NCBI GenBank assembly: GCA_947500385.1 | Contig: CANMSA010000010.1 | Span: 1 to 64,000, forward strand | Direction of reading: 5' to 3' | DNA from: an uncultured Flavobacteriaceae bacterium | Lineage (GTDB): Bacteria > Bacteroidota > Bacteroidia > Flavobacteriales > Flavobacteriaceae | Length of the DNA stretch: 64,000 bases | Shown: positions 1 through 64,000 of the stretch, piece by piece | Layout: each line of letters starts with the position of its first letter | Position numbering within the stretch: position 1 is the first letter of the stretch | Notes under the pieces: generated by a model | The model's input: the letters and a program-made list of their open reading frames with translations, nothing else | Database searches by the model: none | What the model was told of the DNA's origin: nothing | Program-made: the position numbers and the translations under genes

Positions 1-285
1 CGTAGCCTTGGTAAGCCGTTACCTTACCAACAAGCTAATGGTACGCATGGCCATCCTTTGCCGGCCGAAGCCTTTAATACACCTATCAGGAGATAAGCGC
101 ATACTATGGGGCATTAATCCAAATTTCTCTGGGCTATTCCCCTGCAAAGGGCAGGTTCCATACGCGTTGCGCACCCGTGCGCCGGTCGCCATCATCCAGC
201 AAGCTGGATATGCTGCCCCTCGACTTGCATGTGTTAGGCCTGCCGCTAGCGTTCATCCTGAGCCAGGATCAAACTCTTCATTGTC
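1..285 (-). rRNA. 16S ribosomal RNA, 5' end (partial)
   Basis: The reverse complement reads as the first ~285 nt of a small-subunit rRNA: it contains the universal 27F site (AGAGTTTGATCCTGGCTCAG, complement at about 259-278), then GATGAACGCTAGCGGCAGGC and the V1-V2 region. The gene runs off the left edge, so the rest of the rRNA operon (ITS, 23S, 5S) lies outside. The mature 5' end is placed by analogy with E. coli and is accurate to a few bases. Frames open through this stretch are not genes. Confidence 0.97.
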
Positions 286-523
286 GATTCTTATATATAT
301 TAAGTATATCCAACGAAAAATATCCCCCGGCCCCGTCTCTCGATTCAATTCTATACTACACTTGTTCCTTCAAAAGAAAAAAGTGCGAGTCGTACGACGA
401 TCATTCGCCGTACTCTGTTGTCTTTACAATATGCCAATGAACTTTAAAATATCTCCCGTCCTAAGACGCTCGATCCACTTTGACTACCTCTCTACATCCA
501 ATCCCTCAGCCTCAAAGCGGGTG
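286..523 (-). other. 16S rRNA leader region
   Basis: Noncoding leader between the predicted rRNA promoter and mature 16S. It contains a hairpin-forming stretch around 388-416 (GTACGACG...CGCCGTAC on the plus strand) and pyrimidine/purine tracts that would pair around the 16S processing stem. No protein gene is supported here. The remaining stretch 555-819 is A/T-rich and holds nothing recognisable. Confidence 0.6.
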
Positions 524-554
524 CAAATATAAGAGGGTTTTTTTCTTTACACAA
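524..554 (-). promoter_or_regulatory. rRNA operon promoter (Bacteroidetes -33/-7)
   Basis: On the minus strand TATATTTG (complement at 524-531) matches the Bacteroidetes -7 consensus TAnnTTTG, and a TTG (complement at 552-554) lies 20 nt upstream as the -33 element. Transcription would start near 517, giving a ~230-nt leader before 16S. An A/T-rich stretch (about 555-660) upstream could act as an UP element. Motif and position are seen; the assignment is inference. Confidence 0.75.
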
Positions 555-819
555 TAGTAAATTGATTTTTTTTAAAAAGGTTTTGAAAATTAGTTTCAAA
601 ATACTGATAATCAGAATTTTAATAATCCAAAAAAAACCACAAAAAATTCGGTAATTGTATAATCTCCGATCCTTTTTAATTTCACATTCCGCTTGAAAAC
701 GCCAGTTGTGTACAGCTAACCTTCTGAAAATGAACAAAATCTTACGATATTAAAGTAAAAAAGCAGCAAAATGAGCTGCATTCGACCAAATAGAACGACC
801 TCCTCCAAAGCCAATCGGT

Positions 820-2829
820 CTAAGAGAAGAAATTCCATACCAACCCAAAACGAATCACAAAGTCCCTATACGGGTAATCGGGAGCCGCGAAGAATTCGTT
901 GGTGCTATTGAACGAAGAGTTAAAGTGCTCTGCCTTTAAGTAGATCCGGGTTTGCTGTACCCGAGCGTTGATAAAGAAATCTAACATGGGAAAGCCCCCA
1001 AGCTCTTGATTATCCTGCACAAAAAACTCCCCAAGCACAGGGTTGTACGAATTCATATTATAGGCCGTGAAATACTTGAAGGTCACCCCTGTTTGTAAGA
1101 ACATGGCTTTCTTGAATACCTCCGAGGAAAAGTAAAGCGTATTCCTGGTAATCAATTGCGGTACATTCAGCACCTTATTTGTTTGGGCAACATTTTGGTA
1201 CATCACCGTATTGTTCAAGGCAAACTTCCCCAACCTAAACTCTTTGTTGTACTTCACCTTCAAATAATTGACCGTATTGGTCTCTTGAAATGGCTTTAGA
1301 TAGGATTGAACAAGATTGTCTGTCAATTGCGCTTCGGTAGCTTGGGACGCGTCAGGAGCAAAATAGGTATAGTTGTCAAGCCGGGTGTACTTGGCACTTA
1401 GATTACCCAAAAGCTTAGACTCTAAAATGAACTGCAAGCTACTTACTTGTTCTTTTTCATAACTGGCCGAATTTTGCCAATTGTAATTCCGATAATCACT
1501 CTGATACAAAAGATAATTAAAATCGGGCAAGCGCGAAGAACTATGAAGCAATGCCCTAACGCGATTATTCTCGTTAAACTTATAACCCGCAGAAGCGTCT
1601 AAAATATTGCCAGTGAGATCGCCCGACACGGCATACCGTAAAGACCCTTGTATATCAAAGCCTTTTATGAATTTCTTATAATCGGCTCCGATAGCCACTT
1701 CCTCTCCCTTAAGTTGGTTTTCGATAATACCATCATCACTAATGACTACACTATCGAAATAATAATTATAATTGTACAGATTGATGCTCCCTTTTAAGCT
1801 CCCGAGAACCGAATTGTAAAAGGTAGCACTGAATTGGTTGTACATGGTTTTTAAAATGGCCTTATCATCAATGGAAGTTAAAAAACTATCCCCGTAAAAA
1901 TCGTACTGCGCCGCTTGTTCGTACACATAGTATTTGGTCTCATACTCGAACTCATGCCCTATGGCCAAAGAAGTACCCTCAACCTTACTGGAATCTTTTT
2001 GTTTTCGAAGCAGTTTGTATTGATGGTCTAGATAGTATCTTTTCCCCAAAATACGATTGTCGGCATCGTCAAAACGAACTTCCAACCGCGCCCGATCTGA
2101 AAAATCGGCATCCTGGGCGGGATTTATAAACTGCTCTTCTGCAAGGGCCAATCCCCCGTTCTCCTCGGTTTCAATATCCTGTGCAGCAATATGCGCCCTT
2201 AGATTGTACCGCTTATTTTTCGTTTCGTAGTTGGCCGTTGTTCGGAAATTTCCTGATTGTGATTGGTTGAAAAGATACTTGCCCAAAGATCGAAAACCTT
2301 TATAGGCAATAGAGAAGTTGAGCCTTTTTGAGGTGTTGAATGTCAGCTGCGCATCAAGCAATTGCCCCTGTTCAAAGGTGGTCTTAAAAAAGAGATCCGT
2401 CATGGGGGTAGCTACATTGAAATAGCTTATCTCATGTGTCTCCAAATAATTAAAGTGTTTTGCCGATGCGCCCAGTCGTGGGTAAAATGATTTCCTTTCA
2501 AAATCAACCCCCAAGGAATTATAGGGCTGGCCCACATTGGCGAAGGGCATCAATTCAAAATCATCTCTTTTAAGGTAATTGTATCGGTACTCTTTTTGAA
2601 TGGTTAGCGTTGTATCCAAAAAAATGGTGTCGCGCGCATGGGAAATGATTTTATAATCCTTGATCGTACGCTCTGGCTCCTTGGTTTCCTTGTCCGCAGG
2701 GCCCTTGTTGCCTCGAGACTTTCCAAATTTTACCGACCGCTCCGCTTTGCCACTTGGAGGAATCGAGTCTTCTTGCGCAAAAAGTTGAAGACTAAAAAAG
2801 AGTAAGACAACAAAAAGAAAATATTTCAT
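820..2829 (-). CDS. Putative outer-membrane porin (Bacteroidetes Porin_10-like)
   Basis: 669 residues with a classical signal peptide (KYFLFVVLLFFSLQLFAQ, cleaved near residue 18), a basic Ser/Pro/Lys-rich linker (~20-60), then a long region of alternating hydrophobic/polar beta strands rich in Tyr, Asn and Phe that ends in an aromatic residue pair (VWNFFS), as in outer-membrane beta barrels. Length and composition fit the Bacteroidetes 'putative porin' family (PF14121-like); the family name is from memory and not searched. It is divergent from rnhB, a neighbourhood I recall from other Flavobacteria. On the minus strand TAACTTTA (complement at 2848-2855) is a weak -7 element. Transport substrate unknown. 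Confidence 0.8.
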   Translation of the reverse strand: MKYFLFVVLLFFSLQLFAQEDSIPPSGKAERSVKFGKSRGNKGPADKETKEPERTIKDYKIISHARDTIFLDTTLTIQKEYRYNYLKRDDFELMPFANVGQPYNSLGVDFERKSFYPRLGASAKHFNYLETHEISYFNVATPMTDLFFKTTFEQGQLLDAQLTFNTSKRLNFSIAYKGFRSLGKYLFNQSQSGNFRTTANYETKNKRYNLRAHIAAQDIETEENGGLALAEEQFINPAQDADFSDRARLEVRFDDADNRILGKRYYLDHQYKLLRKQKDSSKVEGTSLAIGHEFEYETKYYVYEQAAQYDFYGDSFLTSIDDKAILKTMYNQFSATFYNSVLGSLKGSINLYNYNYYFDSVVISDDGIIENQLKGEEVAIGADYKKFIKGFDIQGSLRYAVSGDLTGNILDASAGYKFNENNRVRALLHSSSRLPDFNYLLYQSDYRNYNWQNSASYEKEQVSSLQFILESKLLGNLSAKYTRLDNYTYFAPDASQATEAQLTDNLVQSYLKPFQETNTVNYLKVKYNKEFRLGKFALNNTVMYQNVAQTNKVLNVPQLITRNTLYFSSEVFKKAMFLQTGVTFKYFTAYNMNSYNPVLGEFFVQDNQELGGFPMLDFFINARVQQTRIYLKAEHFNSSFNSTNEFFAAPDYPYRDFVIRFGLVWNFFS

Positions 2830-2961
2830 TCAAATCGATTACGGGGGTAAAGTTAATTTTTTTTGTTCGTAATAAAATGTGAAAGTTTTGAGGGCTTATT
2901 GTAGGGAACAAAAGGACCATTCCTGATTGATTGTAGTATCTTAGTACCTTATACCAATAGT

Positions 2962-3558
2962 GTGCTAGCACCTTTTTTAAAATCGATTTTCGAGGCAGGA
3001 ACGGATGAGGCAGGTCGCGGTTGTCTTGCCGGCCCTGTAACCGCCGCGGCATTGATCCTTCCCAAATCGTTCAAAAACAATACCCTGAACGACTCAAAAC
3101 AACTCTCTGAAAGCAAAAGGCTACTCTTACGACCCTTATTGGAATCAGAAGCGGTATGTTTTGGCGTTGCGCATATATATCCGGAAAAAATTGATGAAAT
3201 CAATATTTTGAATGCTTCCATTTTGGCGATGCACAAAGCGATCGATCAATTAGATCCGCTTCCCGAGTTTATCATCGTAGATGGTAACCGCTTTAAACCG
3301 TATAAAAAGATAGCACACGAGTGCATTATAAAAGGAGATAGTAAATACTTGAGCATTGCAGGAGCATCGGTATTGGCCAAAACCTATCGCGATGCTTATA
3401 TGGAGGAGATCGATAAAGAGTTCCCCATGTACAATTGGAAACAAAACAAAGGATACCCCACCAAAGAACATCGCGAGGCCATTCGCACGCATGGTATTAC
3501 CAAATACCATCGCAAGAGTTTCCGTTTGCTTCCGGAACAATTGTCCTTAGCACTCTAA
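2962..3558 (+). CDS. rnhB: Ribonuclease HII
   Basis: 198 residues; removes ribonucleotides from RNA/DNA hybrids in the cytoplasm. The N-terminal catalytic signature [19 protein letters not shown] (residues ~12-30) holds the Asp-Glu metal-binding pair, followed by [18 protein letters not shown] and the C-terminal GYPTKEH block, all typical of RNase HII. Normal length. The start is GTG at 2962: an in-frame stop lies at 2902 and no ATG lies between, and the protein begins only a few residues before the family's conserved core. It is divergent from the porin and followed after 80 nt by a separately promoted lipoprotein gene. Confidence 0.97.
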
Positions 3559-3615
3559 CGGGCTTTTCCCAATTGATTTTACCCTACCCTATTCCGTTAA
3601 AAAAACGAAATAGTA

Positions 3616-3623
3616 TAACTTTG
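3616..3623 (+). promoter_or_regulatory. -7 promoter element (TAACTTTG) for the lipoprotein at 3639
   Basis: TAACTTTG matches TAnnTTTG and lies 15 nt before the ATG at 3639. It supports that start over the longer upstream frame, which would overlap rnhB. No clear -33 TTG is visible at the right distance, so confidence is moderate. Confidence 0.5.
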
Positions 3624-3638
3624 CAACAAAGGTTGTAT

Positions 3639-6086
3639 ATGGCGCGCAAATTGATGTTTTTACTCTGTTCTTTTCTAATCCTTAACTGCGCCAAGGACCC
3701 CTCTAAAAATGCCCCCCTCTACAGCTATATACCCTCCGATACCGGATTGACCTTAAAGATAAACAGCCTATCTGCCTTGAAAGACAGTGTATCGAACCAT
3801 CTTTTCTTGTCAAGATTGGAACATTTAAAAACGACCAAAGAAATTTTACGGAAATTAAGCATCCTTGACTATGTACCTGCCTCAAGCAAGGGGCTGCTTG
3901 TTTTTTCCGGAACCAATGAGGTCTTATATATCGGGGAAGCTGTTTCATTCCCATCGAAAGACTCTCTAGCAGTATCCACCATAGAAGAATTATCGTTATC
4001 AGCGGAATCTATCTCCAAACATACCATTGATGAAACCGTTTTCTTTGCCACGATTTCGGGCAATAAGTTTCTGGTGGGCTCCAATGAAGCTTTTGTTTCC
4101 GCTGCATTAGATCAGGCAAAATCCGACTTTAAAAACCCTATTTTACAAAAGCTGTTTGTACAAGCCGACCCAACCGCCATCGCGACCGCCATCATACATT
4201 TAAAAAACAGTGATTCTTTGGTATCGCGGTTATTTAAAAACAACTCAGAACCGCCCCTTAAGAAATTTGCGCAATGGGTTTCTTTGGATGTATTTTCTTC
4301 CCAACACGAATTTCTTTTAAATGGAATTTCCACCATAGACTCCACCGCTACAAAGTATCTGAGCCTTTTTAAAAATACCCGACCCCTTCCGAATATCACG
4401 GCAAGTTTGGCCCCATCGCGTACAGATGCCTTCCTTTCTTACTCCTTTGATAATTTTGCCTCATTCCTTCAGAACCAGCAGGCGTACCTGCAAACCCCTA
4501 TTCCAACGGATTCCCTTTTTAGCGCTGTGGAAGAAATAGGATTCATTTATATGGGAGACAAAAAGGCTATTGCCCTGAATACCTACGGCTCTGAAACCAT
4601 GACCGATTTCCTTGTCAGTATTCGAACACGTGCCATTGATTATCAGGGTAACATTATTCTAGCGTTGGCTGAAAACGACTTTCTGAATACTGCTTTTAAT
4701 CCCCTGATACGTGATTTCAAGGCCAACTATTGCACTATTCTTGACAATGCATTCCTATTCGCCGAAAAACAAGAGATCTTGGAAACGATTATCAGTGATT
4801 TTAATAGCGAAAATACCTTTAACAAGACAAACACCTATGACATCGTAGGGCAAGCCGCGGCCTCCTCCGCTACCTTATTGTTTATTGGAAATGCTTCATA
4901 TCTGGAGCAGGTATCAAAAGAAGAGCTTGATCAGCATCTCCTCTCCAGTATCGAAAAAAAACTGTTCAAGGGGTATGCCTATACCGCGCAAGTAGTGGCC
5001 GACGGTGATTTTTTCCTTACAAATATTGCCTTCAAGAAAATTAGGAAGGGCAATAGGCCATCGGGGCCAAAAATCCTTTTTAAAGCCTCTTTGGATGGTA
5101 AAATTGCCATGAATCCCCAAATCGTTACCAATCATATAACCGGGCAAAAAGAAGTACTGGTACAAGATGACCAAAACCAATTGTACCTCATATCGGATAA
5201 TGGAGACATCCTTTGGAAAAAACAATTAGAAGAGAAAATACAAGGCAGGGTGCATCAGGTCGACCTTTTTAAAAACGGACGATTGCAACTGGCCTTCACT
5301 ACCAATAGCCGTCTTATTGTCCTGGATAGAAAAGGGAAAGAAGTAAGTGCCCTGACCAAAGAATATGAAGGAGGAAACCTCAATGCATTAGCGGTATTTG
5401 ATTATGCTAAAAATAGGGAGTACCGATTTGTCGTGACGCAGGGAAAACGGGTTTATATGTACGACCGAAAGGGTAAAACCGTTACAGGGTTTACCTATAC
5501 AAAAGCCGAAAGCGAGATTACAGGGGCTCCCAAACATCTTGTCATTGGCAACAAAGACCATCTTGTATTCAAATTGGCCAACGGGAGGCTTAAAATTTTA
5601 AACCGACGGGGGCAAGAAAGGGTCAAGGTCGCGAAACAATTTGATTTTTCGGATAATGAGGTGACCGTATACGATCGTCAGTTTACATTTACCGATACAC
5701 AAGGTATACTGCATCAAATTGATCAAAACGGAAAAGTCAGCGCTTCACGGCTTGCTTTAAATACCGAACATGGGCTAGCAAGCACCCAAAAAGTATTGGT
5801 ATACCAAAATGACAATGAACTGAGCATAGGTGGTAAAAAAATAACCCTAGATCTCGGTATCTACACTCCCCCAAAAGTATTTTTGGCACATAACAAAATA
5901 TACATCTCGGTGACTGACATACAGAACGAAAAAGTATATTTGTTTGACAGCCAAGCGGTCCCGATTCCTAACTTTCCCCTCTTCGGAACAGGGCCGGTTG
6001 AACTTACTTCTTTAAAAGGGGACGGAAAACTCGCACTTGTATCTCAGAAAGACGACAACTCATTGATTATGTACCAGTTAAATTAA
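3639..6086 (+). CDS. Large lipoprotein with C-terminal beta-propeller-like region
   Basis: 815 residues from ATG 3639. It begins MARKLMFLLCSFLILNC, a lipoprotein signal with the lipobox Cys at residue 17. Residues ~30-480 form an alpha/beta region with no motif I recognise (a DUF3352-like fold is possible). Residues ~500-815 carry repeated 'LYLISDNGDILWKKQL', 'LIVLDRKGKEV' and 'VYMYDRKGKTV' blocks resembling PQQ-like or YVTN propeller blades. The open frame extends upstream to 3435, but that part overlaps rnhB in another frame, so I trim it. Likely envelope-associated; function unknown. A short A/T-rich spacer and the GTTAACC element at 6170 follow. Confidence 0.8.
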   Translation: MARKLMFLLCSFLILNCAKDPSKNAPLYSYIPSDTGLTLKINSLSALKDSVSNHLFLSRLEHLKTTKEILRKLSILDYVPASSKGLLVFSGTNEVLYIGEAVSFPSKDSLAVSTIEELSLSAESISKHTIDETVFFATISGNKFLVGSNEAFVSAALDQAKSDFKNPILQKLFVQADPTAIATAIIHLKNSDSLVSRLFKNNSEPPLKKFAQWVSLDVFSSQHEFLLNGISTIDSTATKYLSLFKNTRPLPNITASLAPSRTDAFLSYSFDNFASFLQNQQAYLQTPIPTDSLFSAVEEIGFIYMGDKKAIALNTYGSETMTDFLVSIRTRAIDYQGNIILALAENDFLNTAFNPLIRDFKANYCTILDNAFLFAEKQEILETIISDFNSENTFNKTNTYDIVGQAAASSATLLFIGNASYLEQVSKEELDQHLLSSIEKKLFKGYAYTAQVVADGDFFLTNIAFKKIRKGNRPSGPKILFKASLDGKIAMNPQIVTNHITGQKEVLVQDDQNQLYLISDNGDILWKKQLEEKIQGRVHQVDLFKNGRLQLAFTTNSRLIVLDRKGKEVSALTKEYEGGNLNALAVFDYAKNREYRFVVTQGKRVYMYDRKGKTVTGFTYTKAESEITGAPKHLVIGNKDHLVFKLANGRLKILNRRGQERVKVAKQFDFSDNEVTVYDRQFTFTDTQGILHQIDQNGKVSASRLALNTEHGLASTQKVLVYQNDNELSIGGKKITLDLGIYTPPKVFLAHNKIYISVTDIQNEKVYLFDSQAVPIPNFPLFGTGPVELTSLKGDGKLALVSQKDDNSLIMYQLN

Positions 6087-6169
6087 TTTTTCTTCTTGCA
6101 AATTATACAGCAAGCACTACCAATTATACAGTGCCATGTACCAACTGCATAGTTTTTTCAAAACTTGAT

Positions 6170-6198
6170 GTTAACCTTTCTATTTTGCCGACACTAAA
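6170..6198 (+). promoter_or_regulatory. GTTAACC-N16-ACTAAA promoter (site 1, OmpA operon)
   Basis: GTTAACC at 6170-6176, 16-nt spacer ending in C, ACTAAA at 6193-6198. Same architecture as ten other sites between here and 21.7 kb. Read as -35/-10, it makes the ATG at 6202 lie at the transcription start, so the OmpA gene must start later (6229 or 6274). Confidence 0.75.
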
Positions 6199-6273
6199 TA
6201 AATGAAAGCCTGGCCTACCAAACTTCCCATGCTTTCAGCACTGTTTTTTAACACTAAACTATTTAGAAAAGCT

Positions 6274-7614
6274 ATGAACACATTCAACAGAATTTTCAAA
6301 ATTGCGACTGTACTGGTCTTTTGTATCGGCTTCGCCCAGAACACAGAGGCCCAGTTCTTAAAAAAATTAGGCAAAAAAGCTGAAAAAGCAGCGGAACGCG
6401 CTGTGGAACGACGCGTGGAAAAAGAAACCACTAAAAAGACCGAAGCGGCCATGGATAGTATTTTAGAGCCTGGCAAGGATGGCAAAAACACCAAAAAACC
6501 TACTACCAAGGCCGAGAAAAAGTCAGAATCCGACGAAAATAGTACGGGTGTCTCCCAGAAAGAAAACGGCAATTCGAGTGCCTCGGGTGCGGGTTCGGAA
6601 AGCATACAAATCTATCGAAAATTTGATTTCGTCCCGGGTGATGAACTGCTCTTCTATGACGACCTCAGCAACGATTTCATCGGGGACTTTCCATCCAAAT
6701 GGAATACCAATGGCAGTGGAGAATTGACTAAAATTAACGAAGATACCAACAAATGGTTAAAAATAGTACCGGGATATAACACCAACTATATTCCCGACCT
6801 TACCGATCTACCCGAAGAGTTTACCCTTGAGTTCGATGTAATCGCAGATGGTTTGAACAACAAAACATCTTCGCAAGCATACCTAAAAATATTGGTAGGA
6901 GATAACAACAATTTCAACAAGCCTAAAAACATGGGTATGGTGGAATATCCCCTTTGCCAGTTCATTGACCCGGGAACCATCGTTGAAAATAATGTGAACG
7001 GTACCCGTGAGATTCGAAATGCCATCAAGGTAGACATTCGCCAAGTGGTATTGAAAAAGCACCATATATCCGTTGCCGTCAACAAACAACGGTTTCGTAT
7101 GTGGATCAACGAACTAAAACTGGTCGATATTCCCAGACTGCTTCCTGCGAATGTAGCAATGAAGGGCATCAAATTGCAATTGCGAGGTACCGATATCAAC
7201 AGGGAAAATATTTACTTGAGTAATTTTAAAATAGCCAAAGGCGGATCTGATCTAAGGCGTACGTTGATCTCAGAGGGCAGGGTCTCCACCAACGGTATCT
7301 TGTTCAACAGTGGTTCAGCCACCATATTGCCACAGTCAATGGGGATTATACGTCAAATTTCACAGGTGTTGCTGCAAGAAACAACTATGAACTTGAATAT
7401 CGTAGGACATACGGATTCGGACGGGGACGAAAAAGCAAATAAGACGCTCTCCCAACGCAGGGCAGAAGCCGTAAGGAGTGCACTTATCGATATTTACAAC
7501 ATACCATCAGCCCGACTTTCGGCCGAAGGCAAAGGGGAATCGGAACCTGTGGGCGACAACAGTACGGCCGAGGGTAAATCCAAAAACCGGCGGGTAGAGT
7601 TCGTAAAGCAATAA
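6274..7614 (+). CDS. OmpA-family outer-membrane/peptidoglycan-binding protein
   Basis: 446 residues from ATG 6274. A signal peptide (KIATVLVFCIGFAQNTEAQ) is followed by a Lys/Glu/Ala-rich helical segment (~25-85), a Ser/Gly linker, a beta-sandwich-like middle domain (~120-330), and a C-terminal OmpA domain. The OmpA domain has ILFNSGSATILPQS, GHTDSDGDEKANKTLSQRRA and GKGESEPVGDN, i.e. the NX2LSX2RAX2V-type peptidoglycan-binding core. It probably anchors the outer membrane to peptidoglycan. An in-frame ATG at 6229 is an alternative start, but 6274 gives the better signal peptide. It heads a two-gene operon with the gene at 7637 (22-nt gap) under promoter site 1. Confidence 0.9.
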   Translation: MNTFNRIFKIATVLVFCIGFAQNTEAQFLKKLGKKAEKAAERAVERRVEKETTKKTEAAMDSILEPGKDGKNTKKPTTKAEKKSESDENSTGVSQKENGNSSASGAGSESIQIYRKFDFVPGDELLFYDDLSNDFIGDFPSKWNTNGSGELTKINEDTNKWLKIVPGYNTNYIPDLTDLPEEFTLEFDVIADGLNNKTSSQAYLKILVGDNNNFNKPKNMGMVEYPLCQFIDPGTIVENNVNGTREIRNAIKVDIRQVVLKKHHISVAVNKQRFRMWINELKLVDIPRLLPANVAMKGIKLQLRGTDINRENIYLSNFKIAKGGSDLRRTLISEGRVSTNGILFNSGSATILPQSMGIIRQISQVLLQETTMNLNIVGHTDSDGDEKANKTLSQRRAEAVRSALIDIYNIPSARLSAEGKGESEPVGDNSTAEGKSKNRRVEFVKQ

Positions 7615-7636
7615 CACTAATACTAAATCAAAAAAA

Positions 7637-8332
7637 ATGAAAAATACATTCCTATTCCTGTTCCTGTTAATTTCTACCATTGCCTTGACAGCACAGAACA
7701 ACTGCAGCAAGTACTACCCACTCACCGAGGGTAGTAGTTTTGAATATACGACCTATAATAAAAAGGGGAAAGTAGACGGGACGACCTCTTATAAAATCAC
7801 ATCGGTTTCCAACGAAGGCAATACTACCAATGCAACCATGGCGTTGACCTTCACCGATAAGAAAGGCAAAGAGGCCTACAACTCGGAATATCAAATTAGC
7901 TGCGCCGATGGCACTATCAACATAGACTATAAGTCGTTATTCCCATCTGCCATGATGAAGCAATACGAAGACATGGGAATGGAAATGGAGCTCAGTGGAA
8001 CCGACATCGAAATACCGCGCGACCTCTCTGTAGGCCAAGCATTGGAAGATGCCAATGTCACGGTTAACATGAGCATGTCAGGAATGAATATGAAGGTTAC
8101 CGTGGATATGACCGACCGAAAAGTAGAAAAAAAAGAGACGGTCACGACCGCAGCCGGTACTTTTGAATGCTACCTACTTACCGAAACCAATACCTCGGAA
8201 GTGATGGGCGGTTCACAAGAAATGCATTCTAAGCTATGGCTGGCAGAAGGTGTGGGGATGGTGAAGCAAGAAACCTATAAAAAGAATGGGAATTTGATGA
8301 GTAGGAGTGAACTTTCAAAGTATTCCGAATAA
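7637..8332 (+). CDS. Secreted TapB/DUF3108-like protein
   Basis: 231 residues with a clear signal peptide (FLFLFLLISTIALTAQ) and the mature start NNCSKYYPLTEGSSFEYTTY. The pattern 'YYPLxEGxxFEYTxYxxKGK...YKI..V', the 'AAGTFECYLLTE' block and 'LAEGVGMVKQETY' resemble a Bacteroidetes secreted beta-barrel family annotated DUF3108/TapB-like; this is memory-based and unchecked. A Met-rich stretch (~95-145, MMKQYEDMGMEMEL and MSMSGMNMKVTVDM) stands out. It follows the OmpA gene by 22 nt, so it is co-transcribed and presumably shares the sigma regulon. Enzymatic function unknown. Confidence 0.75.
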   Translation: MKNTFLFLFLLISTIALTAQNNCSKYYPLTEGSSFEYTTYNKKGKVDGTTSYKITSVSNEGNTTNATMALTFTDKKGKEAYNSEYQISCADGTINIDYKSLFPSAMMKQYEDMGMEMELSGTDIEIPRDLSVGQALEDANVTVNMSMSGMNMKVTVDMTDRKVEKKETVTTAAGTFECYLLTETNTSEVMGGSQEMHSKLWLAEGVGMVKQETYKKNGNLMSRSELSKYSE

Positions 8333-8339
8333 GTAGTTT

Positions 8340-8392
8340 TTTGTAAGAAACAGTAAGCCAGGGTACTCCCTTGGCTTACTGTTTCTTACAAA
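8340..8392 (+). repeat. 24-bp near-perfect inverted repeat (long hairpin)
   Basis: Arms 8340-8360 and 8372-8392 are perfectly complementary over 21 bp. The inner GGG/CCC pairs around a TACT loop with one bulged T. It starts 7 nt after the stop of the 7637 gene. Unlike the other terminators here it has no T-tract after the 3' arm, so it may be an mRNA end-stabilising stem, an RNase III substrate or a mobile palindrome. Confidence 0.8.
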
Positions 8393-8538
8393 GTTCTTCC
8401 CAAGCGATTGGTCAAGCATAGCATAATACATGTCATTCGTACATGTATTTGTACCGAAAGTACAAATTGAACCTAAAAAGTTCTTTCATGAAATTATTTT
8501 TACATGCGTCCGTTGGTGAATAATTTTAAAAAATAACC

Positions 8539-8567
8539 GTTAACCTTTCTGAAAGCCCAACATTAAA
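8539..8567 (+). promoter_or_regulatory. GTTAACC-N16-ATTAAA promoter (site 2)
   Basis: GTTAACC at 8539-8545, 16-nt spacer ending in C, ATTAAA at 8562-8567; the ATG at 8592 follows 24 nt later. Member of the eleven-site set. Confidence 0.8.
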
Positions 8568-8591
8568 CGGTGGACATAAAAACTAATAATT

Positions 8592-9224
8592 ATGAAAACT
8601 AAACTAGTAGCATACGGAATTGTATTCCTCCTCTTTTCCGCATGCATCGATGATTACAACGGAGGTGATGGGGATGAACCCTACAAAGGACCCCTTACGG
8701 AAACCAACTATCTGTATTCCGAAGACCTACGTACCTCTTTCTTAGAGGAAGAAATAGTAGAGCTTGATGAAGAAATCGCAGAACTCAAAGACATCATCGC
8801 CAACGGCCAAGCAGATGAGACCACTGAAGAACGTTTGGAAGAAGCGGAAGCGGAAAAGGAAGCAAACACCTTGGAAATAGATGCCATCGCTTCCTACAGG
8901 GAGCAAGTATTTAAAATTACTCCTGTTCCTCCAAGACCGCCTTGCCCAAAGCCTCGAAGTTGCAGCGACTGGCTGGAAATCATACAGGTTACACCTCCTG
9001 TAGCTTTTAAAGGGTTCCGCATGACTGTCTATACAGCCAACCAAGAAATCATCGGTGAAACCAGCGGTGAGTTACAAGCGTTGGAAGGTTCTGGCGGATT
9101 GCTTAACTCCATAGAACTGAAATGGGACACACAGGGGTATAAAGGAGAAATCTTCGTGAAAACAATTGCAGAAGACCAAGATGGCTTTCCTATAGAGTCT
9201 TTCATAACTTCGTCAATAGACTAA
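8592..9224 (+). CDS. Lipoprotein with coiled-coil stalk
   Basis: 210 residues. A lipoprotein signal with LLFSAC (Cys at ~residue 17) is followed by an acidic linker IDDYNGGDGDEP. A strongly acidic heptad-like helix (~45-100; EEEIVELDEEIAELKD... AEAEKEANTLEIDAI) should form a coiled coil. A Pro/Cys-rich hinge (PVPPRPPCPKPRSC) leads to a C-terminal beta-rich domain. I do not recognise the family. The design (lipid anchor, stalk, head) matches the collagen-like lipoproteins further on and it carries the same promoter, so I infer a surface protein of the same regulon. A terminator follows at 9248. Confidence 0.8.
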   Translation: MKTKLVAYGIVFLLFSACIDDYNGGDGDEPYKGPLTETNYLYSEDLRTSFLEEEIVELDEEIAELKDIIANGQADETTEERLEEAEAEKEANTLEIDAIASYREQVFKITPVPPRPPCPKPRSCSDWLEIIQVTPPVAFKGFRMTVYTANQEIIGETSGELQALEGSGGLLNSIELKWDTQGYKGEIFVKTIAEDQDGFPIESFITSSID

Positions 9225-9247
9225 TCGTTCTATCTAAACAATATGAA

Positions 9248-9278
9248 GATACCTCCTGTGCGGAGGTATCTTTTTTTT
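9248..9278 (+). terminator. Intrinsic terminator
   Basis: GATACCTCC / GGAGGTATC stem with a TGTGC loop followed by eight T; ends the 8592 transcription unit. Confidence 0.9.
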
Positions 9279-9362
9279 ATTCCTTTTCTATGCAGCAAGC
9301 GACCGTTATACACTAGATTTTTAGAGGTTTTCGTACTTTAGGGTGGTCAACAACCAAAAGGA

Positions 9363-12158
9363 ATGACCAAGAACTTTTTATTTCTCCTATTCGTTTCACT
9401 ATTTGCCAGTTTAAATGGTCAAGAAATAGAAGAGCGTATTACACAGCTTGAAGCCGGTTTTTTGGAGCACTACTACAGTAATTTAGATTCTACCAATCTC
9501 TATTTTAAGCAACTCGAAAAAATATATTTAGAACAGGATGATTACAGTGGCCAAATATCCCTCGTAAATATATTCTGTAATGCTGCCGGTTATCATCTTG
9601 ACCTAGATATACTTAAAAACAACATTGATAAGCTTGACTCTTTAATAATCATCCATGCCAATGTCCTTGACACATTGCCTGATAAAGGGGCCTACGAAAA
9701 GAATTATTTAGCATATAACAAAGGAAACTACTATAGTGAACTAGAAGATTATCCAAAATCTCAATTCTATTTTGAGGAAATTATCCGAAGAATCACTAGC
9801 AAATCTGATTATCAAAACCGCCAAGGAGATATCGATTTTCTATTTACTTGTTACAGCTTTATTGCCCAAATAAATTCGGTTCAGCACCGATTTCAAGTCG
9901 CCAGCGAGTATTACGAAAAAAATATTCGGCTTTATAGTGAAACAAGACCAAATGACATTCCTGGCTTACACAGTGTCTATAACCTTTATGCGGGTAGTTT
10001 GTTTGACCAAAAAAAGTTCGATGAAGCCAAAAACTATTGGGCAAAAACATTAGATTATGCAGAAAAAAATTATGCGCCAAGTAGTCGGAACAGTATTGTC
10101 ACCACAAGTATGTTGCTTTCCAAAACTTATACGGAATTAGGCAAGACCGATAGCGCTAACTTTTACCTAAATAAATTTAAAAAATACGAAATACCGGAGG
10201 ATCCCTTCGCGTATCGCTACTTCTCTACCCAAGCCGCCATACTGCAGGGTGAAAAAAAATACGAGGCGGCGATCACCGCTTTTGACAAAGCAATACAACT
10301 TGCCCCCAATAGTCAAAAACCGGATATACGCCAAAAAATGGGCAATCTGTATACCCAAAAAGGTGCCCCTAAACTCGCATTGGAGCAGTATCAAATGGCA
10401 CTTATTGCATTGGCTCCGAATTTTGATTCCAAGGGCTATTCTGAAAACCCCGATCCGAATCAAACTACCCAAAAACAAGTGCTACTTCGCTTGTTAAAAG
10501 CCAAAGCAAACGCTTTAAACGCTTTGGAAACCCTAGAAGACAAACGAAGGGCGCACGCAACGGTCACTATGGCCGTACGCACCCTCGATTCCCTTAAGCC
10601 CGGCTTTAAAAATGAAAAAGACAAAACCTTTCTAATTGAAAACGCCTTCCCTGCTTTTGAAACAGGCTTGGAAGCGCTCTTCGCCCTGTACAGTGATTCG
10701 AAGAAGCCCGCGGATATTTCCAACGCATTCTATCTATTTGAAAAAAGCAAGGGGGTGGTATTGTTAGAGGCCCTTTTAAGCGCCAGGGCACAAACCTTTT
10801 CTCAGGTACCCACCCAATTGTTGGAAGCCGAAAAAGAGTTGAAATCAAAAATAGCCATTCATGAAAAACGCATCGATCAGGGTTCCGATGACACCCACAT
10901 CCTTCAAGATGAATTGTTCGATCTTAAAAACCGGTACCGCAAGCTACTGGAAACCCTAGAAAATGACTATCGCCCCTATTACAATTTAAAGTACAATACA
11001 GCGGTACAAAATTTAGCCGATTTTAAGAATAATCTATTACCGGGCGAATTGGTCGCCTCTTATTTCTATGGGAACAAAGCTATCTATGTCATCGGTATAA
11101 CAAACGAGACTACCACCTTTCATAAAGTGGCCATTACTCCGGCTCTTACCGATAAGATCGTTATGATACGCAGCATGGCCCAAGACCCGCAATCGGATAT
11201 CGGACAATTAGCGCAATACGGATATGACCTATACACTACTTTGTTACAACCACTAATTCAAAACAAAACCTTCGAAACCATTAAAATTATGCCCGATGGT
11301 CCTTTGAACTATCTCCCGTTCGAGCTTTTAAATACCAAAGAGCACGCCCTACGCTATTTGATCGAACAGTCTGCCGTAAGTTATGTCAACTCGGCAACGC
11401 TTGCCCAAGAATTGAATAAAAAAGCAAGCAAAAATGGCAAACTCATGGCCTTTGCCCCTACCTTTAAAGGAACCAATGTAGTCCCGGGCGAAACCAGAAA
11501 CACCCTGCAGCCTCTTCCCAATAACAAAAAAGAAGTAGAAACCATCCAATCATTTTTTGAGGGTACCGTTTTTATCGACAAAGAGGCTTCTTTACAGAAC
11601 TTTACCGATCAACTAAACGGTTTTAATGTGCTGCATTTGGCAACACATGGTAATTTTAACGACACCATTCCCGAATACTCCTACCTCGCTTTTTCACCTG
11701 ACCCCGCAAAGAGCTATTTATTATATGTAAAGGATATCTATAATTTGGAACTCAACGCAGACATGGTCACCCTAAGTGCATGCGAAACAGGTATCGGAGA
11801 ATTAAAGCGTGGAGAAGGGTTCCTAAGCTTGGCCAGGGCATTTTTCTATAGCGGGGCAAAAAGTATCACGAGTACACTTTGGAAGGTAAACGATGCCTCC
11901 TCGGCAGAGGTGATGGGCGATTATTATGAACAACTGGCAAATGGTCTATCTAAAGACCGGGCATTGCGAACGGCGAAACGAACCTTTCTAGAAAAAAACA
12001 GTCAGAATGGCTTACGGCATCCCTACTACTGGGCCGGCTATGTGGTCTCTGGCAATACCAAACCACTTGGCAAAAAAGGGAATTGGTATGGCTGGGGTCT
12101 TGGAGGGGCCCTATTACTAGTTGGAGGTATTGTATACTACCGCAAAAAAAGGGCTTAG
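9363..12158 (+). CDS. CHAT-domain (caspase-like) protein with TPR repeats and C-terminal membrane anchor
   Basis: 931 residues. A signal peptide (FLFLLFVSLFASLNGQ) is followed by tetratricopeptide repeats (~30-390; e.g. AILQGEKKYEAAITAFDKAIQLAP, interrupted here as part of a TPR array), a coiled linker (~480-560) and a CHAT domain (~600-900). The catalytic dyad is visible: His762 in LHLATHGNF and Cys807 in TLSACETGIGELKRGEG. A final transmembrane helix (~909-926) is followed by a basic YYRKKRA tail. Topology would place the TPR and CHAT parts in the periplasm, tethered to the inner membrane. The last 4 nt overlap the 3' end of the anti-sigma-like gene, which is convergent. There is no GTTAACC element upstream; a weak TACTTTAG lies before the ATG. 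Substrate unknown; by context I propose the neighbouring anti-sigma protein. Confidence 0.9.
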   Translation: MTKNFLFLLFVSLFASLNGQEIEERITQLEAGFLEHYYSNLDSTNLYFKQLEKIYLEQDDYSGQISLVNIFCNAAGYHLDLDILKNNIDKLDSLIIIHANVLDTLPDKGAYEKNYLAYNKGNYYSELEDYPKSQFYFEEIIRRITSKSDYQNRQGDIDFLFTCYSFIAQINSVQHRFQVASEYYEKNIRLYSETRPNDIPGLHSVYNLYAGSLFDQKKFDEAKNYWAKTLDYAEKNYAPSSRNSIVTTSMLLSKTYTELGKTDSANFYLNKFKKYEIPEDPFAYRYFSTQAAILQGEKKYEAAITAFDKAIQLAPNSQKPDIRQKMGNLYTQKGAPKLALEQYQMALIALAPNFDSKGYSENPDPNQTTQKQVLLRLLKAKANALNALETLEDKRRAHATVTMAVRTLDSLKPGFKNEKDKTFLIENAFPAFETGLEALFALYSDSKKPADISNAFYLFEKSKGVVLLEALLSARAQTFSQVPTQLLEAEKELKSKIAIHEKRIDQGSDDTHILQDELFDLKNRYRKLLETLENDYRPYYNLKYNTAVQNLADFKNNLLPGELVASYFYGNKAIYVIGITNETTTFHKVAITPALTDKIVMIRSMAQDPQSDIGQLAQYGYDLYTTLLQPLIQNKTFETIKIMPDGPLNYLPFELLNTKEHALRYLIEQSAVSYVNSATLAQELNKKASKNGKLMAFAPTFKGTNVVPGETRNTLQPLPNNKKEVETIQSFFEGTVFIDKEASLQNFTDQLNGFNVLHLATHGNFNDTIPEYSYLAFSPDPAKSYLLYVKDIYNLELNADMVTLSACETGIGELKRGEGFLSLARAFFYSGAKSITSTLWKVNDASSAEVMGDYYEQLANGLSKDRALRTAKRTFLEKNSQNGLRHPYYWAGYVVSGNTKPLGKKGNWYGWGLGGALLLVGGIVYYRKKRA

Positions 12159-12889
12159 CGCAGTTTTTCGAGCAATTGGTTCGCCCTGTTCTTGTTGTAA
12201 TCATATTTTTTCACCAAGGTATTCAAACGTTCAATGGCGGCCGCTTTATCGTCTTTTTTCAAATACGTTAATGCGAGATACCAGTTCGCTTCCGGGACAA
12301 AAACGGTATCGGTTTCAATTACCTTTTCAAACAGGCTTATAGCGGTGTCGTAGTTCTCTAAATTCAAATACGATTGCGCCAAATAAAAATCTATATACCC
12401 TAGGTTTTCGACGGTTTTCAAACTTTCAAAATGTTCAATGGCCGTTTGGTAGTCCCCAGATTCGTAGGCCACAAAAGCGTTCCTTTCTGGAGACGTATCG
12501 GCATCGCCCCTTGTAATGGTAAAGACCGTATTCGGATACGCTTGGTAATTTTCCTCGTATATTGCATCGAGGTTTTCACCGGTAAAGGTTTGAAATCCGA
12601 TCCAACCTAGGCCCATCAAAAGTAGGATCGAAGCGGCAACCGACCAATTTCGAAAACGACTTTTTGGAGTGCTGGTTTCCGACTTCTCGACAATTGCTTT
12701 TTCAAAGCCTCTCAGCTTTTCCTTTAAACTTTCATCCTCTTTGTGAAGAATAACCTTCTTGATGCTTTTTTCAAATTCAAATTGCGCACGAAAAGCAGCG
12801 TCTGTTTCTAACAGCTCCTTGAATTGCTGTTCCTCGGCAGGGGCCAAGTTATTGGAAAAGTAGTGATATAGCAGTGTTTCTTTGTCCAT
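12155..12889 (-). CDS. Membrane-anchored anti-sigma-like protein with periplasmic TPRs
   Basis: 244 residues. The N-terminal cytosolic part (~1-80; LLYHYFSNNLAPAEEQQFKE, a typical Bacteroidetes anti-sigma start) is followed by one transmembrane helix (~83-103; VAASILLLMGLGWIGFQTF) and a C-terminal TPR domain (~125-240; FVAYESGDYQTAIEHFESL and LENYDTAISLFEKVIETD). It lies 2 nt after the sigma gene, so the two are surely co-translated. By the usual arrangement it sequesters the sigma factor until an envelope signal acts on its TPR part. No zinc-binding HXXXCXXC motif is present, unlike the second pair at 52 kb. Function inferred from context and topology. Confidence 0.8.
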   Translation of the reverse strand: MDKETLLYHYFSNNLAPAEEQQFKELLETDAAFRAQFEFEKSIKKVILHKEDESLKEKLRGFEKAIVEKSETSTPKSRFRNWSVAASILLLMGLGWIGFQTFTGENLDAIYEENYQAYPNTVFTITRGDADTSPERNAFVAYESGDYQTAIEHFESLKTVENLGYIDFYLAQSYLNLENYDTAISLFEKVIETDTVFVPEANWYLALTYLKKDDKAAAIERLNTLVKKYDYNKNRANQLLEKLR

Positions 12890-12891
12890 GA

Positions 12892-13461
12892 TCAGTTACT
12901 ATTAGCGGCGATACGTTCCTTTAAACTTTTCATGCATCGAGACTTTGCGCTTTTCACAACATTTTGACTGTTGTAGTTGCCCGCCTCCATAATTTCATCA
13001 ATACTATACCCCCGGTAGTAAAAAAGGGTCAGTAATTCTTGACATTGCTTGCCAAGGGTTCCAAAGTGCTTTCTTAAAAGTTCTTGTTCGGGGGTGAGTC
13101 CGCCTTCATCGAAATCGAGGGTTTCGACCAAAGACGCGTCGTCCTTTACGATTTCAAGGTTGTAGGAAGACCCGACTGTTTTTTTATTTTTTCGCATCCT
13201 ATCAAAAATTAAATATTTGCCAATACTAAAAAGATAGGTAGAAACGCTACTGGTCAATTCTTCGACTTTGCCACTCATCACATTGTTGTGAAAGATGATA
13301 TAGGCATCTTGATAGATGTCTATATTTTCCTCGTCGGATAGATGATACCTGCGGGCAAAATTCAGGAACTTGTCCCGATTCTCCTCGTATACGCGCCTTA
13401 AAGCTATTTCAGAGCCTTGCCGCAGTTCGTCCAGTGTGTTGGTTCTACTTGATTCTTGCAC
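12892..13461 (-). CDS. ECF-type RNA polymerase sigma factor
   Basis: 189 residues. Region 2 (~25-95; FARRYHLSDEENIDIYQDAYIIF... SIGKYLIFDRMRKNKK) and region 4 (~135-182; LGKQCQELLTLFYYRGYSIDEIMEAGNY... VVKSAKSRCMKSL) make this a sigma-70 family ECF protein. The first possible start is GTG 13461, but that codon directly abuts the -10-like hexamer of the GTTAACC element (13462-13490). A transcript from that element would begin inside the frame. The next near-cognate start is CTG at 13434 (residue 10, LDELRQGSE), which would still leave a complete region 2. The element before its own gene implies autoregulation. Operon with the anti-sigma gene. Confidence 0.88.
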   Translation of the reverse strand: MQESSRTNTLDELRQGSEIALRRVYEENRDKFLNFARRYHLSDEENIDIYQDAYIIFHNNVMSGKVEELTSSVSTYLFSIGKYLIFDRMRKNKKTVGSSYNLEIVKDDASLVETLDFDEGGLTPEQELLRKHFGTLGKQCQELLTLFYYRGYSIDEIMEAGNYNSQNVVKSAKSRCMKSLKERIAANSN

Positions 13462-13490
13462 TTTAATGATAGGAACTAAAAAAGGTTAAC
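13462..13490 (-). promoter_or_regulatory. GTTAACC-N16-ATTAAA promoter (site 11, sigma operon, minus strand)
   Basis: Read on the minus strand: GTTAACC (13490-13484), 16-nt spacer ending in C, ATTAAA (13467-13462), then GTG of the sigma gene. Same spacing as nine of the ten plus-strand sites. Suggests the sigma factor controls its own operon. Confidence 0.78.
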
Positions 13491-13636
13491 ACCGTATCTA
13501 GCGAATGTAACGATTTTTTAAGAAAACAACTAGACCAAATTCGGCGCAAACACTTTAAAACAAGGGGTTGTAGTACTTATACTACTGCCGAATTATTTTT
13601 AGAATTCAGAATTTCCAATATAAAAAGTCAGCCCCG

Positions 13637-13849
13637 TTGTTCAACTTCCTCTTTTCGGTTCATAGAAGGAAGAACTTTAAAAAATGCCACTATGAAAACT
13701 ATGAAACCCCTACCGTATATAAAAGCTCTGGAAACGGCATTAACGGAATCGCCTTCGACGGCACTGAATTTTGGGTAAGCACCAATACTTGGGCACACGA
13801 CTCCCATAAATTAATGAAAGCGGCTTTTCCGAGTAAAGTAAGTTTTTAG
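13637..13849 (+). pseudogene. Possible propeller-protein gene remnant
   Basis: A 70-codon frame between the sigma operon and promoter site 3. Its C-terminal half (SSGNGINGIAFDGTEFWVST) resembles one blade of a Kelch/SMP30-type propeller, while the N-terminal part looks random. No promoter element precedes it and it overlaps a second frame starting ATG 13692. It may be the residue of a lost lipoprotein gene or plain noncoding DNA. The rest of 13491-13870 shows nothing else. Confidence 0.25.
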
Positions 13850-13870
13850 GTGAAGTTCTCATTGACAAAT

Positions 13871-13899
13871 GTTAACCTCCATTAAAATTATCCATTAAG
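13871..13899 (+). promoter_or_regulatory. GTTAACC-N16-ATTAAG promoter (site 3)
   Basis: GTTAACC at 13871-13877, 16-nt spacer ending in C, ATTAAG at 13894-13899; ATG 13924 follows 24 nt later. Confidence 0.8.
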
Positions 13900-13923
13900 T
13901 AGCAAACAAAAAAAACGATAACG

Positions 13924-14295
13924 ATGAAAACAACAATCACAATCACCTTGATATGGCTGTTTGGAGCCATGGCAATTGGCCATTCACAAACTGCTCAAAA
14001 CGCGGAAACCGATAGCGCTAAGCAAATGAACCTGATGGACGAGCAGGTAAAGATCTTGAACTCCGTCTTCGAATTGGGCGGGGCAACTGAAAATCCGTTT
14101 GGAGGTGCCACAAATTATATGGAACTATTGGAGCAAGGGGATTTTGACCCAGCACTTAAAAAGGAACTCAAAGAACAGTATAAAATCTACGATTTGAGCC
14201 TAGACCCGAAAAAGAAAGACTCCTTGGCCCTACTAATCAACAAAAAACTGAAAGAGGCAATGGACAAAAGCCTCAACGATCCTATCAGAAATTAA
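13924..14295 (+). CDS. Small secreted protein of unknown function
   Basis: 123 residues. The signal peptide (TITLIWLFGAMAIGHSQ) is cleaved near residue 20; there is no lipobox Cys. The mature part is acidic and helical, with MDEQVKILNSVFELGG and a Lys/Asp-rich C-terminus (LSLDPKKKDSLALLINKKLKEAMDK). I recognise no family. It is the first gene of an operon with the Kelch lipoprotein at 14307 (11-nt gap) under promoter site 3. Confidence 0.75.
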   Translation: MKTTITITLIWLFGAMAIGHSQTAQNAETDSAKQMNLMDEQVKILNSVFELGGATENPFGGATNYMELLEQGDFDPALKKELKEQYKIYDLSLDPKKKDSLALLINKKLKEAMDKSLNDPIRN

Positions 14296-14306
14296 AACAA
14301 CGAATC

Positions 14307-15362
14307 ATGAGAATAGTAAAAATAACATTTGTTTTAGCCATCTTCTTTGCCATGTTTTCCTGTGAAAAAGAAGAACTGACACCCGTAATCCCAAACAAAA
14401 AGAACAGTGAACAGTCTGAAACCAAGGGGATAGGATTGTTCCCCGCAGAAGACCCTCTAACTTTCACTTTACAAAGCAGTACGAACGACACGGGGCCCTT
14501 CGCTAGTCAAGAAATGACCCTTTTCAAAAACAAAGTATGGCTGGTTGGAGGTGATAACTCCTTCACCCCACCCTGGACCTCAAGTACCCAAGTATGGGCA
14601 AGTCATAATGGTACCGATTGGAAATTGATCACCAAAGGGCAGTTCCCCGAACGAAGAAACCATTCGTTATTGGTATACAAAGACAAGCTCTGGGTCATTG
14701 GCGGTATCGATAATGCGAACAACATATTGAGTGATATTTGGAATTCAAGCGATGGTGAGAACTGGACAAGGATAACTTCTTTAAACCCACTCGAAGACAT
14801 TGGGCAAAACAATTCGGTTGTTTTCAATGATCGATTATTCGTATTCAGGGGAAACGGTGCTGAAAATCAGGAAGTATGGTCCTCTGCGGATGGAAGCAAT
14901 TGGCGTTTGGAAACCGAAAATGCCTTCCCGGTACGGACTCATTATAAAACGGTCATCTTTAACGATTTTATATATGTATACGGAGGTTGGTTGCGAGACG
15001 GGCCCTCTTTAACCAATGAAGTATGGGCCAGCAAGGACGGGCGTTATTGGTATCAAAAACACCCCGCAACCACTATTTTTGCCCCGCGTATCGATCACAG
15101 TGCAACTGTTTATGACGGAAAAGTTTGGGTTATTGGCGGGAACAGTTGGGATGCCAGTGGCCGCCGTACATTTCATGGAGACATATGGTATTCCGACAAT
15201 ATGAAGTACTGGACCAAATACGATGGCAAGCCACCTTTTTACAAAGGGTTGCACAGCCATGGGGCGCTTAGTTATAAAAACAAACTTTGGATTTTTGGCG
15301 GATACCGACCGGATGCCTCCATGTCAGACATCCCAACCGCCAACATACGCAGTATCGATTGA
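14307..15362 (+). CDS. Kelch-repeat lipoprotein
   Basis: 351 residues. The lipoprotein signal IVKITFVLAIFFAMFSC has the Cys at residue 19. About six Kelch/BNR-like blades follow, each with '..H(S/A)..V(Y/F)..K(L/V)WV(I/F)GG' and 'VWxSxDGxxW' (e.g. HSLLVYKDKLWVIGG, EVWSSADGSNWRLET, HSATVYDGKVWVIGG). Predicted to fold as a beta-propeller displayed by a lipid anchor. Paralogous to the proteins at 15645 and 22493. Second gene of the site-3 operon, ended by a strong terminator at 15378. Ligand unknown. Confidence 0.88.
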   Translation: MRIVKITFVLAIFFAMFSCEKEELTPVIPNKKNSEQSETKGIGLFPAEDPLTFTLQSSTNDTGPFASQEMTLFKNKVWLVGGDNSFTPPWTSSTQVWASHNGTDWKLITKGQFPERRNHSLLVYKDKLWVIGGIDNANNILSDIWNSSDGENWTRITSLNPLEDIGQNNSVVFNDRLFVFRGNGAENQEVWSSADGSNWRLETENAFPVRTHYKTVIFNDFIYVYGGWLRDGPSLTNEVWASKDGRYWYQKHPATTIFAPRIDHSATVYDGKVWVIGGNSWDASGRRTFHGDIWYSDNMKYWTKYDGKPPFYKGLHSHGALSYKNKLWIFGGYRPDASMSDIPTANIRSID

Positions 15363-15377
15363 ATATGCGAATCGATT

Positions 15378-15408
15378 AAAAAGACTGGGGAAATCCCCAG
15401 TCTTTTTT
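15378..15408 (+). terminator. Intrinsic terminator
   Basis: AAAAAGACTGGGG / TCCCCAGTCTTTTTT stem-loop just after the 14307 gene. It separates that operon from orphan promoter site 4, nine nt further on. Confidence 0.92.
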
Positions 15409-15416
15409 GTATCAGT

Positions 15417-15445
15417 GTTAACCTCTTTCTGAACAAACCATAACA
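15417..15445 (+). promoter_or_regulatory. GTTAACC-N16-ATAACA promoter (site 4, orphan)
   Basis: GTTAACC at 15417-15423, 16-nt spacer ending in C, ATAACA at 15440-15445, then ATATAAC as at sister sites. It drives no normal gene: only a tiny frame and a terminator follow. Confidence 0.75.
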
Positions 15446-15467
15446 GGATATAACTGTAAAAACTAAA

Positions 15468-15503
15468 ATGATGATAACAACGATACCAATGACAAACTCC
15501 TAG
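15468..15503 (+). CDS. Putative 11-residue micro-ORF or start of a deleted gene
   Basis: ATG 15468 lies 22 nt after the site-4 hexamer, exactly the spacing used by the other regulon genes, and encodes MMITTIPMTNS followed by TAG. A terminator at 15550 closes the unit. The start resembles the beginning of the 13924 gene (MKTTITIT). It is either a gene whose body was deleted, a leader/micropeptide, or an untranslated small RNA. Coding is not demonstrated. Confidence 0.3.
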   Translation: MMITTIPMTNS

Positions 15504-15549
15504 AAAGTGGTATGGGAATCAACGATTTATTCTAAGCTAGGTCCATATT

Positions 15550-15583
15550 AAAAAAAATCCAGGGAATTCCCTGGATTTTTTTT
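15550..15583 (+). terminator. Intrinsic terminator of the orphan unit
   Basis: AAAAATCCAGGG AATT CCCTGGATTTTT perfect stem with A-run before and T-run after (usable in both directions). It closes a predicted ~130-nt transcript from site 4 and precedes site 5 by 8 nt. Confidence 0.93.
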
Positions 15584-15591
15584 GTTCGAAT

Positions 15592-15620
15592 GTTAACCTT
15601 CATCAGGCTACAGCATAAAG
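15592..15620 (+). promoter_or_regulatory. GTTAACC-N16-ATAAAG promoter (site 5)
   Basis: GTTAACC at 15592-15598, 16-nt spacer ending in C, ATAAAG at 15615-15620, then TATATAAC; ATG 15645 follows 24 nt later. Confidence 0.8.
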
Positions 15621-15644
15621 AAGTATATAACAAAATACAGCATC

Positions 15645-16685
15645 ATGAAAAAGTTTAATTTACTATATCTCGTAGCGTTCATTGCTTTTTTTACTTCCTG
15701 TGAAAAAGACGAATTGAACGGGCCTAGCACCCAAATAACAAATCCACTTCCAGAAGAAGGCGAACTTCCAAAGGGAGACGACCTATCGCTTCTTTTCACT
15801 GTTCAAACCGAGGAAGATCAGATGGGCAAGTTTGCAAAAAACGCCATGACCGTCTTTAATGGACAGGTATGGTCTGTTGGCGGAGTCAACGATTATGGCG
15901 CTGCCGATTCCCATTTTTTATGGAATAGCGACAATGGCATCAACTGGGCTACGGTCCCCACATCTGCGACTACGCCCGCCTCTTTCCGTAGTTTTCGGGT
16001 GGGTCATACTCTGACCGTCTTTCAAGATCAATTATGGCTTATTGGCGGTAGAGACGAAACCGATACGGAGTATGCCAATTTATGGTATTCATCCGATGGA
16101 AGCGCTTGGTCTGAAATCACCGCTCCCTTTGGTCCGATACCCGATCATTCCACCTTGGTATACAACGATCGTATGTATGTAATTTCTGGAAACGCTACCA
16201 CAGGACATACGGAAGTATGGTCTACCGCAGATGGGTTTGATTGGATACGGGAAACCGAGAATGCTTTCCCAGGCCGTGCGGGGCAAAAAGGAGTTGTCTT
16301 CAATGACGTCATGTACATTGTTGGGGGAGAAGATATCGCAGGAGCCAAACTTTCAGAAATCTGGGCCAGTACCAATGGACGCGATTGGAACAGAACCGAC
16401 CCATCGTTCGGAGGACGGAATGCCCATAGCGCAACCGTTTACAATGGCAAGGTTTGGGTCATTGGCGGCCAAGATAGCAGTTCACTCTTTAACAACGAAA
16501 TCTGGTATTCTTTAGATATGAATACTTGGGAACGCTATTCGGGCACACGACCCGGTTCCGACGGCATTAGCTCGCATACCATTTTGAACTACAATGATGC
16601 CCTGTGGCTCTTTGGCGGACTTCAAGATGATGGTACCGGCAGCAGCGAAGCACGAGGGGAGATTACGACCATAGAAGAGGACTAA
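15645..16685 (+). CDS. Kelch-repeat lipoprotein
   Basis: 346 residues. The lipoprotein signal ends FFTSC (Cys ~ residue 18), followed by EKDEL, much as in its paralogue at 14307 (EKEEL). Repeated blades such as HTLTVFQDQLWLIGG, HSTLVYNDRMYVISG, EVWSTADGFDWIRETE and HSATVYNGKVWVIGG indicate a ~6-bladed Kelch-type propeller. It shares the motif 'W(R/I)xETENAFPxR' with 14307, so the two arose by duplication. Under promoter site 5, in an operon with the small lipoprotein that follows after 5-26 nt. Confidence 0.88.
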   Translation: MKKFNLLYLVAFIAFFTSCEKDELNGPSTQITNPLPEEGELPKGDDLSLLFTVQTEEDQMGKFAKNAMTVFNGQVWSVGGVNDYGAADSHFLWNSDNGINWATVPTSATTPASFRSFRVGHTLTVFQDQLWLIGGRDETDTEYANLWYSSDGSAWSEITAPFGPIPDHSTLVYNDRMYVISGNATTGHTEVWSTADGFDWIRETENAFPGRAGQKGVVFNDVMYIVGGEDIAGAKLSEIWASTNGRDWNRTDPSFGGRNAHSATVYNGKVWVIGGQDSSSLFNNEIWYSLDMNTWERYSGTRPGSDGISSHTILNYNDALWLFGGLQDDGTGSSEARGEITTIEED

Positions 16686-16711
16686 GAAACATGAACACAA
16701 GCAACAACATC

Positions 16712-17257
16712 ATGAAAAATTTAAAACCCAACGGGAATCGATTACTGGTGGCGCTATTGACCTGTTTGTTGGCCATAGCCTGTGAAACTGAAATTCCAGA
16801 AACCGATGTAATACCTCCTGAGTTTACATTTCAGATTACAGGAGATGGTTTCAGTGAAACGTTTGATCAAGACACCGATTTTAGTAGCTTTCAATTGAAT
16901 CTTCGCGAAGATACCGACTATGATTTCATTTTAAGTGGGAGTGATGTAGACGGTCTCAAAAGAATCGAATGGTATCTTGCTCATGATTACATAGAACTAG
17001 AGAGCGAAGTTATTAGCCCATGGAGCGTTACAGCTAGCAGCGCGCTAGTGGATGTTGTCTCATGGAACGGAAATCGAAACAACCCTGTAACAGGTTCCAT
17101 TTTGGCCGGGACTTTCAGAACAAGGGGGAACTCGATCGGCGTAAGAATGACCTTCTACCTTACCGATTTTGGTGGGGAAAGTGGTCGTTCGAATAGCAGT
17201 TCCGGAGAATTGAATATCCTTATAGGCGATCATGATACAGAAAAAATACAGTTATAG
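16712..17257 (+). CDS. Lipoprotein of unknown function
   Basis: 181 residues from ATG 16712 (ATG 16691 in frame adds seven residues and is also possible). Signal LLVALLTCLLAIAC with lipobox Cys, acidic linker ETEIPETDVIPPE, then a beta-rich domain with DTDYDFILSGSDVDGLKRIEW, reminiscent of an Ig-like or cadherin-like fold ('D.DG...I.W'). No firm family. Co-transcribed with the Kelch lipoprotein at 15645 and ended by the terminator at 17367. Confidence 0.75.
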   Translation: MKNLKPNGNRLLVALLTCLLAIACETEIPETDVIPPEFTFQITGDGFSETFDQDTDFSSFQLNLREDTDYDFILSGSDVDGLKRIEWYLAHDYIELESEVISPWSVTASSALVDVVSWNGNRNNPVTGSILAGTFRTRGNSIGVRMTFYLTDFGGESGRSNSSSGELNILIGDHDTEKIQL

Positions 17258-17508
17258 GAGTTGCCCGATCTTTTCTAAAAACCTGTAGCAAAAGACATAG
17301 AAAATGGACACCCCCCAAAACCGATTGTCCGCTACCAGTATGCTGAGAAGTTTCACTGGTACTCTGAAAACCGAGGTGTAGACCTCGGTTTTTTTTATAA
17401 TGGGGTCAAGTAAAATGTACGCTGCAAGTCTTTGTCATATTGGTCATAATCCCCAAATATTCCGATAGCAAAACAACGGCGAAACGCACCTGCTCTTTTA
17501 TCCCCTTT
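17258..17508 (+). other. Intergenic region with terminator, otherwise empty
   Basis: About 250 nt between the 16712 gene and promoter site 6. It holds the intrinsic terminator listed at 17367-17396. I see no gene or repeat in the rest. Confidence 0.6.
17367..17396 (+). terminator. Intrinsic terminator
   Basis: AAAACCGAGG / CCTCGG stem followed by eight T. The stem sequence is shared with the terminator at 20236, suggesting these units duplicated together with their ends. Confidence 0.92.
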
Positions 17509-17537
17509 GTTAACCTTTTTGATTCCGCTCCATTAAG
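17509..17537 (+). promoter_or_regulatory. GTTAACC-N16-ATTAAG promoter (site 6)
   Basis: GTTAACC at 17509-17515, 16-nt spacer ending in C, ATTAAG at 17532-17537, then TATAAC at 17541; ATG 17561 follows 23 nt later. Confidence 0.82.
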
Positions 17538-17560
17538 CAGTATAACGTAATAAAGAAATT

Positions 17561-18223
17561 ATGAAAAAGACTTTTAAATATTTAGGCATTACTCTTTTGA
17601 CCATTGGCTTCGCACTAACCTCTTGTACCAAGGAAGGACCGTCAGGTCCCGAAGGGCCGCAAGGTATGGTCGGAGAGCAAGGCATTCAAGGACCTACCGG
17701 CGAAAATGGCAATGCAAACGTACAAGCTTTCGACCTAGTCATTAACAAAACAGATTGGGGTACCAATTTACACTATGGAGGAGGCAATGTTTACAGGGCC
17801 TATACTATTTTACCCGAAAATGTAGGGGGTATAGATATACCCCTGTTAAGTGCTGAAGGAGGCGCCGTTCTACTATATGCCTTTATCGACTATGAGGATG
17901 CGGCATACCAAACCGAAGACGAATTAAAACAACTTCCCTTTTTGACAACGGTAAATAACATGGGATTACGTTTTGGTCTCAAAATGGAATTTTCAATCAG
18001 TAGAAGCTCCCTTTTACTAGCAGAAACAGAACATGGGTGGGATGCGAGAAATATGGCAGATGAAAATGTGCCAGACGAAGTCGATGTTCGTATAGTTCTT
18101 ATTGAATCTGCGGCGTCTGTCGCGGGCAAACAAGAAGCATCTCCCTTGGAAGCGCTTAAAAAAGCAGGAATCAACCTCGATGACTACACAGCTGTAATGG
18201 ATTATTTTGGGTTGGATTACTAA
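17561..18223 (+). CDS. Collagen-like repeat lipoprotein
   Basis: 220 residues. The lipoprotein signal ends FALTSC (Cys ~21). A short collagen-like Gly-X-Y stalk follows (~25-50; GPSGPEGPQGMVGEQGIQGP and continuing), then a globular beta-rich domain starting NANVQAFDLVINKTDWG, and a C-terminal module NLDDYTAVMDYFGLDY shared with the proteins at 19641, 20329 and the pseudogene at 20978. Gly-X-Y repeats suggest trimerisation into a rod that lifts the head from the membrane. The intact paralogue of the 20978 pseudogene. Function unknown; under promoter site 6. Confidence 0.88.
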   Translation: MKKTFKYLGITLLTIGFALTSCTKEGPSGPEGPQGMVGEQGIQGPTGENGNANVQAFDLVINKTDWGTNLHYGGGNVYRAYTILPENVGGIDIPLLSAEGGAVLLYAFIDYEDAAYQTEDELKQLPFLTTVNNMGLRFGLKMEFSISRSSLLLAETEHGWDARNMADENVPDEVDVRIVLIESAASVAGKQEASPLEALKKAGINLDDYTAVMDYFGLDY

Positions 18224-18243
18224 AAAAAAGTTCCACTTCAACG

Positions 18244-18270
18244 AACCGAAGGTCAAACTTCGGTTTTTTT
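18244..18270 (+). terminator. Intrinsic terminator
   Basis: AACCGAAG / CTTCGGTT stem with a GTCAAA loop and a T7 tail, just after the 17561 gene. Confidence 0.9.
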
Positions 18271-18280
18271 ATGTTTTTCT

Positions 18281-18310
18281 GTTAACCCTCTCCAATCAAT
18301 TTACATTAAA
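18281..18310 (+). promoter_or_regulatory. GTTAACC-N17-ATTAAA promoter (site 7)
   Basis: GTTAACC at 18281-18287, 17-nt spacer ending in C (the only site with 17), ATTAAA at 18305-18310; ATG 18332 follows 21 nt later. Confidence 0.72.
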
Positions 18311-18331
18311 AGAAAACATAAAAAAAAGGTC

Positions 18332-19537
18332 ATGAAAATCACAAAAAATATCAATAGTTCTTTGATCGCTCTTATTCAATTACTAGTTGTTGCACTACTA
18401 TTTGCAAGCTGTAACAAAGATGACGAAACGGAGAGCACATATGAAGTCGAAGGTGTAGAAGAATTAACCGCTCCCAATGGGCTAATTACACTGACCACTC
18501 GTAAGAAACAATTAAAAATAGGGTTAAATGATGGCCGCATATTGGAAGAAACCCTGTTTGCAGATGACGTAAAAATCCAAGAAAACCAAGGTAACCTCTA
18601 TGAATTTAACACGAACACCATTGTGAAAAAAGCTGCAAACAACGGTGCCGTGGTTTGGGAAAAATCGTATCCTGAAGAGATTGGGAAATCTATACGAATG
18701 CATCGGGCAAATACCGTCTTCTCCCAGAATACCCTATTCATATCCTATCAAGAACTCGATACGAATACTTATGAGAGTCGTTACTTTATGGAGGCACTTG
18801 ATCTTGAAAGTAGCAGTACCATTTGGAGATTAAATGTAGGGGCCAATACCTACCCATACCTGTATCAAAACAGGTTGATTACCGTACAATACCCCAATGG
18901 GAATGCGCCAACCGTATTCCAATATAGAAACAAATTCCTTGGTGATGTTGAAGTAGAGCGAACCATTCCGGAAAGAGTAGACGATTATACGTTCGACGGC
19001 GATCTGATTATCGCCAATTCCTGGAATGATCGGGTATTTGCATTAGACAGGGGCTTGAACACGGTATGGAGTTTTAGCACAGGGGCCGAAAACCCTGGGG
19101 ACGGACTCGTATTTGAAGACCAATACCTCTTCTTTTCGAGAGACCGTCATGTCTATTCGCTTAATAAAAATACGGGGGTGTTGAATTGGGAAACCGCGGT
19201 TTCAGAACGTCTTTCCTTGGGATTTCATACCAATGAAAAAGACTTATATCTTGCGCAACAAACAGGTACCCAAACCTTGACATTACTTAAAATCAATACC
19301 GAAAATGGGGAATTGGAATCCTCCTTCGACACCCCCATGTCAGACGATACCTATACGACCAAACTGGCATTTTTCAAAGAATACCTACTGGTAGCAATGG
19401 CACCTTCTTCGGACGAGAATAACCCGCAAATCGAGGCGAGACTGCTTCATCTACCCTCTGCCGAGGAAATATGGTCGGCAGATCTGATCTTTAAAATGGC
19501 GCATTACCAAGCGACCACAATTTCAAACGGCGAGTAG
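18332..19537 (+). CDS. PQQ-like beta-propeller lipoprotein
   Basis: 401 residues. A longer N-terminus and hydrophobic signal lead to LLFASC (lipobox Cys ~27), then NKDDETEST. Repeats of PQQ/pyrrolo-quinoline-like blades follow, e.g. GAVVWEKSYPEE, MEALDLESSSTIWRLNVG, VFALDRGLNTVWSFSTG, VYSLNKNTGVLNWETAV ('ALD...G...W'). This predicts an 8-bladed-type propeller as in BamB-like proteins, but here as a surface or periplasmic lipoprotein. Under promoter site 7. A weak terminator (AAAGCC/GGCTTT at 19551-19569) follows. Confidence 0.85.
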   Translation: MKITKNINSSLIALIQLLVVALLFASCNKDDETESTYEVEGVEELTAPNGLITLTTRKKQLKIGLNDGRILEETLFADDVKIQENQGNLYEFNTNTIVKKAANNGAVVWEKSYPEEIGKSIRMHRANTVFSQNTLFISYQELDTNTYESRYFMEALDLESSSTIWRLNVGANTYPYLYQNRLITVQYPNGNAPTVFQYRNKFLGDVEVERTIPERVDDYTFDGDLIIANSWNDRVFALDRGLNTVWSFSTGAENPGDGLVFEDQYLFFSRDRHVYSLNKNTGVLNWETAVSERLSLGFHTNEKDLYLAQQTGTQTLTLLKINTENGELESSFDTPMSDDTYTTKLAFFKEYLLVAMAPSSDENNPQIEARLLHLPSAEEIWSADLIFKMAHYQATTISNGE

Positions 19538-19640
19538 TATTGCATTTAAAGCCATACAAGGGCTTTTTGAAAAGGTTTTGACCATGTATCGTGCCCTTAA
19601 AAAGCAAACGAATTATAACACACTAGCAAAATTTATAATT

Positions 19641-20222
19641 ATGAAAAGAGGAATTCAAGTAATGAATAGTATAGTAAGCCTATTGGTAGTATTTACCATC
19701 GGCTGCACCCCTGAGGATGGGGAAGACGGCGCCATGGGGCCACAAGGGGAACAAGGAATTCAGGGAGAACAGGGAGTTGAAGGTACTGCCAACGTGCTCT
19801 ATAGCAACTGGCTCGACCAAGACTATAGCTTTATTGACGGGACTTCCTTCAAGAGCATGAAGGTTGATGAAAATAGGTTGACCGATGATTTTTTAGAACA
19901 AGGAGGTATTGTACTCGGTTTTTTCAGATTCCGAGAAGGGGTACAATATAATTTACCGTACCAACCTTCTATACGAAACACGAGAAGAAGCATGACCGCT
20001 ATCTCCTTTGGAGACAGTGGAGAAGTACGATTTTCGCTGGAAAGTACCGACGATAGCGATCTCACCGAAGACGAGGTAAATGGTTCGGGTACTTCGCTCC
20101 GGGCACAGTTCAAATATGTCTTGATTCCCGGTGGCACTTTACTAACAGGACGTTCCCAGCAATTAAATTTCGAGAAAATGACCTATGACGAAATAGTGAA
20201 CCATTTTGGTCTTGACTACTAG
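19641..20222 (+). CDS. Collagen-like repeat lipoprotein
   Basis: 193 residues from ATG 19641. Signal ends LLVVFTIGC, then TPEDGEDGAMGPQGEQGIQG and more Gly-X-Y triplets (~25-48), a beta-rich head, and the C-terminal module MTYDEIVNHFGLDY. I choose this start because it gives a compact lipoprotein signal; ATG 19578 upstream would add a polar 21-residue extension. No good GTTAACC element precedes it: the nearest resemblance is TTTGACC at 19577, at the wrong distance from the ATG. It may be read through from the 18332 unit or use a divergent promoter. Confidence 0.82.
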   Translation: MKRGIQVMNSIVSLLVVFTIGCTPEDGEDGAMGPQGEQGIQGEQGVEGTANVLYSNWLDQDYSFIDGTSFKSMKVDENRLTDDFLEQGGIVLGFFRFREGVQYNLPYQPSIRNTRRSMTAISFGDSGEVRFSLESTDDSDLTEDEVNGSGTSLRAQFKYVLIPGGTLLTGRSQQLNFEKMTYDEIVNHFGLDY

Positions 20223-20235
20223 ACGCTCCTAAAGT

Positions 20236-20266
20236 AAAAAACCGAGGCTACTACCTCGGTTTTTTT
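20236..20266 (+). terminator. Intrinsic terminator
   Basis: AAAAACCGAGG / CCTCGGTTTTTTT stem-loop; same stem as the terminator at 17367. Confidence 0.92.
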
Positions 20267-20276
20267 GTGTCTGGTT

Positions 20277-20305
20277 GTTAACCTTTTTACTGATCGGCCA
20301 TTAAG
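20277..20305 (+). promoter_or_regulatory. GTTAACC-N16-ATTAAG promoter (site 8)
   Basis: GTTAACC at 20277-20283, 16-nt spacer ending in C, ATTAAG at 20300-20305, then TATAAC; ATG 20329 follows 23 nt later. Confidence 0.82.
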
Positions 20306-20328
20306 AGGTATAACGCAATTAATAGACT

Positions 20329-20868
20329 ATGAAAACTACGACTAAATTCAAGTATTTCTTCTTAAGTATAATCGTGGTACTTGCCATCGGATGCAACCCG
20401 GAGAATGGGGAAGATGGTGCCATGGGCCCTAGAGGAGAACAAGGAATTCAAGGAGCGGTTGGGGAAGACGGGCAAGATGGGAATGCCAATGTGATTTCCG
20501 TATTTCTTTCTGCAATTAGAATTGAAATTGGCAACAATACAATAGTGATTCCCGAACTTACACAAGAAATCTTTGATACAGGTTTTGTCATAGGGTATCT
20601 AACTGTTTCAGGTTCCACTACTCGCTGGGAGAGTATACCGTTGATATCTCGTGGAGAGGTACTTCTAGATCTCACAGAAATCAATGTAGGGAGTCTTAAC
20701 CTTTACTCCACGGTTGGCCAAACACTTGATTTTAGATTTGTTCTTGTTGAAGGAACCTCTTCCTCAGGAAAATCCTCAGAAAAAACCATTCGTGCGCGCC
20801 TGAAAAATGCCGGAGTAAACCTTGGCAATTATGAAGAAGTAATGGACCATTTTGGTCTTGACTACTAG
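20329..20868 (+). CDS. Collagen-like repeat lipoprotein
   Basis: 179 residues. Signal ends VVLAIGC (Cys ~22), then NPENGEDGAMGPRGEQGIQG and further Gly-X-Y triplets to ~55, a compact beta-rich head, and the C-terminal module VNLGNYEEVMDHFGLDY. The stalk is very close to that of the 19641 protein (PE(D/N)GEDGAMGP), while the heads differ, a pattern of domain shuffling on a shared anchor, stalk and tail. Under promoter site 8. Confidence 0.87.
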   Translation: MKTTTKFKYFFLSIIVVLAIGCNPENGEDGAMGPRGEQGIQGAVGEDGQDGNANVISVFLSAIRIEIGNNTIVIPELTQEIFDTGFVIGYLTVSGSTTRWESIPLISRGEVLLDLTEINVGSLNLYSTVGQTLDFRFVLVEGTSSSGKSSEKTIRARLKNAGVNLGNYEEVMDHFGLDY

Positions 20869-20886
20869 AAGGTAGTTCCCAGAATT

Positions 20887-20916
20887 AAAAACCGAGATTA
20901 ACAGCTCGGTTTTTTT
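20887..20916 (+). terminator. Intrinsic terminator
   Basis: AAAACCGAG / CTCGGTTTTTTT stem-loop after the 20329 gene; a variant of the CCGAGG terminators. Confidence 0.88.
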
Positions 20917-20925
20917 ATGCCCTCT

Positions 20926-20954
20926 GTTAACCTTTTCACGGATAAAACATGAAG
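20926..20954 (+). promoter_or_regulatory. GTTAACC-N16-ATGAAG promoter (site 9)
   Basis: GTTAACC at 20926-20932, 16-nt spacer ending in C, ATGAAG at 20949-20954, then TATAAC; the ATG of the pseudogene (20978) follows 23 nt later. Confidence 0.78.
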
Positions 20955-20977
20955 AAGTATAACTTAATACAAAGATT

Positions 20978-21633
20978 ATGAAAAAGACTTTTAAATTTTT
21001 AGGAAGCGTTCTTTTAGCATTTGGCTTCGTATTGACCTCTTGCACGAAAGAAGGGCCTGTTGGGCCAGAAGGACCTCAGGGAGCTATCGGAGCGCAAGGT
21101 ATTGCTGGAGAAAATGGAAACGTAATGTGCAAGCATTTGACATCGTAGTGAACAAGGCTGACTGGGGGCCAAACCTACATTATGGCGGAGGCAACCTGTA
21201 CCGGGCCTACGACGTTATACTAGAGAATGTTGGTGGTATCGACATACGTTCATTAAGCACCGAAGGTGGGATCGTACTCTTGTACGCATTTATCGAATAT
21301 GACGATGCGGCTTACCAGACCGAAAGGGAACAAAAACAACTTCCTTTTATGACCACAGTGAGCGGTATGGGTTCCGATTTTGGGCTTCGAATGGAATTTT
21401 CTATTAGTAGAAACGCCCTTCTTATGGCCAAAACGGAACACGGCTGGGATGCTTAATCAGTACCAGATGAAGACGTACCCGATAGTGTAGAAGTGCGAAT
21501 TGTACTCATTGAAAGATCTACAAGTATTTCAGGTAAAACTGAAAACCAATCTGTTTTGGAGAGGCTTAAAAAAAACCGCGTACACCTGGACGACTATGAA
21601 GCTGTAATGGATTACTTCGGGTTGGACTACTAA
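20978..21633 (+). pseudogene. Broken collagen-like lipoprotein gene (frameshift and nonsense)
   Basis: A paralogue of the 17561 gene with two lesions. It starts normally (MKKTFKFLGS... LTSC, TKEGPVGPEGPQGAIG, Gly-X-Y stalk). One A is missing near 21127 (GGAAACGTAATGTGC where an extra A restores NVNVQAFDIVVNKADWG), which brings a TAG at 21146. The downstream frame then reads on in register with the paralogue until an in-frame TAA at 21454, replacing the Arg of WDARNMAD. After that it continues SVPDEDVPDSVEVRIV and ends DYEAVMDYFGLDY. Its terminator (about 21658-21680) is also degenerate. Promoter site 9 is intact. The frameshift alone could be a sequencing error; the nonsense codon makes decay more likely. 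Confidence 0.88.
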
Positions 21634-21688
21634 AATTTACCGAGTCAAAAACATCAGAAACCCCGACTACTTTTTTTAATGACCTCAT

Positions 21689-21717
21689 GTTAACCTTATT
21701 GGAAATCAGGCATTAAT
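21689..21717 (+). promoter_or_regulatory. GTTAACC-N16-ATTAAT promoter (site 10)
   Basis: GTTAACC at 21689-21695, 16-nt spacer ending in C, ATTAAT at 21712-21717, then ATATAAC; ATG 21743 follows 25 nt later. Confidence 0.8.
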
Positions 21718-21742
21718 AGCATATAACTTAATAAAACAAATT

Positions 21743-22363
21743 ATGAAAACAACTTTTAAACTCTTGAGCGGCATGCTCCTCTTATTCGCAATCGTATTCA
21801 CCTCTTGTACCAAAGAAGGCCCCGAAGGGCCCATGGGTGCAATAGGACCCGCAGGCCCACAGGGGGAACAGGGCATCGCCGGGCAAGACGGACAGGATGG
21901 TTTGGATGGGCAAGACGGCGCCGATGGCGAGGACGGGCAAGATGCTGAATTCAATCCTATATTCTTTAAGGTTCGGGGCAACGGATTTGCCGTCAAAGAT
22001 CTGGACGGGGGCACCACCATAGAAACCGATATTTGGGATATTGTGGAGTTTGACACCGCCAATGGGTTTAACAGCACCACCAAACGGTATACGATACCGG
22101 AAACAGGATACTATTTTTTACAAGGCTATGTGCGCCAATCCAATACCGTTACCGACGCTTTTTTCAGAATACATTTCAATATCGATACGGGTATTGATTT
22201 CACCCAGATCGTAGATGGAGACGACATAAAGATTAATGTCAGTGGTATTTATCGTTTGACCGAGGGGCAAGAGGTATTTCTGCTTCTCCGTAACTTCTCT
22301 CCCGGCACCGATGTTCGTATCGATGGCACGGGTAGCTGGTTCGAAGGCTATAAAATCAACTAA
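21743..22363 (+). CDS. Collagen-like lipoprotein with C1q/TNF-like head
   Basis: 206 residues. Signal ends IVFTSC (Cys ~22), then TKEGPEGPMG. The Gly-X-Y stalk is longer than in its neighbours (~26-70, with GQDGQDGLDGQDGADGEDGQ). The head (~75-206) begins FNPIFFKVRGNGFAVKDL and carries VEFDTANGFN, TTKRYTIPETGYYFLQGYV and LRNFSPGTDVRIDG. The 'Y..(T)..Y.(I/V)P..G.Y.F' pattern is the C1q-domain signature. Collagen stalk plus C1q head is the architecture of eukaryotic C1q and of some bacterial surface trimers. It lacks the FGLDY tail. Under promoter site 10. Confidence 0.85.
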   Translation: MKTTFKLLSGMLLLFAIVFTSCTKEGPEGPMGAIGPAGPQGEQGIAGQDGQDGLDGQDGADGEDGQDAEFNPIFFKVRGNGFAVKDLDGGTTIETDIWDIVEFDTANGFNSTTKRYTIPETGYYFLQGYVRQSNTVTDAFFRIHFNIDTGIDFTQIVDGDDIKINVSGIYRLTEGQEVFLLLRNFSPGTDVRIDGTGSWFEGYKIN

Positions 22364-22374
22364 AGATTCAATGT

Positions 22375-22407
22375 AAAAGAACCATGGCCTAGGTCGTGGT
22401 TCTTTTA
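22375..22407 (+). terminator. Intrinsic terminator
   Basis: AAAAGAACCATG / CGTGGTTCTTTT stem-loop after the 21743 gene; marks the right end of the GTTAACC regulon. Confidence 0.85.
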
Positions 22408-22492
22408 TTCCTGTATATTCTTGTAAGCGAAGACAGTTGTATGGTCGGGTAGTATTATTTTACCGCTGTTATTATAAAACACCATCTTTAAA

Positions 22493-23761
22493 ATGACAGC
22501 ACTTCAAAGCCCGCTTAGCCGTTACACGGTTCAACTTCAATTATTGACAGTTACCTCTTTACTCATCCTATCTTGTGAAACCGATGATGTGGAGAACAAT
22601 AAAAATGAACCCCCCAACAAATTTGCACTCTTGCTTGTGGAAGATGGCAGTACCAACATTGACGTACTCCCGGAAATGCGCTGGGAACTGGCCACAGATC
22701 CGGAGGGTGATGCGATACAGTATCAATTGTTTCTAGATACCCTTGAACGTCCCGTCACGCCCATATCCGATGAACTTTCACAGCCACTCTACTCCGTTCA
22801 AAAGAGGTTACAAGTTAACACCCGATATTATTGGAAGGTAATTGCTACGGACACTGAGGGAAACCAGACAGAAAGTGAAATTTTTTCATTTAATACTCGG
22901 GGATACCAATTTGGGGCCAACACCATGGCCGACGGTCCAAGATTCAGCGCACGTCGTTGGCATGCTTCCGAATCCTGGTTAAACAAACTATGGGTATTGG
23001 GAGGTTTTGATAGCACATACAGGCGCGATGTTTGGAACACCGGAAGCCCTGAAAATTGGGAAAATGTAGTTGAAGATGCTGCCTTTGAGGCACGATTGTA
23101 TTTTGATACTGCCATTTTTGATAATAAAATGTGGCTCATTGGTGGTTTCACCGGTGATGCTAGAAACGACATTTGGTATACCGAGAATGGCATCGACTGG
23201 ATAGAAGCCACTGCCGATGTCCCTTTTCAAGAAAGGTATTATCATACCGTAACCGCCTTTGACAACAGGTTATGGGTCATCGGCGGCTTTAACGGTACCG
23301 ATGTGCTAAACGATGTATGGTCGTCGACCGATGGGATCCATTGGGAAATGGTTAGTGAAATGGCCCCTTTTTCAGCGCGCGACTCTCATACAACAACCGC
23401 CTTTAGAGACCAGTTATGGGTTATTGGTGGTTTTGACGGTACCTTTAAAAATGATGTATGGTCTAGTCCGGATGGTTTGGAATGGAAAAGGGAGGATCTC
23501 ACCACCACCTTTCCTGCCAGGCGCAATCATACCGCCGTTGCCTTTGACGATAAACTCTGGATAATAGGCGGTTTCGAGACCGAAAAATGGGATGATATTT
23601 GGTATAGCGACAACGGGGTTGCGTGGGAGGCCCTGGAAACGAACCAAGACTACTTGGGTAGATTTGCCCACACCGCTAGCGCATTTAACGAAAAACTCTG
23701 GATAATTGGAGGGGTAGTCGAAGATGATCTTTCTACGGATGCGATTTGGATTATAGACTAA
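22493..23761 (+). CDS. FN3-like plus Kelch-repeat lipoprotein
   Basis: 422 residues. Lipoprotein signal LLTVTSLLILSC (Cys ~28) then ETDDVENNKNEPPNK. A fibronectin-III-like domain (~40-125; LPEMRWELATDPEGDAIQYQLFLD... TRYYWKVIATDTEGNQTES) is followed by six Kelch blades (~145-420; e.g. HTVTAFDNRLWVIGGFNGT, DVWSSTDGIHWEMV, HTAVAFDDKLWIIGG). Related to the Kelch proteins at 14307 and 15645 but with the extra FN3-like domain, and without a GTTAACC element upstream, so probably outside the regulon. Its stop overlaps the convergent lipB by 4 nt. Confidence 0.87.
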   Translation: MTALQSPLSRYTVQLQLLTVTSLLILSCETDDVENNKNEPPNKFALLLVEDGSTNIDVLPEMRWELATDPEGDAIQYQLFLDTLERPVTPISDELSQPLYSVQKRLQVNTRYYWKVIATDTEGNQTESEIFSFNTRGYQFGANTMADGPRFSARRWHASESWLNKLWVLGGFDSTYRRDVWNTGSPENWENVVEDAAFEARLYFDTAIFDNKMWLIGGFTGDARNDIWYTENGIDWIEATADVPFQERYYHTVTAFDNRLWVIGGFNGTDVLNDVWSSTDGIHWEMVSEMAPFSARDSHTTTAFRDQLWVIGGFDGTFKNDVWSSPDGLEWKREDLTTTFPARRNHTAVAFDDKLWIIGGFETEKWDDIWYSDNGVAWEALETNQDYLGRFAHTASAFNEKLWIIGGVVEDDLSTDAIWIID

Positions 23762-24468
23762 GGCTGTTCCGCTACCAATATTGCTTCAAACAAGCGTTCA
23801 AAATGATAGGTCAACCGATGTTTCACCGCTTCCACATCAACCTTTTTCATTCCCAACTCCACGTTCAACGAAGTAACTGCCTTGTCTTTGATACCGCAAG
23901 GGATCATGAGATCAAAATAGCCGAGGTCCGTATTCACATTTAAGGCAAAACCATGCATCGTCACCCACCTACTGGCCCGTACGCCCATGGCACAAATTTT
24001 TCGGGCAAAAGGCGTTCCGACATCGAGCCAAACCCCTGTTTCCCCTTCAGAACGTTCCGCTTTTAAACCATATTCCTCCAAGGTGAGGATGACCATTTCT
24101 TCCAACAACCGTAGATACTTATGAATATCGGTAAAGAAATTATCAAGGTCCAAAATAGGGTACCCGACGATTTGGCCAGGGCCATGATAGGTAATATCCC
24201 CTCCCCGATTGATTTTATAAAATTGGGCGTCCTTTTGGGTCAACTGCTGCTGATCGATCAACAAGTTGTCAATATCACCGCTTTTTCCTAAAGTAAATAC
24301 GTGTGGATGTTCAACAAACAAAAAATGATTCGGGGTTTCCAAGTCGGCATCCTCTCGACGATTCTTTATTTTAAGGTCTACCGTTTGCTGAAACAATTGC
24401 TCTTGATAGTCCCAGGTTTCTTTGTAATCCTTAAGCCCTAAATCTTGTAACAGTACTTTCTTGTTCAT
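23758..24468 (-). CDS. lipB: Lipoyl(octanoyl) transferase
   Basis: 236 residues. Transfers the octanoyl group from octanoyl-ACP to lipoyl domains of 2-oxoacid dehydrogenases and GCV-H, the first step of lipoate biosynthesis. Signatures: HPHVFTLGKSGD, RGGDITYHGPGQIVGYPI, the conserved Lys in ARKICAMGVRAS, and the catalytic Cys in MIPCGIKDKAVTSL. Usual length. I start at the MNKK Met (24468); MHRM three codons earlier is possible. Convergent and overlapping 4 nt with the Kelch gene. Housekeeping. Confidence 0.96.
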   Translation of the reverse strand: MNKKVLLQDLGLKDYKETWDYQEQLFQQTVDLKIKNRREDADLETPNHFLFVEHPHVFTLGKSGDIDNLLIDQQQLTQKDAQFYKINRGGDITYHGPGQIVGYPILDLDNFFTDIHKYLRLLEEMVILTLEEYGLKAERSEGETGVWLDVGTPFARKICAMGVRASRWVTMHGFALNVNTDLGYFDLMIPCGIKDKAVTSLNVELGMKKVDVEAVKHRLTYHFERLFEAILVAEQP

Positions 24469-24514
24469 TCGGTGCAAAAGTACAAAATTGCCGGGGCAGC
24501 ATACACATAGGAAA

Positions 24515-24670
24515 TCAGTTGGGGTTATTCAAAATGACCAGTGCAGCGATCACACCGGGCACCCATCCGCATAGGGTGAGCAATAACACGATTAGAAAAG
24601 AACCACATCCCTTGCCAATAACGGCCAAAGGGGGGAAGATAATAGCCAATAATACTCTTAAAAAACTCAT
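24515..24670 (-). CDS. YqaE/Pmp3-family small membrane protein
   Basis: 51 residues from ATG 24670. Two hydrophobic helices with the family signature LLAIIFPPLAVIGKGCG and LTLCGWVPGVIAALVIL, matching the Pmp3/YqaE/UPF0057 proteolipid family (normal ~50-55 aa). In yeast Pmp3 affects membrane potential; the bacterial role is unclear. A longer frame upstream (to 24742) adds polar residues that do not fit the family. Divergent from lysS. Confidence 0.92.
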   Translation of the reverse strand: MSFLRVLLAIIFPPLAVIGKGCGSFLIVLLLTLCGWVPGVIAALVILNNPN

Positions 24671-24774
24671 TGATTTGGATTTATGATGATTGATGTACCT
24701 ATTGGTCGTTGTTTTCCCATTTTTGTTACGATCCAAACCCATAAATCCTTTTTTACATTCATACTTCGAAGTAG

Positions 24775-24782
24775 TATATTTG
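24775..24782 (+). promoter_or_regulatory. lysS promoter (-7 TATATTTG)
   Basis: TATATTTG exactly matches the Bacteroidetes -7 consensus and lies 20 nt before the lysS ATG. It places transcription start near 24789 and rules out the longer reading frame from 24683. A small palindrome ACTTCGAAGT (24763-24772) overlaps the spacer. Confidence 0.75.
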
Positions 24783-24802
24783 CACCCTTAATCACCAATG
24801 AT

Positions 24803-26494
24803 ATGCAACTTTCGGAACAAGAAATCGTAAGAAGGGAAAAACTGGGAAAACTACGGGAATTGGGAATAGATCCTTATCCTGCAGCTTTGTATCCCGTCGA
24901 TGCGACTGCAAACAGTATCAAAACAGACTATGCCGAGGATAAAAAGGTCGTTATTTCCGGGCGCCTAATGTCGCGTCGCATTCAGGGAAAAGCGTCTTTT
25001 GCCGAGTTGCAAGACAGTACCGGTCGAATTCAGGTATACTTCAATCGGGACGAAATCTGCCCGGGGGAAGATAAAGGGCTCTATAACGATGTTTATAAAA
25101 AACTGTTGGATATCGGAGATATCATTGGTATTGAGGGAGTACTGTTCACCACCCAAGTGGGCGAGAAGACGGTAATGGTGAAGAATTTTAGTATGTTGAG
25201 CAAGGCATTGCGGCCCTTGCCCCTTCCCAAAAAAGATAGCGAAGGCAATGTCTATGACGAATTCAACGATCCCGAATTGCGCTACCGACAGCGCTATGTT
25301 GATTTGGTCGTAAACCCTTCGGTAAAAGAAACCTTTGTAAAACGTACCAAGATTACCAATAGCATTCGCCAATTTTATAACGATCGTGGCTATTTGGAAG
25401 TAGAGACCCCTATTTTGCAACCGATACCCGGGGGAGCGGCGGCCAGGCCTTTTTTAACACATCACAATGCGTTGAATATGCCCTTGTACCTGCGTATTGC
25501 GAATGAATTATATCTAAAAAGATTGATTGTCGGTGGTTTTGATGGGGTCTATGAATTTTCAAAGGACTTTCGTAATGAAGGAATGGACCGTACCCACAAC
25601 CCGGAGTTTACCGTAATGGAACTCTACGTCGCCTACAAAGACTACCACTGGATGATGGATACTACTGAGCAACTGCTAGAAAAAGTAGCCATTGATGCCA
25701 ACGGCACCTCTAAAGTAACCGTTGGGGACAATGAAATAGAATTCAAGGCTCCGTATGCCCGAGTACCTATTTTGGAAGCCATTAAAGTACATACCGGTAT
25801 CGATGTGGCCGGAATGGACGAAGTTAAATTGCGTGCGACCGCCAAAGAGTTGGGCCTTGAAGTGGATGAGACCATGGGCGTTGGGAAACTCATCGATGAA
25901 ATATTTGGCGAGAAATGTGAGCACCACTATGTACAGCCCACCTTTATCACCGATTATCCAAAGGAAATGAGTCCGTTGACGAAGCAGCATCGCGACAATC
26001 CGGCATTGACCGAACGTTTTGAGTTGATGGTCAATGGAAAGGAATTGGCCAATTGCTATTCGGAATTGAACGACCCCATTGATCAGCGCGAACGTTTTGA
26101 AGAACAACTACGTCTTTCCGAAAAGGGGGATGATGAAGCCATGTTCATTGACCAAGACTTTTTACGTGCCTTGGAATATGGGATGCCGCCCACATCGGGA
26201 ATCGGCATCGGCATTGACCGTTTGGTAATGTTGATGACCAATAATTCTTCCATTCAAGAAGTACTGTTCTTTCCCCAGATGCGTCCCGAAAAGAAGGCCG
26301 TGGAACTTACCGATGAAGAAAAAATCATCATGGCTCTTTTAAAACCGGCTGGGAGTATGCCTCTTGGGGAGTTGAAATCCCAAGCCGCACTCAGTGGTAA
26401 AAAATGGGACAAGTCGATGAAGGGTCTTACCAAAGCCGATTTCATACAAGTCGTGGTTGAGGGCGATCTTAAAACGGTTCATTTAAAAGCCTGA
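24803..26494 (+). CDS. lysS: Lysyl-tRNA synthetase (class II)
   Basis: 563 residues from ATG 24803. Charges tRNA-Lys. N-terminal OB-fold anticodon domain (~55-140; [20 protein letters not shown]), class II motif 1 near [21 protein letters not shown], motif 2 [20 protein letters not shown], motif 3 [14 protein letters not shown] ~60-residue C-terminal extension after the core ([20 protein letters not shown]...) is longer than E. coli LysS (505 aa) and I recall it in Flavobacteria. Promoter TATATTTG just upstream. Confidence 0.97.
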
Positions 26495-26529
26495 TTTTCG
26501 ACCGATTTATTTTCCATTAGGTATCCTTT

Positions 26530-27891
26530 TTACTGCCGTATACCTACAACAGCACCTTCAAGCGTTTGCAGTGCGGCGTTCGCTTCCGAAGTAGGGGTAC
26601 CCGCCAGTAGGTTGGTTGTTTCGTAGGGGTCTAACAACATATCGTACAACTCTTGATCCCCGTTGACGTATTCGATAAGCTTGTATTCCGCATTGCGAAT
26701 ACACCAGCCTTCGGTGCCAGATTGTTCGTCCTTTACCTCAGAATACACATACTCCCGAAAGTTCGGGGTAGCCGTTTCCAATAATGATTTAAAATTCTTG
26801 CTATCATAAATGGTTTCTACAGACACGCCGGCCATACTAGCGATGGTGGCGAAGAGGTCGGTGCCATTTAATAGGGCATCTTCGGTGCCGGTACGGGTGA
26901 CTGTGGGTCCCGAGACAAACAGCGGTACTTGTACGCCACCTTGGTATAACGAACCTTTGGCCTTTCTACGCACATACGGTGCTTGCACTACTTTTGAGGG
27001 GGTACCGTTATCTCCCAGAAAAACAAGGACCGTATTGGCCAAGGTTTCTGTATCCATGGCGTCCAACAACCTGCTGATTTGAAAATCCATCGCCTCGATG
27101 GCCGCTAAGTAATACGGTAAAGGGTTTGCATTGATAGACGCAGCATCGGTGGGCAATGCCCCTTGCGAATGCATTTCGTTCGGCGGTAAGTGAAAGGGCG
27201 TGTGCGGTGCGGTATACGCCAACCATAAGAACCAAGGTTTCTCTTGATCGCCGACCCAATCAATGGCCAAATCCGTGAATTTTTCGGTGATATAACTACT
27301 TTCGGTCGTGGTAACGCCATCTTGCGTCAAGTTCCAAGAGGTAAAACTATTGGAACCGCCCGATAAAAGGCCGGCATAGTAGTCGATTCCCAAACTTTCC
27401 GGATTAAAGCTCGTATTTTCGGCCAAATGCCATTTTCCAACTACCGCTGTAGCATAACTGTTATCCGTTTCATGGTTGATATACGCCTGCAAGGTAGTAT
27501 GCTGTGGGTTTAACGCATCGCCCGGGGATAATACACCCGTTTCAACACCATACTTCCCTGTGATGATCGAGGCCCTGGTCGGGGAACAGGTAGGATTCAC
27601 CCAGATATTCGTAAAACGGAGTCCCGCATTCATTATCGAATCTAATTGAGGCGTATTTGGTTTAAGGGTTCCTTCGGAATATCCATTCGTGGCATCGAGC
27701 CCCATATCGTCTGAAATAATGAAAAGAATATTGGGCGAAACGGCCGCTGTGGGTTCGGGTGGTATACCCTCATTTTCAATTCCGCGGTCCTGGGCGTCGT
27801 CACTGCTGCAAGCCATAAAAACAAAGAGCCCTGTTATTAAAAGACAGGACCTCACCGTCGCGATTTTTGAATAAGTCATAAGTAGGTTCAT
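26530..27891 (-). CDS. Sulfatase (formylglycine type) lipoprotein
   Basis: 453 residues. Lipoprotein signal SCLLITGLFVFMAC (Cys ~28) then SSDDAQDRG. Sulfatase fold: metal-binding DD at 61-62 (LFIISDDMGLDATNG), the CSPTR motif with the Cys102 that is converted to formylglycine (NPTCSPTRASIITGKYG), VGKWHLAENTSF, and VLVFLGDNGTPS. Hydrolyses sulfate esters, probably of algal or animal polysaccharides; substrate not predictable here. It needs an anaerobic or FGE-type maturase, not present in the window. ATG 27879 is an alternative start. Divergent from the DASS transporter. Confidence 0.93.
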   Translation of the reverse strand: MNLLMTYSKIATVRSCLLITGLFVFMACSSDDAQDRGIENEGIPPEPTAAVSPNILFIISDDMGLDATNGYSEGTLKPNTPQLDSIMNAGLRFTNIWVNPTCSPTRASIITGKYGVETGVLSPGDALNPQHTTLQAYINHETDNSYATAVVGKWHLAENTSFNPESLGIDYYAGLLSGGSNSFTSWNLTQDGVTTTESSYITEKFTDLAIDWVGDQEKPWFLWLAYTAPHTPFHLPPNEMHSQGALPTDAASINANPLPYYLAAIEAMDFQISRLLDAMDTETLANTVLVFLGDNGTPSKVVQAPYVRRKAKGSLYQGGVQVPLFVSGPTVTRTGTEDALLNGTDLFATIASMAGVSVETIYDSKNFKSLLETATPNFREYVYSEVKDEQSGTEGWCIRNAEYKLIEYVNGDQELYDMLLDPYETTNLLAGTPTSEANAALQTLEGAVVGIRQ

Positions 27892-28099
27892 TCTAAGTTG
27901 CTAAAAAACACAAGTCAAAAGCGCCTTTTTCAGGCACTGATGGGCTACTTGGGATTTATGGGACGCACTAAAATGCAGATGGTTTAATCAAGAACCCGAT
28001 TTCACGCCATTTATTGTGAGGATCTTGGGACAACCTTCTTTTTCAAAAATTTCTCAGACCAAAAGAAATAGCATAGTTTAGAGGTTTCAATTCAGCATT

Positions 28100-29530
28100 A
28101 TGCATCTGAGCAAAAAAGTAGGGCTACTTCTCGGCCCCTTCCTATTCTTCATCACTATCTTATTGCCCTTCGATCTGGTTTCCGAACAAGGAGATAAGGT
28201 TATTGCCGTGGCACTGTGGATGGTTACCTGGTGGATTACCGAGGCTGTTTCTATTTCGGTAAGCGCCCTGTTACCGCTCTTGTTGTTCCCCTTGCTAAAA
28301 ATAATGCCCATTGGCGAGGTCGGTGCCAATTATGGGAGCCCTATTATATTTCTTTTCTTCGGTGGCTTCGTACTGGCCCTTGCCCTTGAAAAGGTAAATC
28401 TTCACAAACGCATCGCCTTGAATATTATCAAACTTACGGGTACCAGCCCGAATAGGGTGGTTTTGGGCTTTATGATCGCCACAGCTTCATTAAGTATGTG
28501 GATCAGCAATACGGCAAGTACCGTAGTAATGCTCCCGATTGCCATGTCGGTCATTGGTTTGTTGATCAACGATGCAGATGGCTTTACAAAAGGAGACCAA
28601 AACTTTGCCTTGAGCGTTATGTTGGGCATTGCTTTTTCGGCGAACGCAGGAGGTATTGCGACCGTGATCGGTACACCACCGAATTCGGTCATGATCGGCC
28701 TTCTTGAAAATGAGTATAATATTCAAATCTCATTTCTAAAATGGATGGTCATTGGCCTGCCATTTTCTATCATCATGATTACCATAAGCTACTTGGTTTT
28801 GGTGAAATGGATGTTTCCCAACCGAAATTTAAAGTTCAACGCCTCCAATGAAGTAATTACCGATGAGCTTAAAAAACTAGGGAACATGAGCGGCCGGGAG
28901 AAGATGGTACTGATCATTTTTGGTGTGACCGTTTTTCTATGGATCTTTCGAACGCTGATCAATGAGATTTTTCCCGAACTGAAATTGAATGATACGATGA
29001 TCAGTATTTTTGCGGCCATTGCGCTATTTGCCGTTCCATACAACTTTAAGAAAGGGTCGTTTTTGATTGAATGGAAAGACACTTCCAAATTGGCATGGGG
29101 TATTTTGATTTTATTTGGTGGGGGGTTGGCACTTGCCAAGGGCATGTCGGTAAGCGGGATCGTAGATGTAGTGGCCGGTGCAATTGCCGCTAGTGACGTT
29201 AGTATTTTATTTACAGCTGTCTTGTTGATATTCTTAATGCTCTTTATGACCGAGCTTATGAGTAATGTGGCCTTGGTAGCCGTACTTGCCCCGGTAGTGG
29301 CGGGAATCGCCATTGGGCTCGAAATTCCTATTCTCTACCTTTTGATTCCCGTAACCATTGCCAGCAGCTGTGCCTTTATGTTACCGATGGCTACCCCTCC
29401 CAATGCCATTGTCTTTGCAAGCGGTCATATCAAAGTACATCAAATGGCGCGGGTAGGTGTCATCCTCAATCTCATCGCCGTGCTATTGCTCGTGCTACTA
29501 TTTCAATTTGTGATACCGATGGTGTTTTAG
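28100..29530 (+). CDS. DASS (SLC13)-family anion:Na+ symporter
   Basis: 476 residues, ~11 transmembrane helices. Contains the two SNT-type substrate/sodium motifs of the divalent anion:sodium symporter family: SMWISNTASTVVMLP and FMTELMSNVALVAVLAPV, plus AFSANAGGIATVIGTPPNSV and MLPMATPPNAIVFASG. Imports dicarboxylates, citrate or sulfate. Divergent from the sulfatase, so anion uptake linked to polysaccharide desulfation is possible but unproven. Normal length. Confidence 0.94.
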   Translation: MHLSKKVGLLLGPFLFFITILLPFDLVSEQGDKVIAVALWMVTWWITEAVSISVSALLPLLLFPLLKIMPIGEVGANYGSPIIFLFFGGFVLALALEKVNLHKRIALNIIKLTGTSPNRVVLGFMIATASLSMWISNTASTVVMLPIAMSVIGLLINDADGFTKGDQNFALSVMLGIAFSANAGGIATVIGTPPNSVMIGLLENEYNIQISFLKWMVIGLPFSIIMITISYLVLVKWMFPNRNLKFNASNEVITDELKKLGNMSGREKMVLIIFGVTVFLWIFRTLINEIFPELKLNDTMISIFAAIALFAVPYNFKKGSFLIEWKDTSKLAWGILILFGGGLALAKGMSVSGIVDVVAGAIAASDVSILFTAVLLIFLMLFMTELMSNVALVAVLAPVVAGIAIGLEIPILYLLIPVTIASSCAFMLPMATPPNAIVFASGHIKVHQMARVGVILNLIAVLLLVLLFQFVIPMVF

Positions 29531-29541
29531 AAGGAAATAAA

Positions 29542-29567
29542 AAACCGTCACTACGGGTGACGGTTTA
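29542..29567 (+). terminator. Terminator hairpin
   Basis: AAACCGTCAC / GTGACGGTTT 10-bp stem with a TACGG loop between the convergent DASS gene and the small secreted gene. A short A-run precedes it but there is no long T-tract; probably bidirectional. Confidence 0.7.
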
Positions 29568-29599
29568 AAGCTTGATTATCGGAGCCCATTTTAGCAATC

Positions 29600-29905
29600 T
29601 TACTTTCGTTTATAAGGATCGAACCCTTCGGGTAGGTATTTGCTGGTATCAAAATCCAATTCAAAAGAGTCATTGGGGTCTATATAGTTGATACTTTGTA
29701 CATCCGTTGGGTAGGCATAGGCATCAAAATCCGCTGGCAGATACTCCGCAGTATCGAACCCGAGATCAAAATCCGGTTCCTCCTCCACTACTTCAATAGT
29801 GTTTAAATCTAGTTCCTCTTTTTCTTTATCTGAATCCATGGCAAAAACACCGTTGGCGAAAACAATTGCGAATACCATGCTTATTTTAAAATTCTTATTG
29901 CACAT
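29600..29905 (-). CDS. Small acidic secreted protein with internal repeat
   Basis: 101 residues. Signal peptide (ISMVFAIVFANGVFAM) then a very acidic mature part (DSDKEKEELDLNTIEVVEEE). Two copies of a ~20-residue repeat: FDLGFDTAEYLPADFDAYAY and FELDFDTSKYLPEGFDPYKR (consensus FDT..YLP..FDPY). Acidic repeats with regularly spaced Asp suggest metal or surface binding, but I recognise no named family. Convergent with the DASS gene; 525 nt of noncoding DNA lies upstream. Confidence 0.8.
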   Translation of the reverse strand: MCNKNFKISMVFAIVFANGVFAMDSDKEKEELDLNTIEVVEEEPDFDLGFDTAEYLPADFDAYAYPTDVQSINYIDPNDSFELDFDTSKYLPEGFDPYKRK

Positions 29906-30430
29906 AACATTTAGGTTAATTGTATGAATGTGTATAACGTCTCTTTCCAGAATTATTGCCGCCTGTATGGAACAGGTTATTTTTAAGGGTCCCGGTCAAC
30001 TATCAGATTCGTAACCTTTGGGGGTTTTTGTGAAGATTATGGCAATTTCCCTATTTATTTCTTAAGGGCTTGGCAGCTTTCTAGGAGAATTTTTACAGCT
30101 TAAAAAAGGAGCTTTTGCGTGTTATTTTTTTGTTAAGGGATTGCCATTGAACCGTTTATCGAGGATTATCGCGTTTCAGTACTGCTAGCAGACAGTATCG
30201 CTGGTAATTGAAAAAGACAAAAATGGCTTGCAATGAATACACAGTCCGCCGCCATTTTAGAATATAGCGGCTCATAAAATAGACAAAGCCGTCCTCCCCC
30301 GGGGACAGCTTTGTCATAACTAATTCGAATCCCGAATTTTCGGGTGAAAAATGAAAATTTGCTATCTATATGACTTTAAAAAAAGTAAAATGTTACAATA
30401 CCCGATGAATAATTCCAAAAACCGCAGCAA
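29906..30430. other. Long intergenic region
   Basis: 525 nt between the small acidic gene and the metal ATPase gene (both minus strand). A hairpin GACAAAGC (30282-30289) / GCTTTGTC (30308-30315) with inner GTCC/GGAC pairs could end the ATPase message, though a T-tract is lacking. CCCGAATTTTCGGG at 30332-30345 is a small palindrome. No reading frame or RNA gene I can support. Confidence 0.55.
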
Positions 30431-32401
30431 TTAGCGATTTTTAAATACCAGGAGGCGCAAGGCATTGAGTACCACCAAAATAGTAGACCCCTCATGAAAA
30501 ACGACGGCCACTCCGATGTTTGCCCAACCAAATATGGTAGCCGGTACCAACAGGGCGACCATCCCGAGGCTGATCCATAAGTTCTGTCGAACAATCGTAT
30601 GTGCTTTTCTACTGAGCGTAATGGCAAAGGGCAGGGTTTCCAATTTGTCTCCCATCAAGGCGATGTCTGCAGTTTCCAAAGCAATGTCACTGCCAGCCGC
30701 GCCCATTGCGATCCCCACGGTGCTATGGGCCATTGCCGGGGCATCGTTCACCCCATCGCCTACCATTGCAAGTTTCCCGTCCGAGGCCAACAACGCTTGT
30801 ATCTCCGACACCTTTTCTTCCGGGAGCAGGCTACCGTGCGCTTCGGTAAGTCCAATTTCATTGGCAATGGCATCGGCCACCAGTTGGCTATCACCTGTAA
30901 GCATCACCATTTTTTGAATACCCAATTGTCGCAGTCGCGCTATGGTTTCCTTGGTGGTCGAGCGGGGTACATCCCTCAAGGCCAACAGCCCTATAAAGGT
31001 TTCTTCTTGTTGCACCAACATCAGTGTCTTGCCTTCTTTCTCCAGTTTCAAAATGAGTTCCCGAAGGGAATCATTCAAGTCCTTATATTTCTTTTCAAAG
31101 AGTTTTGTATTTCCAATACACACCTTTTTACCTTCCAATTGGGCGGTAAGTCCTTTCCCATGTATGGCGGTCAAATTTTCAGCTATGGGCAGTTTCGCCC
31201 CAGCCAGCTGTACCTGCCCGTCCCGCACAACAGCCCTGGCCAAGGGGTGATCGCTCAAACTTTCTACCGCAATTGCCGTAGCAAGCAGGGTATCTTTATC
31301 TGTATTTCCGAAAGGAATTACATCGGTAAGTTTGGGTTTTCCCTCGGTTAAAGTACCCGTCTTATCAAATGCCAATACTTTGAGGGCCCCTAGGTCTTCT
31401 AGCGGACGCCCTCCTTTTATCAGTACACCGCCTTTTGCCGCACGTGCAATACCACTTAGCACTGCGGCCGGAGTGGAAATTGCCAAAGCACACGGACTAG
31501 CGGCCACCAGCACCGCCATGGATCGATAAAAGCTACTGCTCCAAGTTTCGTCGATGACCAAAAAGGCAAAATTTAACAAGCATACCGATAGGATTACCGC
31601 TGGTACATAGTATTTCTGAAAACGGTCCGTCAGCAACTGGGTTTGCGACTTTTGTTGCTGTGCTTCTTCCACCATGGTCACCAAGCGGCGTATGGTAGAA
31701 TCTGCCGTTACCTTTTCTACCCATACCTCTAACAAACTATCGCCGTTCAAAGTTCCCGAAAATACACGATGTTCATTTGTAATGGTCTTTGAGGTGTTTT
31801 GTATTTCTTGCATATCGGCAATGGCAATCTTATCAACGGGAATGCTTTCCCCGGTAATTGCCGATTGATCCACGCTTCCCTTTCCTTTGATCACAATGCC
31901 ATCGGCAGCAATTTTACCATTGGGCTTTACCATGATAACATCTCCAACTTCTAAAACCTCCAAGGCCACTTCCGCTACTTCCGAGCCCTTTTTCAAAAAG
32001 GCGGTCTTAGGCGCCAAATCGCTCAAGGCGGCAATCGATTTTCTGGCTTTTCCCATTGCATAATGCTCCAACGCATGCCCTAGGCTAAAAAGAAATAGTA
32101 GCAAGGCACCTTCTGCCCATCGATCCAAAAAACCCGCTCCGGCAGCGGCTACCAACATTAGAAAATCAATTTCAAATCGGCCCTTTGCAATTACCAGGAT
32201 TGCCTCTTTTAAAATGAAATAGCCTCCAAAGAAGTAGGCAACCAAATAAAAGTAGAAGGAGATGGTCTCCCTCGGCCCGGAAAATGTTTCAAGAAGAAAT
32301 CCGCCCACTAAAAAAATCCCGCTGGTGATTGCAAAGTACAGCTCTGTGTACTTCCCAAAAACTCCGCCGGAATGATCATGTGATTCACAAGTGGTACACA
32401 T
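30431..32401 (-). CDS. P1B-4-type heavy-metal transporting ATPase
   Basis: 656 residues. P-type ATPase: actuator TGES (183-186), phosphorylation DKTGTLT (Asp346), GDGVNDAPA hinge. The transmembrane metal site is SPC (302-304) instead of CPC, and the last helix has HEGST (from residue 636). SPC plus HEG(G/S)T is the signature of the P1B-4 subgroup (Co2+/Fe2+, sometimes Zn2+/Cd2+ export). The short N-terminus MCTTCESHDHSGG replaces a full HMA domain and may bind metal. It follows the Fur-family gene by 53 nt on the same strand, so likely one operon giving metal-controlled efflux from the cytoplasm. Confidence 0.93.
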   Translation of the reverse strand: MCTTCESHDHSGGVFGKYTELYFAITSGIFLVGGFLLETFSGPRETISFYFYLVAYFFGGYFILKEAILVIAKGRFEIDFLMLVAAAGAGFLDRWAEGALLLFLFSLGHALEHYAMGKARKSIAALSDLAPKTAFLKKGSEVAEVALEVLEVGDVIMVKPNGKIAADGIVIKGKGSVDQSAITGESIPVDKIAIADMQEIQNTSKTITNEHRVFSGTLNGDSLLEVWVEKVTADSTIRRLVTMVEEAQQQKSQTQLLTDRFQKYYVPAVILSVCLLNFAFLVIDETWSSSFYRSMAVLVAASPCALAISTPAAVLSGIARAAKGGVLIKGGRPLEDLGALKVLAFDKTGTLTEGKPKLTDVIPFGNTDKDTLLATAIAVESLSDHPLARAVVRDGQVQLAGAKLPIAENLTAIHGKGLTAQLEGKKVCIGNTKLFEKKYKDLNDSLRELILKLEKEGKTLMLVQQEETFIGLLALRDVPRSTTKETIARLRQLGIQKMVMLTGDSQLVADAIANEIGLTEAHGSLLPEEKVSEIQALLASDGKLAMVGDGVNDAPAMAHSTVGIAMGAAGSDIALETADIALMGDKLETLPFAITLSRKAHTIVRQNLWISLGMVALLVPATIFGWANIGVAVVFHEGSTILVVLNALRLLVFKNR

Positions 32402-32454
32402 ACATTTTGTTTACGCTCCAAAAATAGGAGTCAAAAGAATGCAATGGAAGTGCA

Positions 32455-32871
32455 TTAATCAACATTGCACGTATTACAAAGGCCATTCACCACTAAGTGC
32501 ACATCTTCTGCCAAGTAGCCCTCGGGAATATTGATTTGTGGAATTTTGTGCTCGGTCAAACAACTGGTTTCATCACAACGGTTGCAATGAAAATGCAGAT
32601 GCAGATCGTTATGCACCCCATATTCACAACCCTCCTCACAAAGCGCATATTTAGGAACACCGCTCCCGTCGTTGACCCCATGCACGATCCCATTTTCTTC
32701 AAATGTCTTGATGGTACGATAAAGGGTGGTTCGATCCGATTTTTCGAAACGGTTCTCGATGTCGCTAAGGGTAATCGCTTTTTTTCGCTGGGCCAACAAC
32801 CGAAACACAAGGATACGCATCGCGGTGGGCCGTACCTTTTTTATAATCAGGAATTTTTCGATGTCGTTCAT
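32455..32871 (-). CDS. Fur-family metalloregulator
   Basis: 138 residues. Winged helix (~10-80; LSDIENRFEKSDRTTLYRTIKTFEENGIVH, with the Fur recognition-helix pattern T(T/V)YR). The dimerisation domain contains HNDLHLHFHCNRCDETSC and ends CNTC, i.e. two CxxC pairs for structural zinc plus the His-rich sensing site. Could be Fur, Zur or a nickel/cobalt sensor; the co-oriented P1B-4 ATPase favours control of efflux. Divergent from the metalloprotease gene. TATCTTTA (complement 32906-32913) is a plausible -7 element. Confidence 0.9.
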   Translation of the reverse strand: MNDIEKFLIIKKVRPTAMRILVFRLLAQRKKAITLSDIENRFEKSDRTTLYRTIKTFEENGIVHGVNDGSGVPKYALCEEGCEYGVHNDLHLHFHCNRCDETSCLTEHKIPQINIPEGYLAEDVHLVVNGLCNTCNVD

Positions 32872-33030
32872 GAGCGTCTACTACCGGGTGAAAATGATTT
32901 AAAAGTAAAGATACGGCATCCCAATTTGAGTATTTTGGCCGACCCCAAAATCATGCTTGGGTTATGATTTCGTTAACAATTTGATTCCTTAATTTTTCGG
33001 TTCTTTGAAAAAATCCAAAACAAACCAAAA

Positions 33031-35526
33031 ATGTCAAAAACGAACTGGGCCAGACTTCTTATGGCCTTCTTTATTTTAAGCACTACTTCGGTAGATGCAC
33101 AGCTTTTTAAAAAGAAAAAAAAGACCACCGAACAGGCCAATGGGAAACCGGGGGACAAGAAAAATAAAATAAAGCCGTACGATAAGGTCATCACCAAAGA
33201 GGCCAAATCTGACGCAGGCTTGTTTACCACCCACCAAGTAGAGGAGAACCATTACTATGAAATCCCGGATTCGCTTTTCAATAAAGAAATGTTGATGGTC
33301 ACGCGAATTTCAAAGACCGCCAGCGGTATTGGCTTTGGTGGGGGAAAAATCAATACGCAAGTACTGCGATGGGAAAAAAGGCCCACCAAGGTTTTATTGC
33401 GCGTCGTATCGTATGATATTGTTGCCGCCGACTCGCTTCCCGTGCATGAGGCGGTGGTAAATTCGAATTTTGAGCCGATCCTTCATGCTTTTGATATCAA
33501 AGCCTTCAAAAAAGATTCTTTGAACCCTGCCACTGTAATTCAGGTAAACGATTTACTGGTCAAAGATGTACAGGCCCTTGGGATGCCAACTTTTTACAGA
33601 GAGCGTTATAAGGTATCCCGTTTAGACGAAAGTCGCAGTTATGTTGAATCTATAAAGAGTTATCCATTGAACCTGGAGGCCCGTCATGTGAAGACCTATT
33701 TTGCTAAAAAGCCGCCTAGTAATGGTAGCATTGGTTCCATTTCAGTGGAAATCAACAACTCGATGATCCTCTTGCCCAAAACCCCTATGAAAAGAAGGTA
33801 TTTTGACGAGCGGGTAGGTTGGTTTGCAAGAGGGCAGGTAGACTATGGCCTTGATGCACAAGAGAGTAAAACGGTTCGGTTTTTAGATCGATGGCGTTTG
33901 GAAGTGAAAGAAGAAGACATTGAAAAGTATAAAAGAGGAGAACTTGTAGAACCCAAAAAACCGATTGTATACTACGTAGATCGGGCCACACCCAAAGAAT
34001 GGGTGCCTTATATTAAACAAGGTATCGAAGACTGGCAGGTTGCTTTCGAAGCGGCCGGTTTTAAAAATGCAATATTGGCCAAGGATCCCCCTACCGTAGC
34101 GGAAGATCCGGAATGGTCGCCCGAAGATGTGCGCTATTCAGTAGTGCGTTATTTGGCATCCCCGATTCCCAATGCGAACGGACCGCATGTGAGCGATCCC
34201 CGAAGCGGTGAAATATTGGAATCCGACATCAACTGGTACCACAATGTAATGACCTTGTTACGGAACTGGTTTTTTGTACAGACCGCGGCTATAAATCCGG
34301 ATGCGAGAGGAGTCGGCTTTAAGAAAGAGGTGATGGGGCGGCTTATTCGTTTCGTCTCATCCCATGAAGTGGGCCATACGATCGGCTTACCACATAATAT
34401 GGGGAGTAGTGTCGCCTACCCCGTAGACTCGCTACGCTCTGCTTCTTTTACAAAAAAATATGGTACGGCCCCGTCTATTATGGATTACGCCCGTTTTAAC
34501 TACGTTGCACAACCCGGTGACGAAGGGGTGGCCCTAATGCCCGACATTGGCGTATATGATAAATATGCCATTCAATGGGGATACAAACCTATTTTGGATA
34601 CCAGCGCCGAAGAAGAGAAAAAAACATTGGATAGCTGGATCTTGGAACATGCCGGAGACCCCTTATACCGCTTTGGACACCAGCAAGTGGGCGATGTAGT
34701 AGACCCCAGCTCGCAGACGGAAGATTTGGGAGATGATGCGATCAAGGCCGGCCTGTACGGTATTGCGAATCTAAAGCGAATTGTCCCCAAGCTCGAGGAA
34801 TGGACTGCCGAGGATGGTAAAAACTACGATGACCTAGCTACCATGCATCGGCAGGTGATGTCCCAATTTAATCGTTATATGGGCCATGTCGCCAACAATA
34901 TTGGTGGTGTTTACGAACATCAGAAAACCTATGATCAGGAAGGGGCCGTATACACCCATGTAAGCAAATCGCATCAAGAAAATTGCATGCAATTTTTACA
35001 AGAACAGTTATTTGATACCCCGGAATGGTTATTGGATCAAAACATTTTTAGCAAGACGCAGTACTCCGGCTTCGTAGAGCGATTACGTTCAATGCAGGTA
35101 CGTTCGCTGAACACCATGTTGAGTTTGGGTAAAATGGCCCGGTTAATAGAGAACGAAACTGCCAATGGCCGCGAAGCCTATCGTCTTTTGGATATGATGC
35201 GTGACCTACGAAACGGACTATGGTCCGAGCTGAGGAACGGCAAAGCCATCGACACCTATCGTAGAAACCTTCAAAAGGCCCATATTGATCGTTTGGCCTA
35301 TTTGATGACCGCTGAGAACCAAGGCAAACGACCCGCTTTTGGAGGGTATCAAAAATCGACCGTTGTTCATACCAGCCAATCCGATATACGTTCGGTAGCG
35401 CGTGCAGAACTCAATACCTTAAAAAGAACCATTCGGGCAGCGATCGGAAGAACCTCGGATAGTATGAGTCGGTACCATTTACAAGACGCATTGGAACGAA
35501 TCGATACGATTTTAGACCCTAAATAA
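33031..35526 (+). CDS. Secreted zinc-dependent metalloprotease (DUF5117-type)
   Basis: 831 residues. A signal peptide (LMAFFILSTTSVDAQ) is followed by a basic linker (LFKKKKKTTEQANGKPGDKK), an N-terminal beta-rich propeptide-like region, and the catalytic motif HEVGHTIGLPHN (His445, Glu446, His449, His455), a metzincin-like HExxHxxGxxH. A likely Met-turn PSIMDYARFNY lies downstream. The N-terminal region matches, from memory, the DUF5117/DUF5118 metalloproteases common in Bacteroidetes. Single gene with terminator at 35631. Probably degrades peptides outside the cytoplasm. Confidence 0.92.
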   Translation: MSKTNWARLLMAFFILSTTSVDAQLFKKKKKTTEQANGKPGDKKNKIKPYDKVITKEAKSDAGLFTTHQVEENHYYEIPDSLFNKEMLMVTRISKTASGIGFGGGKINTQVLRWEKRPTKVLLRVVSYDIVAADSLPVHEAVVNSNFEPILHAFDIKAFKKDSLNPATVIQVNDLLVKDVQALGMPTFYRERYKVSRLDESRSYVESIKSYPLNLEARHVKTYFAKKPPSNGSIGSISVEINNSMILLPKTPMKRRYFDERVGWFARGQVDYGLDAQESKTVRFLDRWRLEVKEEDIEKYKRGELVEPKKPIVYYVDRATPKEWVPYIKQGIEDWQVAFEAAGFKNAILAKDPPTVAEDPEWSPEDVRYSVVRYLASPIPNANGPHVSDPRSGEILESDINWYHNVMTLLRNWFFVQTAAINPDARGVGFKKEVMGRLIRFVSSHEVGHTIGLPHNMGSSVAYPVDSLRSASFTKKYGTAPSIMDYARFNYVAQPGDEGVALMPDIGVYDKYAIQWGYKPILDTSAEEEKKTLDSWILEHAGDPLYRFGHQQVGDVVDPSSQTEDLGDDAIKAGLYGIANLKRIVPKLEEWTAEDGKNYDDLATMHRQVMSQFNRYMGHVANNIGGVYEHQKTYDQEGAVYTHVSKSHQENCMQFLQEQLFDTPEWLLDQNIFSKTQYSGFVERLRSMQVRSLNTMLSLGKMARLIENETANGREAYRLLDMMRDLRNGLWSELRNGKAIDTYRRNLQKAHIDRLAYLMTAENQGKRPAFGGYQKSTVVHTSQSDIRSVARAELNTLKRTIRAAIGRTSDSMSRYHLQDALERIDTILDPK

Positions 35527-35630
35527 AGAAAATCGATACCGGGCGTTGTTAGCAGATTTGTCGACCAAGCGCGTTAAAAATCCGATTACCAAATACCAAT
35601 TACCACAACTTTTAGGTGATTGACCACCAG

Positions 35631-35662
35631 AAAAGGCCCATTTGACAACAATGGGCTTTTTT
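35631..35662 (+). terminator. Intrinsic terminator
   Basis: AAAAGGCCCATT / AATGGGCTTTTTT stem-loop, 105 nt after the metalloprotease stop. Confidence 0.88.
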
Positions 35663-35731
35663 GGCAGTAGGGTTTTTATAAATTGGTCTCAGAATCACCC
35701 CCCGGATTGGAGGGTAAAAAAACCAACCAAC

Positions 35732-35908
35732 ATGTCTTACAAGTTAAAAAGCCTTTTCTACCTCATTTGCTTTATTACCGCAGTGGTCACCTACTACAGT
35801 CATGGTAAAAACGATTATAACAAAAGCGCAGTGAAGGAAGAACTGGCAAAAGTAGAGATGAGTGCCATCTCGATCGAAGAGACCATGGATACCAATACCC
35901 CGGAATAA
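35732..35908 (+). CDS. MSYK-family membrane/secreted microprotein (copy 1)
   Basis: 58 residues from ATG 35732. MSYKLKSLFYLICFITAVVT is a single hydrophobic helix or uncleaved signal, followed by a polar acidic tail (YYSHGKNDYNKSAVKEEL...). The start is chosen because a paralogue at 36878 begins MSYKIKSLLYFTCLF; the upstream extension of the frame overlaps the terminator region. Function unknown. A terminator follows at 35936. Confidence 0.75.
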   Translation: MSYKLKSLFYLICFITAVVTYYSHGKNDYNKSAVKEELAKVEMSAISIEETMDTNTPE

Positions 35909-35935
35909 GAAATAACCTCAAATTCACCTACCAAT

Positions 35936-35966
35936 AAAAGACGCGGCCTTTGCTGCGTCTTTTTTG
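35936..35966 (+). terminator. Intrinsic terminator
   Basis: AAAAGACGC / GCGTCTTTTTT stem with a GGCCTTTGCT loop. Confidence 0.88.
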
Positions 35967-36066
35967 TTGAACTATGTAGCGTTAAAATATTCCCAAACCC
36001 GTAACCAGCATTAAACCTTTGCCTCTGATGAAAGTCGAACTACTGTAAATCAAAATAAATAAACAC

Positions 36067-36510
36067 ATGAAAAAAGTAGTAGTATCGGCAATTGTACTTC
36101 TCGTCGGAGTCATTGCCACAGCACAAAGCGGAGAACGACATCGCGGAGCTATGCAAGACCTCTCTGCGGAACAATTGGCAAGTCTTCACACCAAAAAACT
36201 GACTTTGGCCCTTGATCTAAATGAAGCACAGCAAACAAAAGTACAGGCCATTCATCTAGAAGAAGCCACTTTGAAAAAAGCGAAAATGGAGGCCCGTGCC
36301 GCAAAAAAAGAAGAAGGAGAAAAAACCAAACCCACCCCAGAGGAACGGTACGCCATGCAAATGGAGCGATTGGACCACAAAATCGCCCAAAAAGCGAAAA
36401 TGAAAGAAATTCTTTCGCAAGAGCAATACGATAAGTGGCAGCGACTAATGGCAAAACGCGGAAAGCAAAAAAGGCAGAAAGGTAAAAAAGGCCGGAAAGC
36501 CCGAAAATAA
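36067..36510 (+). CDS. Secreted basic Spy/LTXXQ-like helical protein
   Basis: 147 residues. Signal peptide (VVVSAIVLLVGVIATAQ) then SGERHRGAMQDLSAEQLASLHTKK, a DLSAEQ...L.LDLNEAQQTKV pattern resembling the LTxxQ motif of Spy/CpxP-type periplasmic proteins. Two long helices rich in Lys/Ala/Glu and a strongly basic tail (KRGKQKRQKGKKGRKARK). By analogy a periplasmic chaperone or metal/stress-response protein; the polybasic tail could bind LPS or nucleic acid. Followed by a terminator. Confidence 0.75.
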   Translation: MKKVVVSAIVLLVGVIATAQSGERHRGAMQDLSAEQLASLHTKKLTLALDLNEAQQTKVQAIHLEEATLKKAKMEARAAKKEEGEKTKPTPEERYAMQMERLDHKIAQKAKMKEILSQEQYDKWQRLMAKRGKQKRQKGKKGRKARK

Positions 36511-36515
36511 TAAAT

Positions 36516-36557
36516 AAAAAAAGAGGATCAACTTATCGGTATGGTCCTCTTTTTTTT
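36516..36557 (+). terminator. Intrinsic terminator
   Basis: AAAAAGAGGA ... TCCTCTTTTTTTT stem-loop directly after the 36067 gene. The remaining 36558-36877 is noncoding with nothing recognisable. Confidence 0.88.
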
Positions 36558-36877
36558 GATAGTACTGTCTTTTACAAAGAATTCAAACCTTCTACCACCT
36601 ATATACTCCTTCCTTGCATCCAACCTTAACCGCATTTACGTCCGTATCCCCTACTACCTTCCCATTTTGAGTATGGTGTTTGTCGAAGAAACAAAGCCCT
36701 TTATCTGCACGCTATTTTTCGGGTAGCTACCTTTTTAAAACAAACACCACATAAATAGCCGTTTTGACATCAAAAAAGGGCGATTTTCACAACAAATACC
36801 CGAAATGCGGGTACTTCCTTCTTAATTTAGATGAAGAAATCAACAAGTAACCAATACAACTCAAAAACCCCCAAACG

Positions 36878-37021
36878 ATGTCTTACAAAATCAAAAGCCT
36901 TTTATATTTTACGTGTTTATTCGCAGTAAGTGTAGCCTACTATCATTCAGAAAAAAATACCGATTCCGAACCAATAACCATTGCACAAACCGAAAGCGTA
37001 TTTGCCAATACAACCCCGTAA
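36878..37021 (+). CDS. MSYK-family microprotein (copy 2)
   Basis: 47 residues, ATG 36878 to TAA 37021, read by eye. MSYKIKSLLYFTCLFAVSVA then YYHSEKNTDSEPITIAQTES and ending VFANTTP. It aligns with the 58-residue protein at 35732 (MSYK(L/I)KSL.Y, YY.., acidic tail ending T-(N)-T-P), so both are real, duplicated genes flanking the Spy-like gene. One hydrophobic helix; likely membrane-associated. Terminator at 37050. Confidence 0.7.
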   Translation: MSYKIKSLLYFTCLFAVSVAYYHSEKNTDSEPITIAQTESVFANTTP

Positions 37022-37049
37022 CTAGTACCCACAATGTAGTACCCTTTTT

Positions 37050-37083
37050 AAAAGGCGTTCCCCTATCGGAATGCCTTTTTTTA
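37050..37083 (+). terminator. Intrinsic terminator
   Basis: AAAAGGC-GTTCC / GGAAT-GCCTTTTTTT stem-loop ending the 36878 microprotein unit. Confidence 0.88.
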
Positions 37084-37185
37084 TACCCGCTATTGGGTTT
37101 TTCATTTTTTTGTAGGACTTTTAATCCCTATCGGTTCCTCCCAGCAAGTCGAACGATGAATCGAAAGCACATTTTCACTTTAAAA

Positions 37186-37884
37186 ATGGACAAGGAAAAA
37201 CCCAGACTGGCACGGCTCACGGCAATATTGACACAATTGCAGTCAAAACGCGTCGTGACGGCCCGGGATATAGCAGAAAAACATCAGGTGAGTATCCGTA
37301 CCGTGTATCGCGATATTCGTACGCTCGAAAAATCGGGGATTCCGGTTTTTACCGAAGAAGGCAAAGGCTACTCGATCATGGAAGGCTACAAGTTGCCCCC
37401 GGTGATGTTTACCGAAGAAGAGGCAAACGCCCTTATCACGGCCGAACAGATCATTCGTAGAAACAAGGACAAGTCGTTGGCCGACCAATGTAAAAACGCC
37501 ATCGAAAAGATAAAGGCGGTATTGCAATACACCCAAAAAGACAAAACAGCCCTACTGAGCGAACGCTTGGTAATACGCTCCAATGCCCGGAACGAACAAA
37601 CCAGTGATCACCTGATCCGATTACAGTCTGCCGTGACCAACTATCAACTGGCATCAATTGACTATCTTTCGTTGCAAAACCAACGTAGCCAGCGCACCGT
37701 TGAACCTTTTGCGATGATTCATACCCAGGAGAATTGGATATTGATCGGTTTCTGTAGATTGCGCAATGACTTTCGTGCTTTTCGGCTGGATTGTATTCAA
37801 AATCTGGTCATTTCGACCACTCAATTCGAGCCTCATAAAATTACCCTTCAACAGTATTTTGAACAATCGAGCAAGCATTGGTGA
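37186..37884 (+). CDS. YafY/WYL-type HTH transcriptional regulator
   Basis: 232 residues from ATG 37186 (ATG 37156 in frame adds ten). An HTH of the DeoR/YafY type (~6-60; RLTAILTQLQSKRVVTARDI, SIRTVYRDIRTLEKSGIPV) is followed by the linker GYSIMEGYKLPPVMFTEEEA and a C-terminal WYL-like effector domain (VEPFAMIHTQENWILIGFCR, FRAFRLDCIQNL). WYL domains bind nucleotides or other ligands. Shorter than many WYL regulators (~310 aa), as in the common Bacteroidetes YafY form. Probably cytoplasmic repressor or activator; target unknown. Confidence 0.9.
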   Translation: MDKEKPRLARLTAILTQLQSKRVVTARDIAEKHQVSIRTVYRDIRTLEKSGIPVFTEEGKGYSIMEGYKLPPVMFTEEEANALITAEQIIRRNKDKSLADQCKNAIEKIKAVLQYTQKDKTALLSERLVIRSNARNEQTSDHLIRLQSAVTNYQLASIDYLSLQNQRSQRTVEPFAMIHTQENWILIGFCRLRNDFRAFRLDCIQNLVISTTQFEPHKITLQQYFEQSSKHW

Positions 37885-37891
37885 AATTGAA

Positions 37892-37930
37892 GTGCAAGCG
37901 CAAGTCTCAAGTTCAAACGCAAATACAAAC
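37892..37930 (+). repeat. 39-nt direct repeat, copy 1
   Basis: Starts GTGCAAGCGCAAGTCTCAAG and continues to ACAAAC; recurs at 39918-39956 with one mismatch. Lies just after the YafY gene. Confidence 0.85.
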
Positions 37931-37956
37931 ATCAAATTCAAATACAAAGGGGGCGT

Positions 37957-37984
37957 GGTTTATGGTTTATGGTTTATGGTTTAT
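37957..37984 (+). repeat. Heptanucleotide tandem repeat (GGTTTAT)x4
   Basis: Four consecutive copies of GGTTTAT. One of three different 7-nt tandem repeats within 2.3 kb (others at 40074 and 40121). Confidence 0.9.
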
Positions 37985-38162
37985 TGAAAAAAGACCGCTG
38001 CGCTAAAGGAATAAAGACAAAAGAGGGTCACCAGAGCGACTTAAATTATAGAAATGTTCGATCAAGCGCTCAAACCTCTTTATCTCTCATTTTAGAAACT
38101 TCAACTAAAAAAAGACCATTCTCATGGGGCTATTCTCTATATTTAAACCCACAAAAATCAGT

Positions 38163-39881
38163 ATGCAGTACCGCATTTTTTTAGGATTGCTTTTCGGCAT
38201 ACTATGGTATGGGCCTAAGATACAGGCGCAAGAAATAGGGCATGGGAATATTCCAGATTCACTCATAAACACAGGATATCAAGAATTGCGCGATATCTAT
38301 TATCCTTTAATGGATAGGCGTTCCACCAATGCAGCGTTTTACATCAACGCCCACATCAAAAAGGCCAAATTGGAAAAAGACACCCTTGAACAGGCAGCTG
38401 GATATACCAATATGGCCGTTGTTTTAGAACATATATATAGTTTACGTTATTCGGATAGTATTATCCAATTCACACAAAATATCAAAGGACATTATCGGTA
38501 TCCGGCAATGGGATACCACTTGTCTGCAGTTGTTAAATTCAATATAGGAAACTATCAAGAGGCCTTGGACGATGCTATTCTAGCCCACAAAGCTTGTGAT
38601 CCAGATAACAAATGGCTTTCATTGGAGATTCAGCAGTTAATAGCCATTCTTAAACGTAGGTCCGGAAACTTCCAAGAAGCGCTCGAAATACATCTACAGA
38701 TATTAACCGATATACAGAAGGAAGACAATTTTAGGACGGAGTCTCGTGGACTCTATAGAGCAGCACTTTTTAATCTATCAACAGGTTATCTTGCACTTAA
38801 TAATGAGAGTGAAGCCGAAAAATATGGCCTCTTAGCGATACAAGAAGCAGCGTTTCAAAAGGACACTATAACATATTGGCAATACAAAGGCTCCTTGGGT
38901 GAAATCAAATATAAACAGGGTTTAACAAAAGAAGCGATTCCACTACTCACAAAAAGCCTACCTTACCGCCAAGAGGATTATGGTTTAGCCAACACCTATG
39001 TGTTTCGAGGCAAAGCCTATTGGGACCTTAACCAAAAGAAAAAAGCGCTGTTCGACTTTGAAAAGGCAGATTCCATTGTACAGCAAACCCAGGATTTTTT
39101 ACCGGAGATGCTTGGGGTCTATGCAACCCTCAATGCATATTACCGAGAACGGAAACAACCGAAAAAACAGAAGGAATACATAGACAAACTGATCTATGTG
39201 GATAGTGTATTAGATGCCGATGCTCTCTATCTCAGCCAAGAAATCAAAAACCAATACGATATTCCCTTGCTCCTGGCCGAACGTCAGGAACTTATTGACG
39301 GACTAGAGTCCAAAACCAACCGTTACTCCAACTGGCTCTATGCGTTATCTTTAACACTAGGCGGAGCGGTTGTCCTGGGTTTTTACTACCGCCGCAAGCG
39401 CCTAGGTTATAAAAAGAAGTTTGAAGCTCTGATGAACGAGAAAATAGCAGCTGCTCCTACCAAAGTGCCACAAAAAATAGAAAGCAAGGAATTGCATATT
39501 TCTGAGGAGGTGGTACAACGTGTACTTACCCTACTCGAAACGTACGAACAAGAGCAAGGCTATTTACAACCGGGCATATCGTTACAGAATCTATCCAAAA
39601 CATTGGATACCAACAGCAACTATCTTTCGAAAATTATCAATGTATACCGTGGTAAAAACTTTAGTTCCTACATCTCGGACCTGCGTATAGCCTATGCCCT
39701 AGAGGCTTTAAAGCACAATAGTACACTTCGTAGGTACACCATCAAAGCTATCGCGGCGGAAACCGGCTTTGGAAGTGCAGAGTCGTTTACTACCGCTTTT
39801 TATAGAAAAACGGGTATTTACCCTTCCTACTATATCAAACAATTGAATAAAGAGGAAAAAGACGAAAGACCGCTGCGCTGA
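38163..39881 (+). CDS. Membrane-spanning TPR-AraC transcriptional regulator
   Basis: 572 residues from ATG 38163. Signal/anchor sequence (IFLGLLFGILWYGPKIQAQ), a periplasmic TPR-like helical region (~40-370), one transmembrane helix (~389-411; WLYALSLTLGGAVVLGFYY) and RRKRLGYKKK, then a cytoplasmic AraC HTH (~475-565; SLQNLSKTLDTNSNYLSKII, IAAETGFGSAESFTTAFYRK). One-component signal transducer: the TPR part senses in the periplasm and the HTH binds DNA. The architecture recurs at 62377. Flanked by direct repeats, and its 3' end overlaps one of them. Confidence 0.9.
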   Translation: MQYRIFLGLLFGILWYGPKIQAQEIGHGNIPDSLINTGYQELRDIYYPLMDRRSTNAAFYINAHIKKAKLEKDTLEQAAGYTNMAVVLEHIYSLRYSDSIIQFTQNIKGHYRYPAMGYHLSAVVKFNIGNYQEALDDAILAHKACDPDNKWLSLEIQQLIAILKRRSGNFQEALEIHLQILTDIQKEDNFRTESRGLYRAALFNLSTGYLALNNESEAEKYGLLAIQEAAFQKDTITYWQYKGSLGEIKYKQGLTKEAIPLLTKSLPYRQEDYGLANTYVFRGKAYWDLNQKKKALFDFEKADSIVQQTQDFLPEMLGVYATLNAYYRERKQPKKQKEYIDKLIYVDSVLDADALYLSQEIKNQYDIPLLLAERQELIDGLESKTNRYSNWLYALSLTLGGAVVLGFYYRRKRLGYKKKFEALMNEKIAAAPTKVPQKIESKELHISEEVVQRVLTLLETYEQEQGYLQPGISLQNLSKTLDTNSNYLSKIINVYRGKNFSSYISDLRIAYALEALKHNSTLRRYTIKAIAAETGFGSAESFTTAFYRKTGIYPSYYIKQLNKEEKDERPLR

Positions 39882-39885
39882 AGGA
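39864..39885 (+). repeat. GAAAGACCGCTGCGCT repeat across the AraC stop codon
   Basis: AAAGACCGCTGCGCTgAAGGA at the end of the TPR-AraC gene matches AAAGACCGCTGCGCTaAAGGA at 37990-38010, upstream of the same gene, with one mismatch. The TGA stop (39879) lies inside the repeat. Confidence 0.8.
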
Positions 39886-39917
39886 AGAAGGACGAAAGAC
39901 CGTGGAATCAAATACAA

Positions 39918-39956
39918 GTGCAAGCGCAAGTCTCAAGTTCAAACTCAAATACAAAC
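39918..39956 (+). repeat. 39-nt direct repeat, copy 2
   Basis: Second copy of the element at 37892 with one mismatch. The two copies flank the TPR-AraC gene in direct orientation. Confidence 0.85.
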
Positions 39957-40073
39957 GTATCCCCATAACCCATCACTCTTAACTCATTACTGTTTACTGC
40001 CAACCATAACGGTTCTTTTTTGGCACAAGACCGAAACAAACAGCAATATACTCCTTCACTATATCACTTTTTC

Positions 40074-40108
40074 ACTTTGTACCTTGTACCTTGTACCTTG
40101 TACTTTGT
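40074..40108 (+). repeat. Heptanucleotide tandem repeat (ACCTTGT)n
   Basis: ACTTTGT, three exact ACCTTGT units, ACTTTGT, then a degenerate unit. Confidence 0.9.
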
Positions 40109-40120
40109 ACAATATACCAA

Positions 40121-40196
40121 TCACTGTTCACTGTTCACTGTTCACTGTCCACTGTTCACTGTTCACTGTTTACCGTTTACTATTCACTGTTCACTT
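40121..40196 (+). repeat. Heptanucleotide tandem repeat (TCACTGT)n
   Basis: About eleven 7-nt units, mostly TCACTGT, with variants CCACTGT, TTACCGT and TTACTAT. Ends 40 nt before the promoter of the GyrI-like gene. Confidence 0.92.
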
Positions 40197-40236
40197 TAAA
40201 AACCACCCCTGACACCCCTATGACACTGCGGCCCTT

Positions 40237-40244
40237 TAGCTTTG
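40237..40244 (+). promoter_or_regulatory. -7 promoter element TAGCTTTG
   Basis: Exact TAnnTTTG match 24 nt before ATG 40269; supports that start for the GyrI-like gene. Confidence 0.65.
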
Positions 40245-40268
40245 TTTCAAATTTTAAAAACAAAGACA

Positions 40269-40724
40269 ATGGAAAAAGTAAGGATCGCCCCTTTTAAGAT
40301 TATCGGAATTCGTGTTCGCACCACCAATGAAAACGGACAGGCCGCGCAGGACATACCACAGTTATGGAACCAGTTTATGACCACCGATGTCATGAACCGT
40401 ATCCCCAACAAAACTGATTCCGAAGTACTATCGATCTACACCAATTATGAAACCGATCACACCAAACCGTATGATACCATTTTGGGCTGTCGTGTCTCCA
40501 CCTTGGAGGAAATACCCGAGGGACTGGAAGGGCATACTTTTGAAGGAGGCCACTATCTAGAATTCGCCGCCACGGGCAATTTGGAAGAGGGAGCGGTCTA
40601 CCAAGCCTGGGTCGACATATGGGGCAAAGAGCTCAACCGGGTATATACGGCAGACTTTGAAGTATACGGAGAGAAGGCCTTGGACCGGAGCAATGGGGAA
40701 GTGCCTATCTATGTCGCCATTTAA
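40269..40724 (+). CDS. GyrI-like small-molecule-binding protein
   Basis: 151 residues from ATG 40269, chosen from the promoter at 40237. MEKVRIAPFKIIGIRVRTTN then DIPQLWNQFM, YTNYETDHTKPYDTILGC, LEFAATGNLEEG, VYQAWVDIWG and DFEVYGEKA: the AraC effector-binding/GyrI-like domain (SHS2 fold) without an HTH. Binds hydrophobic small molecules; stand-alone forms act as ligand sinks or toxin antagonists. Cytoplasmic. Single gene downstream of the heptamer arrays. Confidence 0.9.
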   Translation: MEKVRIAPFKIIGIRVRTTNENGQAAQDIPQLWNQFMTTDVMNRIPNKTDSEVLSIYTNYETDHTKPYDTILGCRVSTLEEIPEGLEGHTFEGGHYLEFAATGNLEEGAVYQAWVDIWGKELNRVYTADFEVYGEKALDRSNGEVPIYVAI

Positions 40725-40796
40725 GATCTCCGTGTAGGAACAGACAAGGGGTGTGGTCTTTTTAAGTATCTTTAGAAAAACCACTTTTCTGGAGAG

Positions 40797-41561
40797 ATGT
40801 TGAAGAACCACACCCTTCTATTGCTTTTATTTCTGCTAACAGCTTCCGGGAGAATGTTGGGCCAAAGCAACGAGGATACGAGCCTTGTCGCAACCTTTGA
40901 AAAAGCCCTGGACCAACTCGAAAAGAGTAAACTTACCTCTTTGGATAAGGCCACGGACCTTTTCAAAGAACAAGCACTGGCAACCGATAATTTGGCTACC
41001 CGAGATTCCCTCTTCATGCCGTATTTTAATTTTTATAATGTAGGACGCACCCTTCTTTTGGATCAACCACAGGATAGCCTCTCTAAATACGGTTTTCGCA
41101 AAGAAATGCGTTCGGGAAAAACGGTGTTAACCCCTACCACCAGCCCGTATCTAACCAACAGAATTATACCATACCTATCCGGGCCCATGCAAGCGTTTTG
41201 CAATCAGCAGCTAAGGGAATTCGATGGATATGCAACACTGGAGACCATTGCCCAAAACACCCTTTGGTGGGAACGTTTCAACCAGCAAAATCCAGATTTC
41301 GTGCTCAAAGAAATGACCGTTTACCATTTTAGGGAATGGCACCTCAAAAATCTACTCAAGGGCGTTCCGTCAATTCCGGTCTTTGACTCCGGGAACATGC
41401 TTACTAAGGAAGCGCAGGTGCTATACCAAAGGCTCATTTCGGAGAATCCCGATTCGGATACCGCCATGGTACTTACCGCCTACCTGGCGTTGTTGGAGAA
41501 AAATAAAATGGAGCGAACCACACCGGTCCTAGATTTCCAAGAAAATCCTGTCTCGCACTGA
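40797..41561 (+). CDS. Secreted protein of unknown function
   Basis: 254 residues. Signal peptide (HTLLLLLFLLTASGRMLGQ). The mature part is helical with conserved-looking WWERFNQQNPDFVLKEMTVYHFREWHL and an Asn/Tyr-rich middle (YFNFYNVGRTLLL). I recognise no family. A GTTAACC sequence inside (41126) is judged coincidental. Separate from the GyrI-like gene by 72 nt with TATCTTTA as a weak -7. Confidence 0.7.
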   Translation: MLKNHTLLLLLFLLTASGRMLGQSNEDTSLVATFEKALDQLEKSKLTSLDKATDLFKEQALATDNLATRDSLFMPYFNFYNVGRTLLLDQPQDSLSKYGFRKEMRSGKTVLTPTTSPYLTNRIIPYLSGPMQAFCNQQLREFDGYATLETIAQNTLWWERFNQQNPDFVLKEMTVYHFREWHLKNLLKGVPSIPVFDSGNMLTKEAQVLYQRLISENPDSDTAMVLTAYLALLEKNKMERTTPVLDFQENPVSH

Positions 41562-41579
41562 TCTGCAGGTTCTTAGTTT

Positions 41580-41611
41580 GTAAACCTTCGTAAAAGCGGA
41601 CACCGGTTTAC
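41580..41611 (+). promoter_or_regulatory. Interrupted palindrome GTAAACC-N18-GGTTTAC
   Basis: Arms 41580-41586 and 41605-41611 around an 18-nt centre, 56 nt before the S41 peptidase start. A very similar element with the same 18-nt centre occurs at 45803, before a lipoprotein operon. Looks like a shared operator; regulator unknown. Confidence 0.5.
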
Positions 41612-41666
41612 ATGCTGTTCTTACGATTTGGTTAGCTTCCTTTTCAGGATAAAAACGACCTTTCGT

Positions 41667-43127
41667 ATGAGACCAATCATTCTACTAGCGCTATTTTTGG
41701 CACCAACATTTCTTCATAAGTCCGCAGAAAACAAAATTCAGGACAAAGACTGTAATTGCCTTGACGAGTTGGTGTATGTCGCCGATTACTATTCCGAAAA
41801 CCTGGCAAGCTATGATGACTACGTTGTGCCGGATCCGGCGGCCTATGCCGCCATTGTCGCGGATTTAAAATCAGAAGCAAAAGAAGTAACCACGCGGGAT
41901 GAATGCTACACCTTGATCAACGAATATGTAGAGTTATTTAAAGACAAGCACGCGCGTCTTATGGATTATGAATACGTTGTTGACCTCAACAAAGACACAG
42001 AAATTAACGAATTCGTTACCAGTGCCGTTTACAAAGATTGGGAAATACTAGATATGCCCCGACCCACCGGTACCCATCCCATAGGTGGCACATACCAATC
42101 TTTAGACGGCGCACTTACCATGCAAATCAGTCCGGATGCGGAAAACAAGCACCGGGACTTTGTGGGTGTCATTACGAAGGCGCTCCATCCAATTTTCAAA
42201 CCCGGTCATGTGGTGTTGGAATTAAAGGAAACCGGGCTCGACAATGTATTCGAAGCCATCACGAGAACTGCGGACAATTATAAAAAATCGATCAGTCATT
42301 TTTACTTTGAGCAATGTGCGCTCGGGGATAATTGGGTCAAAAAGGACTGTGATGGAAATTTGGAGGATTTAGAGAATCAGGCGTTTCGTTTTAAAAAACT
42401 AGCGGACAATATTGTCTACCTGGGAATACCGTCATTTGATTTTAACTTTAACCGCAAAATTGACTCGCTTTATCAAGTCTCGGAACCGGCCATCCTAGCG
42501 GCCAAGTACCTCATCATTGATGTACGAAACAACAGCGGAGGCGATGAGAAGAACATCGAGGTATTGAACAAATACATCTATACGAATCCTATTCAACGGG
42601 ATACTATCAAGTATCGGGTCGGAGAAGGAAACCTACAAACCTATGAAGGGTGGCTCGAATGGTTCAAACAGGATCCCGATAATTTTTCGGCAGAGGATAT
42701 TTCAGATTTAGAAAACCATATATCGCAACTACAGGAAGCTTATGATAACGGACAAAAATACCTTGAAACGGCCCCGCCAGAACCGATAAGCGATTATGAA
42801 ATATTGAACAATCCGGCCAGCATACTCATCTTGGCCAATCACAGAACAGGAAGTACAGCCGAAATATTCCTATTGCATGCAAAACAATCTACCAAAACCC
42901 AGATAATAGGTACCAATTCGGCCGGTATGATCGGATATGGCGATAATGGTGGCGTGAGCACCCCTTGTTACCAATTTCGGCTTACCTGTACCATGTTCAG
43001 ATACAACCATAGAAGAAAGTATGAGAAAATCGGAATTGCCCCCGATGTGTATGTAAACAGGGTATCCATAGCAGATGTCGTGAGTCGTATTAAGCGAGGT
43101 GCTTTTGAAAATACGATCAGACAATAA
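41667..43127 (+). CDS. S41-family (C-terminal-processing type) peptidase, secreted
   Basis: 486 residues from ATG 41667. Signal peptide (IILLALFLAPTFLHKSA), then a Cys-containing N-terminal region (QDKDCNCLDELVYVADYY) shared with the next gene. S41 core: LVYLGIPSFDF-like strand, YLIIDVRNNSGGDEKN (the GG turn), and the nucleophile region LANHRTGSTAEIFLLHA (Ser in GSTAE). Conserved TNSAGMIGYGDNG. No PDZ is obvious. Probably cleaves peptides in the periplasm or outside. Forms a same-strand pair with the 43228 gene; operator-like palindrome upstream. Confidence 0.88.
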   Translation: MRPIILLALFLAPTFLHKSAENKIQDKDCNCLDELVYVADYYSENLASYDDYVVPDPAAYAAIVADLKSEAKEVTTRDECYTLINEYVELFKDKHARLMDYEYVVDLNKDTEINEFVTSAVYKDWEILDMPRPTGTHPIGGTYQSLDGALTMQISPDAENKHRDFVGVITKALHPIFKPGHVVLELKETGLDNVFEAITRTADNYKKSISHFYFEQCALGDNWVKKDCDGNLEDLENQAFRFKKLADNIVYLGIPSFDFNFNRKIDSLYQVSEPAILAAKYLIIDVRNNSGGDEKNIEVLNKYIYTNPIQRDTIKYRVGEGNLQTYEGWLEWFKQDPDNFSAEDISDLENHISQLQEAYDNGQKYLETAPPEPISDYEILNNPASILILANHRTGSTAEIFLLHAKQSTKTQIIGTNSAGMIGYGDNGGVSTPCYQFRLTCTMFRYNHRRKYEKIGIAPDVYVNRVSIADVVSRIKRGAFENTIRQ

Positions 43128-43176
43128 ACCCAAGAATCCCTTACCATAGACTGTTGCTGCACATTTTCAAACTACG

Positions 43177-43206
43177 CTACAAACCGACTATAATATCCTA
43201 CAAACC
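43177..43206 (+). promoter_or_regulatory. Tandem CTACAAACC direct repeat
   Basis: CTACAAACC at 43177-43185 and 43198-43206, starts 21 nt apart (two helical turns), 21 nt before the second S41 gene. Possible regulator-binding site related to the GTAAACC arms at 41580. Confidence 0.4.
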
Positions 43207-43227
43207 TGTAAAAAATGACCCCTATAC

Positions 43228-44349
43228 ATGAGAAAACTATTGATCCTATTGCTTTTATTCACATCTTCCCATCTTTTTTCCCAGGAGTGTGACTGCTATA
43301 CCTCATTTCAATGGGTACAAAAAACCTTCGAGGAAAACGATGCAGGGTTTAGCGTTCACCTTGCCCAAAAAGGGGAAGACCAATACAAGGTACATTCGAA
43401 AATGATCGCTGCTAAAAGTAACGGTATACAGGACCCAGCGGCATGTGAAAATTTACTTGCCCAATGGCTCTATTTTTTCCGGAAGGAACATCTAGGCATT
43501 GCGTTGACGAACAAAACTGCTAAAGCGACCGACTTGCAAGCGATGGTAAAAAAGGCACAAACGCCCCAAACAACAAAACAAAACCAGGAAACCTTGAAAC
43601 ACGAACGGTATATGAGCGCGCAGACCCCGTTCCTTACCAAATTATCCGATCGTACCCGGCTACTGCGCATACCGCATATGTGGTACCAGTTTAAAACCAC
43701 TATTGACAGTCTTGTAAGCAACAATCTTCAAACGCTTACCAGTACGGAGAATTTAATTATTGATATCCGCAATAATGGGGGTGGTAGTGATTATACATAC
43801 GAATCCCTGATTCCGTTAGCCTTTACCAATCCGATTCGTACGATAGGTGCTGAATTCAGGGCCACCCCATTGAACAATGAAATGCTCCGCTCGGTCGTCA
43901 ACGAACCCTCATTAGATCAGGAAATACGCAGTTGGGCAAAACAAATGCTTGATAAAGCGAAAAAAAATAACGGTAGTTTCGTACCCATGGATACCACCAC
44001 GGTAAGTATCCGCAAATACGATACCATCTATGCAAGCCCTCAAAACATTGCCATCCTAATTGACCATCATGTGGCGAGCGCCTCCGAACAGTTTTTGCTG
44101 GAAATGAAACAAAGTCGCAAAGTAAAACTATATGGAATTACCACGGCAGGCGCACTCGATATGGCCAACGTAAATGACGTTGTTTCTCCTTGTAAGGACT
44201 TCTTGTTAAGTTACGCGCTGAGTCGAAGAATGCGCATTCCGGATATGTCGGTGGATGAAAAAGGCATCGCTCCCGACTATTATTTGGATCCTAGTATTCC
44301 AAGTCACCAGTGGATCTCGTACGTTCGATCGCTACTTGAAAATCGTTGA
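43228..44349 (+). CDS. S41-family peptidase, secreted
   Basis: 373 residues. Signal peptide (LLILLLLFTSSHLFSQ), then ECDCYTSFQWVQKTFEENDAGF (N-terminal Cys block as in 41667). S41 core LIIDIRNNGGGSDYTYE, nucleophile region IDHHVASASEQFLLEMKQ (Ser in SASEQ), ITTAGALDMANVNDVVSP, and GIAPDYYLD at the end. Paralogous to the previous gene, which is longer by a ~110-residue insert. Extracytoplasmic protease; substrate unknown. Confidence 0.88.
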   Translation: MRKLLILLLLFTSSHLFSQECDCYTSFQWVQKTFEENDAGFSVHLAQKGEDQYKVHSKMIAAKSNGIQDPAACENLLAQWLYFFRKEHLGIALTNKTAKATDLQAMVKKAQTPQTTKQNQETLKHERYMSAQTPFLTKLSDRTRLLRIPHMWYQFKTTIDSLVSNNLQTLTSTENLIIDIRNNGGGSDYTYESLIPLAFTNPIRTIGAEFRATPLNNEMLRSVVNEPSLDQEIRSWAKQMLDKAKKNNGSFVPMDTTTVSIRKYDTIYASPQNIAILIDHHVASASEQFLLEMKQSRKVKLYGITTAGALDMANVNDVVSPCKDFLLSYALSRRMRIPDMSVDEKGIAPDYYLDPSIPSHQWISYVRSLLENR

Positions 44350-44533
44350 TTTTTACAAAGACATCCACCGGTCGCCACCTAAAATAACGCTCGATATTGT
44401 CGGCCCTTGTGAGCTATGGAGGAAGCCCAGGTTATAAGAACCTTTTGTGCCACTGGTTCCCGTTGGTGCCTATCGTACTCCCTTTCTACCAATCACTTTA
44501 GGGCATCCTGAATAAATCAAAATCTACTTCTAA

Positions 44534-44551
44534 AAGTTGTATATACAACTT
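44534..44551 (+). promoter_or_regulatory. Perfect 18-bp palindrome, probable MarR operator
   Basis: AAGTTGTATATACAACTT is fully self-complementary and lies 19 nt before the marR-type start. It resembles the TTGTATATACAA-type half-site pairs bound by MarR dimers. Probably autoregulation. Confidence 0.7.
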
Positions 44552-44570
44552 ATTATCGTAACTTAACCCT

Positions 44571-44993
44571 ATGAAGTTAGCATCTATAGATACCTTTTCT
44601 CCTCAAAATTGCATTTCCGGGAAAGTAATGCGCCTAAACCGCATTATTGCGAAACTCTTTCGCAAGCACTTAAAACCGTTGGGCGTAAGCAATAGCCAAG
44701 TATCCTTATTATTCGTCCTTACCAAAAAAAAGGACCTGAACCAAAAACAGCTTTCCGATATGACCATCCTTGAGAAATCTTCGCTGCACAGAAACCTGCA
44801 TCGACTGTCTGAAGCAGGGCTCGTTACCAAGGCCGATTTTCCCAAAATCAATATTACCGAAAAAGGAAAACAACTGGTAACCGTTATTATTCCAATATGG
44901 ACCAAAGCCATGACCGAAGCAGAAGAACTACTTGAAAAAGAGGGACAGGAAGCCCTGAACACCCTCATGGGCAAAGTCTCTAAAACGCACTAA
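44571..44993 (+). CDS. MarR-family transcriptional regulator
   Basis: 140 residues. Winged helix: LNRIIAKLFRKHLKPLGVSNSQ, then the HTH QLSDMTILEKSSLHRNLHRLSEAGLVTK and wing FPKINITEKGKQLV, as in MarR proteins. Usual length. Preceded by a perfect palindrome at 44534 and followed after 1 nt by the membrane protein at 44995, so the pair forms an operon in which MarR probably represses itself and its partner in response to a small molecule. Confidence 0.93.
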   Translation: MKLASIDTFSPQNCISGKVMRLNRIIAKLFRKHLKPLGVSNSQVSLLFVLTKKKDLNQKQLSDMTILEKSSLHRNLHRLSEAGLVTKADFPKINITEKGKQLVTVIIPIWTKAMTEAEELLEKEGQEALNTLMGKVSKTH

Positions 44994-44994
44994 A

Positions 44995-45690
44995 ATGATC
45001 GAACACCTACCCAGCTGGATTTATCTGACATTCTTATTGACCACCATCATCACCCTGGTATTCTTTTACTATTCGAACGGTAAGCCCAAACGTCTAATGG
45101 GTATACTAGTGGTATGGGGCATTGTACAAAGTTTGCTGGCATACCATGAATTTTATCGGGTTACCGATACGATTCCACCGCGCTTTGCCCTGGTCATGGT
45201 GCCCGTATTCGCCACAACGATCTACGGTCTATTCCGCAAACAGCGTCGGTGGGTCTATGCAAACAGAAACCTGGTGGCAAGCACTTTTTTGCACACTATT
45301 CGGATTCACGTAGAGATAGTATTGCTCTACCTATATTTACATCATACCATCCCGGATTTGATGACTTTTGAGGGGTATAATTTTGATATTCTAGCGGGTA
45401 TCACTGCCCCCATTATGGGGATTCTTTTTCTTAAGAAGAAACTTTCAAAGAAGGCACTATTGGTATGGAACGTGATTGGGCTGCTGTTGATTTGTTGTAT
45501 TTTTCTGATCGCTACCTTGTCCGCCGAACTTCCTTTTCAACAACTGGCCTTCGACCAACCCAATCGCGGAATCACCTATTTCCCATTTATCTTACTGCCC
45601 GGGCTTGTTGCACCCATTGTACTCTATACCCACCTGACCGATATTTTGAAATTGAGACACGAAATTATGGCCTCCAAAAACGTCGGTTGA
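44995..45690 (+). CDS. Multi-pass membrane protein in MarR operon
   Basis: 231 residues, about seven hydrophobic helices (WIYLTFLLTTIITLVFFYY; GILVVWGIVQSLLAYHEFY; FALVMVPVFATTIYGLF; IRIHVEIVLLYLYLHH; and others), cytoplasmic basic loops. Conserved-looking LLAYHEFYRV and HVEIVLLYLYLHHTIP include buried His/Glu residues. I recognise no family. Translationally linked to marR (1-nt gap), so it is probably the MarR target. Confidence 0.8.
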   Translation: MIEHLPSWIYLTFLLTTIITLVFFYYSNGKPKRLMGILVVWGIVQSLLAYHEFYRVTDTIPPRFALVMVPVFATTIYGLFRKQRRWVYANRNLVASTFLHTIRIHVEIVLLYLYLHHTIPDLMTFEGYNFDILAGITAPIMGILFLKKKLSKKALLVWNVIGLLLICCIFLIATLSAELPFQQLAFDQPNRGITYFPFILLPGLVAPIVLYTHLTDILKLRHEIMASKNVG

Positions 45691-45802
45691 CCCAATAAAA
45701 AAAGGTCGTTCTTCACTAATACGTATTACCCTGGTGTTATTTTTAGCGAGGCAAGGGTGCTCCTTGGTTCAGGTGCGTCTACCAAAAAGGAGATGTGTAA
45801 AA

Positions 45803-45838
45803 CTGTAAACCTTTGCGAATGCCTATACCGGCTTACAG
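45803..45838 (+). promoter_or_regulatory. Interrupted palindrome CTGTAAACC-N18-GGCTTACAG
   Basis: Arms 45803-45811 and 45830-45838 with one mismatch around 18 nt. Arms and centre (CCTT/TTTG...AC) resemble the element at 41580. It lies 66 nt before the 45905 gene. Confidence 0.5.
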
Positions 45839-45904
45839 AAGCACCGGTCGTTTTCGTTAATTTTCCAGTACCGAATGTACCATTCGTGCTAACAAGAAAA
45901 CAAA

Positions 45905-46567
45905 ATGAGAATCCCTACCCTATTCGGCATTGTTTGCCTGCTAAGCCTTCTGGCCTGTCAGCGATCGCCCGAAACACAGAAAACGGTTTACCATACGCTC
46001 ATTAACGGCCAAATTACCGAGGATGAATGGGCAAATGCGAATACGATTTCAATAGAAGATAAATATACCCTTCATTTACAACAGGATTCCCATTACTACT
46101 ATTTGGCAATCGAAAATTTGACCGAAGAACCTTTTTACACCGATATGTTTGTCGCATTTCAAGATTCGGTCTACAACATCCATTCTTCCTCGCAATTGGG
46201 AGAACGTTTCCTAAGGGGGACGGAATGGACGGACACGGAACCAACAACGCACTGGGGGTATATTAATAATTGGACCTCGAATACCGTTCTTTTTGATCGG
46301 GCGAAACTGCAACAATTGCGACAAGAAGCGTACGAAGGCAACCTTTTTATGGCGACCGTGCTTCCGTACGACGGTTTTGAGTTTCAGTTCGAGAAGAAAA
46401 AATGGCCGTTGGAAAACAGTAAATTGCGCATCGAAATGCGCAATATGGTAGGTATTGAGGATTTTGAGGAGACCATTTATCCCGCAAACTCAGAAAGAAC
46501 GGAAAAAGAAAAATGGCACACTTTGCAATTTAATGCCATACAGGCCTCACCGCTTATCAAACATTAA
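45905..46567 (+). CDS. Lipoprotein with CBM9/DOMON-like domain
   Basis: 220 residues. Lipoprotein signal TLFGIVCLLSLLAC (Cys ~18), then QRSPETQK. The mature region starts LINGQITEDEWANANTISIE and YYYLAIENLTEEPFYTDMFVAF, the 'I(D/N)G.I...EW..A' start of CBM9-like/DOMON beta-sandwich domains that bind sugars or haem. Family assignment tentative. Operon with the 46576 gene (8-nt gap). Confidence 0.75.
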   Translation: MRIPTLFGIVCLLSLLACQRSPETQKTVYHTLINGQITEDEWANANTISIEDKYTLHLQQDSHYYYLAIENLTEEPFYTDMFVAFQDSVYNIHSSSQLGERFLRGTEWTDTEPTTHWGYINNWTSNTVLFDRAKLQQLRQEAYEGNLFMATVLPYDGFEFQFEKKKWPLENSKLRIEMRNMVGIEDFEETIYPANSERTEKEKWHTLQFNAIQASPLIKH

Positions 46568-46575
46568 ATCACCCT

Positions 46576-47595
46576 ATGGAGACCTATCACCGCTTTCTTT
46601 CAATATATTGTTGCTTCCTGGCCCTGTTTGTGCAAGCGCAAGGGGATGATTTTGTTCAAAAACCATGGAAAGATCTCACTATTGAAAAATTGCAACATCC
46701 TATTCACAAAGCCTATGAGCACCATGGAACCCTTTGGAGTCTTGATTATGGGAACGGAATCATTTATCGAAGCAACGACCAGGGAGCGACATGGAAAAAA
46801 TTGGCAGATTTAGATTCGGAGTATTTCGAAAAAATTCAATTCATCAATAAAAACGAAGGCTTCGTATGCGGAGATTACGGCTATGTGTACAAAACGGACG
46901 ATTCGGGGAATACCTGGCGCGACATCAGCCCTAAATTACCAAATAGAATTACTACGCAGTATCGTAGTGATACCACCTTGATCAAACCACCAGATGGTTT
47001 GTTCATTGCTTATTATGATATGCACTTTATGACCCGGGACGCGGGCTACGTATCTGGTTTTACGTATAATCCCGCCGACACGGTGCGCACTTCGTTCGAT
47101 CGTGTTTTCATGGAAACCACGGATGGAGGTATTTCTTGGAGCAAGATCCCATGGGAAGGTCACCGACAAGCACTGCTGAAATACGAAAATTCCCTTTCAA
47201 AGTTCAACATCACCTTTAACAACGAGTATTTTAGAACTCCGCACAAAAGCTGGCAAATCACGAAAAAAAATAGTGCCAAAGATCTTGTTGTCCGAACCGA
47301 TTATGCTACCCGGCACAAAGACACCGTTCTGTTGGGAAAAACACCCTTTAAACGGGCCATGCTTCGCAAGATACTCTTTCTGAATGCAGACCAAGGATAT
47401 ATTTTTGGCGGTGCCTTGGATCCGGAAAATCAACGGGCCGTGGTCTATGAGACGATCAATGGTGGAGACAGTTGGCATTATCTAGCGGTAGACTGGCCCC
47501 ATATTCACGAAGCGGTAGCCAATGAGGAGTACCTATGGGTTTTCGGCAAAGAAGCCCTGATCAAACGCATTGCACTAAAGGAACTCCTTGAATAG
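46576..47595 (+). CDS. Secreted Ycf48/BNR-type beta-propeller protein
   Basis: 339 residues. Signal peptide (FLSIYCCFLALFVQAQ), then repeats of the Ycf48/sortilin-like type: IIYRSNDQGATWKKLADL, GFVCGDYGYVYKTDDSGNTW, VFMETTDGGISWSKIPW and VVYETINGGDSWHYLA, each with the Asp-box-like S/T-x-(D/N)-x-G-x-T-W. Predicted seven-bladed-type propeller, probably periplasmic or surface. Partner of the 45905 lipoprotein. Function unknown. Confidence 0.85.
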   Translation: METYHRFLSIYCCFLALFVQAQGDDFVQKPWKDLTIEKLQHPIHKAYEHHGTLWSLDYGNGIIYRSNDQGATWKKLADLDSEYFEKIQFINKNEGFVCGDYGYVYKTDDSGNTWRDISPKLPNRITTQYRSDTTLIKPPDGLFIAYYDMHFMTRDAGYVSGFTYNPADTVRTSFDRVFMETTDGGISWSKIPWEGHRQALLKYENSLSKFNITFNNEYFRTPHKSWQITKKNSAKDLVVRTDYATRHKDTVLLGKTPFKRAMLRKILFLNADQGYIFGGALDPENQRAVVYETINGGDSWHYLAVDWPHIHEAVANEEYLWVFGKEALIKRIALKELLE

Positions 47596-47734
47596 TGTGC
47601 CGACCTGCTTTTCGCCCGTCATCTGGGGGAATGCCCGGTTACGGTTGCATTTGTTCTTTTTTTATTGGAATTTTAATCACACTGCGAACCACAAAAGTTC
47701 CAGATTTTTTGGTATCAAAATACCAACCCTTACT

Positions 47735-48868
47735 ATGATTCAAAATATCAAAAAACTTCGGAAAGCATTACACCGCCACCCTGAGGTCTCAGGGTCGGAA
47801 AAGGCCACTGCCGAGCAAATTCGCAACTTCATCAATACCCACCACCCCACCCAAATACTGGACGAATTAGGCGGACATAGCCTGGCGGCCATCTACGAAT
47901 ATGGTGCAACCGGAAAAACCATTGTAATACGCTGCGAACTAGACGCATTGCCCATTGCCGAGGAAAACTCCTTCGCCCATGCCTCGACCATCCCTGGAGT
48001 CTCGCACAAATGCGGTCATGATGGTCACATGGCGATAGTTGCCGGATTGGTTTTTTGGATCAAAACACAAACTTTTTCAAAAGGGAAGATCGTCTTGCTT
48101 TTTCAAGCCGCCGAAGAAACTGGCAAAGGTGCTTGTTCGGTATTGCAAGACCCCCGTTTTACAGATTTACGGCCGGACTTTGTCTTCGCATTGCACAACA
48201 TTCCCGGTGCGTCTTTGCATTCCATTCTGCTTATGGAAAATGGCTTTTCCTCGGAAGTGCTCAGTTGTTCCATTGCACTAAAAGGCCAAGAATCGCATGC
48301 CGCAGCACCTGAAAATGGTATCAATCCCGGGTTGGCGCTGGCTGAGATCATACAGGCCTTGGACAGCCTGAATCATCTAGAGCCCGAAGCGACCCACTAT
48401 CAGGTATTGACCCCCGTTCATATGATCATGGGACAAAAATCATATGGCATCTCCCCTGCCAACGGGGAATTACACTATACCATCCGTACGCGCAGCGGTG
48501 AAAGAATGGAAGCCCTAAAAGCAGTCTTGCAAGATATCTTTCAGAAGGTATGCACCCGCCATCGGTTGTTATTTGAAGTAAAATGGTTCGAACATTTCCC
48601 TGCCAGTGCCAACAACCTACTAGCAAACCGGCAGGTGGCCAAAGCAGCCGATGACAATGGTTTTCAATTGATACATAGACCCCATCCGTTTGCCTTTGGA
48701 GAAGATTTTGGTTGGTTTTCCAAGCAATACAAAACAGCCATGTTCGGACTAGGTGCGGGGTTGCAGACTCCGGCCTTACACAATGCTTCCTATGATTTTC
48801 CCGACGCGCTATTGGAGACGGGCATGAGCATGTTCCAAACGCTTATTAAAAATACTTTAGAACAGTAG
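47735..48868 (+). CDS. M20-family amidohydrolase (hippurate hydrolase-like)
   Basis: 377 residues from ATG 47735 (upstream extension overlaps the previous gene's end). IKKLRKALHRHPEVSGSEKA, RCELDALPIAEENSF, SHKCGHDGHMAIVAGLV (metal-binding Cys/His), LLFQAAEETGKGA (catalytic Glu-Glu) and FALHNIPG are the M20D signatures. Hydrolyses N-acyl amino acids or related amides; cytoplasmic (no signal). Usual length. Followed after 12 nt by an AraC regulator, possibly co-transcribed. Confidence 0.94.
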   Translation: MIQNIKKLRKALHRHPEVSGSEKATAEQIRNFINTHHPTQILDELGGHSLAAIYEYGATGKTIVIRCELDALPIAEENSFAHASTIPGVSHKCGHDGHMAIVAGLVFWIKTQTFSKGKIVLLFQAAEETGKGACSVLQDPRFTDLRPDFVFALHNIPGASLHSILLMENGFSSEVLSCSIALKGQESHAAAPENGINPGLALAEIIQALDSLNHLEPEATHYQVLTPVHMIMGQKSYGISPANGELHYTIRTRSGERMEALKAVLQDIFQKVCTRHRLLFEVKWFEHFPASANNLLANRQVAKAADDNGFQLIHRPHPFAFGEDFGWFSKQYKTAMFGLGAGLQTPALHNASYDFPDALLETGMSMFQTLIKNTLEQ

Positions 48869-48880
48869 TTCCGCTATACT

Positions 48881-49693
48881 ATGGAAGCCTATCAACGTAT
48901 TAAGGAACTGTACCGACCCCGACAACCAAGCGTTCGATCGGGACGCGGGCATGTGACCTACACCGAGGTGCCACCTTCAGCGTCACTTCAAGATTTTATC
49001 TACTGTTATTGGCAACTAAAAACAACCCGCGAGCTGGATCGCCCGTTTGTATACCGGGTGGTTTCCGATGGTTGTATCGACATTTTCTTTAATCACGCCC
49101 AACCCGCCGAAAGTTCGGTCATGGGTTTCTGCCGCAAGTACACCGAATTTCCTATCGGCGCCGCTTTTGATTATGTGGGAATCCGTTTTTTCCCGGCCGC
49201 CTTTCCCCAATTGTTCGGCGTAAATGCGAAGGACTTGAGCAACCAATCGCAAGATCTCGATCAAATAGTGCCGGGCTTGGCTTCCTTTATACAAGACCAT
49301 ATCAAGGCCACTCATGAACTAGCCGCCATGGGCGCTATTTTAAATGCCCGGCTCATCCCCTTGGTTCAAAGCACGGCGTTCGATTTTGACAAGCGCTTTT
49401 ACCGCGCCTTGGTCTTGATCTTGGAAAAATCGGGGCATTTGGAAATTGAAGAAGGCCTTCATACCGGTTTGAGTCCGCGGCAACTGCGCAGGGTATTCAA
49501 TCATTATATCGGCACTACCCCCAAAGTATTTAGCAAGGTGGTACGTTTTCAACACATTCTAAACGCCAAACCTTCTACCCAAAGCTTAAAAGCAGACAAG
49601 CTGTTCTACGACGTGGGTTTTTACGATCAGGCGCATTTTATCAAAGACTTTAAAAACTTTTACGGGGTGACCCCTACCCGTGCTTTCCAATAA
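48881..49693 (+). CDS. AraC-family regulator (DUF6597-type N-terminus)
   Basis: 270 residues. N-terminal domain VPPSASLQDFIYCYWQLKT, VVSDGCIDIFFN and YVGIRFFPAAFPQLFGV (the DUF6597-like sensor), then an AraC HTH (~180-265; LHTGLSPRQLRRVFNHYIGT, LFYDVGFYDQAHFIKDFKNFYG). Only one conserved double-helix set is clear at the C-terminus. Just downstream of the M20 gene and upstream of a VOC gene; this AraC plus VOC neighbourhood recurs in Bacteroidetes from memory. Confidence 0.9.
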   Translation: MEAYQRIKELYRPRQPSVRSGRGHVTYTEVPPSASLQDFIYCYWQLKTTRELDRPFVYRVVSDGCIDIFFNHAQPAESSVMGFCRKYTEFPIGAAFDYVGIRFFPAAFPQLFGVNAKDLSNQSQDLDQIVPGLASFIQDHIKATHELAAMGAILNARLIPLVQSTAFDFDKRFYRALVLILEKSGHLEIEEGLHTGLSPRQLRRVFNHYIGTTPKVFSKVVRFQHILNAKPSTQSLKADKLFYDVGFYDQAHFIKDFKNFYGVTPTRAFQ

Positions 49694-49734
49694 CGGATGT
49701 CCGTTTTTTACAATGGCACCCCCAAAGACGGTGG

Positions 49735-49742
49735 TATGTTTG
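49735..49742 (+). promoter_or_regulatory. -7 promoter element TATGTTTG
   Basis: Exact TAnnTTTG match 25 nt before ATG 49768. Predicted transcription start (~49749) precedes that ATG, supporting the signal-peptide-containing start of the VOC protein. Confidence 0.65.
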
Positions 49743-49767
49743 TACCGAACAATAAAACAAACCCATT

Positions 49768-50232
49768 ATGAGAAAGTTGATCCTGGTAATAACCTTAGTA
49801 CAAAGCACTTTAAGCATTTCACAAAACACTTTTAAACCATCATCTACCATGAAACTAAACGCAGGCATTATCACCGAAAAGTTATCTGAAACCAAAAAAT
49901 TCTATACAGAAGTCCTAGACTTTGGCGTCCGCTTTGAAAATGACTTTTACCTCTTATTGCATAGCCCTAACGAACAGGCCGAAATTGGTTTTCTACTCCC
50001 GAACCATCCTACTCAACAACCGTTGTTTCAGAAGGCACACAATGGCAATGGTCTCTATTTTACGATCGAAGTGGAAGATGTAGATGCGGTATACGCCACC
50101 TTAAAGAAAAAAGGAGTTGCCATTGCGATTGACCTACGTGACGAACCGTGGGGGGACCGTCATTTCGCGATCGTGGACCCTAACGGGGTCGGAATCGATA
50201 TTGTAACCTATACGGCACCCGAGGCGCAATAG
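49768..50232 (+). CDS. VOC (glyoxalase-fold) protein with apparent signal peptide
   Basis: 154 residues. VOC core: AGIITEKLSETKKFYTEVLDFG, LYFTIEVEDVDAVYATLKKKG and FAIVDPNGVGIDIVTY. Two starts are possible: ATG 49849 (MKLNAG, the family's usual start, cytoplasmic) and ATG 49768, which adds MRKLILVITLVQSTLSISQN, a good signal peptide. The promoter at 49735 favours the longer form, which would be exported, unusual for VOC proteins. Both starts may be used. Terminator at 50255. Confidence 0.85.
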   Translation: MRKLILVITLVQSTLSISQNTFKPSSTMKLNAGIITEKLSETKKFYTEVLDFGVRFENDFYLLLHSPNEQAEIGFLLPNHPTQQPLFQKAHNGNGLYFTIEVEDVDAVYATLKKKGVAIAIDLRDEPWGDRHFAIVDPNGVGIDIVTYTAPEAQ

Positions 50233-50254
50233 CCCCTGTATCCGCCGATCACTT

Positions 50255-50289
50255 AAGACTGTTTGTGGCTGGTATACAAACAGTCTTTT
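50255..50289 (+). terminator. Intrinsic terminator
   Basis: AAGACTGTTTGT / ACAAACAGTCTT perfect 12-bp stem, then TTTG. Ends the VOC gene and argues against the extended upstream start of the next gene. Confidence 0.9.
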
Positions 50290-50386
50290 GTAAGCATAAA
50301 GAAACAGCTTTTGAAACGCAATGTTCACTGCCACATCGAAATAGTGAGCAGGATCAAACATCCGCGCCACAATAGAAATACAATAC

Positions 50387-50417
50387 CTTGTTACGCGCCA
50401 CGCGTTACAGTAACAAG
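50387..50417 (+). repeat. Inverted repeat upstream of the 50437 gene
   Basis: CTTGTTAC (50387-50394) / GTAACAAG (50410-50417) perfect 8-bp arms around a GCGCCACGCGTTACA centre. Could be an operator or mRNA leader hairpin. Confidence 0.55.
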
Positions 50418-50436
50418 CAAAAACAACGACAGAAAA

Positions 50437-50886
50437 ATGCAACGAATGAAAGAAAACAAATTTATCTTTTGGCAAAAATGGTTGACCTATGCCAATGTGA
50501 TGACGATCGGGGTAGGAATCTTGGTCGCTTTTGCCGGAAATTCATTTATGTTCGAACTACATAACAGCTTTACCAAAGAAGTGTTCCTACATTCAAATGA
50601 GTTCGATCCAAATGTATTGAAACTGAAAAACTGGCTCTTCGGTATTATTGGGGCAACCATCGTGGGCTATCACGTCTTAATGATCATGATATCTGAAAAC
50701 GCCTTTAAAAAAAAGGAACCTTGGGCCTATAAGGCGATGTGGTTGGGATTACTTTCCTGGTTCTGTATCGACAGCGGCATATCTATCTATTATGGGGCCA
50801 TTCATAATGTAGTGCTAATCAATGTAGTGGCCTTGGTGTTGATCGGACTTCCGTTGGTTATGACACGAAAAGAGTTCAAAATTTGA
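50437..50886 (+). CDS. Four-helix membrane protein
   Basis: 149 residues from ATG 50437 (ATG 50446 possible). Four hydrophobic helices: YANVMTIGVGILVAFAGN, LFGIIGATIVGYHVLMIMI, MWLGLLSWFCIDSGISIYYG, VLINVVALVLIGLPLVM. The upstream reading frame to 50263 crosses a terminator and is excluded. I recognise no family. Last gene before the left 386-bp repeat. Confidence 0.75.
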   Translation: MQRMKENKFIFWQKWLTYANVMTIGVGILVAFAGNSFMFELHNSFTKEVFLHSNEFDPNVLKLKNWLFGIIGATIVGYHVLMIMISENAFKKKEPWAYKAMWLGLLSWFCIDSGISIYYGAIHNVVLINVVALVLIGLPLVMTRKEFKI

Positions 50887-50939
50887 TTCTAGAATGCAGG
50901 GCCCCTTACACTTAACGGCTTGTAGATGAAACCCCGCGA

Positions 50940-51325
50940 CTGGTACGAGCGTCACGCTCCCGCCCGCAAAGAAAGGGGTCTCCTCCTAAAAAGAGTTTAC
51001 CTGTTTTAATCTTGCCCCTAAGAAGATAGCAACCTGTTCTTTTTCTATCGTTAGTCCGCACGCAGTTCGGAACGAGCGGGTACACCCCCCATACGCTCTT
51101 AAACAACAACATAACACCTACAAAAAAGTGTATTTTTTGGTGTGGATATCGGAAAGAAGCATTTGTACTATTTTCCTATCTTCGGGACGCCGCTGTTCTT
51201 TTAGAGGATTGCTCCCCATGGCTTTGGTTGGTTGTATATGAACTACCGATACATCTGTAGCGTGTCAAATGGGTGGGGAATCGTTGTGTTTTACAGCTAT
51301 ATAAACCAGTTGGCAACAATTAAGA
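50940..51325 (+). repeat. 386-bp direct repeat, left copy
   Basis: Begins CTGGTACGAGCGTCACGCTC and is largely identical to 57159-57545 (blocks of dozens of identical bases, e.g. around the CCTACAAAAAAGTGTATTTT hairpin and the CCATGGCTTTGGTTGGTTGT block). Contains a hairpin CACC...AAAAAA-GTGTA-TTTTTTGGTG (51115-51142). Direct orientation; brackets the 51.4-56.9 kb A+T-rich segment. Confidence 0.9.
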
Positions 51326-51370
51326 ACTCGCCCAACGTTTTTTGAGCTTCAACAAAAAAAAGTCTTTATC

Positions 51371-51400
51371 TGCAACTTTTTCTAAACTATCTGGTCTAAT
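51371..51400 (+). promoter_or_regulatory. ECF-type promoter TGCAACTTTT-N13-GTCTAAT (sigma 2 operon)
   Basis: TGCAACTTTT (51371-51380), 13-nt spacer, GTCTAAT (51394-51400), 15 nt before the sigma ATG. Repeated with identical spacing at 52464. -35 'GCAAC' and -10 'GTC' are ECF-like; suggests autoregulation. Confidence 0.7.
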
Positions 51401-51415
51401 ATTTCATAAGAATAA

Positions 51416-52012
51416 ATGAGACAAGACCAATCCACAGACAGAAAACTTGTAAAAAAGGTGTTGGAAGGAAATTCCAATGCCTTTAAAACTATCGTTGTGA
51501 ATACACAAGGTTTGGTCGTTCAAATCATTTATAAAATGATTAAAAATCAAGAAGATAGAGAAGATTTAGCCCAAGAAGTCTTTTTAAAAGCTTATAACAA
51601 ACTTGGGAGTTTTAAGTTCAATTCCAAACTAAGTACTTGGATTGGCACTATTACATACAATACGTGCTTGAATTTTCTTGATAGGAAAAAAATACCGATT
51701 CTAAACATAGTAGATGAAGATGGTTCAGAATCTTGGGATTTAATAGATAAAAAAATTCCTGGCTATAGCAATAGTCAGGTAGAATCATACCTTTTCAGAA
51801 AAGAAAAACATCAAATAATAACATCAGCAATAGAAAATCTCCCACCATTATATCAAACACTGATTACTCTATATCACAATCAAGAACTGAGCTATAAAGA
51901 AATTGGAGAAATTACAAATTTACCTGAAGGAACATTAAAAAACTATTTATACCGAGCGAGAAAACAATTGAAAAACAACCTGTTACATAAATACAAAAGA
52001 GAAGATTTATGA
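51416..52012 (+). CDS. ECF sigma factor (second)
   Basis: 198 residues. Region 2 (~20-90; NQEDREDLAQEVFLKAYNKL, FNSKLSTWIGTITYNTCLNFLDR) and region 4 (~135-190; LPPLYQTLITLYHNQELSYKEI, NLPEGTLKNYLYRARKQLK) are classical ECF. The stop overlaps the anti-sigma start (ATGA at 52009). A+T-rich codon use compared with the 1-50 kb genes. An ECF-like promoter precedes it and recurs before the 52526 gene, so it is probably autoregulatory. Confidence 0.95.
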   Translation: MRQDQSTDRKLVKKVLEGNSNAFKTIVVNTQGLVVQIIYKMIKNQEDREDLAQEVFLKAYNKLGSFKFNSKLSTWIGTITYNTCLNFLDRKKIPILNIVDEDGSESWDLIDKKIPGYSNSQVESYLFRKEKHQIITSAIENLPPLYQTLITLYHNQELSYKEIGEITNLPEGTLKNYLYRARKQLKNNLLHKYKREDL

Positions 52013-52455
52013 AGAATAAACACTTAACAGACAGCGAAATACAACAATTTGCATTTGACAAGGCCGAATGTAAAAAAGAAGTAGTAGAACATATATCTTC
52101 TTGTAGTTTGTGCAAACAAAGAGTAGAAGCTTATTTATTGCTATCAACCTCGATCAAAAGTATACCAGACCCAGCATTAGGATTTGATCTATCTAATAGA
52201 GTAATGATGCAATTTGACACAACTTCAAAAAAGAAAACCTTATTGGATTATTTCGTCTATGCGTTCATTATATTAAGTATAACGGTGGTTGGATTTTGTA
52301 TAGCTTATTTCAGTTCGGTTTTTATCAATTGGTTTAAAGGTAATTCAACAGTTTCGATGGCTTTCCTTATATGTATTGCACTCTCAATTTTAATGATTTT
52401 AATAATCGATATAATGAAATCACACAGTAGAAAAATGAAAATGCTGAAATTTTAA
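52009..52455 (+). CDS. Zinc-finger-type membrane anti-sigma factor
   Basis: 148 residues. N-terminal ASD with the zinc motif HISSCSLCKQRVEAYLLL (HXXXCXXC), then two hydrophobic helices (FVYAFIILSITVVGFCIAYF; VSMAFLICIALSILMILII) and a short basic tail. Overlaps the sigma gene by 4 nt, so translation is coupled and it should hold the 51416 sigma factor at the membrane. Confidence 0.92.
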   Translation: MKNKHLTDSEIQQFAFDKAECKKEVVEHISSCSLCKQRVEAYLLLSTSIKSIPDPALGFDLSNRVMMQFDTTSKKKTLLDYFVYAFIILSITVVGFCIAYFSSVFINWFKGNSTVSMAFLICIALSILMILIIDIMKSHSRKMKMLKF

Positions 52456-52463
52456 GTGTTATC

Positions 52464-52493
52464 TGCAACCTTTATCCAAATGGTCTGTCTAAT
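52464..52493 (+). promoter_or_regulatory. ECF-type promoter TGCAACCTTT-N13-GTCTAAT (second copy)
   Basis: TGCAACCTTT (52464-52473), 13-nt spacer, GTCTAAT (52487-52493), 32 nt before ATG 52526. Same as the element before the sigma gene; makes the 52526 gene a predicted target of sigma 2. Confidence 0.7.
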
Positions 52494-52525
52494 CTTAGTA
52501 AACGACAAGCAAAGAACTTAAGAAT

Positions 52526-52903
52526 ATGAAACTATTATTTTCAACACAAACAGAATATATCGACCCAGATGTATATAAAGTAATTGTGGTAATTTTTATT
52601 ATCGTACTGATAATGTGGTTCACGGTAACAATTTTGAAAAGATTGTTAGAACACAAATTGAAGAATAAAATTCTTGATAAAGAAATATCACAGGATTTAG
52701 CCTCCGCTGTACTAAACACAGAGTCTAACGATAAAACTCAAAACAGCATAAAGTGGTTTATTATTCTTACAACTACAGGAGTAGGTTTATTTATCACCAA
52801 TCAATATCTGCCTTTAGGTTTACATTCTATTGGGATAATGACGATTAGTATAGCCTTTGGATTTCTTCTTTACATTATCTATCTAAAGTTTTTCGGTCAG
52901 TAA
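52526..52903 (+). CDS. Membrane protein, predicted sigma-2 target
   Basis: 125 residues with three hydrophobic helices (VIVVIFIIVLIMWFTVTIL; IKWFIILTTTGVGLFITNQ; IGIMTISIAFGFLLYIIYL) and a polar loop (~38-70). No family recognised. Its start follows the second TGCAACCTTT-N13-GTCTAAT element, so sigma 2 probably transcribes it; small membrane proteins of this type are often envelope stress effectors, but that is inference. Confidence 0.72.
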   Translation: MKLLFSTQTEYIDPDVYKVIVVIFIIVLIMWFTVTILKRLLEHKLKNKILDKEISQDLASAVLNTESNDKTQNSIKWFIILTTTGVGLFITNQYLPLGLHSIGIMTISIAFGFLLYIIYLKFFGQ

Positions 52904-53005
52904 TCTGAAAATCATTTCTTTCTTTCTATTCCGTAGTTATATGACCTCATGGTAATATGAATAGGATATCCCTTGCCAAAAATGAACAAATCAAGCATAA
53001 TCAAA

Positions 53006-54487
53006 ATGAAAAAAACACTATTAATGGTATGGACTATAGTTCTAACATTTTCAGGTATAGCCATAACAAATGCACAACAAGTAATAGTAAACACTACCAG
53101 AATAAACAAAATAGACAAGTACTTAAATGACGGAGTAGAAAACGGATTTTCTGGTGCGGTACTCATTTCCGAAAAAGGCAAACCCAAACTTGCTAAAGGG
53201 TATGGAATGGCGAATAAAGAGGATATTGTTCCCTACACTACCACAACAGTTTCTACTATCGGCTCTGTTACAAAACAATTTACAGCAACCGCTATTCTGA
53301 AACTTGTTGAATTAAATAAACTGGAGCTAACGGATTCAGTACATAAGTTTTTCAAAAACCTACCAGAAGATAAAAGAGAAATTACTATACATCATTTATT
53401 GACGCATACTGCAGGATTTATAGATGTTATTGGCGATGGAGATTTTGATGATATTCCCAGAGATAAATTTTTCAAAACAATATTTTCAACCGAGTTGTTA
53501 CACAAACCAGGTACAAAATACGCTTACTCAAATGTAGGATACAGTATTCTGGCAAGAATTATTGAAATTTCTTCTGGTCAGGATTACGAGAAGTTTTTGA
53601 ACCGATTTTTGTTTAACCCTGCCGGAATGAATCAAACAGGTTACTTTATTCCAAAATGGGATGAAAATAAAATCGCTAAAGGATATTATAAAAACACAAT
53701 GAATGTAGGGACTATGATATCACGATTTAATAAGATTGGGAAAGTAACTTGGACGTTAAAGGGCAATGGTGGTATCCATTCAACTATTGAAGATATGTAT
53801 AAATGGTATCAAGCTTTAAAAAATAACACCATTTTATCCAAAGAATTATTTAAAAAATTGACTACGCCATACATTTTGGAATATGAAGGACAATCAAGTT
53901 ATTATGCATACGGCTGGGCAATCTATAATTCTGATAGAAACACGAAAATTATCAGTCATAATGGAGGAAATGCCGTTTTCTTTCACGACTTTATTTGGTT
54001 ACCAAAAGAAGATATGTTAATAATACAGTTTACTAATGCAAGTAGTAGGGAAACAGAAGTTACTTGGACTATTGAAAAAATGATATTCAATGAGGATTTT
54101 AAACCCGAACCAATAAAAAAGAGTCTTAATAATTTGGTTTTTGATAATCTGGAAACTCGTAACCCTAAGAAAATTAATGAACTGATGTTAATGATTAAGG
54201 AAAAGTATAATTCGTACTTAAAATATTCAGAAAACCTAAATGGACTTGGATATGATGTATTGCGAACAAACAAAAATTCTAAATTGGCTGTGGCACTATT
54301 CAAGCTGAATACAGAACTTTTTCCTGACGAAGGAAATATCTGGGATTCATTAGGAGAGGGTTACATCGCTGATAACCAAAAAGAACAAGCAATAAAAAGT
54401 TACAAAAAGGCATTGGAATTAGCACCAAAAAACGACTGTCATTGGTGTAAATCTTCTGTAAAAGCACTTAATAAATTAAAGAAATAA
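53006..54487 (+). CDS. Serine hydrolase (class C beta-lactamase/PBP-like) with TPR tail
   Basis: 493 residues from ATG 53006 (ATG 52973 and 52982 possible; 53006 gives the best signal peptide TLLMVWTIVLTFSGIAITNA). Beta-lactamase fold with the catalytic SVTK (SxxK), YSN (YxN) in KYAYSNVGYSILARII, and HNGG (HxG). GGVFxxNGEDM-type loops present. A C-terminal TPR (~430-490; GEGYIADNQKEQAIKSYKKALELAPK) may bind partners. Likely a periplasmic esterase/peptidase such as Bacteroidetes 'serine hydrolase' lipases or D-aminopeptidases; true beta-lactamase activity not implied. Confidence 0.92.
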   Translation: MKKTLLMVWTIVLTFSGIAITNAQQVIVNTTRINKIDKYLNDGVENGFSGAVLISEKGKPKLAKGYGMANKEDIVPYTTTTVSTIGSVTKQFTATAILKLVELNKLELTDSVHKFFKNLPEDKREITIHHLLTHTAGFIDVIGDGDFDDIPRDKFFKTIFSTELLHKPGTKYAYSNVGYSILARIIEISSGQDYEKFLNRFLFNPAGMNQTGYFIPKWDENKIAKGYYKNTMNVGTMISRFNKIGKVTWTLKGNGGIHSTIEDMYKWYQALKNNTILSKELFKKLTTPYILEYEGQSSYYAYGWAIYNSDRNTKIISHNGGNAVFFHDFIWLPKEDMLIIQFTNASSRETEVTWTIEKMIFNEDFKPEPIKKSLNNLVFDNLETRNPKKINELMLMIKEKYNSYLKYSENLNGLGYDVLRTNKNSKLAVALFKLNTELFPDEGNIWDSLGEGYIADNQKEQAIKSYKKALELAPKNDCHWCKSSVKALNKLKK

Positions 54488-54511
54488 CTGTTGCCGACGA
54501 CCTGTATAAGC

Positions 54512-54550
54512 AATAGCGGTTTGGGTTTTAACTTAAACCGCTATTCCATT
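54512..54550 (+). terminator. Terminator hairpin
   Basis: AATAGCGGTTT / AAACCGCTATT 11-bp stem after the serine hydrolase, followed by CCATTTTA. The region (from GTTGCCGACGACCTGTATAA at 54490) resembles cassette-end sequences common in Bacteroidetes accessory DNA. Confidence 0.75.
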
Positions 54551-54641
54551 TTAATAAGGTATATTGTATTCCGAAAGGTAGTTTTATAAAAGTCCACTAC
54601 TGCTCAAACAAAAGAGCGTTACATGCAAGCCAAAGAATACC

Positions 54642-55385
54642 GTGAATAAATTATCATTCAAAAACCAAAAAGAAGCTTTTCCACTTCATTTTCATCCTGA
54701 ATTTTGCATATCGATAATCAAAAGTGGTGTAGAACTAATCAATATTCGGGAAAAACAATTTGTTGGAAACGTGAATGATATTACTATTACGCACCCCTAC
54801 GAACTGCACTCGAATCCTTTATATTCTTCCACAAATTTGCTATCGTTCGATACGTTGTATATTTCAGATGAAACGGTGAGAGCAATACTCCCTTTAGGAC
54901 AAACCGTACATTTTGAGTATAGAGTTATCCGAAATGGCGAATTGAATGCGTTGTTTGAAAACCTAATGCATCCTGAAGATAGTGCTGTTGGGGACTTACT
55001 ACAAAAGTTTATTTTGCATTTATCATCTTTTGGCGAGTTGACCACAAAATCAAAGATTAGAAAACCACTAGCATACTGGGACAATATTGACACCTACATT
55101 GAACAGAATATAAAAGAAATTATATCCTTAGAGAAATTGGCAGAAGTTGTAAATCTTAATAAATATAGCTTTGCAAGAAAGTTTAAAGAAACGACCGGTA
55201 TTTCCCCAATCCATTACACTTTAATGAAAAAGGTCTTTCATTGTAAAAAAACCTTAACGAAGAAATGTTCGATTACAGAGAAAGCTTATGAATATAATTT
55301 TACCGACACTTCCCATTTTTCAAAATCATTCAAAAGATTTATTGGTGTAAGACCCAAAACCTTCCAAAATGAGTTCTTGACCTAA
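54642..55385 (+). CDS. AraC-family regulator with cupin N-terminus
   Basis: 247 residues from GTG 54642. Cupin-like sensor (~10-130; PLHFHPEFCISIIKSGVELI) and AraC HTH (~150-245; SLEKLAEVVNLNKYSFARKF, AYEYNFTDTSHFSKSFKRFIG). GTG is used because the protein begins at the usual cupin strand and no in-frame ATG lies nearby. Within the A+T-rich island, before the third S41 gene 66 nt downstream, which it may control. Confidence 0.9.
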   Translation: MNKLSFKNQKEAFPLHFHPEFCISIIKSGVELINIREKQFVGNVNDITITHPYELHSNPLYSSTNLLSFDTLYISDETVRAILPLGQTVHFEYRVIRNGELNALFENLMHPEDSAVGDLLQKFILHLSSFGELTTKSKIRKPLAYWDNIDTYIEQNIKEIISLEKLAEVVNLNKYSFARKFKETTGISPIHYTLMKKVFHCKKTLTKKCSITEKAYEYNFTDTSHFSKSFKRFIGVRPKTFQNEFLT

Positions 55386-55450
55386 AAAGTCAATATTATA
55401 CCAATCCAGACCGTATAATTTTCTTCCTTTTGTCAAAAATCAATTGATAA

Positions 55451-56923
55451 ATGAAGAAAGCAATACTGGTCTCCACCCTATTCCATGTCATTTCGATAAC
55501 CGTTGCACAGGATTATGGTTCTCTAAAAAAGATCGACAACCACTTACTGCTGCAAGATTTAGAATTACTTCATCAAGGTCTTGACAAACATCATTCGGGA
55601 ATGTATTGGTATACCCATAAAGATAGTGTCGATAATGCGTTTTCAAATGCAAAAATGAACATCAACAAAGACTTAAATGAGATTGAATTTTTTAATATCG
55701 TTGCACCCTTGGTTGGTCTTTCAAGAGAAGACCATACCAATATTGAATTTTCAAAAGAAACAGAAACGTTCTTAGTTGATGAAGCACGTTATCTTCCACT
55801 AAATGTCATTTTTCTTAATAAGAGAATGTATGTTTCCAAAGAGAGTAACTTGTATCATAAACCTCTTCTCGGTCATGAAATTTTGAGTATAAATGGTGAA
55901 AATCCTTTAGAGTTGTTGAATGAACTCGGAGAACTTTTTGCCTCAGACGGATTTATTAAAGCGGTCAAATTTTCCGATTTAAATGGGTTTTCATTTTCAA
56001 GACATCATTTTCTTAAATATGGCTTTATAAATGAATACCATATAGCGGTTAAAGATTCGAATGGCCTAATTACTGAGTTAAAATTAAAATCACAAAAACT
56101 AATAGATTTTAAAAACAGTCTAGCCGATAATGAAAAAAGCAAGACGAACAACGAAAACTTAGAATTTAAAATATTGAATGACACCATTGCTTATTTAGGG
56201 GTTCATACGTTTTCTAACGGCTTATACAAACAAAATGAAATCCATCAAAATCTATCGAACTTTTTAGAAAAAAGCTTTGAGACAATTGAGGAATCAAAAA
56301 TTAGCAATCTAATTGTAGATGTAAGTAATAATGGTGGTGGCAATGAGGGTAATGAAAATCTATTATTTTCTTATCTCGCCGATAACTATGAAAAATATAA
56401 ATCTGTTTGTGCTAAGAGCCAAGTTTCGATTCTCGATAATGAAATTGACAAGCCTATAAAACTTAAGACTTTCGGTTTCTTTGAAAGGATTTTTGCAAAT
56501 GATAAAATGAGTGACGGAAGCTATTGTCGAAAATCTAACAAGGGATTTGGCTTAATGGCGTATAAGAAAGAACCAAAATATAAATATAAAGGTGAACTTT
56601 TTGTCATCATTAGCCCTGTAACCTATTCTGGTGGCAGTGAATTTTCAAATATGATTAAAACTAGTAATCGAGGCATTTTTGTTGGCGAGGAAACAGGTGG
56701 TGGATATTATGGAAATACAAGCGGCTACAGTAGTGAATTGGTTTTACCACATTCAAAATTGTTGATCGATATTCCCGCTCTAAAATTCGAAATGAATGTT
56801 CAAAATGGTGAATTCGGAAGAGGCATCATTCCGGACTTTATAGTGGTTCCGACCATCAAGGAATACCTAACAGGACAGAATCTTCCTATTGAATTCATAC
56901 TGAATGGTAAGGCTGGCAGGTAA
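55451..56923 (+). CDS. S41-family peptidase, secreted
   Basis: 490 residues. Signal peptide (AILVSTLFHVISITVAQ), S41 core LIVDVSNNGGGNEGNEN, nucleophile region ISPVTYSGGSEFSNMIKTS (Ser in SGGSE) and VGEETGGGYYGNTSGYSSELV. A central non-conserved domain precedes the core. Related to the S41 proteins at 41.7 and 43.2 kb only in the core. A+T-rich. Downstream of AraC. Substrate unknown. Confidence 0.9.
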   Translation: MKKAILVSTLFHVISITVAQDYGSLKKIDNHLLLQDLELLHQGLDKHHSGMYWYTHKDSVDNAFSNAKMNINKDLNEIEFFNIVAPLVGLSREDHTNIEFSKETETFLVDEARYLPLNVIFLNKRMYVSKESNLYHKPLLGHEILSINGENPLELLNELGELFASDGFIKAVKFSDLNGFSFSRHHFLKYGFINEYHIAVKDSNGLITELKLKSQKLIDFKNSLADNEKSKTNNENLEFKILNDTIAYLGVHTFSNGLYKQNEIHQNLSNFLEKSFETIEESKISNLIVDVSNNGGGNEGNENLLFSYLADNYEKYKSVCAKSQVSILDNEIDKPIKLKTFGFFERIFANDKMSDGSYCRKSNKGFGLMAYKKEPKYKYKGELFVIISPVTYSGGSEFSNMIKTSNRGIFVGEETGGGYYGNTSGYSSELVLPHSKLLIDIPALKFEMNVQNGEFGRGIIPDFIVVPTIKEYLTGQNLPIEFILNGKAGR

Positions 56924-57563
56924 AAAGGGGGCCTAAGAAAAGCCATAGGCTAGCTTCCTAAAGTTGATCACCATTTTCTTTCTTGCTTTAAACCACTTTT
57001 TTTCTTTTTGACCTAACTTGCTCGGCATCCTATATGCACCTCCGAATACCTGGGGTCACCAGTATCTGCATGATTTTATGTTATACTAAGTTCGGTCACT
57101 TGCTAACGGATGCGATCACTACCAAGGGCAGGCTGAAGACTCTCCCATTTTTCCCCCGCTGGTACGAGCGTCACGCTCGTGCCCCAAAGAAGGCGGTCTT
57201 GTCTTAAAAAGAGTTTACCCTTTTTAAATTGAACCTAAAAAAATAGCAACCTGTTCTTTTTCTATCTTTATTATGCACATGGTTCGGAACGAGCGGGTAC
57301 ACACCCCATACGCTCTTAAACAACAACATCACACCTACAAAAAAGTGTATTTTTTGGTGTGGATATCGGAAAGAAGCATTTGTACTATTTTCCTATCTTC
57401 GGGACGCCGCTGTTCTTTCCAAGGATGGCTCCCCATGGCTTTGGTTGGTTGTATATCAACTACCGATACATCTGTAGCGTGTCAAATTGGTTGGGAATCG
57501 TTGTATTTTACAGCTAAATAAACAAGTTGTAGAGCATTTAAGAATCAACCGAAATAATTTATA
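56924..57563. other. Long noncoding region containing right repeat
   Basis: 640 nt. 56924-57158 is A+T-rich with nothing recognisable. 57159-57545 is the right copy of the 386-bp repeat. No gene supported; the frame opening in the repeat is broken in the left copy. Confidence 0.6.
57159..57545 (+). repeat. 386-bp direct repeat, right copy
   Basis: Starts CTGGTACGAGCGTCACGCTC like the left copy at 50940. It contains the 10-bp hairpin GGTACGAGCG-TCA-CGCTCGTGCC (57161-57183), a REP-like palindrome, and ends AGCATTTAAGAATC where the left copy reads CAATTAAGAA. A mostly open frame in this copy is interrupted by TGA in the left copy, so it is not coding. Confidence 0.9.
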
Positions 57564-58133
57564 ATGGAGCTTACAAGACATTGTGCTTTATGTGAAAATG
57601 AAATTACCAGTCTGAAAAAAGGCGTGACTTGTAAGTTAACTAAGAAAAAACCCGATTTCATTAAAAGTTGTAGGGACATTAAATTGAATGAAAAGTTTGA
57701 ACAAGATTTGCTTACTATTCTTCTTGAATTGGAACGAATAAGTAAATTTAGAAATAGAGAATATTTGACCTTTTTCGTTTTATTAGTTATCGGAATATTT
57801 GCAATAATGGGAAACAAGGTTTTTGCTGAATGGCGACCAAATTCACCTTATTATTGGTTGGATAGATTCCTTCCAATTGCAGTCGGAATTACAATAATAA
57901 TGATTGCTTTTTTTAATTTAAGCAGTTTTATGAATAAGCGGAAAATTGCTCTAACCAAAAAAAATAAAATTGATTCTGTTTTGGAAAAATACCAAATTAG
58001 TTATAAAACAAAATTTAACTACAAAGAAAAAATTCACGGAGACCAAAATATTGAAATTATAATGGAATATAAAAACTGGACAAAAAAACGCACTACAACA
58101 ATGGCTATAATTAATACGGGTTTTGGGCTATAA
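57564..58133 (+). CDS. Two-helix membrane protein with Cys motif
   Basis: 189 residues. The N-terminal Cys/Lys block (HCALCENEITSLKKGVTC... DFIKSC) could bind zinc. Two transmembrane helices follow (EYLTFFVLLVIGIFAIMG; FLPIAVGITIIMIAFFNL), then a basic soluble tail. No family recognised. First gene after the right repeat, A+T-rich, single-gene unit. Possibly a cassette-type accessory gene. Confidence 0.65.
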   Translation: MELTRHCALCENEITSLKKGVTCKLTKKKPDFIKSCRDIKLNEKFEQDLLTILLELERISKFRNREYLTFFVLLVIGIFAIMGNKVFAEWRPNSPYYWLDRFLPIAVGITIIMIAFFNLSSFMNKRKIALTKKNKIDSVLEKYQISYKTKFNYKEKIHGDQNIEIIMEYKNWTKKRTTTMAIINTGFGL

Positions 58134-58296
58134 AGCTAAGGTTTTGTTTATTTAGAGTGTCCGCCAAATCTTTTGGATTTGGATTTTAAAATTGAAAAGA
58201 TAAAAACAAACAAAAAGATTCGGCCAATCGCTTAAAGGGAAACAAAAGCGCACTTTTATTCCCGTACTAATCATAGCCGAGACCTTTACGGCACAT

Positions 58297-59130
58297 ATGC
58301 AACAAAGATTAATCATATTAGCACTACTATTTATCTCAATGGGACTTTTTAGCTTTTCGAAAAAGGAGAAAATTCAAGAAAACAGATCGAACTCACCAAT
58401 TCTGGGAATGGTGTTGCTTAAAGAAGCCCACCCGCTTGATATTTCTAAAGTAGTTACCGAACTAGAAACCCAATGGGGATTAACGGTAAAAGAAGAAAGT
58501 GAAAATTCAGGTGAGACTGCAATAATTGAAATCGACGAATATAGAATTGCTGTTGGATTGATAGCAGCACCTATTCCGACGGACGAGGCTATTACTGCCG
58601 CCCAATATAATTTTTTCTGGGACAACGGGGCTGACCAAGTCAAAAAGCATAAAGCTCATCTTATTTTGTCTATACTGAATGCTGGAGAAAATGCCGTGAG
58701 GGAGAACATTTTGTTTAGCAAAGTTGCTAGTACCATTTTAAGTAATAGTAAATCTATAGGAATCTATATTGGAGCTAGGTCTTTGGCAATCGAAAAGGAT
58801 TTCTACATAGCAAGTGTACAGAATATGAGTACGGAAGACTTGCCATTGTATATTTGGCTGTATTTTGGATTAACAGGTGAAAACGAAAAGCGATCCGTAT
58901 ACACGTATGGACTTAAGGATTTTGGCAAAAAAGAAATGGAGATACTTAATTCAACTAAGGGCCACGGAGAGTTGAGCGACCTGATATATAATTTAGCACA
59001 TTACGTAATTGGACATAATGTAGCCCTAAAGGATGGGGAAACAATAGGCTTTTCTGCCGAACAAAAGCTGAAAATTTCAGAATCTAAAGGTGTCTTCTTA
59101 GATGGTACAACTTTTAAAATTGAGTATTAA
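58297..59130 (+). CDS. DUF4261-like protein
   Basis: 277 residues. N-terminal hydrophobic segment IILALLFISMGLFSFS (signal or anchor), then SPILGMVLLKEAHPLDISKV, IPTDEAITAAQYNFFWDNGAD and SIGIYIGARSLAIEKDFYI with LYIWLYFGLTGENEKRSVYTYGLKDFGKKEMEI split over this region. This matches, from memory, DUF4261, often an immunity-type protein against polymorphic toxins. An exported version is unusual. Intergenic palindromes flank it (CCAAATC/GATTTGG at 58169; terminator 59145). Confidence 0.75.
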   Translation: MQQRLIILALLFISMGLFSFSKKEKIQENRSNSPILGMVLLKEAHPLDISKVVTELETQWGLTVKEESENSGETAIIEIDEYRIAVGLIAAPIPTDEAITAAQYNFFWDNGADQVKKHKAHLILSILNAGENAVRENILFSKVASTILSNSKSIGIYIGARSLAIEKDFYIASVQNMSTEDLPLYIWLYFGLTGENEKRSVYTYGLKDFGKKEMEILNSTKGHGELSDLIYNLAHYVIGHNVALKDGETIGFSAEQKLKISESKGVFLDGTTFKIEY

Positions 59131-59144
59131 ATACGTGCTGTAAG

Positions 59145-59176
59145 AAAACCTAAACATAATATGGACTTTAGGTTTT
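59145..59176 (+). terminator. Intrinsic terminator
   Basis: AAAACCTAAA / TTTAGGTTTT 10-bp stem after the DUF4261-like gene. Confidence 0.82.
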
Positions 59177-59405
59177 AAACAAATGGTCTGTGTATGTTTA
59201 TGAAGTCGCTAAATCTTATGCCCCGACACTTCGAGGTAGTTTTAGAACAAAAAAATAAAACTAAACCCGCTGGTACCGAAAAGGCACGTTCGAGCGGGCA
59301 ATACGATTTTGCTATGTACATGGTGCAAAGCAAACGCCAGGTTGCTCCCGTACCGTTCATAGCCGAACACCTTAGGTTTCATGCATCAAAACGCACTATA
59401 ACACG

Positions 59406-59843
59406 ATGAAATTATTTATAACAATTCTCTTTTTATCCATGTTCCTTGGGACCATTCTTATGAATGCTCCAAAAAACAACGATCAGGCCGCATACCAAGA
59501 TCAAAGGGAAAACAGTCCTGCGGATTTTGAGGGGCTATGGGTCAATGAGGACCAAAAAAAACCGGGTATAACCCGTTGTAAAATCGCATTTAAAGAAAAC
59601 CGATATCAGGTTCAAATGTGGGGTTCTTGCATTCCCCAAGATTGTGATTGGGGCAAAAACCAAACGGATGAAATCGAAAAAGGGACCACCAAGTTTGAAC
59701 TGCTTTGGGACGCCGGTTTTGCAGAAAGTGTGATCACCTATGAAATTGTAGATGGGAAACTTAAACTGATCAATCATAGGCGTTTTAAAAATGGATCTGC
59801 CAGACCAGATTATATGCTAGTCGAATACTTCGTAAAGAATTAA
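59406..59843 (+). CDS. Small secreted protein with CDWG motif
   Basis: 145 residues. Signal peptide (FITILFLSMFLGTILM). Mature part with FEGLWVNEDQKKPGITRCKI, VQMWGSCIPQDCDWGKNQ and LINHRRFKNGSARPDYML. The 'WG.C.P.DCDWG' block is conserved in a Bacteroidetes family of lipocalin-like secreted proteins I know only as hypothetical. Four Cys could form two disulfides. The preceding 59177-59405 shows CCCGCT...AGCGGG (59267-59297) but no gene. Confidence 0.7.
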   Translation: MKLFITILFLSMFLGTILMNAPKNNDQAAYQDQRENSPADFEGLWVNEDQKKPGITRCKIAFKENRYQVQMWGSCIPQDCDWGKNQTDEIEKGTTKFELLWDAGFAESVITYEIVDGKLKLINHRRFKNGSARPDYMLVEYFVKN

Positions 59844-60003
59844 GAACAAAACCGAACATGGGCCATGTATCGTCCTAAAAAATATCTCCTCAAGCTAGGC
59901 CTTGGTACAGGCGTTTCGGCCGTGAGAAGGCTTCCCTACCGTACTGCTTGCTTGGTTGGTTGTGCGGAAAAAGATCTGCATACCCACGGAATAGCGTTTA
60001 CCC

Positions 60004-60894
60004 TTACATGTTTGAAAAATCCTCTTCAAAATTTGAAATAAAATCATTGATGTATTTTTTACCCTTATCCGCCTGTCGAAAAACCAAATAGTGTGTTCGT
60101 TTCAACCCATTTTTGCCGATTCTTTTAAAAACCAAATCATCGGAAACCTTGAACGATTTTAACGCCCATTTGGGCATACACATGATACCCATGTTGGCAT
60201 CGACCATCTCCAAGGCTACCTCGGTCAAGGGAATCGCTGAGATTTTCAAAGGCGTGATCCTATTGGGTTTTAAGAACTGTTCATACAAAGAAACCGTTTC
60301 CAAAGGAAAAGAATGAATAATCAGATGGGCATCCGAAAAATGGTTTGTGTCTAAAAACCCAACCTTGTTCAACGGATTTTCCTTGTGCATCATGGCAAAA
60401 ATCTCATCCTCGCATACTGCGACGCTAGACAGCGTTTCATTCACTGGTTTTGAGGTCACTAGGGCAATATCGATGGCTTTGGACAAAATTTTGGAGATGG
60501 GCTGATGCGTAGCTTCCAGAATCAAATCAACCTCTATTTCCGGGTATAGCAGCCCCAATTTTTGAATGAAGGCAGAAAGACCTTGGTAGAAACTATAACA
60601 TTCTGTGCTCACTTTTACCGTTCCCGCAGAACCACTCCGCAATTGATCAATGTTCTGAAAACTCTTCTCCATGTTTTCAAAAATAACCTTGCTCAATTTA
60701 TATAGTTCCCGACCTTCTTCGGTCAATTGCCATTGATTGCGGGTTCTTTGAAAGACCTTGAACCCCAAACGCTCTTCCAACTCCCGCAATTGATGACTTA
60801 ACGCCGATTGGGTTAAAAACAATTTCTCGGCAGAATTGGCAATACTCCCCTCTTCCTTGATTGTTTTAATAAGCCTAAAATATTTGATTTCCAT
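60004..60894 (-). CDS. LysR-family transcriptional regulator
   Basis: 296 residues. N-terminal winged HTH (FRLIKTIKEEGSIANSAEKL, TQSALSHQLRELEERLGFKV) and a periplasmic-binding-type effector domain (EVDLILEATHQPISKILSKA, IDIALVTSKPVNETL). Usual length. Divergent from the NTF2-like gene with a T-N11-A box in between, a classical arrangement, so it likely activates or represses the NTF2-like gene and itself. Inducer unknown. Confidence 0.94.
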   Translation of the reverse strand: MEIKYFRLIKTIKEEGSIANSAEKLFLTQSALSHQLRELEERLGFKVFQRTRNQWQLTEEGRELYKLSKVIFENMEKSFQNIDQLRSGSAGTVKVSTECYSFYQGLSAFIQKLGLLYPEIEVDLILEATHQPISKILSKAIDIALVTSKPVNETLSSVAVCEDEIFAMMHKENPLNKVGFLDTNHFSDAHLIIHSFPLETVSLYEQFLKPNRITPLKISAIPLTEVALEMVDANMGIMCMPKWALKSFKVSDDLVFKRIGKNGLKRTHYLVFRQADKGKKYINDFISNFEEDFSNM

Positions 60895-60930
60895 ACGGCA
60901 TAAAGGTAGCGATTTGCGTGGATGTCCAGA

Positions 60931-60945
60931 CTGAGAAATTTTCAG
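60931..60945 (+). promoter_or_regulatory. LysR box (CTGA-N7-TCAG, T-N11-A)
   Basis: CTGAGAAATTTTCAG is an imperfect palindrome with T-N11-A spacing, between the divergent LysR and NTF2-like genes. Confidence 0.55.
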
Positions 60946-60999
60946 CTTACAGCGCTAAACCTTCAGTTTCAATCGTTAAAAACGCAATTACTGCAGCCG

Positions 61000-61007
61000 T
61001 AATTTTG
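61000..61007 (+). promoter_or_regulatory. -7 promoter element TAATTTTG
   Basis: Matches TAnnTTTG 21 nt before ATG 61029, supporting this start over the longer frame from 60918, which overlaps the LysR box. Confidence 0.6.
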
Positions 61008-61028
61008 ACAAAACAAATTATAGAAATT

Positions 61029-61412
61029 ATGAAAAAACCAAATTCAGTTACAGCCCTACTGCAAGCGGTGCAGACGTATTTCGATGCACTTTATCATTGC
61101 GACACAAAAAAACTCGACCAAGTATTTCACAAAAGCGCTAGCCTTTTCGATGTCGATGAAGACACCGTTTTTGTGGAGCCTATTGCAAGTTTTAGCAAAG
61201 ATGTCGGTGGAAGGATCTCACCGGCCAGTAAGGGACAGCAACCCGAAACAGAAATCTTACTGATCGATTGGCTCTCACCGGCCTGTGCCACGGTAAAAAT
61301 TAGAATTCGGGCACACCAAAACGTATTTGTTGACCATCTGGGTTTCGTTGAGGGGGAAGCTGGCTGGCAAATTGTTTCAAAAATATGGCATTTGGAAAAG
61401 GTAATCGCCTAA
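61029..61412 (+). CDS. NTF2-like / lumazine-binding-type protein
   Basis: 127 residues from ATG 61029. ALLQAVQTYFDALYHCDTKKL, FHKSASLFDVDEDTVFVEPI and IDWLSPACATVKIRI are typical of the cone-shaped NTF2/SnoaL fold (Bacteroidetes 'putative lumazine-binding' type). Cytoplasmic, no signal. Divergent partner of LysR. Could bind or transform a small aromatic ligand; activity unknown. Confidence 0.85.
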   Translation: MKKPNSVTALLQAVQTYFDALYHCDTKKLDQVFHKSASLFDVDEDTVFVEPIASFSKDVGGRISPASKGQQPETEILLIDWLSPACATVKIRIRAHQNVFVDHLGFVEGEAGWQIVSKIWHLEKVIA

Positions 61413-61517
61413 GCACGGTGTAGGGAGCGGGTGTTTGTCCCAACCGTAGCGATTCGACAAATACAATTTAGCGCGAGGTACCGCGTTGTAATAACACCAA
61501 CGCTTAAACCTACAACT

Positions 61518-61982
61518 ATGAAGTATGCTTCCCGATTAATTTTGCTCTTGGCAATCCTTGTCGTGTCCTTTTCTTGTTCGAAAGATTCGGAACCGACTAA
61601 CACAGAAGAAATAACAAGCACCGAGCTAAATGCGATCATTGGCGAATGGTCATTTGTTTCTGAACATTCGTACTATTGCTCAAATGATGAAATCGAAACG
61701 GAGCGACCGGCCGATGCCGAAATCGTCAACACCATTTCCTTTAAGGAAGATGGTACGTATATCGAAATAGAGGATAATTCATTATCGCAAAGTGGTCTTT
61801 GGGAACAAAATGAAGACGGGAGCTATAAAATTATCCAAGAAGAAAATGTGTATGACGATCTTCGCACCTTTGATGTTGTCATTGAACTAGACGTGGAAAA
61901 CGTTATGAAATGGGGGGTCTATGGCTGTGAAGACAACAACAGCGATACCTATATTTACGCAAAATACGATAGAATTCAATAA
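61518..61982 (+). CDS. Lipocalin-like lipoprotein
   Basis: 154 residues from ATG 61518. Lipoprotein signal LILLLAILVVSFSC (Cys ~19) then SKDSEPTNTEEITS. The mature region IIGEWSFVSEHSYYCSN, VNTISFKEDGTYIEIEDN and SGLWEQNEDGSYKII fits a small lipocalin-like beta barrel (Bacteroidetes 'lipocalin family'). Terminator at 62006. Confidence 0.8.
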   Translation: MKYASRLILLLAILVVSFSCSKDSEPTNTEEITSTELNAIIGEWSFVSEHSYYCSNDEIETERPADAEIVNTISFKEDGTYIEIEDNSLSQSGLWEQNEDGSYKIIQEENVYDDLRTFDVVIELDVENVMKWGVYGCEDNNSDTYIYAKYDRIQ

Positions 61983-62005
61983 AATTGAATCCCGCTCAAG
62001 TAAGT

Positions 62006-62036
62006 AAACCACTCTTCGACCAAGAGTGGTTTTTTT
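62006..62036 (+). terminator. Intrinsic terminator
   Basis: AAACCACTCTT / AAGAGTGGTTTTTTT stem-loop after the 61518 gene. 62037-62376 is noncoding with nothing else clear. Confidence 0.9.
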
Positions 62037-62376
62037 GTACCGCTCCCTTTCCAAGCCCGCGAAACGGTGTTTCCGAAAATAACCAATGCATCCAGAAGGG
62101 AACATTGCCAACGCGTTTCCCCGATAAAGAATGTATCATGCTTCAACGATGACACCTCTTCTCGGGTTCCTTGCCATTCTACCATCCCTACTTCAGCAAA
62201 AAATCTTTACCTTTAAAAAACCTTATTTTTTTTCTTGAAAAGTCCTACTTTTTTGGATAATGGCCGTACAGAACGATTGCTGTGGCAAAGTAGGTATAAT
62301 ACAAAATCAATGACAGAATAAACCGGAAAGTTGTTATTACCAATAAGGCTAAATGGTTCAAAAACATTTCTCCCCT

Positions 62377-64000
62377 ATGAAAGTATGTTGTTTTTTGATG
62401 TTGCTTGTATTTGTAAATGCGGTTATAGTAGGGCAACCAAGCTCGGACAAGGAATCTTCGCAAGTGCTGATCGAGCGAATTAAAGCAGCCGACGAGCAAG
62501 CGGCGGTCCCCTACGAAAAAAGACTGATGACCCTTCCCTATTCCGAAGCGGAACAGGCCAAAAACCTTATGGAACTGGGACGCTATTTTTATAAACAAGG
62601 AACGTATAAACGAAGTTTGCACTATATCAACAAGGCAATTGTTTTGGCTCAAGCCTCGAAAGAGGATGTCCTGCTTGGCGAAGTGTATCTTATGCAAGGA
62701 AATTCGTACTTATTGGATTGGCAAAATCAACGGGCCCTCGACGCGTATCACAAGGTGCTTTCCTATACCAAAAAGACGAGGCAACTGAACAAAAATGTGA
62801 TTGCCAAAATAAATATAGCCATCATCAACCGTCGTATGAACCAGCTGAACCAATCGATTGCGAGCTGTTTAAATGCCTTAAAAATTGTTGATAGCACCTC
62901 TTTGCGACATACAAAAAACCACGTAAATCTGTTGACCATTATCAGCGATTCTTATCTAGACCTTGGCGAATACGGCAAAACACTTGAATATGCTGAAACG
63001 GGTGTTGCCATCAGCAGCACCATCGATTACCGCAAAGGCTTGGCGGACCTCTATACCAAAATAGGTCATGTATATTGTAAAAAAGGGGATCATGCGCTTG
63101 GGACCGACTATTTTGATAAAGCGCTCACCCTTATCAAGAAGGAAGCCATAGCGGAATCGTACTTTATGGAAAATATCCATTTTTTTACCGCCATTTCGTT
63201 CCATGACCAAGGGCGTTATAAGGAAGCTATCATTCCGCTGCTCGCCTTAACGCATAGCGCCACCAAGGTGGAAGGGCGTCAAAAATATCGCACCATTGAA
63301 GCGCATAAGTTGTTGGCCGATAGTTACAAGCAACTAGGCGACACGGAAAATTCCGCCAAATGGTATGACACCTATATTACGTTGAACGAAGCGTACTTGG
63401 AAAAGAAAGACGAGGTAGTGAACAAGATATATGAAAAAGATACCCAACAACTCGGTGCCGAAATTCAATTTCTGAAGCAGGAATACGTGGTACAACAAAA
63501 AAGAAACAAATACCTCTGGCTGGGTGGTTTATTGGTTACCCTTACGCTCGGCGTATTGTTGTTGTTACATTTGAAAAGGCCAACGGGCAAAAACAACAAG
63601 GAGGCAAAACCAGTCGATGATCGGTCTTACCTACTAGACCCAAAACCAGAAAGTGCAAGCGCAAAGCCCGTCGGCAAAGAAATTTTAATAAATAGCATCA
63701 AGGTCGAAGAAGTGCTTAAAAGATTGGAAAAATTAGAAAACCAAGAATATTTTCTGACCATGGGTTGCAATCTAAGGGCCATGGCAAAAAAAGTAAAAAC
63801 CAATGCCACCTATCTGTCGCTGATCATCAACCAGTACAAGGATAAAAAATTCGTGGACTATATTAATGACCTGCGCATCGACTATGCTATCGAAAGATTA
63901 AAGAAAGACAAGAAATTCCGATCTTTTTCGGTAAAGTCCATCGCCTCGGAAGTCGGCTATAAAAGTGACTATTCATTTGCCAAACATTTTAAGTCCAAAA
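62377..64000 (+). CDS. Membrane TPR-AraC regulator (truncated by window end)
   Basis: Open frame to the window edge (541 codons, no stop). ATG 62377 gives a signal peptide (VCCFLMLLVFVNAVIVGQ); ATG 62353 is in frame upstream. TPR region (~60-330; YFYKQGTYKRSLHYINKAIV, YLDLGEYGKTLEYAETGVAI), a transmembrane helix (~380-400; YLWLGGLLVTLTLGVLLLLHL), then an AraC HTH still in progress at the edge (LRAMAKKVKTNATYLSLIIN, IASEVGYKSDYSFAKHFKS). Same architecture as the regulator at 38163, likely a paralogue. The C-terminal ~20-30 residues lie outside. Confidence 0.9.
   Translation, partial: MKVCCFLMLLVFVNAVIVGQPSSDKESSQVLIERIKAADEQAAVPYEKRLMTLPYSEAEQAKNLMELGRYFYKQGTYKRSLHYINKAIVLAQASKEDVLLGEVYLMQGNSYLLDWQNQRALDAYHKVLSYTKKTRQLNKNVIAKINIAIINRRMNQLNQSIASCLNALKIVDSTSLRHTKNHVNLLTIISDSYLDLGEYGKTLEYAETGVAISSTIDYRKGLADLYTKIGHVYCKKGDHALGTDYFDKALTLIKKEAIAESYFMENIHFFTAISFHDQGRYKEAIIPLLALTHSATKVEGRQKYRTIEAHKLLADSYKQLGDTENSAKWYDTYITLNEAYLEKKDEVVNKIYEKDTQQLGAEIQFLKQEYVVQQKRNKYLWLGGLLVTLTLGVLLLLHLKRPTGKNNKEAKPVDDRSYLLDPKPESASAKPVGKEILINSIKVEEVLKRLEKLENQEYFLTMGCNLRAMAKKVKTNATYLSLIINQYKDKKFVDYINDLRIDYAIERLKKDKKFRSFSVKSIASEVGYKSDYSFAKHFKSK

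Follow-up and report, generated by a model that had tools for sequence, protein, structure and literature searches.

The window, i.e., the whole stretch of 64,000 nucleotides that was analyzed, contains a gene that encodes an ECF sigma factor (TIGR02937, sigma70-ECF, with 50.6 bits against a cut-off of 42.9 over residues 20-183 of 189), a putative anti-sigma gene that begins 2 nt past the sigma stop codon and, convergent with the latter, a gene that encodes a TPR-CHAT caspase-like protein. These genes are surrounded by lipoprotein genes preceded by a GTTAACC-type element (Table 1). The sequence-only reading of this DNA, which had described the element, did not mention the anti-sigma-like gene, the CHAT gene or the odd position of the site at the sigma gene itself (the self-site).

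Table 1. Genes and promoter-like elements of the sigma/anti-sigma/CHAT/lipoprotein locus, in window coordinates.
Feature	Positions	Strand	Match
Site before OmpA-family gene (start 6274) and DUF3108-like gene 7637	6170..6197	+	
Site before lipoprotein 8592-9224, upstream of the CHAT gene	8539..8566	+	
TPR-CHAT caspase-like protein; signal peptide and C-terminal TM by eye	9363..12158	+	Pfam CHAT, E=1.6e-63
Putative anti-sigma gene; helical N-terminus, one TM helix (~79-103), C-terminal TPR domain	12155..12889	-	Pfam TPR
ECF sigma factor gene, 189 aa, GTG start	12892..13461	-	TIGR02937, Pfam Sigma70_r2
Self-site GTTAACC-N15-CATTAA; hexamer 1 nt before GTG at 13461	13463..13490	-	
Housekeeping-type -7 box TACATTCG (TAnnTTnG), 19 nt upstream of the self-site	13502..13509	-	
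Site before secreted-looking 123-aa protein 13924 and Kelch-like lipoprotein 14307	13871..13898	+	
Site (CATAAC) before an 11-codon ORF, then a hairpin with T-run (terminator-like); no real gene	15417..15444	+	
Site before Kelch lipoprotein 15645 and lipoprotein 16691	15592..15619	+	
Site before collagen-like lipoprotein 17561	17509..17536	+	Pfam Collagen below its cut-off (17561)
Site with 16-nt spacer before PQQ-like beta-propeller lipoprotein 18332	18281..18309	+	
Site before collagen-like lipoprotein 20329	20277..20304	+	Pfam Collagen below its cut-off (20329)
Site (CATGAA) before frameshifted copy of collagen-like lipoprotein gene at 20978	20926..20953	+	
Site before collagen-like lipoprotein 21743	21689..21716	+	Pfam Collagen above its cut-off (21743)

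The anti-sigma-like protein belongs to the operon of the sigma factor and has one TM helix between its N- and C-terminal parts, as such a protein should, the helix and the membrane side being predicted from the sequence. Its structure model (mean pLDDT 78) has four helices before the TM helix, with low confidence at residues 41-100. The matches seen among the best 50 in the PDB were TPR or TPR-like; in the matches listed, only the TPR part was hit, and the N-terminal part aligned with no solved anti-sigma domain. The CHAT protein carries the His and Cys catalytic motifs HLATHG and SACET. It matches the Csx29 model NF041237 weakly and fails its cut-off (27.8 bits against 300), and a phmmer search of the PDB gave one match, within the TPR part. 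A PADLOC scan of five proteins returned no match, and no CRISPR effector such as Cas7-11 was seen among the window proteins scanned. As for the putative target genes, 14307 was termed Kelch by its resemblance to 15645, without a domain scan, and a fold search with the model of the collagen-like lipoprotein 17561 (pLDDT 59) gave no match at E 0.001 or better. At the site at 6170, the ATG of the ORF list (6202) is too near, and an ATG at 6274, which leaves 76 nt, was preferred since a signal-peptide-like sequence, as judged by eye, begins there. The OmpA-family gene is preceded by a site in 19 of 31 loci.

In the relatives, the anti-sigma-like and TPR-CHAT genes lie beside the sigma gene in 29 of 30 orthologous loci, the 30th being a 4.4-kb contig that ends inside the sigma gene. 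A family-wide search listed 30 sigma genes as loci, the second module of this same genome among them, and 26 of these have a convergent CHAT gene next to them; in a class-wide sample a CHAT match was found beside the sigma/anti-sigma pair in only 5 of 22 loci (~1.5 kb flank).

All eleven GTTAACC sites proposed by the sequence-only reading are present in the window, at the positions that it gave. The bare 7-mer is unenriched (13 matches against a shuffle mean of 9.1, with at least 13 in 16 of 100 shuffles), while the bipartite GTTAACC-N15/16-CAnnA is enriched, with 11 matches where 60 first-order Markov simulations gave 0.48 on average and 2 at most. Across the 6.03-Mb genome, GTTAACC-N15-CAnnAA occurs 11 times, nine of them inside the 15.6-kb locus, and its reversed-pattern control 9 times. 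A mismatch-tolerant search was dropped: with two mismatches to GTTAACC-N15-CATTAA there were 97 matches in the genome against 293 for the reversed control, so that the signal is swamped and only near-exact sites are informative. We also looked for a random scatter of the motif through the genome away from gene starts and did not find it. These analyses confirm that the eleven-site element is real and non-random.

The comparison of sites across orthologous loci gives the consensus GTTAACC(T)-N14/15-CAT[T/A]AA. The hexamer had been described as AxxAxx and is better given as CAT[T/A]AA, and a TATAAC sequence is indeed next to six window sites but is not part of the element, since among the 114 lipoprotein sites of all loci only 8 have it. 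Columns T25 and A28, which the search pattern leaves unconstrained, do not vary in any of the 99 lipoprotein sites with an N15 spacer. The near-constant distance from eight plus-strand sites to the ATG was recovered, at 22-26 nt when measured from the end of CATTAA, and over 31 loci the hexamer lies 18-38 nt from the ATG of 106 of 114 putative lipoprotein genes. At the lipoprotein sites the gap is about 27 nt and A is commonest 6-7 nt past the hexamer, which fits a transcription start about 6 nt downstream of the hexamer. ECF promoters often have AAC in the -35, and AAC is present in the -35 half of this element. The fixed distance to start codons and the clustering near the sigma gene support the earlier proposal of a -35/-10 pair, and its best reading is a promoter that the adjacent ECF sigma factor would recognize; bipartite promoters of this kind in the regulon, found by comparison, are what would be expected of an ECF factor.

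The element follows the sigma gene in the relatives. In the 30 retrieved loci the sigma orthologues share 56-83% identity, and all 30 have GTTAACC at the start of the sigma gene. In 29 relative genomes the strict pattern has 150 matches, 116 of them within 10 kb of the sigma gene, and the reversed-pattern control has 28 in all. With a loose pattern we have collected 203 sites in 31 loci: 114 precede putative lipoproteins, 27 other signal-peptide or TM proteins and 12 other ORFs, 29 are at the sigma gene, and 21 have no ORF. The background of these loci is itself rich in lipoproteins, with 235 of 517 ORFs of at least 100 aa classed as such. A first, cruder classifier, which gave a site-lipoprotein association with an odds ratio of 3.8 (p=6e-11), overlooked obvious lipoproteins, and a second one was used for the 114-site and 235/517 counts. 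The comparison thus supports a promoter-marked group of lipoprotein genes that accompanies the sigma gene across the retrieved Flavobacteriaceae. In the same way, clustering and start-codon distance favor the proposal that the sigma factor encoded at 12892 drives the surface lipoproteins as one module, through a recognition that is predicted. The idea of a local regulon was borne out in part, because distal sites also precede exported-looking proteins. Among 34 examined sites outside the loci, 24 lie 15-45 nt before such proteins, one of these being a lipoprotein on contig C22 of this genome; the examination covered all 34 out-of-locus sites of the relatives except G134 C2:47985. We had considered the out-of-locus matches (33 by hand tally against 28 in the reversed control) as chance background, a view that was rejected since most of the examined ones precede exported-looking proteins.

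The self-site has a different geometry. In 31 of 31 loci its first G lies 27-30 nt from the sigma start codon, and in 29 of 31 the hexamer ends -1 to 1 nt from that codon; the hexamer overlaps it in locus L105 and in the paralogue on contig C2, and the self-sites of L081 and L083 have no clean hexamer. Upstream, at -17 to -19 of the self-site, a TAnnTTnG box is found in 24 of 31 loci, and a pattern and interval widened after inspection of the sequences (TAnnTT[TAC][GA] at -17 to -20) match 31 of 31 self-sites against 3 of 174 other sites. In Flavobacterium psychrophilum the sigma-A boxes occupy -12 to -5, and 5' UTRs have a median length of 24 nt (PMC9723704). No conserved internal start was found in the sigma gene among the 31 loci, 9 of which have an in-frame ATG or GTG somewhere in codons 2-30. 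In a wider sample of 49 sigma genes with an assigned start, 24 show a placement like that of the self-site and 25 lack the element at 26-29 nt. Since the -10 of the self-site abuts the sigma start codon below a housekeeping-type box, the site appears misplaced for ordinary self-activation and suggests negative feedback.

Autoactivation is common among ECF sigma genes, which speaks for an ordinary ECF regulon with positive autoregulation, in which the sigma mRNA would be leaderless from the start codon or would start unusually near the hexamer. Leaderless mRNAs do occur in flavobacteria, making up 5.5% of the mapped mRNAs of F. psychrophilum (PMC9723704). However, we consider positive autoregulation improbable in view of the abutting or overlapping hexamer, the lipoprotein-gene geometry, which fits a start some 6 nt downstream, and the housekeeping-type box fixed upstream of the self-sites. 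It is very improbable that the sites serve as operators for a DNA-binding repressor or activator rather than as sigma-factor promoters: GTTAAC is palindromic and any regulator encoded nearby could bind one locus-linked motif, but half-elements 15-16 nt apart, a strict CAT[T/A]AA and a fixed distance to the ATG are the geometry of a promoter, the element is found at ECF sigma genes in the wider sample, and by eye no DNA-binding regulator recurs beside sigma among the ORF-table rows listed. One AraC-like-looking ORF was seen by eye beside sigma in each of L084 and L101. Lower still we place the reading of the sites as recent copies without current function, carried along when lipoprotein cassettes were duplicated in tandem. 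The locus does contain duplicated Kelch and collagen-like genes, and the cassettes look modular, since a terminator-like hairpin is present in the 70 nt upstream of 45 of the 114 lipoprotein sites; yet both half-elements were kept while the spacers diverged, the element is common to unrelated gene families, and it is found at the sigma gene as well, where no copied cassette is involved.

A second sigma/anti-sigma/CHAT/lipoprotein module exists elsewhere in this genome. CHAT and sigma genes do not always go together: the genome also has a sigma/anti-sigma pair on contig C8, with no CHAT match in its 20-kb stretch, and a third CHAT gene, with no sigma match in its 14-kb stretch. The window sigma factor and the paralogous one of contig C2 could have the element in common, the regulon being split or cross-regulated, which we find unlikely, though less so than the preceding alternatives. 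The start of the C2 sigma gene carries GTTAACC-N15-CACTAA, its closest relatives (L110-L113) have GTTTACC or GTTTACT at the sigma start, and two distal sites (G011 C25 and G001 C16) have a C2-type sigma gene within 5 kb; the paralogous sigma factor may account for some of the distal sites. Against such sharing, the C2 locus has only one GTTAACC-type match, and it is the window-type sigma gene that the strict element follows.

We favor as probable that the adjacent ECF sigma factor uses the element as its promoter and that the locus is a self-contained envelope-signaling module with release by a protease and negative feedback. The membrane-anchored TPR protein of the sigma operon would be the anti-sigma factor, and the exported-looking TPR-CHAT protein would face it in the periplasm and cleave it, directly or via a cascade, freeing sigma as Csx29 does for Csx30/CASP-sigma. 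The geometry suggests that the housekeeping sigma factor transcribes the sigma-anti-sigma operon from the TAnnTTnG promoter. The self-site would lie in the 5' leader of this transcript; with its -10 against the sigma start codon, a polymerase carrying active sigma would occlude the housekeeping promoter there and make a message that carries the anti-sigma gene without the sigma start codon. More tentatively, and with less than even confidence, we propose the complete scheme: a CRISPR-free periplasmic CHAT protease frees an ECF sigma from a TPR anti-sigma, the self-site stops sigma production and makes the inhibitor, and the result is a pulse of lipoproteins, in a system common in Flavobacteriaceae and patchy in the class.

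CHAT proteins form a large family, and the locus suggests a CRISPR-free use for them, the gating of a sigma factor across the envelope. It also offers a promoter code and a candidate regulator for collagen-like, Kelch and other lipoproteins that are poorly characterized. The self-site at the start codon is a simple rule, seen again in sigma genes that are only distantly related, and would reverse the common view that a sigma gene with an ECF site activates itself.

Among the papers listed by the literature searches, GTTAAC, sigma factor and Bacteroidetes were not found together, and a CHAT protease joined to an ECF sigma factor and its inhibitor was found only in the CRISPR-linked system of PMC10028731. 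In that type III-E CRISPR system of Desulfonema ishimotonii (Csx29/Csx30/CASP-sigma), too, a single locus encodes an ECF-like sigma factor, its inhibitor and a TPR-CHAT protease, and sigma motifs are present within it (PMC10028731). Here, in contrast, the CHAT protein looks like an exported, membrane-anchored protein whose cleavage activity is a prediction, the anti-sigma-like protein combines a TM helix with a TPR domain, and surface lipoproteins are the predicted targets. In RseA/DegS and other systems controlled by proteolysis, mentioned in passages of PMC10028731, a membrane anti-sigma factor is also relieved by a protease outside the cytoplasm, but the candidate protease of this locus is caspase-like (CHAT) and encoded beside the anti-sigma gene, and its role is putative. 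PMC10771440 provides with sigma-E a precedent for a sigma factor as repressor. In the sigH-rshA operon of Corynebacterium glutamicum, as described in PMC3489674, housekeeping promoters yield sigma and anti-sigma and a sigma-dependent promoter yields anti-sigma only, a likeness in output that is judged here from sequence only; there the sigma-dependent promoter is that of rshA, in front of the anti-sigma gene, whereas the site described here lies directly against the sigma start codon and overlaps with the leader of the housekeeping transcript. Finally, the Dma (dual membrane-spanning anti-sigma)/ECF21 systems of Bacteroides (PMC13088901) likewise pair an ECF sigma factor with a membrane anti-sigma factor in Bacteroidota and strongly affect their own neighborhood, a further likeness, but Dma carries a disordered tether and, at its C-terminus, a beta-barrel, whereas the protein encoded here has a TPR domain at that end and a link to CHAT.

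The bipartite element, a putative promoter of the ECF sigma factor encoded in the window, was found at all eleven sites from which the sequence-only reading had proposed a local ECF regulon of surface lipoproteins. The GTTAACC heptamer by itself has an unremarkable frequency within the window; the complete element matched 11 times there against a simulated mean of 0.48. Across the genome (6.03 Mb, 123 contigs), GTTAACC-N15-CAnnAA has 11 matches, nine of which fall within the window at 6.1 to 21.8 kb, and the reversed pattern matched nine times. Taking the total of 11 as given, the binomial probability of at least nine falling within 15.6 kb is about 3e-22. Outside the window locus, one match is sited at a second sigma gene of this genome, and another precedes a lipoprotein gene that begins 24 nt past the hexamer end. 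Within the window, an 11-codon ORF and then a terminator-like hairpin come after one full site, which may mark a small RNA or a cassette that has been emptied, and a collagen-like lipoprotein gene copy downstream of an intact site carries a frameshift.

Coordinates of the features discussed (window positions unless a contig or locus is named)
Feature	Position	Strand
Element sites (first G)	6170, 8539, 13871, 15417, 15592, 17509, 18281, 20277, 20926, 21689	+
Self-site at sigma start codon	13463-13490	-
Sigma factor gene	12892-13461	-
Putative anti-sigma gene (TM + TPR)	12155-12889	-
CHAT gene (TPR-CHAT, caspase-like)	9363-12158	+
Site with 11-codon ORF and hairpin	15417-15591	
Frameshifted collagen-like copy	20978-21600	
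Match at second sigma gene	C2:431816	
Match before lipoprotein gene outside the locus	C22:52979	
Single-TM microprotein (L082, L083, L088, L091, L102, L103, L104, L108)	~200-240 nt from sigma start	opposite to sigma

Relatives of the sigma gene (56-83% identity) were found at 30 loci in a scan of named genomes, which include Maribacter, Zobellia, Arenibacter, Kriegella, Euzebyella, Lacinutrix and Bizionia, and GTTAACC adjoins the sigma start in all 30. The strict pattern GTTAACCT-N14-CAT[T/A]A matched 150 times in 29 of the relatives' genomes (that of L083 was left out), with 116 matches inside the retrieved loci and no farther than 10 kb from the sigma gene; its reversed control gave 28 in all. 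In a family sample, GTTAACC-N15-CATTAA occurred in 26 of 120 genomes, seven times in the window's genome and no more than four times in any other. Of the sites outside the loci, 34 were inspected: 33 of the 34 in the relatives plus one in the window's genome. Twenty have a putative lipoprotein after them and eight another signal/TM protein (at 15-45 nt in 24 of these 28), while three precede other ORFs and three have no ORF. Three of the 34, on one short contig of the metagenome-derived genome G155, may be part of its split sigma locus. Because the matches cluster at the sigma gene and most of the outside sites examined precede exported-type proteins, the regulon proposed as local is mainly so, with some distal members.

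A looser pattern gave 203 sites in 31 loci (the 30 and the window). Of these, 114 stand before putative lipoproteins, as assigned by a home-made lipobox rule, and 29 are copies at the sigma gene; a further 27 precede other signal/TM proteins and 12 precede other ORFs, and the last 21 have no ORF of at least 75 aa after them. In the pattern-free columns, T at position 25 and A at position 28 are present in all 99 lipoprotein sites with 15-nt spacing, which gives the consensus GTTAACC(T)-N14/15-CAT[T/A]AA. The hexamer lies a median of 27 nt from the ATG (18-38 nt in 106 of the 114 lipoprotein sites). The commonest base 6-7 nt past it is A, as expected if transcription began at that point with a leader of about 24 nt; the reported median leader in F. 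psychrophilum is 24 nt (PMC9723704). The lipoprotein genes look like promoter-gene-terminator cassettes, and a terminator-like hairpin with a T-run lies at most 70 nt upstream of 45 of the 114 sites in the 31 loci, against 1 of 342 shuffled segments.

At the sigma gene itself, the first G of GTTAACC stands 27-30 nt from the start codon, an ATG or a GTG, in 31/31 loci, and a [C/T]AT[T/A/C]AA hexamer ends -1 to 1 nt from that codon in 29; in the other two, L081 and L083, a clean hexamer is missing. The reading frame between element and start codon is variable, yet the start codon is present every time, which argues that the assigned start is probably the true one. An in-frame ATG or GTG occurs within codons 2-30 of nine of the 31 genes, at no conserved position. 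In 24 of the 31 self-sites a TAnnTTnG box precedes the element by 17-19 nt; the wider box TAnnTT[T/A/C][G/A], a pattern picked after inspecting the sequences, is found at 17-20 nt in all 31 against 3 of 174 other sites. Since sigma-A boxes of F. psychrophilum are reported at -12 to -5 (PMC9723704), the predicted housekeeping start would lie about 7 nt before GTTAACC, with the self-site in the leader. This placement is general, extending beyond window-type sigma genes. In a survey of 53 further loci, a sigma gene whose start could be assigned was obtained from 49 (a few being orthologous to the window gene, and some of them already among the 30). Of the 49, 24 have a GT[T/A][A/T]AC-like element at 26-29 nt; every other single position has one in 0-2 genes. 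Similar elements are present at all three sigma paralogues of the window's genome, with the hexamer overlapping the start codon or ending at most 3 nt from it.

Comparison among relatives shows a conserved sigma/anti-sigma/CHAT module and a regulon of exported proteins with putative sigma-linked promoters. The usual order is OmpA-family, DUF3108-like, lipoprotein, CHAT, convergent anti-sigma and sigma, then divergent lipoproteins and LipB/LysRS; the flanking genes are not universal (OmpA, for example, matched in 27 of 32 stretches searched). Anti-sigma and CHAT genes are present in 29 of the 30 loci, the exception being a 4.4-kb contig, and in L088 CHAT is on sigma's strand. In the structure model of the putative anti-sigma protein, four N-terminal helices are followed by a TM helix and then by the TPR domain. 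The CHAT proteins listed retain His and Cys motifs, as HLATHG/SACET in the window protein and as HLATHA, HLSTHA, SACES, SACNT and others elsewhere, and have N-terminal signal-like and C-terminal hydrophobic segments, as judged by eye. The NCBIfam Csx29 model aligned to residues 718-856 (E=1.1e-6), far under its cut-off.

The window's genome has three CHAT matches, two convergent to sigma/anti-sigma pairs; no sigma match was found in the 14-kb stretch around the third. L062, a second sigma/anti-sigma/CHAT/lipoprotein module of this genome on contig C2, has GTTTACC or GTTTACT, not GTTAACC, before two of its lipoprotein genes. In some loci a subtilase lipoprotein (Pfam S8 in both tested, L098 and L102) takes the usual lipoprotein's place where the adjacent CHAT gene has HLSTHA/SACNT motifs, a hint that two proteases may act in a cascade. 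Of 32 loci scanned, 8 have a conserved microprotein, about 30 aa long and with a single TM segment, lying 24-27 nt past a site; it was not found in the window. Class-wide, the anti-sigma profile matched in 71 of 247 genomes, many over the TPR part only, and CHAT adjoins the sigma/anti-sigma pair in 5 of 22 loci examined; the link thus weakens outside the family. One 7.2-Mb genome of this sample, G236, has eleven profile matches, a large paralogue expansion.

We propose that CHAT would relieve the anti-sigma protein. Initiation at the self-site would start within the sigma reading frame, and its likeliest outcome would be to occlude the housekeeping promoter and yield a message serving the anti-sigma only, that is, negative feedback. 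Site 8539 may raise CHAT expression too, adding a positive loop; the CHAT gene starts 138 nt past the end of the lipoprotein gene behind this site.

Every part of the module has a known relative, and we found no paper on a sigma/anti-sigma/CHAT lipoprotein module in the literature searched, mostly outside subscription journals. Two precedents make occlusion and an anti-sigma-only message plausible. In sigH-rshA, a SigH promoter is reported to drive rshA alone (PMC3489674), and sigma-E of S. coelicolor is described as a repressor whose motif overlaps that of HrdB at some repressed genes (PMC10771440).
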